In this document: one piece after another, positions 1 to 64,000 of the stretch
Numbering within the stretch: the stretch's first letter is position 1
Layout: every line of letters begins with the position of its first letter
Assembly (NCBI GenBank): GCA_002049455.2
Contig: KV918910.1
Span: forward strand, 62,001 to 126,000
Direction of reading: 5' to 3'
DNA: 64,000 nt
Origin: Porphyra umbilicalis
Taxonomy: Eukaryota; Rhodophyta; Bangiophyceae; Bangiales; Bangiaceae
The notes under the pieces: generated by a model
The model's database searches: none
The model's input: only the letters and a program-made list of their open reading frames with translations
What the model was told of the DNA's origin: nothing
Program-made: the position numbers and the translations under genes

Positions 1-797
1 ACCCCCGCCTCGTCATAGTTCTTGAAGGCTTCGAAAAAGTCCGATTGGGCCGCCTCGTACTCGCGCTGGCGCATGCGCATCTTGCCGCCACACTCACGGA
101 TGACGCCCATAATCCGCGGGTGAGGGATGGCCGACTTGACCGTCAGCGCCCGCTCGTACAGCGTCTTGAGCCGCTTGTTGTTCTTGGTAGCCGTGTACAA
201 CTGGATCTCCAGCGCAAACACTTCGAGCAGCTGGGTGCCCTTTTTCTGGTCGTCTTGGCCGTCGTCGCCGATGCAGCTGCGGTGGAGCTCCTTGAGCACC
301 TTGGCCAGCCGCCCGTACTGGCCACCGTCAAACCAAAGTTTACCGAGCTTGAGGTTCGTCTTGAACCAGAGGCGCTCGTTGGACGCCTGCGCCAAGGCGC
401 TGAGAGTGGTTTCGTAAAAGGAGTGCAGCAGCTCTACCTGTTGGGCAGACTGGGCGGTCGACACGTAGTCGAGGATGCTGTTGATGACCTTCTCCGACAC
501 GTTACGAGTCACGGCGGAGCGGATGTAGCCAAGCAGCTCCGAGTAGCGCGTGAGCATCGCCGAATAGTTGCCTTGGCGGAAGTGCAGCTTGACAATCTGC
601 TTCAGTGCTTTGAAGCCCCAACCGCCCGGGGTGCCCTCCAGCTCGATAACGCCCTCAAAGCCAGAGAGCGCGCCAGGGGGGTCGGTATGCAACAACCCCT
701 TGGCGGCATAGTAGGCGTTCTCAATGGCGACATCTTCTTCTTCATCGTCGTCCGTCTCGTACTCAAAGCCGTAGTCCTCCTCCTCCATGTCCGACAT
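1..797 (-). CDS. CSN2: COP9 signalosome complex subunit 2 (N-terminal part)
   Basis: This encodes the first 265 residues of CSN2, a scaffold subunit of the COP9 signalosome, which removes NEDD8 from cullins in nucleus and cytoplasm. The start is the ATG at 795-797 on the minus strand. The product opens [21 protein letters not shown], the acidic N-terminus typical of CSN2 and its proteasome-lid relative Rpn6. It continues with helical repeat sequence ([21 protein letters not shown], then [16 protein letters not shown]) that matches the family's N-terminal solenoid. No intron is visible here. The PCI domain expected at the C-terminus lies beyond the left edge of the window, so the gene is cut by the window, not broken. 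A second in-frame Met four residues in could also start translation. Confidence 0.9.
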
Positions 798-1984
798 GTT
801 GCCTGCCTACGAAAATAAAGGGGAGAGGGGGGTACCGTGGGAAGCGTAGAGGTGTCGGCGCAAGGAGTGCGCAGGAGGAGCAAGTGTCACGTCTCAACGG
901 CACAGCTAGACGAACAAAGCCACGAGAAACGCGACCAGTTGGAATAGCCCAAGAGATGCCCGAGAAACACAGGAAAGACAGAGCAGATGCCCTGATCAAT
1001 GAACGACCTGCGCCGTAGCTGGCGCGCGTGAAGGATGTCGTGAGCAGATAGAGCACGTCAAGCCTTCAGGACCGACGAGGGTGGCACGTCTTGATGCTGC
1101 AACAGGACAAAGCTTGGTATTATGCTAAGCAAAGTGGGCAGATACGATTTAATACTATGGTTTGTCAACGTCCAGGAATTTCGACGGATCAATTACTGGT
1201 AGCAAGCAACTATGCACGCGAGACCGATAGGATCTCACCGGAATGCAGCCAACGCCTGAGAGACACGTGTAACCCGTGCGCTGAAAGCGGGAGAGTGCAG
1301 GGCTTTTTTGGCAGCCGGCGTGGGTGAGGCCGACTGCTGGGCGCCCGGCGCCGGTGAGGCCCGACAGCTGGGCAGCCGGCGCCGGTGAGGCCGACAGCAA
1401 GAACTAAGACTTGAAACGGACGTCACCCAAGCAGCACACACGAACAAAAGAGACCCCAATGCTCCTCCAGGCTTCAACCAAAGAGCCATCACACGCTCTA
1501 CCTGTTGACCAAGACACTTGGAGTTTCTGAAGCACCAGCGCTGCTGCTGCATTTTTGGGCAGCGTCTCGTTCGTATGGAGGGAGCGCGCAACTAGGATAT
1601 CCCAATCGCCTACAGCTCAACCGAGGACACACCTCAAAACATGACGCGTGTCATGGGTGACAACGTGGAAGGGGGAGGCAAATGTGTAGTCATCGACACA
1701 AGCAATGCAATGGTGAAAGAGACACAGACAAAGGACACAAAAAAACACGACGCCAGCACATTTTGTAGAGTTACACGGAAAAAACAGAAGAGGCAGCCAA
1801 AGCACGCAAATAGTGCGGACGCGGCCGGTCTCCATGAAACAAACACCTCCTCACACGACCAAGCTCCACGACGGAGCAAGCATGGTGCAGCACAGTACTG
1901 CGGGGAGGCACTCCCTCCAACGGCGCAAAACAAGTCCCCCCAAGGTGCGCCCGTCGAGTTCCGAGAACAAGACCCCCACAGAAC
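798..1984. other. Intergenic region upstream of CSN2
   Basis: I see no convincing gene. It holds the CSN2 upstream region and the short tandem repeat at 1308-1400. Open frames here are short, with no recognisable domain. Confidence 0.5.
1308..1400. repeat. Three-copy minisatellite, unit about 30 bp
   Basis: Three imperfect head-to-tail copies are visible, built on a core GGCAGCCGGCGCCGGTGAGG followed by CCGACAGCT. The copies start near 1309, 1340 and 1371 and differ by a few substitutions and single-base indels. Confidence 0.75.
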
Positions 1985-3790
1985 CTACAGGATCTCCACA
2001 TATCCCCGCGCGCCGTTGCCCGCCGCCATGAGTCGTAGGGCCGCCTCGGCAGCGAGCGCGGCGACGACGAGCAGCCCCGTCACGGCCACGGCGTTGTGGT
2101 CAAACATGCGGGGGAACGGGCAGGTGGATGGGTACACCCCCAGCATCAAGCGACAATGCCTGTGGGTGGAGGCAGCAAACCAATGTGGTGGGGGAGGCAG
2201 AGCACCGTTGCGGGGCAGCACGAAGAAGGTGCGGTGACGGTTGTACGCAGTGGATACTGTCAGTAGTGCTTTGGGGAACGCGAGCAAAGAGGTGACTCCA
2301 GCAGGCAAGGGCAAGACGGCAGCCACCCGGCCATCAAAAAAGCAAGGCAGCCACACCCTCGGAAGCAGCAGCTAGCGAGACCAGCGCGTGACAACGGAAC
2401 GTACGGTTCGACCCACGTCCACAGGAAGGCCACGCCCCCACCCGCCAGCACCGCGACAGCCAGAACGGCAGCACCACCGCGACCACCCAAATCCCGCAGG
2501 GCCCTGCCCGCGGCCGCCACCAGGAGCACCGCCCCCCCCCCCATGAGCCCGCCGAGCAGCCAAACGCCGCCGACGGGGAGCAGCTCCGCGACGCCCAACC
2601 CCACACGAAAGTGCCGTACGGCGGCAATAGCGGCGACAACGACGGCGACACCCCCGACAAAGGCCGTCGTCTTTTCCCGTCCCCTGTGCGCTTCGGGGAA
2701 AACAATGGCCGCCGCCGCCGGCAGCGTCGCCAGCGTTGTGAGGGCGAGGCACAAGCAGGCACACGTGGCAGCCGCCTGGGCCAGCGCCGTCGCCGAAAAG
2801 AGGGTCGTCACCGCCGTGAGCGCCGCCGTGGCAGACGTTAGCGCAAAGAGGAGGGTGAAGGACCGCGACAACGGCTCGTGGGTGCCTGGCTCGGTTGACG
2901 CCGTTTGGACGATCTGAGGGCGCACGCGCAGTGGACGCCATCATGTGCGTGTCAAGAAGGTAGAGAACAATGGGACGGCCGAGGTGCGGAGGGAGCACCG
3001 CGTACCGAGAAGGACAGAGAACAGAGACGGCGGAGCAGGTGGTGACCGAAAAAGCCAACGAACAACCGAGGAACCAGTAGAGAGAGCCAAGTTAGGAATG
3101 CCAAACAGCCCCTGCACGCCCCAGAACGGCCGACACCTGTCATCATGCCACATACAGCAGCAGCGCGCAGGGCCGGTGGCTTGTTGAGGCGAGAAGGGAT
3201 AACCGAGGCGCACGCGAGTCCCGACACAGGGCGCATCACCTCCAGACCGCACACATCGCTCACACCAGTGCCCCCCAGTCTCACACAGCGGCGTCAGCCT
3301 CTGCAGACAGGTGCAACCGCGGGATGCAAAACCACCGGTGCAGGGCCAGGCAAACGCACCACAGCGGCAAACAGGGCACACTCGAGGGAGAGCGCGACCA
3401 ACGCTAGAGACACACCGAGAGATCCATCAATGGCGATGCCCGTAGCCCAGCTGGCGTCGCTGACGTCAAGTGCCTCGACACTCTCGGCGACGACGCCGAG
3501 CGCCGCATCCCGCACGGCGCCAGCCAGACCCATGGTCCGGGCACCCGTTCCGCAGCCGAGGAGACGCAGCCCCAGACGGGCGACGGGGACGCGCGGCCGA
3601 GGGGAGACAACCGATGGGGCGGCCCGGCCAGGCCCAGGCGCTTGACGGGCCGCTGGTAGAGTCGCGCAGCCTCTGGCTGTCGAAGATGGTGGAGCAGCGG
3701 GCGAGAGCCTTGGCGCGATGCAATGGACGGTGATTCACGGGCCAAGGAGGCATTCCTCCTTGAGCAGGGGGAGGGAAAAGCAACTGCCAA
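1985..3790 (-). CDS. Possible multi-exon, multi-span membrane protein (uncertain)
   Basis: I do not recognise the family. Three stretches on the minus strand look coding and hydrophobic. Near 3300-3620 there is a segment with ASWATGIAIDGSLGVSLALV. Between 2260 and 2925 a 221-codon frame carries four or five likely membrane spans (for example AAIVFP, GGVAVVVAAIAAV, LLPVGGVWLLGGLMGGGAVLL). Near 1985-2170 a segment has CPFPRMFDHNAVAV followed by a span and a stop. A good acceptor (CCACCCACAG on the minus strand, near 2160) precedes the last segment, so these may be exons of one gene, but I could not fix the splice junctions or the start. A simpler reading is a single 221-residue protein from 2260-2925 alone. 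Confidence 0.3.
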
Positions 3791-4064
3791 CGTCTGCCAC
3801 AGCGGTGGCCGTTACTGTATGCCCAATAAGTGGCCCTACTGCGCAGCGGATGGGAACTGGAAAAATCGGAGCCACGGTGCTTCAGAATCAATGCCGTGCG
3901 CCCATTTCAAAAACCATGAAGAATTACTCGCTGTAGTGACCTCGCCAACAGCCCATGTCATCGTCTTCTTGGCGTCTCCTCTGTGTCAGAACGGTGGCTG
4001 TGGCCGCCCCACCGTTTCGTCCCGGGTGGCTGCCGGGCGGTGGCCCCGCCGCCCGCAGGAGAGG

Positions 4065-7000
4065 ATGGCCGCCCTCACGATCATCACGGGTGACACGGGC
4101 AACACTTATGCGCTGCTGGAGAAGATTGGCAGTGGTGCCTACGGTACCGTCTTCAAGGGCCTGTGGCAGCAGCTCGGCCGTCATGTGGCGGTCAAGCGCG
4201 TCGCAACCAGCCGCTTCTCCGTCGACGAGGAGCGGGCGCTGCGGTCAGAAATTGAGTTGTTCAAGAACCTGAAGCACCCGCACATTGTAAACTATATCGA
4301 GGCGGTGCACGCCTCGGACGACTACCTGGACATTGTTATGGAGTACGTCGAGGGCGGCTCCCTCTTTGCCGTCATCAATCACATCCGCCGATCATTACCG
4401 CCAGACGCGGTGCGGGTGTTTGCAGAGCCGGTAGCCGCTGCCTTTGCCAGGCAAGTGCTCGTCGGCCTGATGTACCTGCACGACCAGGGTGTCGTCCACC
4501 GCGACATCAAGTGCGCCAACCTCCTCGTCACCAAGGAGTCCTTTGTCAAGCTCGCCGACTTTGGCGTGTCGTCCAACAAGCCTGCGTCCGCCTCTGCGGC
4601 GCAGGATGTGGCTGGGACCCCGCACTGGATGGCGCCCGAGATTATCACCCAGTCGGGCTTCTCGACGGCGTCGGACATTTGGTCGGTTGGCGCGACGGTC
4701 ATTGAGCTGCTGACGGGGCTGCCTCCCTACTCGGACCTGTCTGGCATCACCGCCCTGTTCCGAATTGTGTCGGACGACCGGCCGCCGCTGCCGTCGGACC
4801 TGTCGGCGGACGCCGCGCACTTTCTCCTCCGCTGCTTTGACAAGGATATGCACTCCCGGGCGACCGCACAGGAACTGCTCGAGCACTCGTGGCTGGCCGC
4901 GGCGGCGCCACTGCTGCCCGAGCCGTCCAACGGAGAGAAGGTGCGGCGGTCCGCCGCCGACGCATCCACCAGCAGCGGCGAGTTGGAAGCAGCCGCTGCT
5001 GGCGCCGACAGGGTGGCTTCCGCCGCGGCTGCGGCAGACGGCGACGGTGGCGGTGGTGCTGCTGCGACGGCGGCGGCGGGCTTCCAATCCCTCGACGCCT
5101 ACTGCGAGGGAGATGAAGATGACAACTTTGACGATATGCTCGGCGACTTTGACGATGGCCCGTTCACCGCGCCTCCATCCGACTCGGCATTGTCGCAGGA
5201 GCCATTACGGCCGGCCGACGGGGACCACCTGGCCTCCATGATTGGCCAGTCGTCGGCGTCGCTGCTCTCCAACCGACTCCTGTCGCTGGACCTGGACGAG
5301 GTGCCCGAGCACCCCGCGTCGGCGGCGGCGGCAATGGCGTTTGACTTCTCCCCACCTCCGTCAGAGGGCGTTGTGCGGGAACCAGATAGCTCCGCGCCCG
5401 CGTCGGCACCACCGTGGCCCGAGCCCATATTTGACGACGCCGACGCGCTGGCGGACGTGTCCGTCTCGATGCGGCCGCCCCGATCGTTTGACGGCGACGA
5501 CCCAGCGCCCGAAACGCCGGTGCGGGCGAACCGCGCGGCGCCGCGGTCAGGGGGCAAATACTCCCGCCGGCCCTCCTCGGCCAGCCCCGCCGCGGCCGGT
5601 GTGGCGTCTGCTGCCGACGCGGCCGACCTGAGCAGCGGCTCCCTCCCACCCCGCGGCCCGTCGACGCCGCTGTCGTACGCCCACCCCGCCTCGCGGCGGT
5701 CGCGAAGCGACCTGGCGGGCAGCGCCCGCTCGACGAGCGGCCGAAGTGGCCACCGGGAGGCAAGCAACGGCGCCCTCCCCAGCGCCAACCGCGCCCGCGC
5801 GGCCGACGTTGACCCGTTTGCGGGCATGGGCGACGACCCCGAAGCGGCGGCGGAGCGGGCGCGCGCGGCGGCGGAGCGGGCCAACTGGGTGCGCGCCCGC
5901 GCGGCGATGCACGCGCTCGACGGACCACCCGCGACGGCGGCGCTCGCCGCCGAGACGCTCGTCCACATCCTCCGGGAGCACCCAGAGCAGGGAGCGGCGC
6001 TGATGTACGAGCCGGGCCTCATTCCACTGCTCGAGCTGTTAGAGCGCGCCGACGCGACCGACGAGCGGCGGACGATTGCATTGTTGAATATCGCGCTTGC
6101 GCTCGCCTACACGAGCTGCACCGACGAGCGGCCGTCGGGGCGGTGCTATCTCGACGGCGACCCGCTCAGCGACGGCTCGTCGGGGGTGTGGGGGGACTGT
6201 AGTTCCTCGTCGGGGGGCGGCGGGGAGCGGCCCCTGTCCCGCCACGGGGGGGGGCACCATCGCCGGCGGACGTGCAGCTTGGACGCCCTGCCAATCCCTT
6301 CGGGCGTTGTCGCCGACGCGGGCACGGCGGGCGGCGATGGGCAGGGGCCGTCCGCCTCCACCCCGGCGGTGACCGACGCGGGGCGGGGCTCCGCCGTCGC
6401 CGGGCGGGACAATGCGGTGCGGCAGGTGGCGGCGAATGCGGTCGCCACGGCGTTGACCGAGCCGTGCAGCCCAAAGTCGGGGCGCACCAGCCTCGGCGGG
6501 GAGGAGCTCATCGCGGCGTTTGAGACGGCCGGCTCGTCCACCCCGTGGTCGATGGACGCTGCCGATGGCGTCGGCGGTGCGCCGGGCGTGGGGGGCGGCG
6601 ACTTTCGGCCGCGGCCGCGGGGGCCGCCCCCGCCGTCGGCGCCGGCGGCACCCGATTTTCCCTCCGCCACGCCTTTGTCGGTGTTTACCCAACCACCGCT
6701 GGTGCGGCCACGGGACGGTGGGGGGGCGGCGGCGGCGGCGGCGGCGGCGGCGGCAGCGGCGGGGGCGGTGGGGCGGGCTCGGCTGCCCTGTCGTCGGGGG
6801 CGGCGGGCGCCACCCCCCCCGCCAGCGGCCGCGCGGCGGGGTCGTCCTCCACGACCGCCACGCCATCGCGGCTCAGCCCGGGCGTCCGTGCCGCCTGGTC
6901 CGTCCCGTCGGGCGCGCTCAGCGGCTACCCACCAGTGCGGGACGTGCGGGAGGACCTGTGCCTCGCTGGCTTCCTCCCCGTTGCCATGCGCCTGTGTGAC

Positions 7001-8755
7001 CGGCGGCGGCCCGCCGCCGTGCGGCTGCGCGCAGCGCAGCTGCTCGACGTTGTCCTCGAGCTGCCGTCGACACTCCAGATGCTCGTCGCGTGCCGTGGCT
7101 TCACCGTGTACGTCGAACTCTTTGCCGACGGCACCGGCGTCGACGCGATCAGCGGTCGCGAGGAGGCACGGGTGGCGTACCCGCTATCCTCTCGGCAACG
7201 GCAGCTACAGGCGATGCGGTGGGAGCGGTGGGAGCTGGCGCTGCGTGGCATCGACCGGATGCTCAACATGGAGTCGGGGCGGTACAAGCGGGATTTTTGC
7301 CGCCGCTTTGCGTGGTGCGGGCTGCTCGAGCCAGCGGCCGCGGCGCTCTTGCTCACGGGTCTGGGGGACGATCAGAGCGCCGTGGACGGTGATGGCGACG
7401 GCGACGCCCCGTCCTCGTATGAGCAGCGGATGGTGGCGCTGGCGCGCCTCCTCCAATCGTTTGCGGCGCGTGCCGACTCGGTGGTCAAGGCGCGGATGGC
7501 CACGGCGCGGGTGTTGGAGCCACTGATCGCGGCGTTGCAGCAGGGGACGGCGGTGGACGGGGCGGCGCCGAGCAACGGCTGGGCGAGCGTCGCCGGTCGT
7601 GCCGCCAGTGAGGCAGAAGGCGTCGATGCGACCTCCCACCCGCCCTTTTCGGCCAACCTTTCGGTGGCGCGTGGTGCAGACGGGGAAGCGGACGGCGTGT
7701 CGCCTTCGCGGCGGATGGCTCCTGCCGAAAACCCGCGGGCGAGTCAGCCGACTTTGCCGACCGCCGCGCGGGAGGCCCTCTTCAACTGCCTGCGGGACTT
7801 GTCGCGAGACCCGCTGACGCACGAGACGCTGGCGGCGGCGGGCGCGCTGCGGACGCTCGTCGACGAACTCGGCCGCCCGTCGACGGGGATGGAACTCGCG
7901 CGCTGCGTCGTCTCCTCCGTCTGCGACTTGTGCGTCGTGTCGGCGGAGCGGCAGGAGGCGGCGGCGGTCGCTGGCCTCGTGCCCCACCTGGAGGTGGCCA
8001 TCCGGAGCAACGACGTCAACCTGTCGGCGGTGTGTATCAGTATTTATTCGGGGTTGGGGCTCGCCGGCCCCAAATCCCGTGCCGCCCTCGCCGCCGCGAC
8101 GGGCGTCGACACGTACACGCAGCTGCTCGCGTCGCCCGCGACGCTCGCGCGGTGGCAGGCGCGCATCCTCTCCTCCCTCGCCGAGTGGCTCGACGTGGAC
8201 GCGGCGCACGTGGAGCCGCGCCTCGCGTCGGCCGACGCGGTCAACCACATCGTTGTGGCCATGGCGCGGCTGCAGCTGCGCCACGCCGAGGCGATGCTCG
8301 AACCGTATCGCGCGCTCGTGTGCACCTCCCGCGTCGTCAACAGGGCGCTCGGTGGGCGGCGGACGCTCATCCGGCTGCTCGCGCAGTGGCTGAGCCCCCC
8401 GGGGTGGGCACCGGCGGCGGGCCCCGGCGGCGCGTCGCCGTCGGCCGACGCGCCGGGTGGCCGGCCGCCCGGCGGCGCGGCCGGCGCCCGCGCGCCGTCC
8501 ACGTCGAGCGCCCCTGGGGACGGGTTGGATTGGAGCGGCGGCGGCGGCCCGCGCGTGCGGCTGCTGCTGCTGCGCATCCTCCTCGCGCACGCGCGGGAGT
8601 GGACGCCCGACACGGTGGCGTTTGTGTATGCGCAACGGGAGTTGCGGTTGGAGGGCATGGCCGCCGCGATTGCGGCCGGCGATGGGGCCATCCCCGTGCG
8701 GGAGCAGGCGTTGCTGCTGTTGGGGCAGCTCAACGCGCTCGGCGGGTGCGCCTAG
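4065..8755 (+). CDS. SepH/Cdc7/MAP3K-epsilon-type protein kinase with C-terminal helical repeats
   Basis: A Ser/Thr kinase of the STE group related to fungal SepH/Cdc7 and plant MAP3K-epsilon, regulators of septation and cytokinesis. From the ATG at 4065 the kinase domain runs from about residue 15 to 285: glycine loop GSGAYG (22-27), catalytic Lys44 in VAVKR, HRDIKCAN with HRD at about 145-147, DFG at about 165-167, GTPHWMAPE at about 183, then SDIWSVGATVIELLTGLPPY, very like MAP3K-epsilon. A long acidic, Ser/Ala/Pro-rich linker follows, then helical repeats (for example EALFNCLRDLSRDPLTHETL) that fit the armadillo-type tail of this family. The open frame changes between about 6,680 and 6,760, at a G run and a GCG repeat, so the model needs either one small intron or an indel correction. 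Upstream in-frame ATGs exist, but this one sits directly before the conserved domain. Confidence 0.85.
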
Positions 8756-9696
8756 GTGGGGTCGCCGCGGCGGCCGCGTCGCGGGCGACGCACCTGGGGG
8801 CACGTCGGCCGGGTGGGCGCCCGCTTTTTTTTTTTTTCTTGGTGTTTCTTGTTGCGCATGGCACCAGCGCAGCGGAGATCCTCTGCACAGCCACCCTCTC
8901 ATCTCTCTGCGTAAAGGCACGTTGACTGGACGTGCGGCGGGGGTGCGATGCAAAGGGCCGCACGCGTGCCCGTCGGCCGTCGTTTGCCCGTCGTACGTTG
9001 CAGCTCCGCGCTGCCGCTGCACCCGTGCCGACAGTGGAGCGTGCCTCGACTGCGTCGCAGCTCGAAGCGCCGTTCACACACAAAAATTGTGCACGGTCCT
9101 TTGCCTGCCCCTTGCGTCTGCCCCCGCCCGTCGTCGTGTCTGCAGCGCCACGCGTGCGCCCGTCGCGCGCGGGCCACGTAGTCGGCCAGAGGCGGCGCCA
9201 CGGCGGCGGCCGCGCCGCCGCCTGGGCGGTCGGTCGAGCACGCCAATGCCTACAGCGGTCGCACGCTACACCACCCGCCCGCCGCGCCGCGCCGACCGGC
9301 GCGTCGTCCGCGGTCCCCACCCCGACGCACACGCACGTCACGTCGACGAAGGCGGCAGCGGCTCCTCTTTAGGCAGGCGAGCCATCCTGCTGAAGCAGGG
9401 GTTGAGCGCTCCCGATGGCCACTGCTTTCGAACGTGAGTTGTCAATCAATCCAATGTCGTCACGTGAAAATACATCTACCACGTGGCAATGGCTGACACT
9501 TCGCAGAGGACTTGGTCGCTTTGCCATGACCACTCTCGGCAGTGCGCCCCACGGCGCGTCACCGCCGCCGTGTCCTTTGTTGTCAAGGGCACTGCTCTTC
9601 TCTTCACTCGACTCCTTTCGTCATCCACTCCTACTGGCCAGTCCCCCCCTGTCGCTCTTCACCCATCCGTCCAACTTGCGTGCCGCCGCCGCAGTC
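8756..9696. other. Intergenic region between kinase and DNAJC25-like genes
   Basis: No gene seen. There is a T tract of about 15 bases at 8825-8840 shortly after the kinase stop. The last 150 bases before 9697 are pyrimidine-rich, as expected of a 5' leader. Confidence 0.5.
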
Positions 9697-10650
9697 ATGG
9701 CTTGCTCGAGGCGGCCGCAGCGGGGCCGCGCGCCCCTCATGGCGGCGGCCTGCGCCGGTGCGGCAGTGGCGGTACTATCATTGGCGTGTTCTGTGTCGGC
9801 AGAGGACGTGTTTTGTAAGTCGGCAGACTGTTTCGAGATCCTTGGCCTGACGCGGTCGGCGTCGGCAGCCGAAATCCGCCGGGCGTACCGGCGGCTGGCG
9901 CCGTCGCTCCACCCCGATGTCAACCCCGGCAACGCCAAGGCCGCCGAAAAGTTCAAGACGATCGCCAATGCGTACGAAGTGCTGACGGACCCGGGCCGCC
10001 GCCGAGCCTACAACGAGTTCCTGGCGCACCCGGAAAAGTTTGGGTACATGATGGAGTTTGCCAAGACCTCGTACGCGCCGCAGGCGAGCGTCTGGGTGGT
10101 CATTGCCGGCATCCTCACTGCTGCCACGGCCTTCCACTGGTTCAACATGCGCCACGTCTTCTACTCGGCGCAGGAGCGCGTGCGGGAGAGTGAGGACTAC
10201 CAGCGGGAGGTGAAGCGCCTCATCGCTCGTAAGGAGGTGGCGACGGTAGAGGAGGCCCACGACGTCATTGACGTGGACTTTGGGGATGTGCGCCTGCCGA
10301 CGCCGAGTGACCTGCTGCCGCTCAAGCTGGCGCGGCTGCCCCTGGTCGCCGCCAAGCTGCTCTACTGGGCGGGCCACTGGGTGGTTGCGTACAAGCTGCT
10401 AAAGCGGGACTACACCGAGGAGGACAAGATGTACCTCATTCAGCAAAAGCTTGGCTTGACCCCGGCGGCGTGGGAGCAACTTGAGTCAAAGGAGCGGAAT
10501 GAGTATATGAACAAGCAGCTGTGGATTGACTCGGAGTACGCCGCCTTCTTGCAGCGCAAGCGGATTGAGCTGAACCGGTCTGGCAAGGGGCCCAAGCGCC
10601 GCAGGCGTGTGCTTCCGCGGGAGAGCCTCCTTGCCGATGACTCCATGTGA
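9697..10650 (+). CDS. DNAJC25: DNAJC25-like membrane J-domain protein
   Basis: A J-protein of the DNAJC25 family, which recruits Hsp70 at the endoplasmic reticulum membrane. The 317-residue product starts with a signal peptide (MAAACAGAAVAVLSLACSVS, inside residues 1-32). A J domain follows at about residues 44-110 (DCFEILGLTRSASAAEIRRA, with the essential HPD at 72-74). Next come a membrane span near 132-150 (VWVVIAGILTAATAFHWF) and a second hydrophobic stretch near 216-235 (KLLYWAGHWVVAYKLL). The C-terminal signature LWIDSEYAAFLQRKRIELNR followed by basic residues is typical of DNAJC25. Length and domain order match the family. One exon is enough. The ATG at 9697 is chosen because it places the signal peptide at the N-terminus; the open frame runs further upstream without homology. 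Confidence 0.9.
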   Translation: MACSRRPQRGRAPLMAAACAGAAVAVLSLACSVSAEDVFCKSADCFEILGLTRSASAAEIRRAYRRLAPSLHPDVNPGNAKAAEKFKTIANAYEVLTDPGRRRAYNEFLAHPEKFGYMMEFAKTSYAPQASVWVVIAGILTAATAFHWFNMRHVFYSAQERVRESEDYQREVKRLIARKEVATVEEAHDVIDVDFGDVRLPTPSDLLPLKLARLPLVAAKLLYWAGHWVVAYKLLKRDYTEEDKMYLIQQKLGLTPAAWEQLESKERNEYMNKQLWIDSEYAAFLQRKRIELNRSGKGPKRRRRVLPRESLLADDSM

Positions 10651-11294
10651 GGCGGCAGTCCCGTGGTTTTGGCGCGCGGGCTTTCTGGGTGTCAGCTGCT
10701 GCCGGCCTGCTAGCGAGCTTTGTGGCAGCTCTCATGTGAGGTCCCCTGTTCCCCCCTCTTTTTTGCGAGCTTTGCGTGGTCCCTCTGCTTGGATGTTTGT
10801 GTGTGTGCGTGTGTCAGAGCCGAAGGCGGACCTCTGCATGTGTTGTACGGATAAGCTCATTGCAGGATGGTAGGAAAGACCCAGTTTGCTTCACTTTTGA
10901 ATGGTGCCGATCTTGCCGCCGGTACAAGCGTTTCCCGGCTAACTCGCCGCGCGGTCGAGGTTTGGGCAGATGGGTCTGCAGCGCGACCACCGACAAGCAT
11001 GAATGACCTCGTGTGGAAGACCCGGCGACAGTTCGTTGTACAATCCGAACGTGTGCGCCAGACCAGAAGATACCTGCGTGTGCTTGCCATCTCAGCGCGT
11101 CGGCACCAGGACAGAGTTGGTGTACCACAGCACAAGTGCCAAGCACACAACCGCGGCAGCGTTCGTATGCCATTGATGGGCGCGTCCGTGCGCGCAAGAA
11201 AAAAACCAGAAACGCATTTTGACAGTAGGAAACTGACCTACACATAGAGTACGTAGAAATAGGACCATGCATCGCGAAGCGCGAGGACCCCTTG
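10651..11294. other. Convergent intergenic region
   Basis: This lies between the 3' ends of the DNAJC25-like gene (+) and the unknown gene at 11295-12254 (-). I see no RNA gene, repeat or coding sequence in it. Confidence 0.5.
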
Positions 11295-12254
11295 TCAGAG
11301 CAATGGCGGCTGCGACACGTCGTCCTTACCGCTGCCGCCGCTTGGAACGTGGCTCCCGCGGCCACCACCCCCGCCGTCACCCTTCTTGAAAGGCCTCAAC
11401 AGCTTGGCAAGCACCTTGCTGCGCCGTGCGGACGACCCAAATGAGTTGGGCGAGGAGCTCGACTTGGTCGACGGCGACGAGGCGTCGCCTTGGGAGCTCA
11501 AGTCGAGGGCCTCGGAAGAGAAGCGAGCGTCGCCGCCGTCACCACCCTCGTCGCCCCAGTCCAGCGCATTCACCGCCGGTGCGTGCGCTGGGGCTGCGGT
11601 GTCGGCTCCCACGCCAGTGACGGGCAGGCCGTCGGGTGCGCCACCGGGGGCACCACCGCCCGCTCCACCAAATAGGGTGGATCGCGCCACGCCGCCCGTG
11701 ACACGGGTAGTTGGCACAACGCCAGCGGGGCCCCGCGTTCGCTCCATCTTGCGGCCAATACGGGCGGCCTTGGGCGACGGCGACGTCACGTCCGACCCGT
11801 CAGACGCGCTCCACCCGCTGCCGCTGCCGCTGCCGCTCCCACGGCCGCTGCTGCCGCGGCCACCGCCGCCACCACCACTGCCGCCACTGCCTCCACCGGC
11901 GGCGCCGTCGCCACCACCCGAGGCACGGTGGAGACCTTTGCCCGCCGGACAGAGCGTCTTGAACGACGGGAAGCCGGCGAGCGAGTCGGGCTGCACCAGC
12001 GACGCGTGGGTCATGAAGTCACCCAGGGAGGCCACGGAGCCTTCCCCATCGAACTCTTTGGATGAGTCGTTTAGCGCCTGGACTTCTGCCGCCAGGTCAA
12101 AGGGGAGCCCCCCACCGTCGACGGTGGACGGAGCCGACTGCAGAGTGAAACGGTCACCGCCAGATTCGCGTGCCTGCCCCGACGCTGCCGACGAGAGGGC
12201 GGCATTCATCTCCGCTTCTATGGACGCAATCACGTCGGCCTGGGAGGAGCCCAT
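11295..12254 (-). CDS. Hypothetical Ser/Gly-rich protein, 319 residues
   Basis: Family not recognised. From the ATG at 12252-12254 the product opens MGSSQADVIASIEAEMNAAL, an amphipathic helix-like start. A moderately conserved-looking segment follows (FDLAAEVQALNDSSKEFDGE, GSVASLGDFMTHASLVQPDS, GFPSFKTLCPAGKG) at about residues 50-105. Then comes a Gly/Ser linker, a basic patch (KAARIGRKMERTRG), an acidic Ser-rich part and a basic C-terminal stretch (RRSKVLAKLLRPFKKG). There is no signal peptide or membrane span. The open frame continues upstream to 12590, but that part has no protein-like character. The composition suggests a soluble, largely disordered protein. Confidence 0.55.
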   Translation of the reverse strand: MGSSQADVIASIEAEMNAALSSAASGQARESGGDRFTLQSAPSTVDGGGLPFDLAAEVQALNDSSKEFDGEGSVASLGDFMTHASLVQPDSLAGFPSFKTLCPAGKGLHRASGGGDGAAGGGSGGSGGGGGGRGSSGRGSGSGSGSGWSASDGSDVTSPSPKAARIGRKMERTRGPAGVVPTTRVTGGVARSTLFGGAGGGAPGGAPDGLPVTGVGADTAAPAHAPAVNALDWGDEGGDGGDARFSSEALDLSSQGDASSPSTKSSSSPNSFGSSARRSKVLAKLLRPFKKGDGGGGGRGSHVPSGGSGKDDVSQPPLL

Positions 12255-14422
12255 CGCGACTCCCAAGGTCGACAAGACGGAAGGAGCGCAGCGACAGCTC
12301 GGCGACGACAGGGTGACAGGGGTACACCGCGGTCGCTCCACGGCGCGCAACGAGTTGGACCGACGGAACCACCCCACACACGCAGAGGGGATCACACAAC
12401 CCGCCCCAAGTCGGAAGCAGCAGCACAGACGGGGTCGACGTACGAAAACGAGGTAACAAGCGACACGGGCACAGGGGCTATCGGCCGAAGAAACACACCG
12501 CCAACCGCTCACACCACGACGGGAACCACCCGCAGCAGAAGTATGAGACGGCCCACGCGTGTGCAGTCGGCGGTGCACGACAGAGCCCACCGCCGCCGGG
12601 GCCTACGACCGCACGCGACCGTGACGGCCGTGCTGCATAAGCGCGCAGGCGAGCGGCGAGGGCGGCCGTCCGAGAGACTGGGGCAGCGTCCCGTATGTGG
12701 GCCCACCGCCGCAGCAGCCAAAGCGCCCTCGTAGTTACCCCCAGCAACCGCTGTCACCGACAATGAGGAGCCGCACGAGCAGGAAAGGAGAGTTGGTGGA
12801 GGGGGAGGAGGGGTGGCGAGGAAAAGTGCAGACACCCGCCCCCGCCCGACGAGAGGGAGAGGCCATCAGATAAAAGCGTGATGAAACCACTCAGCAAATC
12901 AGCGGTGAGAGGCAAAACCCCCGCCACCCTCAGCCTGCATAAGCACCACGGTGTCACAGTGGACGCCATCAATGTGCATTCACAGCCGCACGACGATGGC
13001 CGTGAGCAGGATGACGCGCGTGCAAGAGCCACAACAGAGGTAGCGTCCACGCTTGATAATCTGCTTCCATAAGGTCGCACCCCTGCCCTCCACCTCTTTT
13101 CGCTTCAAAGCTCTAACAAGGACATTTCCACAAATAACAATGAATTATCCTGCGCGGTACTTGATGCACTTCCATGATGACCTATTGCCACGATAAAGTG
13201 TGGTGGGGAGGACAACAGCGGTGTGGTGGAAATGACTCAGCCACGTGCTGCTCACACAGCAGTTCCACCGCAGCCGATCTGGTTGGCATGGCCAGTGTCT
13301 GGGCATGTTGAGGATACATAGAAAACCCACACCATCATGGTGTCGCAACGATTGCATCCGCTGGTCGGCTCCCGCCCCGCACCGTGACAACGATGAGTTG
13401 ATGTGACTGCAGGCTATTGCACCGGTCAGGCCGCGGCCAGGGTCACGTTGTCCTTTTTCACTTTTTTCGGGAGAGGCCAAGTCGCTGCGGTCGCCGCCTC
13501 GAGGCAGCAGTAGGTATGGCGGACAGAGTGCTGCACGAGGGCATGCATTGCAGACTCGCTAGTCGTACTCGCCGAGGCAGCGTCGAGGTCTCGTCGAGGC
13601 CGCAGCGTGCGGTTTTTTTTTTCTGAACGAGAGGCAACGAACGGAAGTGGCACTCGGCGCCACCTTTACATCAGTTGTCTCAAGTGTCCTATTTTAGGGT
13701 TGTGTCGTTCGTCAGCCATCTGACTCTCCCTGCTCTTCCGAGGGATTGTGTGGCAGACGTGACTCATGCCATTACGTGAAGATCAGCATAAGTCGATGAC
13801 TGTTGACAGATGCAACCACTGCAGCGGATGATCTGGGCCAGGCCCCCAGCCACCTTTCCCTGCTCGAAAACCACACTTTTCCTCCGCCCTACCTCAACCA
13901 TCGGTCACCCTTCACCAGACCGTCTTTGCAAGGCTCGTCTTCGTGCTCCGTCTGTGTGTCAGCGTCGCTCTGAGACGGATGACGGGTGGCAATTTCACCA
14001 GTAGAGACTGTCGAGAACACTGCGGTGTTCCACTCTTTCTGGCAGTGGGTGGCCTCCGTGCCTAGAATAAGGTGTGCCTCGCTGCCATTTATTGTTGTTC
14101 ATTTCAAAACACCGTTTGAGTGCACGAACCAGTGAAGACGAAGGGAGAACCAATGAGCTGCGTCTCCATCTGGTCACGCGTCTATCCGCCATGAAAGAGC
14201 CGAAGCGAGTGGCGAACGAGCGCTTGGAGACGGGCAGCACGGCCACGGTTGACGGGTACGCGATGAGTGGCCGCAGGGGAGAGGAGAGCCAATGACTGAG
14301 GCTCCCTGTTCACGATTCGTTGCCATTTTTTGGTCCTGAGTGCCCCCGTGTGCCTCGACGGGCCCCTGTGGGGCATCCGAGCCCGGTACGAGTCGCTTCT
14401 GCCAGCCTCCGTGGCGAACCTC
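12255..14422. other. Long intergenic region
   Basis: About 2.2 kb without a gene I can support. Base composition is closer to neutral than in the flanking genes. A T tract occurs near 13612-13622. Open frames are under about 120 codons and none shows a domain. Confidence 0.45.
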
Positions 14423-14490
14423 GGTAATCGTAGGGTTGACGGAGATGCAAGGGCCTTGTCAAGGCGTCGTCAAGGTTGCGTCAAGGTTGG
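14423..14490. repeat. Left terminal and subterminal repeats of the 14.4-18.0 kb element
   Basis: It contains GGTAATCGTAG, TTGACGG and then CTTGTCAAGG, CGTCAAGG and CGTCAAGG in quick succession. Confidence 0.45.
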
Positions 14491-15340
14491 TTTGGGGGGG
14501 GGAGATTCGGAATCTGGAGTGCGGTGGGAGGGCGGGCCGGCGCGGTCGGGGGGGGCACGGGGAATGTGCTCCCCCTGAACCAGCGATTCCTATATGTTAG
14601 GACATCCCTATCGGCAGCAGGTGTGAGCTCAGCACCTTTGTACCCTCCTCGTCGCTGTCACTGCCCGTGCCCGTACCTCTGCCCCGCTGCCATGATCTCC
14701 GCCCCCTCAGCTAAACACCGCTGCCTCCCCGCCGACGCCAGCTGGTCGCCGCCGCTGCACGGCTGCCACCGCTTGGTTGTATGCTACCGAGAACGGCGGC
14801 CCCTGCCGCTGCTTGCTGACATCTGTCACTCTGCTCTGCGGCAGGGGCGGCGGCAAAGTTGTGTACGGGACTCAGAGGCTGGTGCCGCGTGTGTCCGGAC
14901 GCTTCAGGAAAGAGTTGTGCTGCTGTGGTGGTGCGGTGGTGAGGCGCTGTGTGTGTGTGTGCTTATGGGGGCTGGTGGCGCCAAGCCGCCCAGAAGGCCG
15001 ACGGATGATCGACAGTTCGGGGTGGGGCAGCCCACGCTGTGTACGGCTCGCTCACGGTATTTGGCATGAACAGCCACCCGGCACTGCCAGCGCTCCGCAA
15101 TGCCACGGTGTCAACAACAGGGCGGGGCGAGGGCCGCGAGAGGGGTGCGCGCGGGTTTGTGCCGGTACTGGGCGTGCACCGCAGAGCACTCGCCCGCGTC
15201 TGTGTCTGCCATCGACACCTATTTTGAGCAAGCCGCCTGGCTGGGGACTATCCTCGCCGGGCGCATCGTCACGACAACGATTGTGCATAGTGTGACGTGC
15301 GATACGATGTATTGACCGCGGAGGAAACAACATGAAGAAA

Positions 15341-17474
15341 TCATGTGCGAGCTCTGCCAGTAGCACCATCGTTCTCAGCATACTCAAAAAGTTCGGGTCG
15401 CCCTGAGGCAAGGGCGCTGTGCTCATGTATCACGGGCACTGCCGTATTTTGCGCGCATCGGTCGATTCCAGCGTACTCTTCCACGGGCCCCAGGATACGT
15501 TCCTTGCGGGGGGCGCGAAAGACACTTCTACTGAACACATGACCGTCCCCAACAGTAGCTCTGTCAAGCCGAGACACTCGGCAGTCTAGGCAAGGTGGCC
15601 AACACCAAAGTGTGTGTACGTAGTTTCGAAAGTGTGTGGAGCCAGGATATGCCGACAGCGGCGTAGAGCGTCGGCGGCGGAGCGGCGCCCGCACACACCG
15701 CTGTGGCATGGAGGCGGGCAGGGCGGCGGCGGCGGGCAAGGCGGCGGCACGAACCCCCCCCCCCCTCCCTAAATTTAGTAGCCGTCGCGTCGGCCGCGCA
15801 GCGACCGCTGCCCCCGCCCCACACGCGCGGGCGCGACGCGCCCGCCGGACGACCGTCGGCGAGCACCGGTTGGAGGGGGGGGGGCGCTGGGCGGGGCTCC
15901 CGGCGGTGGTCGGGCGGGAGAGCGTCTTGGCGGGCCGCTTCCCGCCGGTACTCTTCGCGGCCGAGGTGGGGGAGTGGGGGGCGGGGGGCGCTGCGCCCGT
16001 GGGGGCCCTTCCGATGAAGCGGGGGGGGGCAGGCACGCATGGGGGAAACGCCGCCGCTCCGGACCCGGCCGGCTGGCTGGCGGTGGCGCGGCCGCGTGTG
16101 CGACCGGCCGCCGACGTCGCCGTGACAGCCCCCGTGACCGCGGAGGGGCGGGTGGCACGACGGTGGCGGGGTGACGGGCGCCCAGCTGTGCGCTGCGGCC
16201 GCCGTAGACGCCCGACGGCCGTCGGTCGGCGGCGGACGCCGCGGCCGCTTGGGCCGTGGCGACGGCGGCGAGGCGGACGTCAGCCTCTGTTTCCGTGGCC
16301 ATCGCGCCCCGCACGTAGGGCTCGTTGGCCGCCCCCGCCCCCACACACACACGCGCGCGTGGTCCAGCGCTGACGCCCCCCCCACCTCCTTTCCTCCCGC
16401 AGTCACTCCCCCCACTGGCCGGCGACGGCGCGGTGGGGAGTGCCGCCGCCAACGCCGCCACCAACGCTGCAACGCGCAGCGTGTACCCCCCGCGTGTCCC
16501 TGGGCGGCCACGGTTGCGCCACGGGGGGCGGCGGGGTCGGACATGCGCACCGCACCTGCGGCAACGTGCACGGCGGTGACGCCGCGCGCGTCGTCTGGTC
16601 GCGTGACGCGCGGCGGCAGATCGCCCTCGGGCTCCGTGTCGCCGTCTGTGGCGGCGGTGCCATTCGCACCCTCTACCCCCCGCCCCTCAATCCCCCCCCC
16701 CCCCCCGCACCGCGAGTGGCGCTGCATCGGCGGCGGTGTCGCCGCCGTCGCCGCCGCCGTCACCGCCACGATGGCGACCGCCGGCGCCGCCGCACGGCGG
16801 CGGCGGCGGCGAGGAGCACGGAACCAGACGCGTCGGGCGGCGGGCAGTCGGGCGTCGGCGGTCCCGGCGTGTCGAGAGCGACAGGGCCGCCGCCGGGGCG
16901 GGCGGTGCCGCACCGCCGCGGCTGGCGACGGGAGCGGCGGGAGATGCGCCTGACAGCCGCCGCGCCCGTCCGCGGAGGACCGCCGGTGGCCGCGGGGGCG
17001 GCGCTGTCAGCGGCGGGGGGGCCGGGGGGGCGGCGACCCCGCTGCCGCCGCTGCGTCTGCGGTTGCGATGGAGAGGGCGGCGGCGGCGGCGGCGACGGCC
17101 GGCGGCAACGCACGTTTGTGGCGCACCGGGTGGCGGTGGCGGGTGCGGCGGCGGCGGCGGGCGCGGCGGCCGTCGGTAGCGCCACACGGTGCCGCGATGG
17201 CGCGCGCTCAGGCGCGGTCGTCGGGGCGTTGCCGCAGCGTTGGCGTCGCGCCGCCGCGCGCGGAGGTCCCACCCCCTGGGCGGGCGCGCGGCGATAGCGT
17301 TGTGCGCGGCCGCGCCGCCACCGCTGCCGCTACCGCCGCTTTTGTGGGCGTCGTGGCGCCGCCGCGCGCCAGAGCCCCCCCCCTTGGCGGCGGCACGCCG
17401 ATGAGTCGCGGCCATGGCGCGGCGACGATCGGCCGCGGCCGTGGCGTGGCTGCCACCATGCACGCCGGGCGCAT
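15341..17474 (-). CDS. Possible GC-rich gene inside the 14.4-18.0 kb element (uncertain)
   Basis: No family recognised. The minus strand shows protein-like stretches that move between frames. From an ATG at 17474 it opens MRPACMVAATPRPRPIVAAP. Later come EPEGDLPPRVTRPDDARGVT (near 16.6 kb) and NEPYVRGAMATETEADVRLA, then AAVATAQAAAASAADRRPSG (near 16.2-16.3 kb). A last segment with SVFRAPRKERILGPVEEYAG and HEHSALASGRPELFEYAEND ends at a stop at 15341. The frame moves mostly at C/G runs, so this could be one gene with homopolymer slips plus introns, or decayed coding sequence. Plus-strand frames of similar length exist, but their residues are dominated by Arg/Pro runs and look like shadows. Confidence 0.25.
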
Positions 17475-17914
17475 GCCGGCAACCGTGCGGGTGGGGGAGT
17501 CATCACGCAGCCTGGCTGACTGCGCATGCACAGGTGACGGTGGCGGCGCGCTGGGGGGGCCGCGAGCGGTCGGGCGCGCGGCAGGTAGAGGCGCCCCGCG
17601 GCGGGCGGCACGCGGAGGCTAGGGGGGGCAAGCCGCCGCAGCGGGCGCGCCGCCAAGGACGGCAGACGGTCAGACAGGGGGGTGGCAGCACCCACCCAGA
17701 GGGGGAGGGCGGCGGCGCGGGCCCCCACGAGTGGCATCTGCACCGGCGGCAGCCCCCCGCTGGCAGACCCTGCTTCTATAGGATAGAGCAGGCTGAGCGA
17801 CGCGGACCTGTCTGGCCCGTTCGCATCCCAACTGCGGCAAGGGGGGCTGGCGGTTGCTCCCCTCAGGGGTGAGACCACCTGCCCAAATCGATGATGCGAG
17901 AACCAATCAGATTC

Positions 17915-17956
17915 ATCTGTCAAGGTTGCCTTGACGCCGTCAAGGCTACGATTACC
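17915..17956. repeat. Right terminal and subterminal repeats of the 14.4-18.0 kb element
   Basis: CTGTCAAGG, CCTTGACG, CCGTCAAGG and CTACGATTACC lie in inverted arrangement relative to the left end. Confidence 0.45.
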
Positions 17957-18806
17957 CGTCTTGCCGTGGCTCTTGCCCTTCCGCCGGATTTCTTATTCCG
18001 TGTCGCCGTCGGCCTTTGGCAGCCACCCGCTGTCTGCTGCTTCCGCTTCGGCGCGCGTCAGTCGCACGTGCCAGGTGAAAAGGGGGCGCCTGGGGGCCCC
18101 CTCTCGGCGCTGTCTCGTGCCTTCGTCCCCTCTTCGGCTGCGGCCACGCGGCAACGAGCTGGATACCCCCTGACGGTGTAGGACACGTCAGGCAGGGCTC
18201 CTGCCGCGCGCACACCCGCAGGTGGGCCCGATTCCGACACCCTCCAGCTGCTTATTCGGTGATTACGCCGACAACCGCATGTCAGAATCTTGGACGTGGG
18301 GCAAGTGCCTGAGCCGGCGGTCCGGCGCTGGGTACAAGTTCCCGAGCCGCCGGGCCGGGGCCTCGTTCGACGTGCGTGGCGCGGCCATCGAGCCAACCGG
18401 CCTGCAACAGCGCGCATGCCGCCACACCCCCCCCACAACGGACCGTCCGCTTGCACGCCGTTGTGGACTGTTGCCGGACACTGGACCAGAGGGCACTCTT
18501 GGGAGGTTCAGCGGACCCCCTCGAGCATTCGTGACGACCGCGGTCGTGTCATCCCCAGCTGTTGGACGCCCTCAACGTGAGCATCTTTCTCGCCGTGCGC
18601 GCTGGACCCCTTCCGAGCGATGCGGTGATTCTTCTTGACTCATACCGTCTGCCCGCACGCACGCTTTCTCCTCACGGTCGCCTCCCCCCCCCTCTGCGAC
18701 CTCTTCATTCACCCGCCCCTTGCACCCCTGCTTTTTTGCCGCCGCTCCCACCCTCACCATTCTTCCCCCCCCTCCCTCTTCGCATTTCTCTCTGCCCCCG
18801 CAACCA
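17957..18806. other. Intergenic region and leader of the VIP1 kinase gene
   Basis: No gene seen between 17957 and about 18640. From about 18640 to 18806 the plus strand is strongly C/T-rich, which fits a 5' untranslated leader or promoter of the gene starting at 18807. Confidence 0.45.
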
Positions 18807-20669
18807 ATGGCGACACTATCGGGCGAGTGCTTCGCGCCGGTTGATGTTGCGGCCCCGGACTCGCCCGTCCTCCCTGGTCAACCGTTGCTAGCGTGCGTGC
18901 CCACTCCACGGTGTCGACCGTCATCTTTGGCGGCCGCGGCAGAGGCCGGCACGGCGGCCTCGTGCCCGCCCCCGTCCCTTGACCTGCCAGCCTGCTTGTA
19001 CCCGCCGCCGGTCGACCTCAAGCTGCTACCGACACCGTCGCTCCCTACTTCACCGTTGGTGGGATTACAGCAGCAGCGCCGCGTCGGTGCCGATGGCGGC
19101 GGCGGTCCGTCTGCTGGTGGCAAGCGGGCGCGCGGCCGCTCCGTCCCCCGTGTCACACCCTACCCGGACACCCCGTCGTCGACGCCCCCGTCACGGTCGT
19201 CGTTGGCAATGGCGCCGACTTCCCCGCGTGGCGTCGCTGCCTCTGCCTTTGCGTGTGGCGCGGAGGAGGACGGCGAGGTGGACTTGCCGTCCCCCCCGTG
19301 GGCAGCCCCGCACCCATCCGCCTGGCGGTGCGCACCGGGCGCGGCTGCCGCCACACCAGCCAGTGGCGTTGACGTCGACGATGGTGGCGACCGCCCGTTT
19401 ACGCTCGGCGTGGCGTCGATGCGGCGCAAGCTCAACCATCTCCTCATGAAAGCCTTCCTCTCCTCCCTGACCGCGGCACTACCGGCGGCGCAGGTGGTGC
19501 TCCTGCACGTGGAGGCGCTGGCAGACCGGCCGGTGGGCAGCTGGCCGGTGTGCGACGTGCTGCTGGCCTTCCACGCGCCAGGCTTTCCGTTGGCGGCCTT
19601 CAGCGCGTACGCGACGTTGCACGGCTTGCCGCTCATCAACTCGCTCGCCGCCCAGTTTACTCTGCGTGACCGGGCACGCATCTCGGACGTGCTGTCGAAG
19701 GCGGCGGTGCCGACGCCATCCAGGGTCGTCCGCCTCGATGGCACCGACGCGGCCGCGGCTGCGTCGGGGTCAAACCGCACCGGCGGGTGCGGCGCACGTG
19801 TGCACGCGGACGCGGCGGCCGGGCGCCTCCCTGGCCGCATGGGGGCCGTCACCCAGGACGGCGACTGGCTGCTCGTCGACGGCGCGCGGGCGCTGCGCAT
19901 GCCGTTTGTGGAGAAGCCTCTCAACTCGGACGAACACAAGTGCATCGTCTACCACCCGGGCGGTGGGGGCACGTCGACCATTGAACGCAAGAAGGTGCAC
20001 CACGAGGCGGGTCGGCGCACCATCCGCCCGTCCGGCTCGTACGTGTACGAGCAGTTCCACTCGGCGGAGGACGTCAAGGTGTATGCGATTGGCACGGAGG
20101 TGTTTTTTGCGGAAACGCGCGTCCGCGAGGCCGACGGCTCAGTCCGCCGCGCACCGACGGTTTTGTCCCCGGATGAGCAGCGGATGGCGGGGCGGGTGGC
20201 AGCCGCGTTTGGCCAATTCCTCACGGGCTTTGACCTCATCCGCTGTGCCGACGGCCGCGCGCTGGTCATTGACGTGAACGGGTGGAGCATCGGCAAGGCC
20301 GAGAGTGGGGCGTTTATAAAAGCGGCGGTGCCGGCGCTTGCGCGGCACTTGCGTGGGTTGGTCGGGTCGGGGCCGGCGAGGGGGACGCGTTTGGGGCTGG
20401 CCCCGGAGTTGCCCGCGCTCGCCCGGTCGGTCCGTCCGTCGCAGCGCGGCCGCGACTGCGACGGCACTGGCGACGGTGATGGGTGCGGCGCGGACCGCGT
20501 GGGTCTGTTTGCAACGCAGCGCGGGGTGGATGCAGGCGCGGCGCGGTCTGCCAAGGCCGGCAGCCCCGCCAGTGGGCACGGTGCGAACCGCGGACGAGGG
20601 GCGGACAGGCGGAGTGGCGCGGCTGCAGACTCGTGGCTGACGCTCACGTCGGCTCTTGTGCTGGGGTGA
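18807..20669 (+). CDS. VIP1/PPIP5K-type inositol pyrophosphate kinase, kinase domain only
   Basis: An ATP-grasp inositol phosphate kinase of the VIP1 (PPIP5K) family, which makes 1-position inositol pyrophosphates from IP6 or IP7. The 620-residue product has a Ser/Pro-rich N-terminus (1 to about 205). The catalytic region follows with KAFLSSLTAALPAAQVVLLH, VCDVLLAFHAPGFPLAAFSA, PLINSLAAQFTLRDR, MPFVEKPLNSDEHKCIVYHP (about 365-385), SGSYVYEQFHSAEDVKVYAI, the VFFAETRVRE strand, FGQFLTGFDLIRC and the metal-binding DVNGWS (about 488). VIP1 proteins normally continue into a histidine acid phosphatase-like domain; here the kinase is followed only by about 120 low-complexity residues and a stop. The ATG at 18807 is the last of two in-frame ATGs and follows a pyrimidine-rich leader. 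No intron is needed. Confidence 0.85.
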   Translation: MATLSGECFAPVDVAAPDSPVLPGQPLLACVPTPRCRPSSLAAAAEAGTAASCPPPSLDLPACLYPPPVDLKLLPTPSLPTSPLVGLQQQRRVGADGGGGPSAGGKRARGRSVPRVTPYPDTPSSTPPSRSSLAMAPTSPRGVAASAFACGAEEDGEVDLPSPPWAAPHPSAWRCAPGAAAATPASGVDVDDGGDRPFTLGVASMRRKLNHLLMKAFLSSLTAALPAAQVVLLHVEALADRPVGSWPVCDVLLAFHAPGFPLAAFSAYATLHGLPLINSLAAQFTLRDRARISDVLSKAAVPTPSRVVRLDGTDAAAAASGSNRTGGCGARVHADAAAGRLPGRMGAVTQDGDWLLVDGARALRMPFVEKPLNSDEHKCIVYHPGGGGTSTIERKKVHHEAGRRTIRPSGSYVYEQFHSAEDVKVYAIGTEVFFAETRVREADGSVRRAPTVLSPDEQRMAGRVAAAFGQFLTGFDLIRCADGRALVIDVNGWSIGKAESGAFIKAAVPALARHLRGLVGSGPARGTRLGLAPELPALARSVRPSQRGRDCDGTGDGDGCGADRVGLFATQRGVDAGAARSAKAGSPASGHGANRGRGADRRSGAAADSWLTLTSALVLG

Positions 20670-21330
20670 GGCGTGGGACACGCCAAAACGACGCTGGCGG
20701 GAGTCTTTGTGGCGCCGAGGAACGTGTCTTGGTGACCACGAGTCTTCTTTGGCGAGGCGGCGCGGGGGGGGGTGGTGCGGCGGCGACGTCTGCGCCGATA
20801 AAGGTGGCGGCGCGGTTGCATTGGGCAAGGGCCTCGACGATGTCATGCAGGGGAGTGCTTTTGTTTTTTTGGTTGTAGCTCTGTGTCATGTTCATCATGC
20901 TTGCCGTATCGTTTTCTCGTATGCCGTCATCTGCCGCTATTTTTGTTCAAACGGGGAAGCGGCGCAGTCGCCAGCCGCGATTTAAATCCTCACCAGTCTA
21001 GCCTTGTCGCCCCGGGCCATGGGCAACGGACGCTACTCGCCAGCCTGGAAGCGTGATTGCCAAGGCAGTCGCGGCACGGCGCCCCTGCTGCACCATCGTC
21101 ATCATGGCGAGCCCTCAAACTGTGAACGCCAATACGTAACTCTCGTGATTTCAGATCAGTCCTAACTGTCACGGATCCACCAATGGTGTGAGCCAATCTC
21201 GGCCGCGCACGGCACCCTCTCCTGCCACCGCCGCGTCCGCTCTGACGACGACGACGTGGCCGTTCGGCCGTGTTGGACAACCCCCCGTGACCCCCCCCGC
21301 GTCCCCCCCTCCCCCCCGTTGGGCCCCCCA
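20670..21330. other. Intergenic region before the LIM gene
   Basis: No gene or RNA seen. The last 60 bases are C-rich (runs of C at 21285-21315) directly before the ATG at 21331. Confidence 0.45.
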
Positions 21331-23763
21331 ATGGCGCGCTACGTCGACGCGTCAGAGTACGACTCGCGGCCGCTGTTGCGCCTCGGCTTCACCTGCCGCC
21401 TCCGCCATGCGAGCAGCGGCCAGTACCTCGGGTGGACGGCGGCCGACGGGCGTGCCGCCGGCGGCGCGGGCGGCCCGTGGCCAGACCGCCTCCCCACCAC
21501 CCTGTCGCTGACGCCAGCAGCGGCGGCCGGCCACTTTTACCTCATCGCCCCGACCGTCGACGCGGACCGGGCGCTGGTGGCGGTCGCGGGCGCGCCGCCG
21601 CCACGGGCGGCCGCGGGCGCGCGGGCCCAAACCCCCCAACGGCAGCAGCGGCCGCCGCCGCCGCCGCCGCCGCCGCACGCTTACGTTGCCCTCCTTGAAG
21701 ATGGGGGCGCACACCTGCAATCGACGCCGACGCTCCTGCGGCTGGCGTGGGCGGGCGACCGCCTCGCGGTGGCCGAACCGGTGCCGCCGCGGCGGCGCCT
21801 CGGCCGCGGCGGCGGCGGTGGCGGCGGTGGCGGCGGTGGCGGCGGTGGCGGCGGTGGCGGCGGCGGCGGCGGCGGGCGGCTCGCCCTCCACAGCCGCTCG
21901 GCAGACCACGAGTGGCGGGTGGAGGTGTGGGCCGACACCATTGGCGAAGGGCCGACGGCGGTTGCGGCGGCCGCCGCGTCGGCCGCCGCGCGCGGGGGGG
22001 GGGCGTGCCCCCCGCCGACGCAACGGCGGCTGCGCTCCTCGCCGCGTGCACGCGCGTGCGGCTGCGGGCGTGGAACGGGCAGCCGCTCGTGGCCGTGCGG
22101 CCGGCGGCGGCGGGTGGTGCCGGCGCCGCCGGGGGGGGGGGGGGGGGGGACGCACCGCCCCCGCCCCCTGGCCAGTGCTCACCGCCGCCCGCGCGCGGCG
22201 CGTCGCCGCCATTGGCAGCGGCGGCGACGGCAGCGGCGGTGGCGACCGCCCCGCGGAGCTCGAGTTGGACGTTGTCCCGCAAGGCCCCCCCGCCACGCAC
22301 CGCTACGCGCTGCGCGACGCGGCGAGCGGGCGGTACCTGTCGGTCGGCGGCGGCGCCGACGCGGCGGCGCACGGGGAGGGGTCCCCCCTGGCCCTCGTCG
22401 ACGCCAAGGCGGTCGTGACGCTCACGCCCGCGCCGCGGGGCCGCGTGTGCCTCTCGGCGGGCGGGGGCGCCGTGGCGCGTGCCCCCGCCGCGTCTGCGTC
22501 TGCCGCCGACCGCGCCGCGGCGGCGGCGTTTGTGATGGCGGGCCCCCGCGGGCGCCTCGAACTCCGCCCGACGGCGCGCGCGTGGGAGCGCTGGGCGCTC
22601 ACCGTGAGCGAGCAGAGCGTCGCCGCCGCCGCCGCCGAGGCGCTCGTGCCGGCCGACTTTGCGGCGGCCGCCGACGGCGACCGCGTGCGGCAGCGTGCCG
22701 CCATTGTCGCGTCTGTGGCCGCCGCGCGGTCGCCGGGGGGGGGGGGGGGGCGACGCCTGCGGCGGCAACGGCGGCGACGGCGGCGCCGTCGGGCGGACGC
22801 CGCGCGCGGCGGGGGGGGGGGTTCAACCACGCGGCGGCGTTGGGGGGGATTGCCGCGCCGCCGCCGGCGGCAGCGGCCGCCACTGGCGGCGGCGGCCGCG
22901 GCGGCCGCGGCGGTGGGGGCGGTGGGGGGGGCGCCCCGGCGACGGCGGCCGCCGCGTCGTCGGCGGGGCGGGGCAACCGCAAGAAGAAGCGCAACCGGCG
23001 GCAGGGTGGCGGCGCGGCGTCACGCGCCGAGCCGTCGTCGGCGGCGGCGGCGGCGGCGGCGGGAGCGGCGGCGGCGGCGGCGGCCACCACCGCCGCGGCC
23101 GCGGGCGCCGCCACGGGCGCCCCGTCGCCCCCCACCGCCCCGACCGACGGCGACGGCGACACGACGGCGGCCGCGCCGCCGCCCACCACCGCCGACGGCG
23201 CGGCGGCGGCGGTGAGCAGCCGCGGCGCCCCCCCCGCCCCCGGCGCCTCGGCCGGCGCGTGCGGCGCGTGCGGGCGGGCGCTCGTCGGCGCCTACACCAA
23301 AGCCGCCGGCGCGGCGTACCACCCCGCCTGCTTTGCGTGCGTGCGGTGCCGGCGGCCGCTGCCGCCCGCCACCCCCTACCGCACCGACGGCCGCCGCCGG
23401 CCGCACTGTGACCCCTGCTACGCGGCGGCGGTGGCGCCCCGCTGCGCCCGCTGCGCCGAGCCGATTACGAGCACGGTCGTGACGGCGATGGAGCGCACGT
23501 GGCACGGCGGGTGCTTGACGTGCGCGCTGTGCGCGCGCCCGATTACGGGCACGTTTTGGATTTATAGTGGCAAGCGCGCCGAGCCCCGCTGCTCCTTGTG
23601 CGTGCGGGGGGTGTCGCGGGACGCGCCGCCGCCGCCGCTGCTCGTGGGGGGGGGGGGGTGGGGGGGGGGGGGGGGGGAACCCCGCACCGCTGCCAACCCT
23701 GGGGGGGTCCCGCCGCCACCGCCAGCGTCGGGGGGGCGCGCGCGCCTGCCGAGCACCTTTTGA
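21331..23763 (+). CDS. Two-LIM-domain protein with N-terminal beta-trefoil-like repeats
   Basis: The product likely binds actin or acts as a cytoskeletal adaptor (inference from domains). From the ATG at 21331 it opens MARYVDASEYDSRPLLRLGF and CRLRHASSGQYLGW. A second similar stretch reads HRYALRDAASGRYLSVGGG (near 22.3 kb); such 'S-G-x-Y-L' repeats are typical of fascin or actin-cross-linking beta-trefoils. The C-terminus has two zinc-binding LIM units between 23,257 and 23,610: CGAC...HPACFACVRC...CDPC and CARC...WHGGCLTCALC...CSLC, all ligands present. The coding signal changes frame near 22,005, 22,140, 22,740 and 22,815, each at a G run of eight or more, and returns to the original frame for the LIM part, so the runs are probably miscounted in the sequence. 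The ATG is chosen because the trefoil-like homology starts there. Confidence 0.7.
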   Translation: MARYVDASEYDSRPLLRLGFTCRLRHASSGQYLGWTAADGRAAGGAGGPWPDRLPTTLSLTPAAAAGHFYLIAPTVDADRALVAVAGAPPPRAAAGARAQTPQRQQRPPPPPPPPHAYVALLEDGGAHLQSTPTLLRLAWAGDRLAVAEPVPPRRRLGRGGGGGGGGGGGGGGGGGGGGGGGRLALHSRSADHEWRVEVWADTIGEGPTAVAAAAASAAARGGGACPPPTQRRLRSSPRARACGCGRGTGSRSWPCGRRRRVVPAPPGGGGGGTHRPRPLASAHRRPRAARRRHWQRRRRQRRWRPPRGARVGRCPARPPRHAPLRAARRGERAVPVGRRRRRRGGARGGVPPGPRRRQGGRDAHARAAGPRVPLGGRGRRGACPRRVCVCRRPRRGGGVCDGGPPRAPRTPPDGARVGALGAHRERAERRRRRRRGARAGRLCGGRRRRPRAAACRHCRVCGRRAVAGGGGGATPAAATAATAAPSGGRRARRGGGFNHAAALGGIAAPPPAAAAATGGGGRGGRGGGGGGGGAPATAAAASSAGRGNRKKKRNRRQGGGAASRAEPSSAAAAAAAGAAAAAAATTAAAAGAATGAPSPPTAPTDGDGDTTAAAPPPTTADGAAAAVSSRGAPPAPGASAGACGACGRALVGAYTKAAGAAYHPACFACVRCRRPLPPATPYRTDGRRRPHCDPCYAAAVAPRCARCAEPITSTVVTAMERTWHGGCLTCALCARPITGTFWIYSGKRAEPRCSLCVRGVSRDAPPPPLLVGGGGWGGGGGEPRTAANPGGVPPPPPASGGRARLPSTF

Positions 23764-24508
23764 TGGGGTGGGGCGGGGGCTGGAGGGTGTCGGCGATTGC
23801 CGGCGGTGCCCCGAGGTGGGACGCACCCCACGCCACGGGACGGGAGCCTGAGCATGATCACTGCCGACTTGGCTTGGGCGTTGGGCGCCCGTTTTGCATC
23901 CCACGGCGGCCCGCGACGGTTGCTGCGGTGGTGCACGTGGGGTGGGCGCACGGGCACGCACACGCTCGGTGCGGAAGCCTGTTGGCTTGGCGGCCGCCGC
24001 CGTGCACACGGCGGCCGGTGCGCACCCGCCGCCGCTCGTGTCAGACGGGCCCCCCCGTCGAGTGGGCCACGCCAAAGCGTGGCGCTTCAAACGGTGCGCA
24101 CCCACCACGGTGGCGGCCAGCTCACCGAGGCACCCGCGTCGGTTTGCTCCCCACGGGGGGCAGCTCGTCGATGCGGCACGCAACAGTGGGGGCACGGCCG
24201 ACAAGCGAGCAAGAGGAGCGCCTGGCAAAGGCGTAAATGTGCATGGGGGTGGGGCGAGAGGGGATGGCGCAAAAAAAAAGAAAAAAGAAACAGGAAAACC
24301 GAGCCCGCCAGCGCGGGGAGCGCGACGCAGCCCCCAGCCCGACCATGGTCACAAAGCGGTCGATCACCCCGCGTGGCGCACGCGCTGCCGCCCCCACCGA
24401 CCGACGCCGCTCCGACCGGCCGCGGTCACCCCGTACGGGCGGCCGGCGGGACGTACAAGCGCGGGCGAGCGGCGGGCTTGGCAGAGCGGGCCCGACCGCA
24501 GCCGCGCA
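23764..24508. other. Convergent intergenic region
   Basis: This lies between the 3' ends of the LIM gene (+) and the RING gene (-). An A-rich tract sits near 24270-24295. No gene seen. Confidence 0.5.
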
Positions 24509-26998
24509 TTACTCGCTGTTGCCGCCGCGGCCACGGCCGCCGCGGCCGCCGGCGGCGCCCCCGCCGGCGGCGCCCGCGCGCGGCACGCTAAAGTCGCGGC
24601 GGCAGCACGGGCAAAACACCGACCCCGCCAACCACCGGTCCGCGCACGCGGCGTGGAAGACGTGCTTGCACGGGAAGCTGCGGACCGGCGCGGCGCCCGA
24701 GAGGCCCTCTTGGCAGACCGCACAGTCCTCGTCGGCAAAGTTGGCGTCGGGTGCGGCGGCGGGGGAGGCGCCCGCCCCCGCCACGGGGGGCGGCGCCGAC
24801 GGCGCCGACGGTGGCGGCCACGCCTGCGCCGGCGCCAGCCGCTCAATGGCCGCCGGCGACAGGCCCGGGCGCGGCGGCGGCTCGGCATCGTCCACGTCGC
24901 CGCGCAGGAAGGCGGCCATGCCCGTCCCGTCGAGCATAACCGGCCCAAACGGGAAGTTGGGCGGCACCACAAACGCCGGCACGCCGCCGTCGCTGCTGCC
25001 GCCGCCGCCGCTGCCGCCGCCACGACCACCGCCACCGAGTGAGCCTGCCGATGCACCAAGGGAGCTGCTGACGGCTTGAAGGACGTCCTCAGGCGACAAG
25101 CCCAGCTCATGGTTCCAGGGCACAAAGCCGAAACCGTCGTCGCCGTCGACGTCCCCACCACCCAAGTGCACGTGGGGCTCCCCGTCTTCATCGTCGTAGC
25201 CGTGGCGCACGCCGCAAATGCAGCGGGGCGGCAAATTGGTCGCGTCCTCGGCTTCCTCGTCCTCCCGGTCGTGGCACATGCCACACGCGCACAAGGGCGG
25301 CAGCTCCACGGTCTCCTCCTCCATCTCCTCGTCGCTGTGCCGCTGGCCGCACGAACACAAGGGCGGCAGGCCCTCCTCGTCTTCCTCCTCGTCCGACTCC
25401 TCCTCGACACTGTCCCAGGCGTCGTGCCGCTGACCGCAGACGCACAGGGGGGGAAGGTCCGTGTCCGCTTCGGCCGCGCGCACGTCCGCGGCCGCCATGT
25501 GCGCGCGGCAGGCGCGGCAGGGGGGGCGCGTGGGTACGGCGGGCGCCTCGGCGGCGGGCGCCACCGCACCGTCAGCGGTGGCAGGCGCGCCGCCGCCGCG
25601 CGCGTGGCGGCGCTCCCCAAACGACCGAAAGGCGGGCAAGCCGCCACCTCCACCCCCGCCAGCAGCCGGTGCAGCAGCAGGGGTTGGCACCGGTGCCGGC
25701 ACCGGCACAGGCGCCACCGGCGCCCCATTGGCCGCTCCGCGGCCCGCCGCGCCGCCCGTCGATGTCTCGGCGGCGCCGCCGTGCCCCAGATGCCGGCCGC
25801 AGGTGCAGCCAAACGCCGGCCGCGCGGCAATGAGCGTGCCCCGTCGCCGCCGCGTCGTCAGCAGCCGCCGCCGTGCCGCCGCCGATCGCCGTGCGGGCGC
25901 CGCCGCTGCGGGGGCCGCCGGCGGCGCCGCCACCGCCACCGGTACCGACGCCCACCGCATTGCCGTCCGGAGCGCAAGTGGCGGGTGGGTGCCAACGTCG
26001 GGGGTGTCGCTGTCGCTCTCCAACGGCGGGAGGGCGTCGTCGTCCGAATCGGTCGCCGCCCGGCGGGGCGGTGGCGCCCGCGCGGCCGCATCGCCGCGGT
26101 CGTGGCGGCGTGGGGGGTGCGGGTCGGCGGCCCCTGACCCGCCGCAGGTGCGGCGGGCAGACGCGGCCGCGGCGCCACCCGTGCGGGGGCGGCCGGCGGC
26201 CACGGGCGCGGCGGGAGCTGCGCCCGCACCGGCGCTGGAGTCGCTATCGCTGAGCAGGGCGGGCATCTCGTCACTGTCATCGGAATCGCCCGCCCCGCAG
26301 CCACGGCCGCTGCCGCCGCCCCCACCACCGCCGCCGCCAGCGCCAACACGGGCGCCACCGCCGGCGCCACCGCCACCGACTCGATCGCTGCCCTGCGCGC
26401 CGACGCCACTTCCGCCACTGCCACCATTCTCCCGCGCTGCGGGCGGACCGCTTGGGTGGTGGTGGGGGCGACCACACCCACACGCATCATCGTCGTCGCT
26501 CATCAGCGGCGGCGGGCCGTCGTCACTATCACTCGACGTGTCCGCGGCGCGGCAACCGGCAGCCGCGGTGGGGCGGCCACCCGCGGCCGCGGCGCGGCCG
26601 CCCGTGACGGCGGCGGAACCAGCGGCGGGACGACGCGCAGGAGCGGCTGGCCGAGGCGCCAGCTCCCCGTCGCTGTCGCTCAGCAGTGGCGGCGGGCTGT
26701 CCCCGCCGTCTGACGACACATCCGACGCGGTGGTGGCGGCGGCGACGGAGGCAAGCGACCCATCCCAGCCATCCGACTCACTGTCGCTGACAAGCGCCGG
26801 CGCGCCGCCGTCCCCGCCGCCGCCGCCACCGCCGCGACCACCACCGCGCGGCGCGGCGGCGGCGACCGGACCGCGTGGCGGATGCGTGGCTTGCTGCTCC
26901 GCCCCAGAGTCACTGTCACTGATCAGCGGCGGCGGGCCGCCCGTTGGCGCCCACGATGCCCCGCCGCCATTGCGGGTCGCCCCCGCGGGCCGCGGCCG

Positions 26999-27037
<39 letters not shown>

Positions 27038-28426
27038 CACGCCGGCGGGCACCGCCACACGCCCGCGGGGCCACCCCGCCACCCCGTCCGAGTCGCTGTC
27101 GCTGACCAACGGCGGCGGGCCACCGTCGGCGCTCGACGACCCCGTCGCGGGTGCACCCCCCCGGTGCGCCGGCGCCCGCGCCTCTGCCGCCGTCGCCGTC
27201 GCCTCCGCCGCCGCCGCCGCCGTCGCCGCCGCCGCCCCACCCCGGCACGCCGCAATGGCCGCCACGGCGCGCCGCGCCGCGGCCGCCACCCCATCCGAGT
27301 CGCTGTCGCTAACGAGGGGTGGCGGCCCGCCGCCGCCGCCGCCGCGGCCACCGCCCCGCGGCGGCACCCCGTCCGAGTTGGTGCCACCGCGCAGCGCCGG
27401 CGGGGGGCGCCGCGCGCCCGCGACGCCGCCCCACACGCCGCCGCCGGCGCCGCCGTCGGAATCGCTGTCGCTGCGCCGCGGCGGCGGCCCGCCGCACCGG
27501 CGCGCCGCCGCGCCGGCGGTGGCAGCCGCCGGCACGCGCGGCCGCCACACCTCTAGATCCGAGCCACTGTCGCTGAGGAGCGGCGGGGGTCCGCCGGCGG
27601 GGGCAGAGGGGGCGGCGGTGGCGATGGCCGCGGCGGCGGCGGCGGCGCCGCCGCCGCCGCTGCTACCGCCGCGTCGCCGCCCCCCCACCGACCCGTCTGC
27701 TTCCGCCGTCCCGCCGCCGCCGACGCGGGCGGGCGGTCGGCCCGCCCCCCCACCGGCTGCTGCCGCGCGGCGGCGGCCGCCGCCCCCACCGACGCCGCCC
27801 GCACCACCACCGCCCGCCGCCGCCGCCGCCGCCGCCGCTGCCACACGCCGCGCGCCCCCGTCCGAGTCGCTGTCGCTCACCAGCGGCGGCGGCCCCGCGC
27901 CGCCCACGACGGCGGCGCCACGCCGCCCGCCCGCCCGCCCCGCGCCCGACGCGCCGTCGCTGTCGCTGTCGGTGCGCAGGCCCGGCGGCCCGCCGTCGGT
28001 CGACCCGCCGTCGGCTGTGTCGTCGCCGCCGCCAGAGGCGGCGCCGCGCAGGCCGCGGGGCGAGGCAGCGCCACCCGCACCGCCGCCGCCGCCGCCGCCG
28101 ACGCCGCCACCGTTGGGGGCCCCCCGGCCGGTTGCGGGCGCAGCGCCGCCGGCGGCGGGTGCCACGCCGGCCGCAACGGCGGCGCCGGCGGCAACCGCCG
28201 CCGCGGCGTGGGCGGTGGCCGCGGGGGAGCGGCCGCCCGTGGCGGCGGGGGCGGCGGCGGCAGCCACCAGACCACCCCCATACAGCGGCGCCGCCGCAGC
28301 CGCGCACGGGGGCGGCGGCGCCGGCGGAGGTCGAGGCGGCCCGTCGCTGGCGTCACTGTCGCTGACCAGCGGCGGCGGCCCGTCATTGTCATCATGGTCC
28401 CCCACCGGGGCGTGCCGCCGCGGCGC

Positions 28427-28473
<47 letters not shown>

Positions 28474-29074
28474 GCCACCGCCGAGCCGCCCGCCCGTGCG
28501 CGCCATGGCGCCCCGCGGCGCCGACGCGGGCGCCGCCGTCGCCGCCGCCGCCGCCGCGCCCGACGCCGACGGTGCCGCCGCCGCCGCTGCCGCAACGCCC
28601 GCGGGGGCCGCCACGGCGCCGAGGAGCGCCGCGAGGCCGACCCGCCCGTCCGTCGTGGGTGCCGCTAGGGGTGTCCCCCCCCCCCGCCCCCCCCCCCCCC
28701 CCCCCCGCACCGACGCCGTCCAGATGCCCCACCCCCAACCGCTCGCCGAAGCGGCGCGGCGACCCAACGTGGCGGCCGACGGGCGCGGCGCGGCACGCCC
28801 CCCCCCCCCCCCCCCCCCCACCGGCCGCGGCGGCCGCGGCGGCCGCCGACGGGCGCCCGCGCGTCGACGCGGTGCCGCCGACGCACACTCCCCCTGGCGC
28901 GGGCGTCGCCCCGTCCCGCTCGACGAGGCCGCACCCACGCCGCCCGAGCACCAAGCTCCGCGCCGCCGACGCGGCGGGCCCCCGCGGCGCGCGCGCCCGC
29001 GTTGCGGCGGGGAGCCAACACGAGCGCGCCGCCGCGCGACGCCCCGACCGAGGCAGTATTTGGAATCTATCCAT
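24509..29074 (-). CDS. RING-H2 protein with tandem PPLVSDSDSD and CxCGxxH motifs
   Basis: Probable E3 ubiquitin ligase. The C-terminus (24509-24740) holds a complete RING-H2: CAVC, then CKHVFH, AAC, ADRWL and CPCC, about 30 residues from the stop. Upstream are about five copies of a Cys/His motif (LPPLCVCGQRH, LPPLCSCGQRH, LPPLCACGMCH, LPPRCICGVRH, GCTCGRH) in acidic context. Further upstream are about thirteen copies of GPPPLVSDSDSDG or close variants, separated by Ala/Gly/Arg linkers of 30-60 residues. The open frame extends to 29530, but 29080-29530 is small-transposon sequence, so the extra N-terminus is spurious. The ATG at 29074 is the nearest usable start, though it lies at the edge of one of those elements. 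The best frame also wavers between 28.3 and 28.9 kb at C runs, so the N-terminal 250 residues are unsure. Confidence 0.65.
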
Positions 29075-29260
29075 CGTCGGAAATCGGGTGCCCTCGAACG
29101 AACGCTCTTTTTTGTCCGCTTCTCGTTTGGATTGCATCCACCGGACGAATCGACTTTCGTCAGTCGCAGCGATCGGCAGTCGTCCGGTACGTAAGACGAG
29201 CGGCCGAACGAAAGGCCTTTCGTCCGGACAAACGTTGGCGCCCAAAACACAGCTCGGCAC
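29071..29260. mobile_element. Small CGAACGAA-rich inverted-repeat element, copy A
   Basis: It starts with ATCGTCGGAAATCGGGTGCC and is rich in CGAACGAA, CGTCCGG and their complements, including the near-palindrome AACGAAAGGCCTTTCGTCCG. The start matches copy B at 30784-30945 in inverted orientation. There is no coding capacity, so it looks like a MITE-type fragment. Confidence 0.4.
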
Positions 29261-29290
29261 CCTCCTGACAGTACTTCTTCCGGTGCTATT

Positions 29291-29735
29291 TATTGCTGAT
29301 CCCCCAATTCTGTCGTCATCGCCCCGGAACGGTAGTGGAACGGCAATGAATGCAGATCTCTCATTGGTCGAGCAGTCCGACAGCAGTGCATGTCCGGCCC
29401 GATCTGTACAGAATGTGCCCGTACGGCCCCCAATCGCACAATCGACGCCTTCGTTTTTCTGCACTTTTCTGCGTATCTCCCAGAAAATCTCGAGATCCCA
29501 ACGATTGCGGGCCGGTTGCTCCCTTGACACGGAAGGGATCGGAAGAAAATCTCAAGAAAAAAAAGGATCTCGGTTCTGCACGGAAGTGGCGATGGGAGAG
29601 CCAATAGGACGTCTCAGATTAGTGCTGAGCAGCTGTTTACCGCTGCGTTTAACCAATAGATGGCCAGTTCCACAAGAACCGTACCGCCAGGAACCGTTCC
29701 TGGTCGATGAGGACAGAATTGGGGGATCAGCAATA
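29291..29735. mobile_element. 445-bp MITE-like element with about 43-bp terminal inverted repeats
   Basis: The left end TATTGCTGATCCCCCAATTC (29291) is repeated as an exact inverted copy at the right end (to 29735). The match continues inward as TGTC, one mismatch, TCATCG, then GGAACGGT, about 43 bp with three or four mismatches. The interior has no gene of its own. I see no clear target-site duplication. Confidence 0.7.
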
Positions 29736-29805
29736 CAATTTCACTATGGATGATGACGACTAAGACTGCTAAGGTGAGGACACCGGTCCTCTGCCTCTCC
29801 ACCTT

Positions 29806-30075
29806 CCCCCTCCCCGCCGTCCCCCTCCCCGCCGTCCCCCTCCCCGCCGTCCCCCTCCCCGCCGTCCCCCTCCCCGCCGTCCCCCTCCCCGCCGTCCCCC
29901 TCCCCGCCGTCCCCCTCCCCGCCGTCCCCCTCCCCGCCGTCCCCCTCCCCGCCGTCCCCCTCCCCGCCGTCCCCCTCCCCGCCGTCCCCCTCCCCGCCGT
30001 CCCCCTCCCCGCCGTCCCCCTCCCCGCCGTCCCCCTCCCCGCCGTCCCCCTGCTCGCCGTCCCCCTCCCCGCTGT
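29806..30075. repeat. 15-bp minisatellite, about 18 copies
   Basis: The unit CCCCTCCCCGCCGTC is repeated head to tail, almost without change until the last two units (TGCTCGCC and CCCGCTGTC variants). Because 15 is a multiple of three, every frame stays open (Pro-Leu-Pro-Ala-Val on plus, Gly-Glu-Gly-Asp-Gly on minus), so the open frames here are not evidence of a gene. Confidence 0.9.
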
Positions 30076-31103
30076 CCCCCACCCCACCTTTCCCCTCCCT
30101 CCCCACGCCTCAACACTCCACAAATCCCTGCACCTGCCCCTTCTTGCTCACGTCCAGACCTCGTCCCTTCCGACCTCCCGCCCCCCGCTCACCGCTGCCC
30201 CCCCCCCCACCGACGCCGCTGTCCTCCTCCACGTCCACCGCTGTCGACGTCCGCAGCCACTGCCGCTCCCCCGCGTCGTAAAACTTGGGCCTCCACAGTG
30301 CGTGAGTGTCGACCAGGGGAGGATGGCGGACATGGAAGAGTCAGCCAAGGCAAGGACTGCCCTGTCAGTGATGTGCCGGTTGCTCTCGTAGAGCTCGCCC
30401 CTCTCCTGTAGCTTCCACTCCAGACCGGCACACCTCTCCTTGCGCCGGCAAGACCGTACGACAGGCACGGTTGGGTGCCCATGTTTGAAAAATCAAACAC
30501 CTATTAATAACGTCTTCATCAACACAATAGTTTGTCTGCGGTCGATTGCAGGACGCTCTCATGATGCTCCAGGAGCGCCTTCTCATTCGGACTTGGAGTT
30601 GCACCAGCACTCGAGACTTGACTTGTCTCATAGACTTGGTGACCTTGCCGCCAGAGGGACTCTGATTGGCCATGTTTGTTTTTGTCAAGATCTGGGACTG
30701 TCATGGAAATCGACGTCGAGCCGGGCTGGCTGTGTGTATGCCTCTCACAGAGGCCTGGACAAGCACCTCTCTGACATGTCGCTGTGGGCGGATTGTCACT
30801 CTGTCGGACGAAAACCGGAGAACATCCGGCGTTCGTTCGCCGGACGAACTCTCGAACGAAAGCCGAACGACTTCGTGCCGTTCGGGTTCGTCCTGTACCG
30901 TTTGGGTTTCGTCAGGCGGCACCGGGTTTCCGACGATTCCTGCCAGAAAAAGTGGCAGGTGGGGGGGCTAGGAGGGAAGGATGGCAGGAAGGCCTGTAGC
31001 GCACCCACGTGGCGACTGTCGCCCGGGCGCCTGGAGACACCCTGCTCATTCGGGCCATCCGCCGGGGAATGGCCCGGTTTAGTGCGTGGTTGGATGACCA
31101 CCC
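30076..31103. other. Non-coding region with element fragments
   Basis: No gene supported. It contains copy B of the CGAACGAA-rich element (30784-30945) and otherwise unassigned sequence. Confidence 0.4.
30784..30945. mobile_element. Small CGAACGAA-rich inverted-repeat element, copy B
   Basis: Read on the minus strand it starts GGAATCGTCGGAAACCCGG and TGCC, matching the start of copy A (29071), and carries the same CGAACG, CGTCCGG and TTCGTTCG motifs. Confidence 0.4.
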
Positions 31104-31300
31104 TCCACCACTCAGCATGTGCGGTTAACGCTGAACTGACAGCTGGTTTTCATACAGCCGTTCTCTCAAAAACCTCGCACGCCAACTGTTGCACCACTCT
31201 GACAAAGCGGCCTCTGCGACCCAGTGAAGGCCGATTTGTCAGAGTGGTGCAACAGTTGGCGTGCGAGGTTTTTGAGAGAACGGCTGTAGGTGCCTGTAGC
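31104..31300. repeat. Diverged relic of the 332-bp satellite, split by an insertion
   Basis: The stretch 31109-31154 matches the end of the satellite B half-unit (CCACCACTCAGCATG ... CTGACAGCTGGTTTTCATA) with several substitutions. The satellite continues as GGTGCCTGTA after 31288. The gap is the palindromic element 31155-31286. So a single old satellite copy lies about 1.3 kb left of the main array. Confidence 0.75.
31155..31286. mobile_element. 132-bp perfect fold-back element flanked by TA
   Basis: Two perfectly complementary arms (31153-31206 and 31235-31288, 54 bp counting the TA on each side) enclose a 28-base loop. The arm begins CAGCCGTTCTCTCAAAAACC. The element interrupts the satellite sequence exactly between TTTTCATA and GGTGCC with TA on both sides, so it inserted at TA and duplicated it, as Tc1/mariner-type elements do. 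It carries no gene. Confidence 0.85.
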
Positions 31301-31336
31301 CAGTCTAGTCCGAATGTTGACCATTCTGTCGACCTT

Positions 31337-31998
31337 AGAGAGCGTCGGCAAGTCGGGCGTGGGTATCAAATGTGGGTAGAATGTGGGTCGCCGACCCACT
31401 TCGGATGTACCCACATCTTCCCCACATTTAGCGTCGGCAAGTGTCCAAATAACGGTTGACACGATTTGAGCTCTCCACATCTACCGCAACGGCACTGCAG
31501 CGACCTCTGTGCGAGCAACACCTTCCAATTGACCTCCACCCCCAGCACCATCACCCCTTCCCCCTTGGAGAGACGCCCCGGCCGACCATATGACAGGGCG
31601 GCGGTCGATGGAGATGGGAGATTAGTGCGAGTTTTGGATGGAGGGGCGCCGGCAGTTAAGGGCGTTGGGGGGGGGGGGGGGTGACGGCATCGGGGGGGGT
31701 ATGGTGCCGGTTGACAAAGGCAGCTTGTACGGTGCAAGATGATGCGCCTTCTCGATACACCCGAAAATGGAGACACAAGCGCCCGTGGTGGGCGCCAAGC
31801 CCGGGCTGAGACGAGCGGTGGTGGCACAACTAGCGCCACGTGTGTGGCCACGTGGTCCTCACCGACCGGTATTTGGCGTGGGTCGGATGACCCAGATAGC
31901 CACAAATGGGTTCCAAATGTGGGTAACGGCTGCTACGTGGCACGAAACGTGTCCTCGATCCACGCCGCCGACCCACATTTGACTTGCCGACGCTCTCT
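31337..31998. mobile_element. About 660-bp element with 18-bp perfect terminal inverted repeats
   Basis: AGAGAGCGTCGGCAAGTC at 31337-31354 is present as an exact inverted copy at 31981-31998. Inside both ends lies AAATGTGGGT followed by a GTCGGC-like motif; the left end is offset by about 13 bases. The core GCGTCGGCAAGT recurs at 31430-31441. No coding region; target-site duplication not evident. Confidence 0.6.
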
Positions 31999-32573
31999 CT
32001 TCTCAGCACGACGCTTGCTCCACGACATACAATTCATACATATGGAAAGAGGAGAGCACGAGGTGTATGATGGTGATTTTCTTTTTCTCATAGCGTGTGT
32101 TAATAGTGATTTATGAGCAGAAGAAGAAGAGCTGATGTAATGGGATGCGTCTTTAAAGTTCACCATCCCTCTCAGCCAATCATGCTGTCGGTTTTTTGAC
32201 GTGGCGCGCCACAAGCCAATCAATTTGACGCCTTGCAGTGCGTTTCTCACGCTCTGGAGGGTGGGGAGGCCTGCAACGCCTTCTGAGGCGCCTCCTGGCA
32301 TGACCAAGAAATACAGGAAAAAGAGAATAAAAAACATCACGAGAAGGCTGTTTGTGCCCGGTATCCCATTCTTCGTCAGAAAATCAACAAGACCTACATG
32401 CATACATCTGAAGAAAAAGGAACTTTGAGACCTGGTGTAGGCCGTCTTCTGAGCACTGGTACGTAGAGTATTCCCGCTATGCCTTTATCAAGGTCACGGA
32501 ATCGGCGCGTACGACCCCGTGGGGAGGTCTCGGGTCTGATTAACATTTCCGGCGGTGGTCAACGCTTGACACA
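31999..32573. other. Non-coding flank of satellite array 1
   Basis: Less GC-rich than most of the window, with no gene. The last 60 bases resemble the satellite only weakly before the clear array start near 32574. Confidence 0.4.
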
Positions 32574-35500
32574 GCACTGCTATGGGGCGGTGAGAGACGT
32601 TTTGGATCGCCACGCACAAACTGCGGATGCAGGGGCGCACCTGGGCAGTGCAATCTGCTTTCCAAACCACCCGAAGACGTTTGGACTGCTGAAGTGCCGC
32701 CCCGCAGCATGCGCGGTGGACGATGCGCTGACATGCCGTATTGGGCGGTGACAGACGTTTCGGGTCGCCACGCGCAAGCTACGCATGCACGGGCGTACGT
32801 GGGCAGCGCAATCTGCTTTCCACGACACCCGAAGACTCTTGGGGTGTCTATCCGCCACCACTCAGCATGCGTGGTTCACGCTGACCTGACAGCTGGTTTT
32901 CATAGGTGCCTGTATGGGGCGGTGACAGACGTTTTGGATCGCCACGCACAAACTGCGGATGCAGGGGCGCACCTGGGCAGTGCAATCTGCTTTCCAAACC
33001 ACCCGAAGACGTTTGGACTGCTGAAGTGCCGCCCCGCAGCATGCGCGGTGGACGATGCGCTGACATGCCGTATTGGGCGGTGACAGACGTTTCGGGTCGC
33101 CACGCGCAAGCTACGCATGCACGGGCGTACGTGGGCAGCGCAATCTGCTTTCCACGACACCCGAAGACTCTTGGGGTGTCTATCCGCCACCACTCAGCAT
33201 GCGTGGTTCACGCTGACCTGACAGCTGGTTTTCATAGGTGCCTGTATGGGGCGGTGACAGACGTTTTGGATCGCCACGCACAAACTGCGGATGCAGGGGC
33301 GCACCTGGGCAGTGCAATCTGCTTTCCAAACCACCCGAAGACGTTTGGACTGCTGAAGTGCCGCCCCGCAGCATGCGCGGTGGACGATGCGCTGACATGC
33401 CGTATTGGGCGGTGACAGACGTTTCGGGTCGCCACGCGCAAGCTACGCATGCACGGGCGTACGTGGGCAGCGCAATCTGCTTTCCACGACACCCGAAGAC
33501 TCTTGGGGTGTCTATCCGCCACCACTCAGCATGCGTGGTTCACGCTGACCTGACAGCTGGTTTTCATAGGTGCCTGTATGGGGCGGTGACAGACGTTTTG
33601 GATCGCCACGCACAAACTGCGGATGCAGGGGCGCACCTGGGCAGTGCAATCTGCTTTCCAAACCACCCGAAGACGTTTGGACTGCTGAAGTGCCGCCCCG
33701 CAGCATGCGCGGTGGACGATGCGCTGACATGCCGTATTGGGCGATGACAGACGTTTCGGGTCGCCACGCGCAAACTACGCATGCACGGGCGTACGTGGGC
33801 AGCGCAATCTGCTTTCCACGACACCCGAAGACTCTTGGGGTGTCTATCCGCCACCACTCAGCATGCGTGGTTCACGCTGACCTGACAGCTGGTTTTCATA
33901 GGTGCCTGTATGGGGCGGTGACAGACGTTTTGGATCGCCACGCACAAACTGCGGATGCAGGGGCGCACCTGGGCAGTGCAATCTGCTTTCCAAACCACCC
34001 GAAGACGTTTGGACTGCTGAAGTGCCGCCCCGCAGCATGCGCGGTGGACGATGCGCTGACATGCCGTATTGGGCGGTGACAGACGTTTCGGGTCGCCACG
34101 CGCAAGCTACGCATGCACGGGCGTACGTGGGCAGCGCAATCTGCTTTCCACGACACCCGAAGACTCTTGGGGTGTCTATCCGCCACCACTCAGCATGCGT
34201 GGTTCACGCTGACCTGACAGCTGGTTTTCATAGGTGCCTGTATGGGGCGGTGACAGACGTTTTGGATCGCCACGCACAAACTGCGGATGCAGGGGCGCAC
34301 CTGGGCAGTGCAATCTGCTTTCCAAACCACCCGAAGACGTTTGGACTGCTGAAGTGCCGCCCCGCAGCATGCGCGGTGGACGATGCGCTGACATGCCGTA
34401 TTGGGCGATGACAGACGTTTCGGGTCGCCACGCGCAAGCTACGCATGCACGGGCGTACGTGGGCAGCGCAATCTGCTTTCCACGACACCCGAAGACTCTT
34501 GGGGTGTCTATCCGCCACCACTCAGCATGCGTGGTTCACGCTGACCTGACAGCTGGTTTTCATAGGTGCCTGTATGGGGCGGTGACAGACGTTTTGGATC
34601 GCCACGCACAAACTGCGGATGCAGGGGCGCACCTGGGCAGTGCAATCTGCTTTCCAAACCACCCGAAGACGTTTGGACTGCTGAAGTGCCGCCCCGCAGC
34701 ATGCGCGGTGGACGATGCGCTGACATGCCGTATTGGGCGGTGACAGACGTTTCGGGTCGCCACGCGCAAGCTACGCATGCACGGGCGTACGTGGGCAGCG
34801 CAATCTGCTTTCCACGACACCCGAAGACTCTTGGGGTGTCTATCCGCCACCACTCAGCATGCGTGGTTCACGCTGACCTGACAGCTGGTTTTCATAGGTG
34901 CCTGTATGGGGCGGTGACAGACGTTTTGGATCGCCACGCACAAACTGCGGATGCAGGGGCGCACCTGGGCAGTGCAATCTGCTTTCCAAACCACCCGAAG
35001 ACGTTTGGACTGCTGAAGTGCCGCCCCGCAGCATGCGCGGTGGACGATGCGCTGACATGCCGTATTGGGCGGTGACAGACGTTTCGGGTCGCCACGCGCA
35101 AGCTACGCATGCACGGGCGTACGTGGGCAGCGCAATCTGCTTTCCACGACACCCGAAGACTCTTGGGGTGTCTATCCGCCACCACTCAGCATGCGTGGTT
35201 CACGCTGACCTGACAGCTGGTTTTCATAGGTGCCTGTATGGGGCGGTGACAGACGTTTTGGATCGCCACGCACAAACTGCGGATGCAGGGGCGCACCTGG
35301 GCAGTGCAATCTGCTTTCCAAACCACCCGAAGACGTTTGGACTGCTGAAGTGCCGCCCCGCAGCATGCGCGGTGGACGATGCGCTGACATGCCGTATTGG
35401 GCGGTGACAGACGTTTCGGGTCGCCACGCGCAAGCTACGCATGCACGGGCGTACGTGGGCAGCGCAATCTGCTTTGCACGACACCCGAAGACTCTTGGGG

Positions 35501-36725
35501 TGTCTATCCGCCACCACTCAGCATGCGTGGTTCACGCTGACCTGACAGCTGGTTTTCATAGGTGCCTGTATGGGGCGGTGACAGACGTTTTGGATCGCCA
35601 CGCACAAACTGCGGATGCAGGGGCGCACCTGGGCAGTGCAATCTGCTTTCCAAACCACCCGAAGACGTTTGGACTGCTGAAGTGCCGCCCCGCAGCATGC
35701 GCGGTGGACGATGCGCTGACATGCCGTATTGGGCGGTGACAGACGTTTCGGGTCGCCACGCGCAAGCTACGCATGCACGGGCGTACGTGGGCAGCGCAAT
35801 CTGCTTTCCACGACACCCGAAGACTCTTGGGGTGTCTATCCGCCACCACTCAGCATGCGTGGTTCACGCTGACCTGACAGCTGGTTTTCATAGGTGCCTG
35901 TATGGGGCGGTGACAGACGTTTTGGATCGCCACGCACAAACTGCGGATGCAGGGGCGCACCTGGGCAGTGCAATCTGCTTTCCAAACCACCCGAAGACGT
36001 TTGGACTGCTGAAGTGCCGCCCCGCAGCATGCGCGGTGGACGATGCGCTGACATGCCGTATTGGCCGGTGACAGACGTTTCGGGTCGCCACGCGCAAACT
36101 ACGCATGCACGGGCGTACGTGGGCAGCGCAATCTGCTTTCCACGACACCCGAAGACTCTTGGGGTGTCTATCCGCCACCACTCAGCATGCGTGGTTCACG
36201 CTGACCTGACAGCTGGTTTTCATAGGTGCCTGTATGGGGCGGTGACAGACGTTTTGGATCGCCACGCACAAACTGCGGATGCAGGGGCGCACCTGGGCAG
36301 TGCAATCTGCTTTCCAAACCACCCGAAGACGTTTGGACTGCTGAAGTGCCGCCCCGCAGCATGCGCGGTGGACGATGCGCTGACATGCCGTATTGGGCGG
36401 TGACAGACGTTTCGGGTCGCCACGCGCAAGCTACGCATGCACGGGCGTACGTGGGCAGCGCAATCTGCTTTCCACGACACCCGAAGACTCTTGGGGTGTC
36501 TATCCGCCACCACTCAGCATGCGTGGTTCACGCTGACCTGACAGCTGGTTTTCATAGGTGCCTGTATGGGGCGGTGACAGACGTTTTGGATCGCCACGCA
36601 CAAACTATGGATGCAGGGGCGCACCTGGGCAGTGCAATCTGCTTTTCAAACCACCCGAAGACGTTTGGACTGCTGAAGTGCCGCCCCGCAGCATGCGCGG
36701 TGGACGATGCGCTGACATGCCGTAT
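32574..36725. repeat. 332-bp dimeric satellite, array 1 (about 12.5 units)
   Basis: Head-to-tail copies with an exact 332-bp period, differing by only a few single-base changes. Each unit is two related halves: A (158 bp, for example 32917-33074) and B (174 bp, for example 33075-33248). Both start GGGCGGTGACAGACGTTT and stay similar for about 110 bp. The open frames that recur every 332 bp on both strands are artefacts of the repeat. The array ends within a unit at CCGTAT, where the 23.8 kb element begins. Confidence 0.97.
36724..36725. other. Left AT target-site duplication of the giant element
   Basis: The satellite reads CCGTAT here and would continue TGGGCGG. The continuation is found after 60494, preceded by a second AT (60493-60494). 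Confidence 0.8.
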
Positions 36726-36774
36726 CGTCGGCGGTCCTGCCCAGGCCATTTTTCTGGTTACTTCTTGGCGATTT
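36726..36774. repeat. Left terminal inverted repeat of the giant element
   Basis: It starts CGTCGGCGGTCCTGCCCAGG and includes GGTTACTTCTTGGCGATTT. Aligned by hand to the right end it is roughly three-quarters identical, with the outermost ten bases perfect. Confidence 0.8.
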
Positions 36775-36879
36775 TTTTGTGACACACACACACCAGAAGG
36801 CACCAGGAAGTCACCAACGGGGGCCACTGTGAAACTGAGACGGTGGCACCAAGAAGTCGCCAAACGACCGGATGCACAT

Positions 36880-37055
36880 CCGGCGTGGTCGGATAACAGC
36901 CCTAGTTATCGACAAAATTATAGAGTTAACAAAATACCGCACTGTATTTATGTTCATTATCAAATTTTGTTTTACTCTGTATGTACTTAAGAACTTATCG
37001 ACATTTATGATAAGTCATCTATGTATGACGCACTTGCAGGAAGTGCGTGAAGGGC
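36880..37055. repeat. AT-rich left subterminal region with short hairpins
   Basis: An unusually AT-rich stretch with several small inverted repeats in a row: GATAAC...GTTATC, ACTTAT...ATAAGT, GTCAT...ATGAC and GCACTT...AAGTGC. Just outside, ACTTCTTGGCGA and CCAAGAAGTCGCC form a further inverted pair. CACTA-type transposons use subterminal repeats as transposase-binding sites; that role is an inference here. Confidence 0.5.
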
Positions 37056-38297
37056 TCAGACAAGCGGAACCGACGAGCGCCAGACACGTCTCAGACAACA
37101 GCCGGACGCGGACAAACCTCGTGACAGGGAACTGGGTACCAGTGCAAGAGAGATCGCATCGTAAGGACAAGTGTAAACAGAACGAGCAGACAGTGGCCGG
37201 GTCTCGTGAAATGTCATGCGACGGAGCACAATGTAACGGGGGAATCGAGAGAGGCCCGCGGAGACGCAATGCAGCTCACTGGGGGGGGCAATGAAACGGG
37301 CCAGGAACGCGGGCATACATGGAAGCAGTGAGGGGACCAACAGTGAGAAGACCTCCTCGGGGCACGGGGGCAACAGTCCAGCGCCAGAGGCCAGTACCAC
37401 ACAATCTGCAGCGGGGTCGTGACCGGGGCGATGATGCACGAACGGAAGAGACACGACCTCGGTCAGCACCTGGCGTTGCGAAGCGCCTCCACAGAGAGCC
37501 CGGTGTTGTCCCGCTGCAGGACAGAGGCATGGCGCCGAGCACCCATGAGAGGACCCGTAGACTCGCCGCCTGTACCGCCGACTGCGCAATATGGGCGTCC
37601 ATACAACACCGCGGAGTGGACATGAGACCCAGCACAGGAACGACGGAATGGGAATGAAAAGAAAATCACACACACAAAGGGAGGGAGAAGGTACGCATGA
37701 CATACAACGGGACGCGTGAGCAAGAGGCCGGGTCGAGCGATAACGGATGTTATAGGCACACTCCACGCCAGGATAGCTCTCTCGGCTACAGGACCCCCCC
37801 ACCCTTGCACCCCCGAAAACCATTATTGCCAGCGCCGCCCCTTCCGCACCCCACTGGCTCTGTTCAGCTCCTACTCATTGCTGCTCGCGCCGGAACTTGC
37901 CGAGGCGCGCCGCAGCCCCAACAGGCTCACCCCTCCATTCAAGGATTGTGAAGGCGCCGTGAGCCATCGCGGCGGATCCCCCCTGCCCCTCTCCCTCCTG
38001 CCAGCGTTCCCGCAATCTGCCTGCTCGATAACATACACTCAGGCATCCACCACCCTTTCCGCCAGGTGCCGCCTGCCCCGCCACAGGACGTCTCCTCCGC
38101 CACCTGGCTCGGCGCATGACTGCATGCCGACAAGGTCGTCTGCAGCTCCGGGCCCCGTCGGGCTCGGAAAGGCGCGCTGACGTCCTACCGGCGCTACCGC
38201 CGCGCATCGGCCCCGCCACAGGTCCGCGAACCGCCACGCCCTGAGCCCCATCTTAGCGCTCGCCACCGGCAGCCCCGTCACCGCCAGCCGCGTTTCT
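37056..38297. other. Left part of the giant element, no gene supported
   Basis: A 255-codon minus-strand frame (37056-37823) exists, but its Cys/Ser/Arg-rich composition is not protein-like. Part of this stretch may be the 3' untranslated region of the gene at 38298-40188. Confidence 0.4.
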
Positions 38298-40188
38298 TCA
38301 GGTCGAACGACGGGCACGGCTCCGCGGTCGCCGGCCCCCGATGGCGACCTCACCCGTTGCTTCATCCGAGCTGTCGCCGCTCTCGTCGCCACAGGAGGGA
38401 GGGCCCACGCGCGGGCGCTTCGCACGCGCAGAGCGGAGCGAGCCACCAGGGACTACATCGTCATTGAGCAGGTGCTGTCGCCGGCGCTGGGCTCTCTCGT
38501 CAGCGGACGTTGAGTCCTTCCCGTCAACCATGGCCGCCTCGTCGTCTGACTCTTCCTCGACGGCAGCGTCGTTCACCAGCTCCAAGACGGCACGGACCCG
38601 TTCGAGCCGGGCCTGCTCTTTTGCTGACGTACCTTGCGGGGCGGCCACGTCGAGGTTCTCCCGTTCTGCGAGCACCTCGCCGTCCTCGCCGACATCCAAG
38701 CGGAAGTACTTAGCCCAAATGGTGGGCCTGCTGGTCCTTCTGCACCTGCCTCGCGCCGAACGCCAAGCTCAGCAGCTCCATCAGGATCTGCACGTGTTGG
38801 AGCGCGATGGAAAAGGGGAAAGACGATGGGACTTGGCAATCGACAGTGGCCGGCCAAGACAGGCAGGAAAGCAACGCAAGCAGTAAGGTCAAGACACGGG
38901 CGTCAGAATGCGTGAAAAAGTAAGCCACGGAATGTCAAGCGGAAAGGAGTAGCCGAATCCCAAGTCACAGAGAAGGATGATGGTCCAATCGCACCTTGGC
39001 CGAGACCCACGCCACCTGGGCTCTCCAGGCAGGTAAGACGTTCCCATCGCCTTCGTCAGCAGAGGTAGCATTGTCGTTGTCTGCATCTGTCTCGTCTTCG
39101 GCGTCTCGGCGCTTGCTGACGATACTTTTGAAGACGCGAAAGGCCTCGATGAACCCCTTGCGGCCGCGCACAGTCATGAGGTAGCGCCGGCCATTGAGCC
39201 ACCACTCCGCCTTTGCCGCGTCAGAAGTAAGTGGCTGCGGCGGCTGGGCGTCTTCCTCGTTTCCTCCGCTGTTCACCACGGTATCGAAGGTCGCTCCCGC
39301 CATCCATGCCCTCGTCGTCGCCCGTCCGATGGCGTGGTGGAGGTTGGACCGCGCGCGGTAACAAATGCCGCGGACGAGATCGTTGTTGCGGACGCGTGCA
39401 TCTGGCGGGGGCTCAGCAGATGCGTTCGCCTCGCCGTTGGTGCCGTTTGCAGACGCCCGCGTCGGAGACGGCGAAGTGGTGCCATCGTTTCCTTCAGGTG
39501 GTGGCTGCGCCGTGCTAGGAGTAAGTGCCGGCGTGGACGTGTTGTTCTTCCACCTGCCCGTCTTGCTCGGTAGGCGCTGGGCAAGCACCCATGTCGCTTG
39601 GGACGGCGAGCACTCAAACGTCCGCTGCACCGCCTTGCGGAAAAGGATGGACACGTCGCCCTCGCCGTGGTACACGTCATCGGCAAAGGCCGGGCGGTGC
39701 ATGTAGTGTCGCACGCGGTCCCGCACATTGTGCCGCACAGCCGCCCGAAGAGCCAGCTTGTCCTCCGACGTCGCCGCGGCGGCCCATTCCGGAGGAGCAA
39801 CGACACCAGTGCCGCGTGTGGCGGCACGCCGATGGCTGCCGCCTTCAACTGAGTCCCCTAAAGTACCGTTGCTTGCGGCGTCTGTTGAAGGACGCGCATC
39901 GACCCCAATCCCGGTGCCGACAAACTGTCGCGCGTCAGGGGGCCTTCCGCGTCCGTCGTCGTCTTGAAGTTGGTCGACAGACGCAGTGGAACCTGCAGAG
40001 CGCCGCGGAAGGGACAAGCCGTCCTCGCGTGCTTCCAAGGCGGCCCCTGCTGCGGTTGGCGGCGGCACCGCCGACCGCGCTCGAGGCCCTCTTCGGACAG
40101 GTACGCGCGCGCTCTTTGGCCTTTCCGGGCGTGCTCCGGAAAGGGCATCGCCGTCTGGGATGTGCGATTGTTCACCCGGGTCCGTCAT
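38298..40188 (-). CDS. Unknown multi-exon gene of the giant element
   Basis: Family not recognised. The first exon runs from the ATG at 40186-40188 (MTDPGEQSHIPDGDALSGAR) to about 38995, where WVSAK is followed by a donor (GTGCGATT on the minus strand). It encodes about 398 residues: a disordered Arg/Pro-rich start, a helical part (AVRHNVRDRVRHYMHRPAFA, ILFRKAVQRTFECSPSQATW) and a C-terminal part (DLVRGICYRARSNLHHAIGR, KAEWWLNGRRYLMTVRGRKG, FIEAFRVFKSIVSKRRD). A second exon near 38711-38298 has YFRLDVGEDGEVLAEREN, an acidic Ser/Glu run, then basic residues and a stop. The junction is not resolved. It lies divergently from the transposase side of the element and could be an accessory transposition protein (inference only). 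Possible upstream coding sequence lies at 40190-41750. Confidence 0.5.
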
Positions 40189-40189
40189 G

Positions 40190-41750
40190 CTGCCTCCTCG
40201 CGCAGTCCGCCCACGCGCCCCACCGCCGACACAAGCAGCCGGATCGAGGCCTGCAGCAGCAGGCGCACCGGCAGCAGCAGCAGCAGCAGACGAGGGCCGA
40301 CCGGCGTCACGATCCTCCTCAGACGTGGTCCTGTTGTCTCAGTCTGCGGCGCGAGGAACCCGGTCCCGGGCGCGCGATGTCGCTCTACCGCCGGCACGAG
40401 CAGCGCCTCGCGTCTCCAAAGAGCTCCTGCGATCGTCATTGCGCGTGTTCACGGCACCGTCGGCAGGACCAACGCGGTTGCGCTCGTACGTGATCCAGCG
40501 CTTGGAGCCCGCCCACCGTGGAGGAACGGCACTTGGTCGCACTGCAGGAGACCCGGCCACAGCGGATGCAGCGCGCGTTGAGCGTCTAGAAGGCAGCGCC
40601 GCAGTGGCTGATGCAGCTGCCGATGAACGTGTAGCGCGCTGTGCAGCTGCAGCCGCAGCGACGTTGGGGCCAGATGACGGCAGTGTACCCGGGTGGGCAT
40701 CCTCATCCAAGCCGCCCACCGCGATCGTATCCGTTTCCGCCTGCCGGCGCGTCATCGCAGCGCCCGTAGCAGTCCACAGCGTAAAACGTGGGCGGAATGC
40801 GGGGGGAGCCGCGGGTACAGCATGTGCGGTGGCTGCGCAGCGCGTCGGCGGCGTCGGGCTTGACACGGTGCCGAGCCTCTTAGAGTGGACGCCTGAAGAT
40901 GGCGCGAGGGAGCGGTGGAGGCGGTGCCGTCATCGCTTCCGCCTGTCTGGTCGTAGTCGCCGAAGAGGCCCGAATTGGTTTCACCGGACAGCTCCTCGGC
41001 CTCTCGTGACGTGTGGCCAACTGCTCCGTATGTACATGGATCGCGAGACACCTACAACCAAGGGGGCGGATGCAAGGTGCCGGCGTCTCTCCAACGTCAC
41101 AGGCAGAGCCATCCACCCCACTAGAGCCCCGGCCAGAGGGGCGCACAGTGGACCGTACCCCAAACCTCAATACCAGGTTCCCGGCACGCAACATTGGTCG
41201 CCGTAAGAACCACGAAAAGCTCACTGCACTCGCACCCGTGACGAAAGGAGCGCCTGGACCGGCAGCAAGGGCGTGCGCATCTCTGGAGCCGAGGTGCGGC
41301 GCAGTGAAGGATTCCAGGGCCTGGTGTGGCAGCAGTCGAGCGCTCGTTTGCGCTACCGGCCAAGCTGCGCAGTCGATTGAGGTTGGCGCCGGGAACGACG
41401 GCAAGTCCGTTGGAACTGTCTACAGCGGGCTTCCCGCGGCCACAGACGTCCGTTGGGAAGCCGGCGTGCCGCCAGTGTCTGCCACACTGGTACTCGCGAG
41501 GCACTCCTGGTGTAGCCAGTTGTGTCGCCACCCAGGGTGAGGATCTGGTCGCCCCTGGCCAGAGCTCCCCGGAGCAACCGCTGTGGCTGTTGTGGACTGT
41601 CTCGGAGCTCGATCCAAAAGGGCCACCAGAGAAGGAGAAAAGGAAGACGCAGCAGTAGGAGGTGGCGCCCGGCAGCTGTCAGGGCTGATTGTCGGTGTCG
41701 CAAGGTCCTCACAGACGTGCCCAGTCCAATATGACACTGTGCACGCGTCA
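40190..41750 (-). other. Possible further coding sequence, minus strand
   Basis: Protein-like stretches occur on the minus strand, for example AETDTIAVGGLDEDAHPGTL and SKRWITYERNRVGPADGAVN (40,440-40,740) and EAEELSGETNSGLFGDYDQT (near 40,960). They may be exons upstream of 38298-40188 or a separate gene. The competing plus-strand frame opening at 40187 is Ala/Arg-rich and less convincing. CAG repeats occur near 40250-40295. Confidence 0.3.
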
Positions 41751-42860
41751 TCGGGTGGCAGCTCGAGGACCCCTTAAACGACTGGCGGCAGCTCCAGTGC
41801 CCCTCATTCTTGCAGCCCAGCGCGTATGAGATGCGGAGGGGTCCACTTCAGTGCAACTTTCGGCCTCCAGTATGAAGGTGTCCGTACAGGGTGCTCTCAG
41901 CTCGATGTCGCTTGATACGCTCAGCTGATCATCTAGCGTCGCCAAAGGGCCGCCCGAGAGCTCTCCTTTGACGTACTTCGAGACTTAGCACGCCCAATCA
42001 TCTTTCAGAGCTGAGAGGAGCCGTCCGGGGAGTCGATCACTGTAGTCCTCTAGTCCCATTGTAGGCCGCTCCGACAGCTCTTGGGTCGACAAGTGCTGAA
42101 CACAGGATGGGGGCGGCTTATCGCACGTTGGGAGCAGGAGCGCACGAGGGAGATCACGCACTGTATCCTCTGCAGGCTCTAGCGTCCCAGTACTGCGACA
42201 GGCCCTGTGAAAATCCCATGGACGGCGGTGACGGTGGCGACCTCCTCTTCGCACGGCAGGTATCCTTGTGACCTCAGCACGCGGGGTCGCTGACGTGGGG
42301 CTCCGGTTGAAGGAAGACCTGTGCATCCTGTCTTTCGCTCCTACACCCTCTCTGACGACGTGTGTTGAGCACGTGAAGCGGTGCATCCCGCTTCTCCCTC
42401 CCACCCCCGTGCATCTGGGACCCTCAGGCCGTGGCGTGTGTCGCGCAGTGCATCCTGCTCGCGTCGGAGGGGGGCTGGGACGACGACACACTGCCAGAGG
42501 TGCGGAGCGATGCCAGGGAGGGCTCCTGCACAAGGGCTCGGTGAGGTGCCAATAGGGGCGTGGGACCACGGTGGAGCTAACCCGTCGTGGAGCGCATCCA
42601 GTAGTGGGTGCTGTGTGTCGTGTCTCGCTCGGGCCCGGGGAGCGGAGAACGGCGTGCGTCCTTTGCGTGGGGGAGCACGGGGGCGCGACTGCGAGCGCGT
42701 GGGGAGGGTGAGGGGCACCCAATAGAGTACATAGGTGACGTCTAGCACCTCTTTGTGCCCACACACAACGATACCCCGCCTCACAGTCTCCGCTCCCTCT
42801 GACCCACCCTCCACAACTTCCTCTGCCTCCTCGTCTCCTTCACTCACGCCCTACTGTAGC
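41751..42860. other. Region upstream of the histone H3 variant
   Basis: No gene supported. The final 90 bases before the ATG at 42861 are C/T-rich, as in other leaders in the window. Confidence 0.4.
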
Positions 42861-43475
42861 ATGGGCCGCACGAAGTCCCCTGCCCGCCGTAGCGCCTCCC
42901 CCGACCCCGCCCACACTCGCGGCGGCAAGAGCATCGTCGGCCTGAAGGGCATGAAGGGCCAGGCGCGGAACGCCCTGCGCACGAACGGCTTCGCGAGTGG
43001 TGTCCGGGCGGCGCTGGTGCTGTCCGACGCCCGCGCAGCCGCCCAGAGAGGCGGGGCAGCGTCGAGCGCCGGCGGCGCGGCGGCGGAGCACGGGGCTGCC
43101 GAGAGTGTGGCAGCCGCTCAGCGCTCCCTCCACCAGGCGCAGGCGCCGCGCCTCTACGCCGGCGGGGTGAAGAAGCCGCAACGCTACCGTCCCGGGACGG
43201 TGGCGTTGCGTGAGATTCGCAAGTTTCAGAACTCCACCGAGATGCTCATCCCTATGCGGCCCTTCCAACGTGTTGTCAAGGAGATCGCTTTGGGCTACAA
43301 GACCGACCTGCGCTTCCAGTCGACGGCGATTGTGGCTCTGCAGGAGGCGGCAGAGGAGTACCTCGTCGGCGTGATGGCCGATGCCATGATGTGTGCGCTG
43401 CACGGTGAGCGCAAGACTCTGATGATGAAGGACATTGCGTTGGCGCGCCGCATCCGCGGCCCTGACCGCGTCTGA
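42861..43475 (+). CDS. Divergent histone H3 variant with extended tail
   Basis: A nucleosome core histone of 204 residues (canonical H3 has 135). The tail opens [13 protein letters not shown], which aligns with H3 ARTKQTARKS: R2, T3, K4, R8 and S10 are kept, K9 is R. About 70 extra Ala/Arg/Gly-rich residues follow. Then [20 protein letters not shown] rejoins H3 at Gly33, with K36 kept; ungapped, K27 becomes Ala. The fold continues [40 protein letters not shown] and ends [13 protein letters not shown]. By hand count it is about two-thirds identical to animal H3 over the fold. K56 is Asn; K79, C110 and H113 are kept. Loop 1 has canonical length, unlike most CENP-A proteins. No intron. It lies inside the giant element, upstream of the transposase on the same strand. 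Confidence 0.93.
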
Positions 43476-43788
43476 CACAATTGTTGGCAAGGTAGTCGAT
43501 GTTGCGCTGTTTCTTCGTTTGCCGTCTCGCGTCATGCATCTGCGCGTGCGTACACCTTTTAACAGAGCCGCGTTCTGTGTGTTTATCACTTTGCGTAGCC
43601 AGGGAGTCACAATCAGATACCTTTACACACTGCCTCACCCATCACACATCTTAATTCTCACGACATCTGGTTGGCGGACACGCCGACTTGGCAATGGCCG
43701 CTGGTGCGGTGTCACCGCGGTGCTTCTCAAGTGGCAGGTCCGCGACAGCTCGACCACGGCAACCGCCACCAGCTGTGGGCCGTGGGGG

Positions 43789-44275
43789 CGGTGGGCGCGA
43801 GAGAAGCAACTCTATCCACTCCGGCGGGCGACATCGTCTTCCTCTGTGTCATGGCCGAGGGAAACAGCCATGACGGTGGCAGCGACTCCGTTGCTCAGGG
43901 GCGTCCGCCCCACCGCGGAGGATGCTGACCTTCGGGGCGCCCAGTTAACGAAAAGGTACGCTAAAGGAGAACGGCTTCCGCTCCGTCGCGTGACAGTGCA
44001 GCCGCTGCAGACGCCTACCGTTGTGCGCCGTGAGGGCGGTCGGCGCAAAAGGAGGCAACTCCTCCCGCTCCGGCCGGCCACGTCGTCCTCCGCTGTATCA
44101 CGACAAAAGGGCGCAGCCATGACGAGAGCGGCGACTCCGACGAAGAGGGGCGTATTCCCCAGCGTCACCGATGCCGACAGGTCGAGAACCCGACGACCGG
44201 CAAGAGAGTCTGTCCATGGAAACAGGCCACCAGCTCCGCAAGATGCTCCTGGAAAACCTGCTCCGACAGCCCAAG
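43789..44275. repeat. Diverged tandem direct repeat, period 244 bp
   Basis: GGGCGGTGGGCGCGAGAGAA at 43789 and GGGCGGTCGGCGCAAAAGGA at 44033 start two related copies. The similarity continues through SHDGGSDS-like and SHDESGDSDEEG-like coding in one frame. The copies have drifted considerably, so the duplication is old compared with the others in the element. Confidence 0.55.
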
Positions 44276-45010
44276 GCCGTGTGGACGAAGCGGGACTGCC
44301 TCGCACGGGTGCAGGCCAGCACTTGCATCCCGCGGTGTAGCTACACGCGCACCCAAATCCAAAAACTGCTGGGTCTACAAAGGGATCACTCCCGAAATCG
44401 TATCTCTTACCCAATGGGCGAGAGATCCTGAGTCCTCTGCAGAGGGGACAAACTTGTTGCTGGTCGCTCGCCGATCCACAACCTCCGCTCCGCGCAAACA
44501 GCACCAATGGAGGACCGACGCTGACGTGCGTCAGGCCATCGGTGAAGGACGCAGTTACTGCGCATCGGGCAGCGGTTCTCGAACAACGGCACTTGCTGCT
44601 TGACGGCGACCGCCCGACATTTTCCATCTACTCTCTGTGAGCCTCACACGAGTGCGCTGTCGGAATCCCCACCCCCCCTAGCACGCTTACCGCAACTCCC
44701 GCACCACCGTCGCTGGCTGTGGCGCGACTCCCCGTCTCCGACTGTGTCGTCGCCTTGTCTGTGCCCTCATACCGCCGCTATTCGGTTCCCTACTACCGAC
44801 GCCCCCCTTCGATTCCGACGGCAGTGCGCTGCCCTGTCAACACCGGACAACCTCCGAGCTCCCCCATCGTCCTCTCGGGCACCATCTGCAGCGAGGCTCT
44901 AGTCCCTGCGTTGGTGCCGTACCTCCGGTCTCTTGACGGCGGCGGGACCACAACGGCCACCTGGTGGCTGCTTCCTTCTCCCACGGCAGTGCCTCCCTCC
45001 AGTCCTCTCC
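44276..45010. other. Region upstream of the transposase
   Basis: A short frame ending at 44431 (METGHQLRKMLLENLLRQPK) looks somewhat protein-like but is not recognised. From about 44640 to 45010 the plus strand is C/T-rich and probably includes the transposase leader. Confidence 0.35.
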
Positions 45011-48000
45011 ATGGCACCGCGCCACCGGTGTCCGCACAAGAATTGTAGCAGGTCATTCCGGTGGAAGGCCGGCCTCGGTCGCCATGTTCAAGTGCAGCAC
45101 CCAGATCTGATGGGCGTCGCGCAGGCTCTGCTTGCCGGTGCGGACGACTCGCAGACCGCCAATGTCTGCGGCAGCACGGCAGCTCATGGCAGAGAGATCT
45201 TCTCCGGCGCTGGCGTTGCGGTGGCAGCACCAAGTGCTGCCGCAGATGCAGACAAGGATGCCAACGAGGGTGCAATGAGCGACGTCGAGGCCGACGGCCA
45301 CAGCGCCGACCTTCGGCGCACCAACTCCTGGACGGGTTCAGATGGAGACGTTCTCAGGACCAGCAGCAGCAGGTCGTCGAGCAGCTCCAGCGTCGCATCG
45401 TCCAGCAGCACAAGCACCTCGACCGACGTTGATCCTACAAGTAGCACCTCGGACGACTACTCATCGGCCGATGAAGTTCCACCCGCTGCTGTCGGCGCCG
45501 GGGACGGGCGGCCAGACTTAAGCAACCTGTTCGTCGAATCATTGCGGGACCAGACGCCGGTTGCGATGCTCGGGCAAATGGAGTACGGCTCGAGATAAGT
45601 GGGCGCGTGCTGCGGTGGTTCCATGAGATGAGGGATGCGGACAGGTCCGCGCCCGTGTTTTCCGGTGACGGGGACATTGCCGACACGGCCCGCTTCGACA
45701 CACCGGCACTGAAGCGCGTATTCTCCGAGGTTTGCACAGCCAACGGCGCAGGGATGAGCCGCAACGAGGCCAGCAACCTCTACGTCATCCTGCGCGCGGT
45801 GGAGACGGCGGCTGGTCCGGATGGAGAAGTCGGCGGCCGCTTCCCCAGCAAGACAGCTTTCTGGAAGGCCATCCGCAACGAGAAGAGGCGGACGCTGGAA
45901 GCCTTGGGCTGGCGGACGGTGCCACTCGTGATCTCCGGAAAGACGTACCATCTTCTCTACCGTGATGCGCTTGACGTGGCTCAGGAGCTTGTGCGGCAAG
46001 TGCGGGTCGACCACCTGCAATGGGACGCCACTGTGCCGGACGACGCAGACAGCAATGAGGACCATGTCTGGACGGGTCCTTTCGACAGCGCCGCCTTCTT
46101 CGAGAACGACAAAGACGTCAGGGAGAAGATGGCGGCTGGCACCAAGGTCCTCGGTCTCTATGCATACTCTGACAGCACCATCCTGACGAGCAGCGGTGGT
46201 ATGTTTATTGCTCTTGAGTCACATGAAGGGGAAGCCTGCATCACTCCTGTCCGTACCCTGGCGAGCTTTGCTCCACTGCGGGGGCGTGGTACCGCATTGC
46301 TGAGCTCTACCAGTTACTGACTCTTGGATGCCACTGACCAATTTCACCCCGATTGCCTGCCTCAGCCGTCTCCGCTTACCCTGTCCGACTGTGTGTCATG
46401 AACATCAAGACCAAGCGCATGCACTGGGTAACAGTTGGGTACATCCCAATGGTGCTGCACAAGTACGAGGGCGGTGCCAAGGAGAAGACGTCAGCCTCGA
46501 AGGCGGAGTTGCTGCAGCGGTCGTTGTATCTCATCTTTGGCCGTTGCATGGAGGCGTCTCACACGGGCTGCCTCATCACCCTCCAGGATGGTACGACGAA
46601 GACTGTGTCACCTCGCCTACTTCTCTACTCTTGCGACTACCCCGAGGAGCGTAACCTGCTGTCCCTCAAACAACACGGCAGCAAGCACGACTGCACTCTG
46701 TGCCTCGCCGACTCCCAGTCATTTTCCGGGAGGCCAGGCCTCAACCAGCGCAAGAGGGACGTCATCGAGACGGTGACGGCTCAACTGAAGGGCGCGTGTT
46801 TGCGTAAGGAGCACGGCGGGTGCGCCGAGGTGAAGGCCATTGAGAAGTCAATGGGTATACACTGCCGGGTCCCCAGTTTGGCGGGGTGGGCAGGGCTGGG
46901 ATCGGGGTGCAAGCACCTCTACCAGGTCACCGGTTTTGACCGGCTTCACGTAAGTGCAATGGTGTTGCCCCGTTGCTTGCCATTGTGGTCTCTCTGTTTG
47001 ATAGCTGACATACGTCCGTGCGCTCCTGAGTAGCATCCAACACGCGTCAACTAACACCCTGTATAACTGCCCACTGCTTTGTGTTATCTATTCGCGGTCG
47101 GTTCCCACCTATCGGCAACAGGTGGTCGATGTGGGTCTCTGCCGTCGCCTCTCGAATGAGGTCCACATGTACGCGGAGCTGGTGGACGACGAGTTTGGGC
47201 TCGCTGAGGGAGCCTCGGCCGCGTCGCTGCGCAGCGCTAACAGGCGCTTTATGCACGCATGCCGAACTAACCCGGTGCCCCACATCACTCCAGGGTACGC
47301 ATTGCAACGGTCTTCAAACGCGCTTGCGGGCAATGGGGGGACGACCTGAGCGGGGGGGGGAGCCGGCGACACACCTGGTGTGGGAGACGTTGAAGATTTT
47401 TGTCCGCCTGCTGTTTCTGGATACTGATTCTTGCTCATGGACATGTGCCGAGCGCTCTCATTGTGACCACGCCTGCTCTCCGTCACTTCCTTTTGTCCTC
47501 CTCTCGCTGTGTGCAGCTACTTCGTGTCGCCTTCAGAGAAGCAGGCCACATTGCGCGGTGCCGAGCACCGGCGCGCGCTCCACTTTCTTCCTTTTGCTGT
47601 GGCTGCCATTCTGGGCGCCGCCGGAAGCAAGTGGAACCACTCCGTCCTTACATGGGCCATGTGTGAGCTCGCGGCGCTGCTACGGGACATCTTTGGCCCT
47701 GCCTGCCTCGGCGGAGGCGTCAAGGTGAAGCGCGCGCGGGAGCTGACTGCCCGTTTGGCCACCTGGGTGCACAGGGACTTCCAGGGACTCTTCGGCCCGC
47801 TTCACACACCCAAGCTACACCGCCTCCTCGCCCATGTGCTCGACGAGCTCCGCATGCGCGGCTCCCTCCTTCTAGGCGACACGGGGATTAACGAGAGCAA
47901 GCACAAGGGGGTCAAGAAGGCCTACACACGCACCAACCGGGGCCGCACGGAGCACGCGCTGCAGATGCTCATGGCGGAGCAAGTCGCTGACGTTTTGTCC

Positions 48001-48894
48001 TGGGAGGCTGCTGACAAGGACGAAGACGATGACGTGGATGTGGCGAACAACGACGACCTCACGGCGGGAGACGGCGCGAACGTCCCGCCACCCCCCCCGG
48101 CTGCTTCCGTAGACGCAGGAGCACAGACGCATCCTGCAGGGTCAGCAACCCCCCGTGGCGCCCGAGTGGGGGCGATACCGGTCGTAGCAGCGGCAGTGGC
48201 AGATCATGCGGCCGCTCCTGGTCCTTGTGCCGCACCTGCCGTCGATGCACCATCCATGAGCAGCCCGCCACGACAGCGCCGCCACGGCGTGCCGATGCGT
48301 GTTGGCGTCATCGCCGCTGAGCGTTCAATTGAGGGCCTCGCGGAGTGCCTGGAGCTGACAAACAACGACGTGCTCACCGTTCCCGTCGGGACCTACTTGG
48401 CGCATGGGACGGCTCTGCGCCGCGGGGGGCAGCGGCGCCAGATCGTCAGGGCGTCTATGGATTACCTCGGCGGCCCGTGGCTCGACTGGGTGGAATACAC
48501 GTCGGCGGATGGCGGCTACCGCGTGGGCCGCGCACGCGTGGTGATAACAGGGATCGGTAAGCGCCCCGTCCGGCTGCTGGTAGTCGAGCGCGCCCGCAGA
48601 GTGCCGGCCGACAACGGGTGCCCCTTTGCGGCGTACAAATGCACGCGCCTTCAATTCGACATGAAGGCATCTGGCGTGACGCCGGCAATTGAGTGCGTGC
48701 CTGTCAACCGTGTCAAGCGCGTGCTCTGCGTGGAACACGACTGGGTGAATTGGGTGTCTTTCTACGGCTTGGAGGTCATGCCGGAGGCAGTGGCGACGAC
48801 GAGGCATGAGACGGCTCGGGCCCGCTTCTTTGTCAATGCTTTTATTATTTGTAGGCGAACCACGTTCTTTAGTGTTCAACCGACCGATGCATAG
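45011..48894 (+). CDS. EnSpm/CACTA superfamily transposase, Plavaka-like, with N-terminal C2H2 finger
   Basis: The probable enzyme moving the giant element. Exon 1 starts at the ATG 45011 with a C2H2 zinc finger (CPHKNC...GLGRHVQVQHPD, residues 7-32), then a Ser/Asp-rich linker. The next part carries LRWFHEMRDADRSAPVF and LGLYAYSDSTILTSSG. After the 46199-46365 intron comes YPVRLCVMNIKTKRMHWVTV, PRLLLYSCDYPEERNLL and CTLCLADSQSF. After the 46950-47121 intron FDRLH joins VVDVGLCRRLSNEVH. The last exon (from about 47517) has SKWNHSVLTWAMCELAALLR, TPKLHRLLAHVLDELRMRG, INESKHKGVKKAYTRTNRGR and a C-terminal part with YRVGRARVVITGIGK. This order matches Plavaka/Tnp2-type transposases. The frame changes near 45,560-45,600 and at the G run near 47,355 are unresolved, so intactness is uncertain. 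Confidence 0.8.
46199..46365 (+). other. Spliceosomal intron in the transposase gene (167 bp)
   Basis: Donor GTATGT at 46199 and acceptor CTGCCTCAG ending at 46365. Splicing joins TSSG to AVSAYPVRLC in frame through the split codon G|CC. Confidence 0.85.
46950..47121 (+). other. Spliceosomal intron in the transposase gene (172 bp)
   Basis: Donor GTAAGT at 46950 and acceptor CGGCAACAG ending at 47121, phase 0. Splicing joins GFDRLH to VVDVGLCRRL, the conserved transposase order. Confidence 0.88.
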
Positions 48895-50254
48895 TCCCAG
48901 CCGGCGTTGCCCCCGCCTTTTCGGCTGCAGTTACTGCCACCGTCGGCGATGGCACTGTCCGTGGCGCCGTGCGCGCTTCGACCCACAGTACGTGCGCGAA
49001 AAAATACCTGTGACCCATGAGAGAAGAACGAACCAGGGTGCGTGGCCAAGGAATAGTCCCGATGGACTCTGGTACATGAATACCTGATGTAACTTTGTAG
49101 AACGCACCGCAGCTTACCTGGCCCAAATAGTCGGGACGACACGACATAGTAACAGTACACGTCGACCGCGGTTTTGTGTGAGGCCAAGAAGACAAATGAT
49201 GGGCCGCTCGAATCGGGGATCGGAGTGGGCGGTCTTGGTGGATGGTGGATCGGGTGCGCGCAGTCGTGAGTCGATGCCGACGGACGGACGCTTGGAGCAG
49301 TGGTGCGACACCAATTTATAGGCCATTGTCGCCGCCGCGCCCCACCCATGACAGGTGACAAGGCGAGGCCCCCCGTGCGCAATCATCCCCAGTCGCGCCC
49401 TATCGTGGATCCTACGGCTGGCGTTCCCCCAACGATGCCGACCCTCCACCTTGAGGGGCACCGCGAACTCACAGCGACTGCGGCAGACGGCTCACGGTGA
49501 CTGCTCATATGGATCGTCTCGCTGCGCTACCACACACGACAGCGATCGTGGCGGTGCGCTGCATCCCTCTGGGTGCCCGCGGTCTGTGCCCTTTGTGTTT
49601 CTTTGAGGCTGCGGTGGCGCTGCGCCTCTGCGCTTCCGCCTCCCCCCCTGGCTGGATGCGTCCCCCCCCGCTTGCTTGCGCGCCCCTGCCCCAATCTGCC
49701 CCCTGTGTGGACAGGGGCGGCAGCAGGCGGCCCCACGCAACCCTCCAGTCGGGATCCTACGACGGCGCGCCGCCCCACACTGCCCCCCCATGGTCCGCCC
49801 CCAGTCTACGGGACCCGCCTCGTCTGTGGAGGCGGCGCACCGCTGTGTGTGCCGGCGGTAAGCGGCGCGCCGCTGCCACACAGGCCATAGTCGGCCGCGG
49901 TGCGATGCCCTCCTTTGGGATCGTGCGGCCCCACCGCACGGGCGATGACTGCTGCTCGTTGCTTACCAGCCATTGGTCCTGGGCGCATCCTGCTCGGAGA
50001 GCGACGGCGGCGCGCCGCTTCGGGCCGGTTGCAGGTTGGAGACTCGTCAGTACTGCGCTTCGTTCAAGGTGCGGCACGGGCGCTCTTCCAGGTTACGTCT
50101 GGTCTTTAAAAGCCTCACGATATCTTGCTTGATTGCCTGGATGTGGTGCTGTGCTTTTGTCTTCGCCGCTCCCTTCCCCTACGCATCCGACACACTGACC
50201 TCCTCCCGTCCCCCTCTCTTCCGCCTGCCCTACAACTTGCCCTACTCAGGCGTC
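48895..50254. other. Non-coding interval inside the giant element
   Basis: No gene supported; short frames only. From about 50110 to 50254 the plus strand is C/T-rich and probably the leader of the next gene. Confidence 0.45.
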
Positions 50255-50664
50255 ATGCATTCTTCTTTCTTCGACACCACTCCATCATCGTCGACGATGT
50301 CGACTGCCGAGGCTCACCGGTGGTCGCGAGGGGCGTGCCACGTTGGCGGCAGTCGAGACGGCCTTGGACCGGTGGCCAATCACACGAGCAAGGCCAGAGT
50401 CGGCTCGCCTCCGTCGTCAGAGAGTGGGGCGGCGGCCTCGTCTCCTCGCCGCCCGGTGGGCGCAAGCACCCGGCGGCTCCAGTTACCGCCGTCGCCGACC
50501 CCGCCGCCGCCACCGCCACCGCCCTCCCGGCAAGGGCTCCTCCTGCCTCCGCAGCCCCGTCGACGCGCTTTCTGCGAACAAGCTCAAGAGCAGGAGGCCT
50601 CGCCGATGGCGACACCTCGCGAGCGGCCGCAACATCCGCCGCCCCCGCCCCCACCGTCGTCCAC

Positions 50665-50702
<38 letters not shown>

Positions 50703-50740
50703 AATCGCCCCCGCCGCCGCCTCCCCCGCCGCCGCCTCCC

Positions 50741-50771
<31 letters not shown>

Positions 50772-51130
50772 TTGCTGCCGTGGATGTCCCCGCCGCCGCC
50801 GCCACGGCGGACGCCGCCTTCTCCTCTGCCGGTGTCGTGTCTGCGGTGTGTCCAGTCGCCCCTGTGCGGCAGATAGCGCCGCGTGCGCGATCAACGGGAG
50901 AGGAGCAGTGGCACTTGGCAAAGGAGACCAGGAAGGCGGCCAAGCGGCGCCTGGACGAGATGGCGTCGGCGGTGCAGCTGCTGGCGGTCGAGCGCCATGC
51001 GGCAGTCAAGCGCCTCGACCGCCAGCACTCAGCCGCCGAGACGGCGCACAAGGATGCCAAGCGTCGCCTCAACCGCGCTGTGGCTGCTATGAAGTCGTTG
51101 TCTGAGGCTTTATTTGACGTGGAAGACTAG
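50255..51130 (+). CDS. Proline-rich protein with C-terminal coiled coil
   Basis: Not recognised. The 291-residue product begins MHSSFFDTTPSSSTMSTAEA. It contains several proline runs, the longest from an uninterrupted CCG repeat near 50,690-50,770, and then a charged helical C-terminus (GEEQWHLAKETRKAAKRRLD, QLLAVERHAAVKRLDRQHSA, ETAHKDAKRRLNRAVAAMKS) with coiled-coil spacing. It ends LSEALFDVED and stop. The Pro-rich arm plus coiled coil suggests a scaffold or self-associating protein (inference). It is followed closely by the FG/Ala-rich reading frame and may even be spliced to it. Start chosen as the ATG after a pyrimidine-rich leader. Confidence 0.5.
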
Positions 51131-51176
51131 CTGTTTGACTGCTGTTGAGAGGGGAGAACTGAATATGGTGACGTAA

Positions 51177-54100
51177 ACGACTCGGGGACTAGCCCCGTTG
51201 CGGGCGGCATTAACGTCTCCAGCCTTCATATCAGAACCGCCGTCGCCCACGCTCCCTCCTCCTCCACCGCCAGATGCACGGACGTCAACGGTGGCCGCTG
51301 CGTCCGCTCCCGCCCAGTCGGACACCGACGCCTGCGCTGTGAGTCGGGCACGTTTTGTGGCGCGAGCCGCCATCGCTTCGGCGGCGGCCGACGCGGCCTA
51401 CCTCGTGGCCCCCGAGTCGCTCGTGGCCGACGCGCCGCCCGCGCCGACGTTGGCCGCCGCCGTGCCGCTCCCAGACGTCGACGGCGGTGGCGGCGGCCCG
51501 CCGCTGCCGTCGCCGCCGCGGCGGCGGCCGTCGCCGGGCGCGGCGGCGGCGGCGGCGGCGGCAGCAGCGGCAGCCGCCGCCGCGCCCCTCCCCGACTTTG
51601 ATGACAGGGACGGTGGGAGCGTCGGCGCGGCGTCGCCGCCGCCGGCGGCCAAGCGCGCGCCGTCGTCGTCCTTGTCAGCGCCTGGCGGTGGGCGCTTTGG
51701 GGCGCCGCCCGGTCGGGCGGATGGGGCGGCACCCGCCGGCGGCTTCCGCGCGGGCGAGCCGGCCGTGGCCACCCTTTCGCTTTCGTTTGCGCACCCGTAC
51801 GGGGCGTCGCCTCCGCCCTTTGGGGCGGCGCCGTCGGCAGGCCGGTTTGGAGGCCGCCAGCCCGCGGGGGCGTCGCCGTCGGTACTGGGCGGAGTGTTTG
51901 GCGCGCCACCGCCGGCGGGCGGCGCGGGCCGCGCACCCGCAGCAGGCGGGATGTTTGCCGGCCTCGGCGCGGCGGCGGTGGCGGCGACCGCCGCGCCGCT
52001 GCCGGGTGGCGCACCGAGCCCGTTGGCGTCGGCACCGACGCTGCCGGCGGGACGCGCTGCACCTGCGGGGGACGGCGCTGACGGCGGCGCCGGGGATGAG
52101 AGGGCGGCCGATGAGGCGGCGGCGACGCGTCGCCCGCCCGTCCGCGCGCGGCGGTCGGCGGCGGGGGCGGCGGCGGCGGCGGCGGGCGCGGGCGCCGTGA
52201 CGCCGCCGCCGCCGCTGCCGTCGACGGCCGTGGCGGTGCCCGGTCGGCCCCAGCGGCAGCCCCCCCCCCACGCGTCCCCCCCCCCACGTTCGCCGCCCCC
52301 CCCCCCCCCCTCTCCCCCCCCTCCTCGAGCCCGACATCACGCCGCGCTCCGCCCTCCGCTCCGTCATTAGTGAGGCGGAGCGGGAGCTCGGGCGCCGGCG
52401 CGGAGCGGGCCATGGAGGGGAGGCTCGAGCGGCTCGCCGCCGCCACGGCGGCCGCAAAGCGGGACGTGACCGCCGCGGCGGCGGCGATTCACGAAGCCGC
52501 GGGCGGCGTGCGCATCGACGTGGCGGCGGCCATGGCAGCCGCCGAGGCGGCCGTTGACGACGCCTCCTACGTGCTCGCCGCCGCCGCGGGAGGCGGGGGG
52601 GGGCGGGGCGCCGCCCTGGAGGGTGGGTGGGGGGGGGACGCCTCCCCCGCCGCGGGTTGGCGCCACCGTTCCCTGGACCCATCGTCGGCGGCGGCGGAGC
52701 AGACGATGGCGGCGGCGGAGCGGGCGGTCGGCGGCGCACTCGACGGCCTCGACGCTGCGGTCGAGGCGCGCCGCCACAACGCCACCGCCGCCGCCGCCGC
52801 GTCGTGGCGGTCGTCGCGGCGGCCGCGCTCCCTCGCGGGCGCCGGGCGGACCTAGCTCGTCAACGTCGCCGTGGCGGGCTCCCGCCGCCACAGCAGCGTC
52901 AGCAGCGTCGGCGGTGGCGGTGGCGGGGGCGGCGGCGGCAGTTGCTGCCCGCTTTGGCCCGTTGGCGTCGGCACCAACGCTGCCGGCAGGACGCGCTGCA
53001 CCTGCGGGGGACGGCGCTGACGGCGGCGCCGGGGATGAGAGGGCGGCCGATGAGGCGGCGGCGACGCGTCGCCCGCCCGTCCGCGCGCGGCGGTCGGCGG
53101 CGGGGGCGGCGGCGGCGGCGGCGGGCGCGGGCGCCGTGACGCCGCCGCCGCCGCTGCCGTCGACGGCAGTGGCGGTGCCCGGTCGGCCCCAGCGGCAGCC
53201 CCCCCCCACGAGTCCCCCCCCCCCACGTTCGCCGCCCCCCCCCCCCCCCTCTCCCCCCCTCCTCGAGCCCGACATCACGCCCCGCTCCGCCCTCCGCTCC
53301 GTCATTAGTGAGGCGGAGCGGGAGCTCGGGCGCCGGCGCGGAGCGGGCCATGGAGGGGAGGCTCGAGCGGCTCGCCGCCGCCACGGCGGCCGCAAAGCGG
53401 GACGTGACCGCCGCGGCGGCGGCGATTCACGAAGCCGCGGGCGGCGTGCGCATCGACGTGGCGGCGGCCATGGCAGCCGCCGAGGCGGCCGTTGACGACG
53501 CCTCCTACGTGCTCGCCGCCGCCGCGGGAGGCGGGGGGGGGCGGGGGCGCCGCCCTGGAGGGTGGGGGGGGGGGGGACGCCTCCCCACTTCGGGTTGGCG
53601 CCACCGTTCCCTGGACCCATCGTCGGCGGCGGCGGAGCAGACGATGGCGGCGGCGGAGCGGGCGGTCGGCGCCGCTCTCGACGGCCACGACGCTGCGGTC
53701 GAGGCGCGCCGCCACACCGCCACCGCCGCCGCCGCCGCGTCGTGGCGGTCGTCGCGGCGGCCGCGCTCCCTCGCGGGCGCCGGGCGGACCGAGCTCGTCC
53801 ACGTGGCCGCGGCGGGCTCCCGCCGCCACAGCAGCGTCAGCAGCGTCGGCGGTGGCGGTGGTGGGGGCGGCGGCGGCAGTCGCGGGGGCTCCCCGTCGCT
53901 GCCCCCCTCCCCCTCCCCGTCCCCCCGTGCACCACCATCCTCTTCAGCGGCGTGCGCGTCCCTGGCCCCGCCGCCCGCCGGCGGTCGTCGGTCGCGGCGG
54001 CCGTGGGTGGGGCGCCGGCCTCCCCGTCCCCGCTCGTCGCCCGCCGCCTGTCGGTCGCGTTGACGGCCGGCGGGTCGCCGGCGCCGCCGTCGCCGCCGGC

Positions 54101-54716
54101 GCCGCCGACGCGGCGGGTGCTTCTCCCGGCGGCGGCGGGGCGGCGGCACAGTACGCCGGTGCCGGCGTTGCAGCTGGCGCTGAGTCCGTGGGGGAGCCCG
54201 GCGCGCCCGCCCCACGGCGGTCGCGCGCGGCGGGCGGCGGCCGCGGCGGCCGCGGCGCCGTCGGCGGCGGCCGGCGGCCGCCCCGGCGGGCCACGGGACG
54301 ACGCGGGCGGCGCCTGCGCCCGGTGTGCCCCTTACGCCAGAGACGTGGAGCGGACCGCCCGCGTCCCGCGCGAGGCGCCCGGCCCACCGCCGCGCGCGCC
54401 GGCGGGCGGTGGCCGTGGCGCGGGCGAGCCGACACTGGGTGGGGCGGCCGTGCGCGCCGGGCACGGCGTGGCGGCTGGCGCCGTGGCGGCGGGTGGCGGA
54501 TCGCCGCCAGATTCCTCTTCGCGCCGGGCCCGCGATTCGGCCGGCCGACCAGTGGCGCCGGCGGCGACGGTTACGCCCCGCCCGCCGGCCAGCGGCGACC
54601 CTGCGCGGCCTGCCGGCCACCAGCCACCGCCGCCGCCCCCGCCTCCTCCCCCGCGACAGCCCGCCATCCCGCCCCCGCGCCTGCCCGCGACCCCGATATG
54701 TCCCCCCCTCGGATGA
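51177..54716 (+). CDS. FG-motif and alanine-rich protein with internal 0.94 kb duplication (model uncertain)
   Basis: Not assigned to a family. The plus-strand frame is open from 51177 but has no good ATG, so an upstream exon or the preceding gene may supply the start. It has DACAVSRARFVARAAIASAA, then a Gly/Ala/Pro region with spaced FG motifs (GGRFGAPPGR, PPPFGAAPSAGRFGGRQPAG, GGVFGAPPPAGG), reminiscent of FG nucleoporins. Next is an Ala-rich helical part (AMEGRLERLAAATAAAKRDV, AAAMAAAEAAVDDASYVLAA) that occurs twice because of the tandem duplication. A tail with PCTTILFSGVRVPGPAARRR and GRRHSTPVPALQLALSPWGS follows. Frames change at C and G runs near 52,300, 52,610 and 53,220-53,570. The minus strand is open too but is Arg/Pro-rich. 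Coding strand moderately sure, exact model not. Confidence 0.35.
52018..53893. repeat. Recent tandem duplication, period about 938 bp
   Basis: Copy 1 starts near 52020 (CGTTGGCGTCGGCACCGACG) and copy 2 near 52960 (CGTTGGCGTCGGCACCAACG). They are nearly identical through their length, including the Ala-rich coding part, with differences mainly in C/G run lengths. Confidence 0.85.
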
Positions 54717-55227
54717 GGCTGCCGCCCTGCCGCCCGGGCGGGCCTCGCCTCGCCCGCCGCACCCACGCCTCGCCCCGTTCCCGGCCGCTGTGTGGCTGCC
54801 TCTGTTGCCGCTGCGCCGTTTGCTACCGGGCCGGCGAGCGGGGCGCCCGCCGTCGGCGCCGCCCCTGCCGGTGGCCGCCCCGCCCCTCGGCCCGCCCTCG
54901 CCGCCTGCGGCACCGCCCCCGCGTGCCGGCCTGTGAGGCCCCCTGCTCCCGCGGATCCACGCCGCGGCGGCGGCGCACGCTCGCGCCTGTGCCCTGCCGG
55001 CCCGCCGCCCTGCCACGGCCGCCTCGGCGGAGCTGTGCGCCTCCGCGTCCGCCACGGTGCGCTCCCTCCTGCCCGCCGCCGCCGACGCGTCTGCTCCGCT
55101 CGCGCGCCCGGCCGAAGGGGATGCCGCCGGCGCCGCCCTACCCCCTCCCGCTGCCCCTGCCGTCGCGCACAACTTGGATCTATGACAACCAGGCGCGGCA
55201 GGGGACGATGGGGGGGGTTGGGCGGCC

Positions 55228-55685
55228 ATGCTGGCGGCGCCCCGCCCACCGACGCAGCGTCACGTGGCGCGGGCGCTGCACTGCGCGGCGCTCGCGCGGC
55301 TCACCCCCCCGCTGTCGCTGTTGGACCGCGGACGCCTAGCCGGCATACGCGGGCACGGCGCCGGCGCCTGGCTGGCGGCCTTGCCGACCGTCGGCAGCGC
55401 CGGCACCCGCCCGCCGGGGCCCCTGATGCGCGCGGCGACGCGGGTGTGGCTGGGGGTGCCTCCGGTCGCCACGCACACGCGGGTGTGCTGCGTGTGCAGG
55501 GCGGACGTGGACCCCACGGCGCGCACTTCTTGGGCGACTGCCCGGAGCGCGCGCCGGGGCGCGCGCGCCGCCACTCGAGCATCCTGTACCTCGTGAGCGA
55601 CGCCCTGGCGGCGTCGCCCGCGTGGACAGACGTGGTGCTCGTGCAGGCGAGGCGACGGACGCGAACGCTGACGCACGCGGCGTGA
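55228..55685 (+). mobile_element. Truncated non-LTR-like reverse-transcriptase C-terminal fragment
   Basis: Plus-strand frames carry GHGAGAWLAALPTVGSAGTR, AATRVWLGVPPVATHTRVCC, a CCVCRADVDP motif, GAHFLGDCPERAPGRARRHS and LYLVSDALAASPAW. The pattern 'GAGAWL-LP ... RLGLP ... CxxC ... D-x-G-x-H-x-x-x-C ... RRH' is typical of the region following the polymerase domain in many LINE-type reverse transcriptases. No polymerase or endonuclease domain is seen upstream, so this is a 5'-truncated remnant. The opposite strand is the tail of the PZP gene region. Confidence 0.45.
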
Positions 55686-55904
55686 GTTTCGACGTGCGCG
55701 CCACACGCGTCGGCTCCGGGGCGCTGGCGTGGGGGAACCGCGGCGGCCGCGGCGGCGGTCACGTCGCCCCGCCGCGCCCGCGCTGTCGCCGCCGTCGGGC
55801 GGCACGGGGCGCGGCGGCCGCGCGGCCGCGGGCGCCGCGGGCCACGCGCGGTGCGGGGGCGTTGGCGGGGGCGGCACTTCTCCCCCCTGCGCCATGCGTG
55901 GCCG

Positions 55905-56088
55905 TCACGGCCTTGCCACTGGCGCCCCCCCCCCCCCCCCCCCCCCTCCCCCCTGCCGCGTCGCCAGCAGCGCCGCCCCCGCGTCCCCACACGCCCCACA
56001 CAGCACCGGCTCGAACGTGTCGCGAGCGCCAATGCCCGCCGCCCGCATCCGCCCGTCGACGTCGTCGAGGGGCATGGTTTTGCGGGGC

Positions 56089-56120
<32 letters not shown>

Positions 56121-59100
56121 GGCGGGAAGCCCACCGGCCCGACGCAGTCGTCGCACCACACGCGCGGGCAGGCGGCGCTCGTGTAGAGCATGGAGCCCGC
56201 CTCAGAGGCGAGGCGCCCGCAGCCCCCACGGGTGCGCGGCGCAGCGGTAGCCCGGCCGCGGGAACACGCGAATGGCGCCCGCGTGCGCCGCCGCCGCGGC
56301 CGCGGCGGCGAGCGCCGCGCCGCCCGCCGGCAGCGGCGGCGGCGCCACGACGGCGGCCGCAGCGGCCACCGCCATCGTGTCCGCGTCGGCGATCGGCGCG
56401 TGGCACGCGCGGTGGATGACGTTGGGGCACAGGACGCAGGGGGTGGCGTCCACGGGGGGGGGGGGACCGCCGCCGGCTCGGGCGGCACGGGCACCCGCGG
56501 CAGCCGCACGCGCGGGGCGGCGGGCGGCGGCGGCGGCGGCGGCGGCGGCCGAGGCGCCCCGGGCGCCGCCCCCACCCCCGTGGCCACGGCGCGCGCGGCG
56601 GCGGCGGCGGTGGCCGCCGCCCGCTCCGCGGCGGCCGCCCGCGCATTGGTCGCCCGCGCGGCGTTGGCGGCGGCCGCCGCCGCGGCCCGCCGCGCGTCGG
56701 CGGCGGCGGTCAGGGCGGCCGCCCACGGGGCGGTCGTCGCCGGCCGCTCCCACACGAGGCACCGGCGGCGGTGCGTCCAGCGGCGCCGCCGACGGGGCGG
56801 ACGCCGCCCCGGCCGCCGCCGCAACGTGGAGGGCTCGGCACGTCACGACGCCCCCCCCCCCGGCGAGGCACACGCAGCACGGCGGCCCGCGCGTAGCGGC
56901 GGCCGAGGGGGGGACCCCGACCACGCGGCGCGCGCCCCAGTCGACGCGCAGCGCGGGGCCCCACACCGCACACGCCACGTGCACCCAGCGGCGGGCTACG
57001 CGCCGCCGGCGCGCGTCGGAGAGGGCAAACACCGCGCCGCCCGTCGACGGGCACGCGGCGCACGTCACGGTGCCGCGCGGCACGCCGTCGACGCACGCGT
57101 CGCAGCGCCAGCGGGGCTGCTTGGGGCGGGCGGGGCGGCCGTCCCCCCCCCCCCACCTCCCCGACCTCCGCTGCCACCGCCGCCGCCGCCGATGGCGCTG
57201 CCGCCGACAGTGTCCCCAACCGCCCGGCAGAGGGCGCCGAGGCAGCGACGCGCCACGGGTCACTTGTGCGACGTGTCCACGTCCGCAGCGCCCAGGAACG
57301 GCTCGAAAAACCGCCAGTGGGTGGTGAGGAAGCCGAGGCAGTACGCCGTCGCCGCCACCGCGTCGCGCTTGACCCCGCGGTTGCGCTCCGCGCGCGCCGC
57401 ATCCGCCGCCACCCGCCGCTTGGACGAGCTGACGGCGCCGAGGCCGTCGTCCTCCACCCCCCCCACCACGACGCCGTCGCCGGCGGCCACGGTCGCCGCC
57501 GCCGCCACCGCCGCCGACGCCGCCGCCACGGCCACCCGCGCCACCGCCGGCGCCGTGTCGGCCCCGGAGTGCGCGCCACAGCACGCCACGTACGGGTCGG
57601 CCAGCCCCGCCACCACCGTCACGAGCCACCCCCGCGCCCGCCCGCAGCGCACGTGAAAGGACCGGGTGCAGCGCACGTCGGCGGGCACGCCCGCCGACGG
57701 GGCGGACGCCGCCCCGGCCGCCGCCGCAACGTGGAGGGCTCGGCACGTCACGACGCCCCCCCCCCGGAGAGGCACACGCAGCACGGCGGCCCGCGCGTGG
57801 CGGCGGCCGAGGGGGGGACCCCGACCACGCGGCGCGCGCCCCAGTCGACGCGCAGCGCGGGGCCCCACACCGCACACGCCACGTGCACCCAGCGGCGGGC
57901 CACGCGCCGCCGGCGCGCGTCGGAGAGGGCAAACACCGCGCCGCCCGTCGACGGGCACGCGGCGCACGTCACGGTGCCGCGCGGCACGCCGTCGACGCAC
58001 GCGTCGCAGCGCCAGCGGGGTTGCTTGGGGCGGGCGGGGCGGCCGTCCCCCCCCCCCCACCTCCCCGACCTCCGCTGCCACCGCCGCCGCCGCCGATGGC
58101 GCTGCCGCCGACAGTGTCCCCAACCGCCCGGCAGAGGGCGCCGAGGCAGCGACGCGCCACGGGTCACTTGTGCGACGTGTCCACGTCCGCAGCGCCCAGG
58201 AACGGCTCGAAAAACCGCCAGTGGGTGGTGAGGAAGCCGAGGCAGTACGCCGTCGCCGCCACCGCGTCGCGCTTGACCCCGCGGTTGCGCTCCGCGCGCG
58301 CCGCATCCGCCGCCACCCGCCGCTTGGACGAGCTGACGGCGCCGAGGCCGTCGTCCTCCACCCCCCCCACCACGACGCCGTCGCCGGCGGCCACGGTCGC
58401 CGCCGCCGCCACCGCCGCCGACGCCGCCGCCACGGCCACCCGCGCCACCGCCGGCGCCGTGTCGGCCCCGGAGTGCGCGCCACAGCACGCCACGTACGGG
58501 TCGGCCAGCCCCGCCACCACCGTCACGAGCCACCCCCGCGCCCGCCCGCAGCGCACGTGAAAGGACCGGGTGCAGCGCACGTCGGCGGGCACGCCCGCCG
58601 ACGGGGCGGACGCCGCCCCGGCCGCCGCCGCAACGTGGAGGGCTCGGCACGTCACGACGCCCCCCCCCCGGAGAGGCACACGCAGCACGGCGGCCCGCGC
58701 GTGGCGGCGGCCGAGGGGGGACCCCGACCACGCGGCGCGCGCCCCAGTCGACGCGCAGCGCGGGGCCCCACACCGCACACGCCACGTGCACCCAGCGGCG
58801 GGCTACGCGCCGCCGGCGCGCGTCGGAGAGGGCAAACACCGCGCCGCCCGTCGACGGGCACGCGGCGCACGTCACGGTGCCGCGCGGCACGCCGTCGACG
58901 CACGCGTCGCAGCGCCAGCGGGGCTGCTTGGGGCGGGCGGGGCGGCCGTCCCCCCCCCCCCCACCTCCCCGACCTCCGCTGCCAACGCCGCCGCCGCCGA
59001 TGGCGCCGCCGCCGCCGCCGCCCCCCTCACCGGTTGGCGACGGCGGCAGCCCTCAGCACGAGCTGTGCGCGGCCACGCCGCACCCCCCACACGTCGTCAG

Positions 59101-60127
59101 CGGCTCGTGGCACTCCAGCCCCGTGCCGCACGCGTCGGACTTGGGGGGCCCCGCCGTCAGAGCACCGGCCACGTCTCCTGCCGCGTCGGCGGCGGCGCCG
59201 TCCTGCTGCCCACAGTCCGCCCCAGCAAGCTGGATGCGTCGGTCACATCGGGAGGGCCCGTCGTCGGCGGCGTCGTAGACGATGGATGCGCCGCCGCTGC
59301 CGCAACAGCCGCTGCCGCAGACGCAGCAGCGGCCGCCGTCGCCACCGCCGATGAGGGATACGCCCCCGCCGCCCATGCGCGGCGCGCGCCTGCGCCGGCG
59401 GCAGGCAACGCGTCCCGACGCCTGCCACACCACAACTGTCCCCCCGTCGTGGCCGCTGCGGGTGACGCCCGCCGCAGCGCGCCGCGGCGGCCGAGGAGGC
59501 CCGCTCCCTCGGACGCGGTCGACTGCTCTGGGGCGGTGCGGCGGACCCCCCACAGACAAATACGGCGGTCCACTGTTTGGGGGCACGCCCGCTCCAAAAG
59601 GGCAGGCGCGCAAGCGCCAACTGCAGGGGGGTGTCGCGGGAGCAGCTGCCGCCGCCGCCGCCTCGCGGTTGCGGAGAGCCATTCCCCCCTTGGTGGCCTC
59701 ACGAGGCCTCGAGTCGCGAGTGTGGCACGCTAGCACGCATGCTGCAGCGCGCGGTCGGCGCAGGCGTTTGAGGACGAGTCCCGCGCGGCCGCGCAGGCAC
59801 CAGCGTTGGGCGGCCCTGGCGGCGCCGCCGACCAGCAGGGAGACAAACAGGGCGTTTGGTCGAGACACCCTCGAATTGGCGCCACCTGATGGTTGCGACT
59901 GCACTGTCGCCCACGTGATTCAAGGGTAGGGGCATAGACTGAGGCAAACGCAGAGACCGGCAATCAGGGATTACAGATTGCGGATCAGACGGCCCAGGTG
60001 AACCTGAAGGGGTCAACACTGATCTGGTTCTTGGGGGCGACGAAGCTGTCGGCCGGGCTGATTCAACTGATTCATCTGTGCTCTGTTGCAGGGACCTCTG
60101 GCGACCCTTGGACTTCAATCCGAGCAT
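55905..60127 (-). CDS. PHD-Zn-knuckle-PHD (PZP) chromatin reader with tandem exon duplication
   Basis: Probable histone H3-tail reader like the PZP modules of BRPF, JADE and AF10. A possible first exon opens at the ATG 60127 (MLGLKSKGRQRSLQQSTDES). PHD1 follows: GRCCVCGSGCC, DACGTGLECHEPLTTCGGC, GVAAHSSC and RWRCDACVDG. Then the Zn-knuckle (VTCAACPSTGGAVFAL, WVHVACAVWGP) and PHD2 (PPCCVC, DVRCTRSFHVRCGRARGWLV, YVACCGAHSG), ending LTTHWRFFEPFLGAADVDTS. The knuckle-PHD2 block occurs in two complete copies and a third partial one through a 904-bp tandem duplication. Further Cys-rich segments lie downstream (PCVLCPNVIHRACHAPIADA, MLYTSAACPRVWCDDCVG, EPVLCGACGDAGAALLATRQ). Many exons and C/G runs make the exact model unsure. 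It lies inside the giant element, at the opposite side of the transposase from the H3 variant. Confidence 0.6.
56786..59000. repeat. Tandem duplication, period 904 bp, about 2.4 copies
   Basis: Units start near 56786, 57690 and 58594 (GACGGGGCGGACGCCGCCCC in each). The third is cut short near 59000. Copies differ by only a handful of substitutions and C-run lengths. Each unit holds one exon of the PZP gene (about 58168-58923 and 57264-58019) and one intron-like spacer. Confidence 0.92.
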
Positions 60128-60442
60128 GATTTAAAGGCTTTGTGGAGCGCATTAGTACTGGTGGCGCTCTTCTGCCAGCAGAGCCCCTGCGAACATCGGA
60201 GAAGCTGCATTGAGCCTCCTGTGCGGCAATTGTGTAGCGTTCCGAGCACTGTATGCTCCGATTGATCCCGAATTGGACGGAAAGTGGCCCAGGACGCTGG
60301 GACTTGGCAGCTCACAGCGCTTACCCATTGCTTTTTCCGTGGAATGGTCAATGGAGCCGTAATCTGGGAAGCACCAATCTAGCGACAGTCCGTCTCCAGT
60401 CTGGTATCGCACATTCCCTGGGAGCACCACGCGGTGGGGCTC
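60128..60442. other. Right subterminal region of the giant element
   Basis: Moderate GC, no gene supported; it probably contains the promoter of the minus-strand PZP gene. Confidence 0.4.
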
Positions 60443-60492
60443 TCGAAATTCACCAAAGTAACCAAACAAGCGCGTTGGCAGAACCGCCGACG
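60443..60492. repeat. Right terminal inverted repeat of the giant element
   Basis: It ends TTGGCAGAACCGCCGACG, the inverted counterpart of the left end, and includes CACCAAAGTAACCAAACAAG, matching the inner block of the left repeat. Confidence 0.8.
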
Positions 60493-60494
60493 AT
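60493..60494. other. Right AT target-site duplication of the giant element
   Basis: This AT is followed directly by TGGGCGGTGACAGACGTTTC, the exact continuation of the satellite unit interrupted at 36725. Confidence 0.8.
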
Positions 60495-63400
60495 TGGGCG
60501 GTGACAGACGTTTCGGGTCGCCACGCGCAAGCTACGCATGCACGGGCGTACGTGGGCAGCGCAATCTGGTTTGCACGACACCCGAAGACTCTTGGGGTAT
60601 CTATCCGCCACCACTCAGCATGCGTGGTTCACGCTGACCTGACAGCTGGTTTTCATAGGTGCCTGTATGGGGCGGTGACAGACGTTTTGGATCGCCACGC
60701 ACAAACTGCGGATGCAGGGGCGCACCTGGGCAGTGCAATCTGCTTTCCAAACCACCCGAAGACGTTTGGACTGCTGAAGTGCCGCCCCGCAGCATGCGCG
60801 GGGACGATGCGCTGACATGCCGTATTGGGCGGTGACAGACGTTTCGGGTCGCCACGCGCAAGCTACGCATGCACGGGCGTACGTGGGCAGCGCAATCTGC
60901 TTTCCACGACACCCGAAGACTCTTGGGGTGTCTATCCGCCACCACTCAGCATGCGTGGTTCACGCTGACCTGACAGCTGGTTTTCATAGGTGCCTGTATG
61001 GGGCGGTGACAGACGTTTTGGATCGCCACGCACAAACTGCGGATGCAGGGGCGCACCTGGGCAGTGCAATCTGCTTTCCAAACCACCCGAAGACGTTTGG
61101 ACTGCTCAAGTGCCGCCCCGCAGCATGCGCGGTGGACGATGCGCTGACATGCCGGATTGGGCGGTGACAGACGTTTCGGGTCGCCACGCGCAAGCTACGC
61201 ATGCACGGGCGTACGTGGGCAGCGCAATCTGCTTTCCACGACACCCGAAGACTCTTGGGGTGTCTATCCGCCACCACTCAGCATGCGTGGTTCACGCTGA
61301 CCTGACAGCTGGTTTTCATAGGTGCCTGTATGGGGCGGTGACAGACGTTTTGGATCGCCACGCACAAACTGCGGATGCAGGGGCGCACCTGGGCAGTGCA
61401 ATCTGCTTTCCAAACCACCCGAAGACGTTTGGACTGCTGAAGTGCCGCCCCGCAGCATGCGCGGGGACGATGCGCTGACATGCCGTATTGGGCGGTGACA
61501 GACGTTTCGGGTCGCCACGCGCAAGCTACGCATGCACGGGCGTACGTGGGCAGCGCAATCTGCTTTCCACGACACCCGAAGACTCTTGGGGTGTCTATCC
61601 GCCACCACTCAGCATGCGTGGTTCACGCTGACCTGACAGCTGGTTTTCATAGGTGCCTGTATGGGGCGGTGACAGACGTTTTGGATCGCCACACACAAAC
61701 TGCGGATGCAGGGGCGCACCTGGGCAGTGCAATCTGCTTTCCAAACCACCCGAAGACGTTTGGACTGCTCAAGTGCCGCCCCGCAGCATGCGCGGTGGAC
61801 GATGCGCTGACATGCCGGATTGGGCGGTGACAGACGTTTCGGGTCGCCACGCGCAAGCTACGCATGCACGGGCGTACGTGGGCAGCGCAATCTGCTTTCC
61901 ACGACACCCGAAGACTCTTGGGGTGTCTATCCGCCACCACTCAGCATGCGTGGTTCACGCTGACCTGACAGCTGGTTTTCATAGGTGCCTGTATGGGGCG
62001 GTGACAGACGTTTTGGATCGCCACGCACAAACTGCGGATGCAGGGGCGCACCTGGGCAGTGCAATCTGCTTTCCAAACCACCCGAAGACGTTTGGACTGC
62101 TGAAGTGCCGCCCCGCAGCATGCGCGGGGACGATGCGCTGACATGCCGTATTGGGCGGTGACAGACGTTTCGGGTCGCCACGCGCAAGCTACGCATGCAC
62201 GGGCGTACGTGGGCAGCGCAATCTGCTTTCCACGACACCCGAAGACTCTTGGGGTGTCTATCCGCCACCACTCAGCATGCGTGGTTCACGCTGACCTGAC
62301 AGCTGGTTTTCATAGGTGCCTGTATGGGGCGGTGACAGACGTTTTGGATCGCCACGCACAAACTGCGGATGCAGGGGCGCACCTGGGCAGTGCAATCTGC
62401 TTTCCAAACCACCCGAAGACGTTTGGACTGCTCAAGTGCCGCCCCGCAGCATGCGCGGTGGACGATGCGCTGACATGCCGTATTGGGCGGTGACAGACGT
62501 TTCGGGTCGCCACGCGCAAGCTACGCATGCACGGGCGTACGTGGGCAGCGCAATCTGCTTTCCACGACACCCGAAGACTCTTGGGGTGTCTATCCGCCAC
62601 CACTCAGCATGCGTGGTTCACGCTGACCTGACAGCTGGTTTTCATAGGTGCCTGTATGGGGCGGTGACAGACGTTTTGGATCGCCACGCACAAACTGCGG
62701 ATGCAGGGGCGCACCTGGGCAGTGCAATCTGCTTTCCAAACCACCCGAAGACGTTTGGACTGCTGAAGTGCCGCCCCGCAGCATGCGCGGTGGACGATGC
62801 GCTGACATGCCGTATTGGGCGGTGACAGACGTTTCGGGTCGCCACGCGCAAGCTACGCATGCACGGGCGTACGTGGGCAGTGCAATCTGCTTTCCACGAC
62901 ACCCGAAGACTCTTGGGGTGTCTATCCGCCACCACTCAGCATGCGTGGTTCACGCTGACCTGACAGCTGGTTTTCATAGGTGCCTGTATGGGGCGGTGAC
63001 AGACGTTTTGGATCGCCACGCACAAACTGCGGATGCAGGGGCGCACCTGGGCAGTGCAATCTGCTTTCCAAACCACCCGAAGACGTTTGGACTGCTGAAG
63101 TGCCGCCCCGCAGCATGCGCGGGGACGATGCGCTGACATGCCGTATTGGGCGGTGACAGACGTTTCGGGTCGCCACGCGCAAGCTACGCATGCACGGGCG
63201 TACGTGGGCAGCGCAATCTGCTTTCCACGACACCCGAAGACTCTTGGGGTGTCTATCCGCCACCACTCAGCATGCGTGGTTCACGCTGACCTGACAGCTG
63301 GTTTTCATAGGTGCCTGTATGGGGCGGTGACAGACGTTTTGGATCGCCACGCACAAACTGCGGATGCAGGGGCGCACCTGGGCAGTGCAATCTGCTTTCC

Positions 63401-64000
63401 AAACCACCCGAAGACGTTTGGACTGCTCAAGTGCCGCCCCGCAGCATGCGCGGTGGACGATGCGCTGACATGCCGTATTGGGCGGTGACAGACGTTTCGG
63501 GTCGCCACGCGCAAGCTACGCATGCACGGGCGTACGTGGGCAGCGCAATCTGCTTTCCACGACACCCGAAGACTCTTGGGGTGTCTATCCGCCACCACTC
63601 AGCATGCGTGGTTCACGCTGACCTGACAGCTGGTTTTCATAGGTGCCTGTATGGGGCGGTGACAGACGTTTTGGATCGCCACGCACAAACTGCGGATGCA
63701 GGGGCGCACCTGGGCAGTGCAATCTGCTTTCCAAACCACCCGAAGACGTTTGGACTGCTCAAGTGCCGCCCCGCAGCATGCGCGGTGGACGATGCGCTGA
63801 CATGCCGTATTGGGCGGTGACAGACGTTTCGGGTCGCCACGCGCAAGCTACGCATGCACGGGCGTACGTGGGCAGCGCAATCTGCTTTCCACGACACCCG
63901 AAGACTCTTGGGGTGTCTATCCGCCACCACTCAGCATGCGTGGTTCACGCTGACCTGACAGCTGGTTTTCATAGGTGCCTGTATGGGGCGGTGACAGACG
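60495..64000. repeat. 332-bp dimeric satellite, array 2 (more than 10 units, runs off the window)
   Basis: Same satellite and orientation as array 1, starting with half B. Units alternate between two types: one with GCGCGGGGACG and CTGCTGAAG (331 bp) and one with GCGCGGTGGACG and CTGCTCAAG (332 bp). This gives a 663-bp higher-order period at 60.5-62.5 kb, less regular afterwards. None of the array 1 units in the window carries these variants. Confidence 0.96.

Follow-up and report, generated by a model that had tools for sequence, protein, structure and literature searches.

A giant Plavaka-type transposon of the red alga Porphyra umbilicalis encodes a histone H3 variant that might give silencing-proof nucleosomes

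A giant transposon bounded to the base within a satellite array

The genome of the red alga Porphyra umbilicalis harbors a giant Plavaka-type transposon of 23,767 bp (36726–60492, + strand, in the 64-kb stretch of DNA analyzed here, hereafter the window), which carries a gene for a variant histone H3 upstream of its transposase. We are highly confident of the identity of the element and of H3 as a conserved part of its cargo. Taken as a whole, the observations seem best explained by an element of the Plavaka branch with a captured, silencing-resistant H3, a reading to which we give about even chances.

The element interrupts an array of a 332-bp satellite (32581–36725, 12.5 copies, 99% matches) that ends with ..GACATGCCGTAT at 36725 and restarts with ATTGGGCGG.. 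at 60493, resuming in phase to the end of the window (60493–64000, same 332-bp unit, 99% matches). Only the dinucleotide AT is duplicated (36724–36725 and 60493–60494). The 120-bp flank obtained by joining both sides and removing one AT is identical to nine units of the left array and one of the right array, and shows a single mismatch to each of two further right-array units; the empty site is thus present many times over. These ten exact sibling units bear out the earlier note on this DNA, which had described a cleanly split satellite with base-exact boundaries and a duplication of AT only. Among the 31 matches listed, the satellite is found only on the contig of the element (C150) and on C54.

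The terminal inverted repeats, CGTCGGCGGTCCTGCC on the left (36726–36741, + strand) and GGCAGAACCGCCGACG on the right (60477–60492, − strand), match at 15 of 16 bp, and the ungapped match becomes patchy further in; the inverted ends reported previously are real in these outermost positions, whereas an extent of "about 50 bp" is correct only if an imperfect repeat is accepted, in which both ends have a GGTTACTT block (read by eye). A second copy of 27.3 kb (C12:451855-479179) is 93–96% identical over its whole length; it has identical termini and is flanked by a 2-bp duplication of its own, GT. Of the further pairs of this terminus, 17 were read: 14 are flanked by a perfect 2-bp duplication (13 of these duplications end in T) and three by none. 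Allowing at most one mismatch, the terminal motif matches 559 places genome-wide versus 267 for a reversed control pattern, so that close to half of the single matches may be background, and the argument rests on the paired termini. The right sub-terminal segment (59900–60492, + strand), common to other elements, is found at 41 places, and beyond C150 and C12 six contigs (C6, C83, C41, C121, C3, C2) match it at 80–92% over 483–585 bp.

This is therefore a large, precisely bounded, cargo-carrying DNA transposon, as the earlier note had proposed, with a second copy, an empty site and recognizable cargo genes. Elements of the EnSpm/CACTA group can also be large and carry genes, and the joins at both junctions are known from the assembly alone; yet an ordinary CACTA-like element or an assembly artefact with nothing special about it is scarcely credible in view of the second copy with its own duplication, the exact sibling empty sites and the conserved cargo.

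A Plavaka-type transposase with distinct termini

The transposase is encoded on the + strand in several exons (44903–48891), whose limits are those of the open frames: one with a zinc-finger N-terminus recognized by eye (44903–45595), followed by 45475–46317, 46338–47030 and 47467–48891. The third contains a match to the Plavaka family PF18759 (46371–46787; 35.4 bits in the Pfam scan, cut-off 26.3; positions 131–271 of the 325 of the profile). Hallmarks of Plavaka transposases are D, D and E catalytic residues alongside the motifs C(2)C and H(3-4)H; a by-eye reading of the frames, without alignment, gives CTLC plus the candidates YSDST, SCDYPE and INESKH. Relative to the C12 copy, the C150 transposase has a frameshift near 45.6 kb. 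Neither of the two full-length copies, ~5% apart in sequence, has an unbroken transposase frame, and these copies are thus relics, not demonstrably active.

The previous assignment of this gene to an EnSpm/CACTA-type transposase was right as to its presence and its clade, Plavaka being grouped with EnSpm/CACTA in the 'CMCT' clade (PMC12730594, excerpts), but the family is Plavaka, and membership in CACTA is ruled out by termini without CAC..GTG and by a duplication of 2 bp, not 3 bp. The duplications found, AT on C150, GT on C12 and those of 14 of the 17 other pairs, have the length given for Plavaka in the same excerpts, namely 2 bp in PlavakaA and 2–3 bp in PlavakaB. The ends, CGTCGGCGGT..ACCGCCGACG, correspond neither to the TGT..ACA of PlavakaA nor to the CATCA..TGATG of PlavakaB, so that the element fits neither of the two named sub-lineages and is classed as Plavaka-type on its transposase alone; CA..TG ends, described there as common to most CMCT lineages, are absent from the C150 element. 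With the fungal PlavakaA and PlavakaB, as far as these excerpts describe them, the element shares the PF18759 transposase, a 2-bp duplication and a chromatin-related cargo (TET/JBP in PlavakaB); it differs in its termini (CGTCGG..CCGACG on C150), its red algal host, its full copies of 23.8 and 27.3 kb, and a cargo of a core histone and PHD fingers instead of a dioxygenase.

The cargo includes a variant histone H3

An open frame upstream of the transposase (42735–43472, + strand) encodes a histone H3 variant of 204 aa (42861–43472) made of a long alanine-rich tail and an H3 core. The core matches PF00125 (E 3.7e-33) and, with E-values as low as 5e-42, H3 chains in the PDB, the best solved relatives being H3.3 and H3.1. 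The protein shares 96% identity with BU14_0049s0023 of P. umbilicalis and 68% with the host H3, and its frame is intact in both full copies. We listed 76 H3-like places in the genome, 36 of which were read; in a tree that includes four of the nine loci of the element H3 and five database relatives, there is one clade at 98/100.

Position 9 is R at all nine clade loci, lysine 4 is kept at eight, and the lysine-27 motif is lost from the element H3, while canonical host H3 genes have both K4 and K9 in all four read. The added tail, common to the clade loci, is long, starts with MGRTK and contains conserved blocks. Many core residues that hold the nucleosome together are kept, and K115 and others are changed, so that entry of the variant into nucleosomes is not certain. 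Compared with canonical H3 and CENP-A, the H3 core is held in common; the long tail is new, position 9 is R, and the K27 motif and K115 are lost. The AlphaFold model (ten rows) was too poor to use (mean pLDDT 45).

An extended loop 1 is a hallmark of CENP-A. A centromeric H3 was rejected here, the element H3 having the same length as canonical H3 and no loop-1 extension, whereas the likely centromeric H3 of the host (C17:290868) has one extra residue in this loop. A viral origin of the H3 was not supported: a scan of viral contigs with the relative P0129 returned a single stretch of 36% identity. The H3 and its tail could also be imagined to aid transposase assembly on the element ends, or to steer insertion to sites such as satellite arrays, which would fit the position of the C150 copy inside an array and the conserved blocks of the tail. 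We regard such a role as unlikely, since the C12 copy lies outside the 332-bp satellite, the terminal motif occurs on many contigs, and the extra loop-1 residue of the likely centromeric H3 is missing.

Two more multicopy H3 families of this genome, not demonstrably mobile, have arginine at position 9 as well, in all loci read (19 of 19 in one family, 2 of 2 in the other). In eight translated frames (six of L050, two of L057) the flanks of the second H3 family matched only histone-fold Pfam families.

H3 and transposase are kept together in several sub-lineages

The 76 H3 places were compared with 104 of the 150 listed transposase places, the remaining 46 being compared separately and further transposase-exon matches by eye. 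At seven of the nine H3 clade loci, a same-lineage transposase exon lies 2.8–3.4 kb downstream on the same strand, and in five of those seven (C150, C12, C83, C121, C2) the right end follows further downstream, again on the same strand. Such pairing would have a chance of ~1e-20 if the loci were independent, which they are not, as they represent about four sub-lineages. From the 46 extra places came a single additional pair, on C28, whose members are separated by 20 kb. Database relatives of the H3 (P0129) and of the transposase (P0142) are each listed with a 13,919-base contig, in all likelihood one and the same. The order of H3 and transposase is thus conserved in about four sub-lineages.

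There are exceptions to this pairing. No H3 is found nearby at three of the ten lineage transposase places (at least 64% identity; C110, C2:745894, C84:170278), and a copy on C6 shows no H3 match although its last transposase exon and right end are present. Two of the nine H3 loci (C39, C390) have no same-lineage transposase exon near them, and H3 is broken at three (C1, C61, C390). C39 and C390 share 2.4–3.4 kb with the element copies of C1 and C61, and thus, in the near surroundings compared, none of the nine H3 loci is plainly a free-standing host gene.

The element H3 is under purifying selection. Over six of the nine loci, dN/dS lies between 0.12 and 0.25 in 13 of 15 comparisons, including C150–C12 (0.25; 12 synonymous and 9 non-synonymous changes), C83–C39 (0.19) and C150–C83 (0.12, with a dS of ~2.1 that is near saturation), the other two values being 0 and 1.2; C83 and C121 differ by 4 synonymous and 0 non-synonymous changes, and the value of 1.2 comes from C39–C1. 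When only the two full copies, C150 and C12, are compared, in an underpowered scan of 128 frames, H3 ranks third for synonymous excess (p 0.0036, non-significant after correction).

The H3 might still be a passively captured hitch-hiker without a role in the element: some lineage members do without it, three of nine loci are broken, and fragments of host genes are known from transposons, such as the broken H4 and H1 fragments of Helentron-Cq-32A of Culex (PMC4067079, in part). This appears improbable to us, as dN is only ~0.25 between sub-lineages while synonymous change is near saturation, the order and strand are the same in seven of nine loci, and the long tail with its MGRTK start is held in common. 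The likeness to the Helentron thus lies in a histone sequence within a transposon; here, unlike in what is described of that element, most copies have an intact H3, and the gene has been retained in different sub-lineages. Selection might instead act for the host, with the transposon having merely spread an H3 of use, for example, in one life stage. Purifying selection and the two other R9 families would be compatible with this, but it is made quite improbable by the three broken loci and by the sequence that C39 and C390 share with element copies.

A possible escape from silencing

Under the explanation that we prefer, an ancestor of this Plavaka-branch element would have acquired a histone H3 gene from its host, probably in a single event, and the lineage would have kept this gene ever since, upstream of the transposase, as a regular part of the element. 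If the variant enters nucleosomes, these could not take silencing methyl marks on H3K9 and K27, assuming that the host uses such silencing, and would stay open to the H3K4 mark that goes with active chromatin; the element's own chromatin, or newly formed chromatin in general, might then resist silencing long enough for transposase to be produced. The kept pairing of H3 and transposase suggests that the element may package itself in silencing-resistant chromatin. An anti-silencing function of the variant falls somewhat short of an even chance, and we advance only tentatively that a transposon lineage encodes its own core histone, with K4, without a K9 lysine and without the K27 motif, and makes silencing-proof nucleosomes with it.

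TET/JBP dioxygenases are carried by DNA transposons including Plavaka, and SET methyltransferases by others (PMC12730594, excerpts). As in those elements, the cargo gene here would act, putatively, on host silencing, but it encodes the mark-bearing protein, an altered H3, and not a mark-changing enzyme. Supplying the marked protein itself would, if true, be a different tactic from that of enzyme-carrying transposons, and no transposon with an intact histone is named in the titles and abstract openings of the open-access PMC literature searched. Whether a parasite can escape heterochromatin by supplying unmarkable nucleosomes is a testable question, for which these elements offer natural, selection-shaped H3 variants that lack both K9 and the K27 motif, in eukaryotes whose chromatin is little studied. 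Multicopy H3 'genes' of algal genomes may be parts of transposons and call for caution. If our reading is true and the two further R9 families are of the same kind, silencing-proof H3 would be a recurrent selfish strategy in Porphyra.

PHD fingers and the rest of the element

The opposite strand encodes extended-PHD zinc fingers (PF13832) at 56832–57065 and 57751–57969 (28.6 and 34.9 bits, cut-off 27) and shows a weak PHD_2 match at 59026–59103 (14.7 bits, below the cut-off of 28), in a region (56832–59103, − strand) where the exon is present in three tandem units of ~904 bp. PZP-type readers combine a PHD, a zinc knuckle and an extended PHD in one protein. Here the extended PHD is matched, the first PHD is below cut-off and the frame is broken or spliced; the PDB matches of the extended-PHD piece are PHF14, BRPF1 and JADE, which read the H3 tail. 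By exon search, the exon is found three times on C150, once each on C12 and C384 and nowhere else; PF13832 is above cut-off on C150 and C384 and not on C12, whose exon is known from the exon search only. None of the 37 listed PF13832 places lies between the transposase and the right end of the C83, C121 and C2 elements. PHD fingers were therefore rejected as a lineage-wide part. In the C150 sub-lineage, the PHD-finger protein may, like known H3-tail readers, bind the H3 variant, a partnership that we consider doubtful.

The earlier note had counted seven or more genes, of which six-frame Pfam scans of the element recognize three; elsewhere in the element the same scans gave no Pfam match, and Rfam and tRNA searches gave nothing within the 64-kb window. 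The GC-rich right half also contains a tandem duplication of ~939 bp (52018–53534), which is single in the C12 copy.

Insertion site, termini and a second copy

The 332-bp satellite breaks off after position 36725 and restarts in phase at 60493, on either side of an insert of 23,767 bp (36726-60492). Once joined and relieved of one AT, the flanks yield a 120-bp sequence that recurs unchanged in nine left-array units and one right-array unit; two further right-array units carry it with one mismatch. The empty site of the giant element is present within the satellite array itself, and the precise interruption with duplication of AT described in the earlier note is borne out. The matching inverted ends it had reported, about 50 bp in all, stand as a terminal 16-bp repeat (15 of 16 positions matching), but show only patchy similarity further inward. 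Among the places listed, this satellite recurs on one further contig, C54, which carries ∼8 kb of it (200117-208109), mostly 95-96% identical. A 15-bp minisatellite of 20 copies, CCTCCCCGCCGTCCC, lies at 29794-30099 of the window.

We searched the 83.8-Mb assembly (in which the window is G000:C150:62001-126000) and found a second copy, which had also been suggested as a check, end to end on contig C12 (451855-479179), with 93-96% identity over the entire length and flanked by a GT duplication. The giant element is no assembly accident. Compared to the C150 copy, the one on C12 carries additional insertions of 5,494, 526 and 71 bp and is without 728, 178 and 1,546 bp of the tandemly repeated right half; its 5.5-kb insertion (C12:455395-460884) is perhaps a younger mobile element. 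We also read 17 further terminus pairs picked from the listed terminal-motif places: a perfect 2-bp duplication flanks 14 of them (AT seven times, GT three, CT two, TT and AC once each), and the remaining three may represent old, rearranged or mispaired ends. The shorter pairs look like non-autonomous relatives sharing the ends of the giant element.

A Plavaka-type transposase

Six-frame Pfam scans over the whole element matched Plavaka (PF18759, 35.4 bits), a core histone (PF00125) and PHD-like zinc fingers. The transposase had been taken for an EnSpm/CACTA type, which is correct at clade level only: Kojima (2025, PMC12730594) describes Plavaka transposases as similar to EnSpm and places them in a "CMCT" clade, with target duplications of 2-5 bp, yet the family designated by PF18759 is Plavaka. 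A C2H2 finger is visible by eye at the transposase N-terminus, and the UniRef name of a P. umbilicalis relative, BU14_0208s0025, begins with "C2H2-type domain-containing". The reading frame is broken in both full copies, by a frameshift near 45.6 kb in C150 and by one stop and one frameshift in C12. This genome holds a very large number of Plavaka-type transposases, with at least 150 matches (150 scored of 311 candidates) down to 31% identity.

A histone H3 travelling with the transposase

The element encodes a histone H3 of 204 aa (42861-43472, plus strand) that is intact in the C150 and C12 copies (96-97% identical). The C12 protein corresponds to BU14_0049s0023 and a relative on contig C83 to BU14_0154s0024, both from Porphyra umbilicalis, a bangiophyte red alga. 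The core of the element's H3 shares 68% identity with the host canonical H3, and the closest solved structures are H3.3 and H3.1. Of 76 H3-like places listed genome-wide we read 36, which comprise nine loci of the element's clade, four canonical genes, 19 members of a second multicopy family, two of a third family, one likely centromeric H3 (L084) and one other (L041); with 36 of 76 places covered, the clade has at least nine members and further ones may exist. It is separated from the second and third families with a support of 98/100 in a tree of 17 rows that includes four of the nine loci.

In seven of the nine loci (C150, C12, C83, C121, C2, C1 and C61), the H3 is followed 2.8-3.4 kb downstream, on its own strand, by an exon of this transposase lineage. 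None was found near the H3 of C39 and C390; on C39, an exon of a different Plavaka lineage (33-42% identity) lies 1.3 kb past the H3. Conversely, H3 accompanies seven of the ten transposase places of the lineage (at least 64% identity), all except C110, C2:745894 and C84:170278. Of the 140 more distant transposase places (at most 52% identity), just one has an H3 place within 20 kb; it is on C28, beside an H3 of the second family. The last transposase exon follows farther along on the same strand on C83, C121, C2, C1 and C61, and a right end lies past it on C150, C12, C83, C121 and C2. Assuming one element each, the copies on C83, C121 and C2 would span about 23.6, 14.4 and 34.9 kb, respectively, between H3 and right end; a strong left-end match was found on C12 only, and these spans are not full element lengths.

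Selection on H3, and features of its tail

Six loci of this clade (C150, C12, C83, C121, C39 and C1), out of the nine, were compared by Nei-Gojobori counts. C150 and C12 differ by 12 synonymous and nine non-synonymous changes (ratio 0.25), C150 and C83 show a dS of about 2.1 and a dN of 0.25 (ratio 0.12), C83 and C39 a ratio of 0.19, and C83 and C121 four synonymous changes and no non-synonymous one. Over 15 comparisons, the ratio is 0.12-0.25 in 13, 0 in one and 1.2 in one (C39-C1). Among 128 frames scanned between C150 and C12, that of H3 ranks third (p 0.0036, uncorrected), which is weak taken alone, and the case for selection rests on the deeper comparisons.

The simplest account would be a single capture of a host H3 by this Plavaka lineage, which would have kept it because it helps the element. 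A function in transposition or targeting is possible, as is one in the service of the host. The tail starts with MGRTKTPATRS in the C83 protein. In an ungapped alignment to ARTKQTARKS, K occupies position 4 in eight of the nine loci, with E instead in the broken C390 copy, and all nine have R at position 9; the four canonical host genes have both K4 and K9. The element's H3 lacks the ARKS motif that surrounds K27 and exceeds canonical H3 by about 68 to 101 residues; of the nine loci, C1, C61 and C390 are broken. Among 11 jgi/ena database relatives (P0122-P0132), the MGRTK start is found in seven, altered in one and in a missing region in three. With K4 kept, K9 replaced and the K27 motif missing, the tail residues point to an H3 whose predicted nucleosomes would be refractory to presumed silencing marks. 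Transposons carrying silencing-related enzymes (TET/JBP, SET) are known (PMC12730594), as is a Culex Helentron with broken histone fragments (PMC4067079); none with an intact, conserved histone is named in the titles and abstract openings of the open-access literature searched.

The GC-rich right half of the element also encodes, on the minus strand, extended-PHD fingers for which the closest matches of known structure are PHF14, BRPF1 and JADE (E 3e-4 to 4e-3); the names of some BRPF1 and JADE chains describe fusions with histone H3. This exon is present three times in the C150 element and once each on C12 and C384, and so seems private to the sub-lineage of this element.

Other H3 families and neighbouring sequence

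The second H3 family (L043-L058, L079, L080 and L082; e.g., C28:240645-240983, C94:204597-204935 and C8:8125-8463) starts with MARTKQTARRSTGGKAPASL and has R at position 9 in all 19 loci, K4 in 18 and, judged by eye, RR at the place of K27 in most. The flanks read, those of 16 loci (L043-L058), are dispersed repeats with 1.5-3.4 kb in common at 87-99.9% identity, and two members, L050 and L055, differ by 13 synonymous and one non-synonymous change; this family is possibly another mobile H3. A third, divergent type, with a MARVKQ start and R at position 9, is found at L081 (C137:51677) and L083 (C268:14924). L084 (C17:290868-291173), with one extra residue in loop 1 and a divergent tail, is likely the host centromeric H3.

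In the window, 10 of the 13 kb at 16000-29000 have 75-87% GC, and the region encodes LIM domains (PF00412; best stretch 23260-23427, plus strand). Upstream of the satellite lie a protein kinase domain (PF00069, E 1.7e-67; 4107-4895) and a DnaJ domain (PF00226; 9826-10014), which are ordinary host genes.
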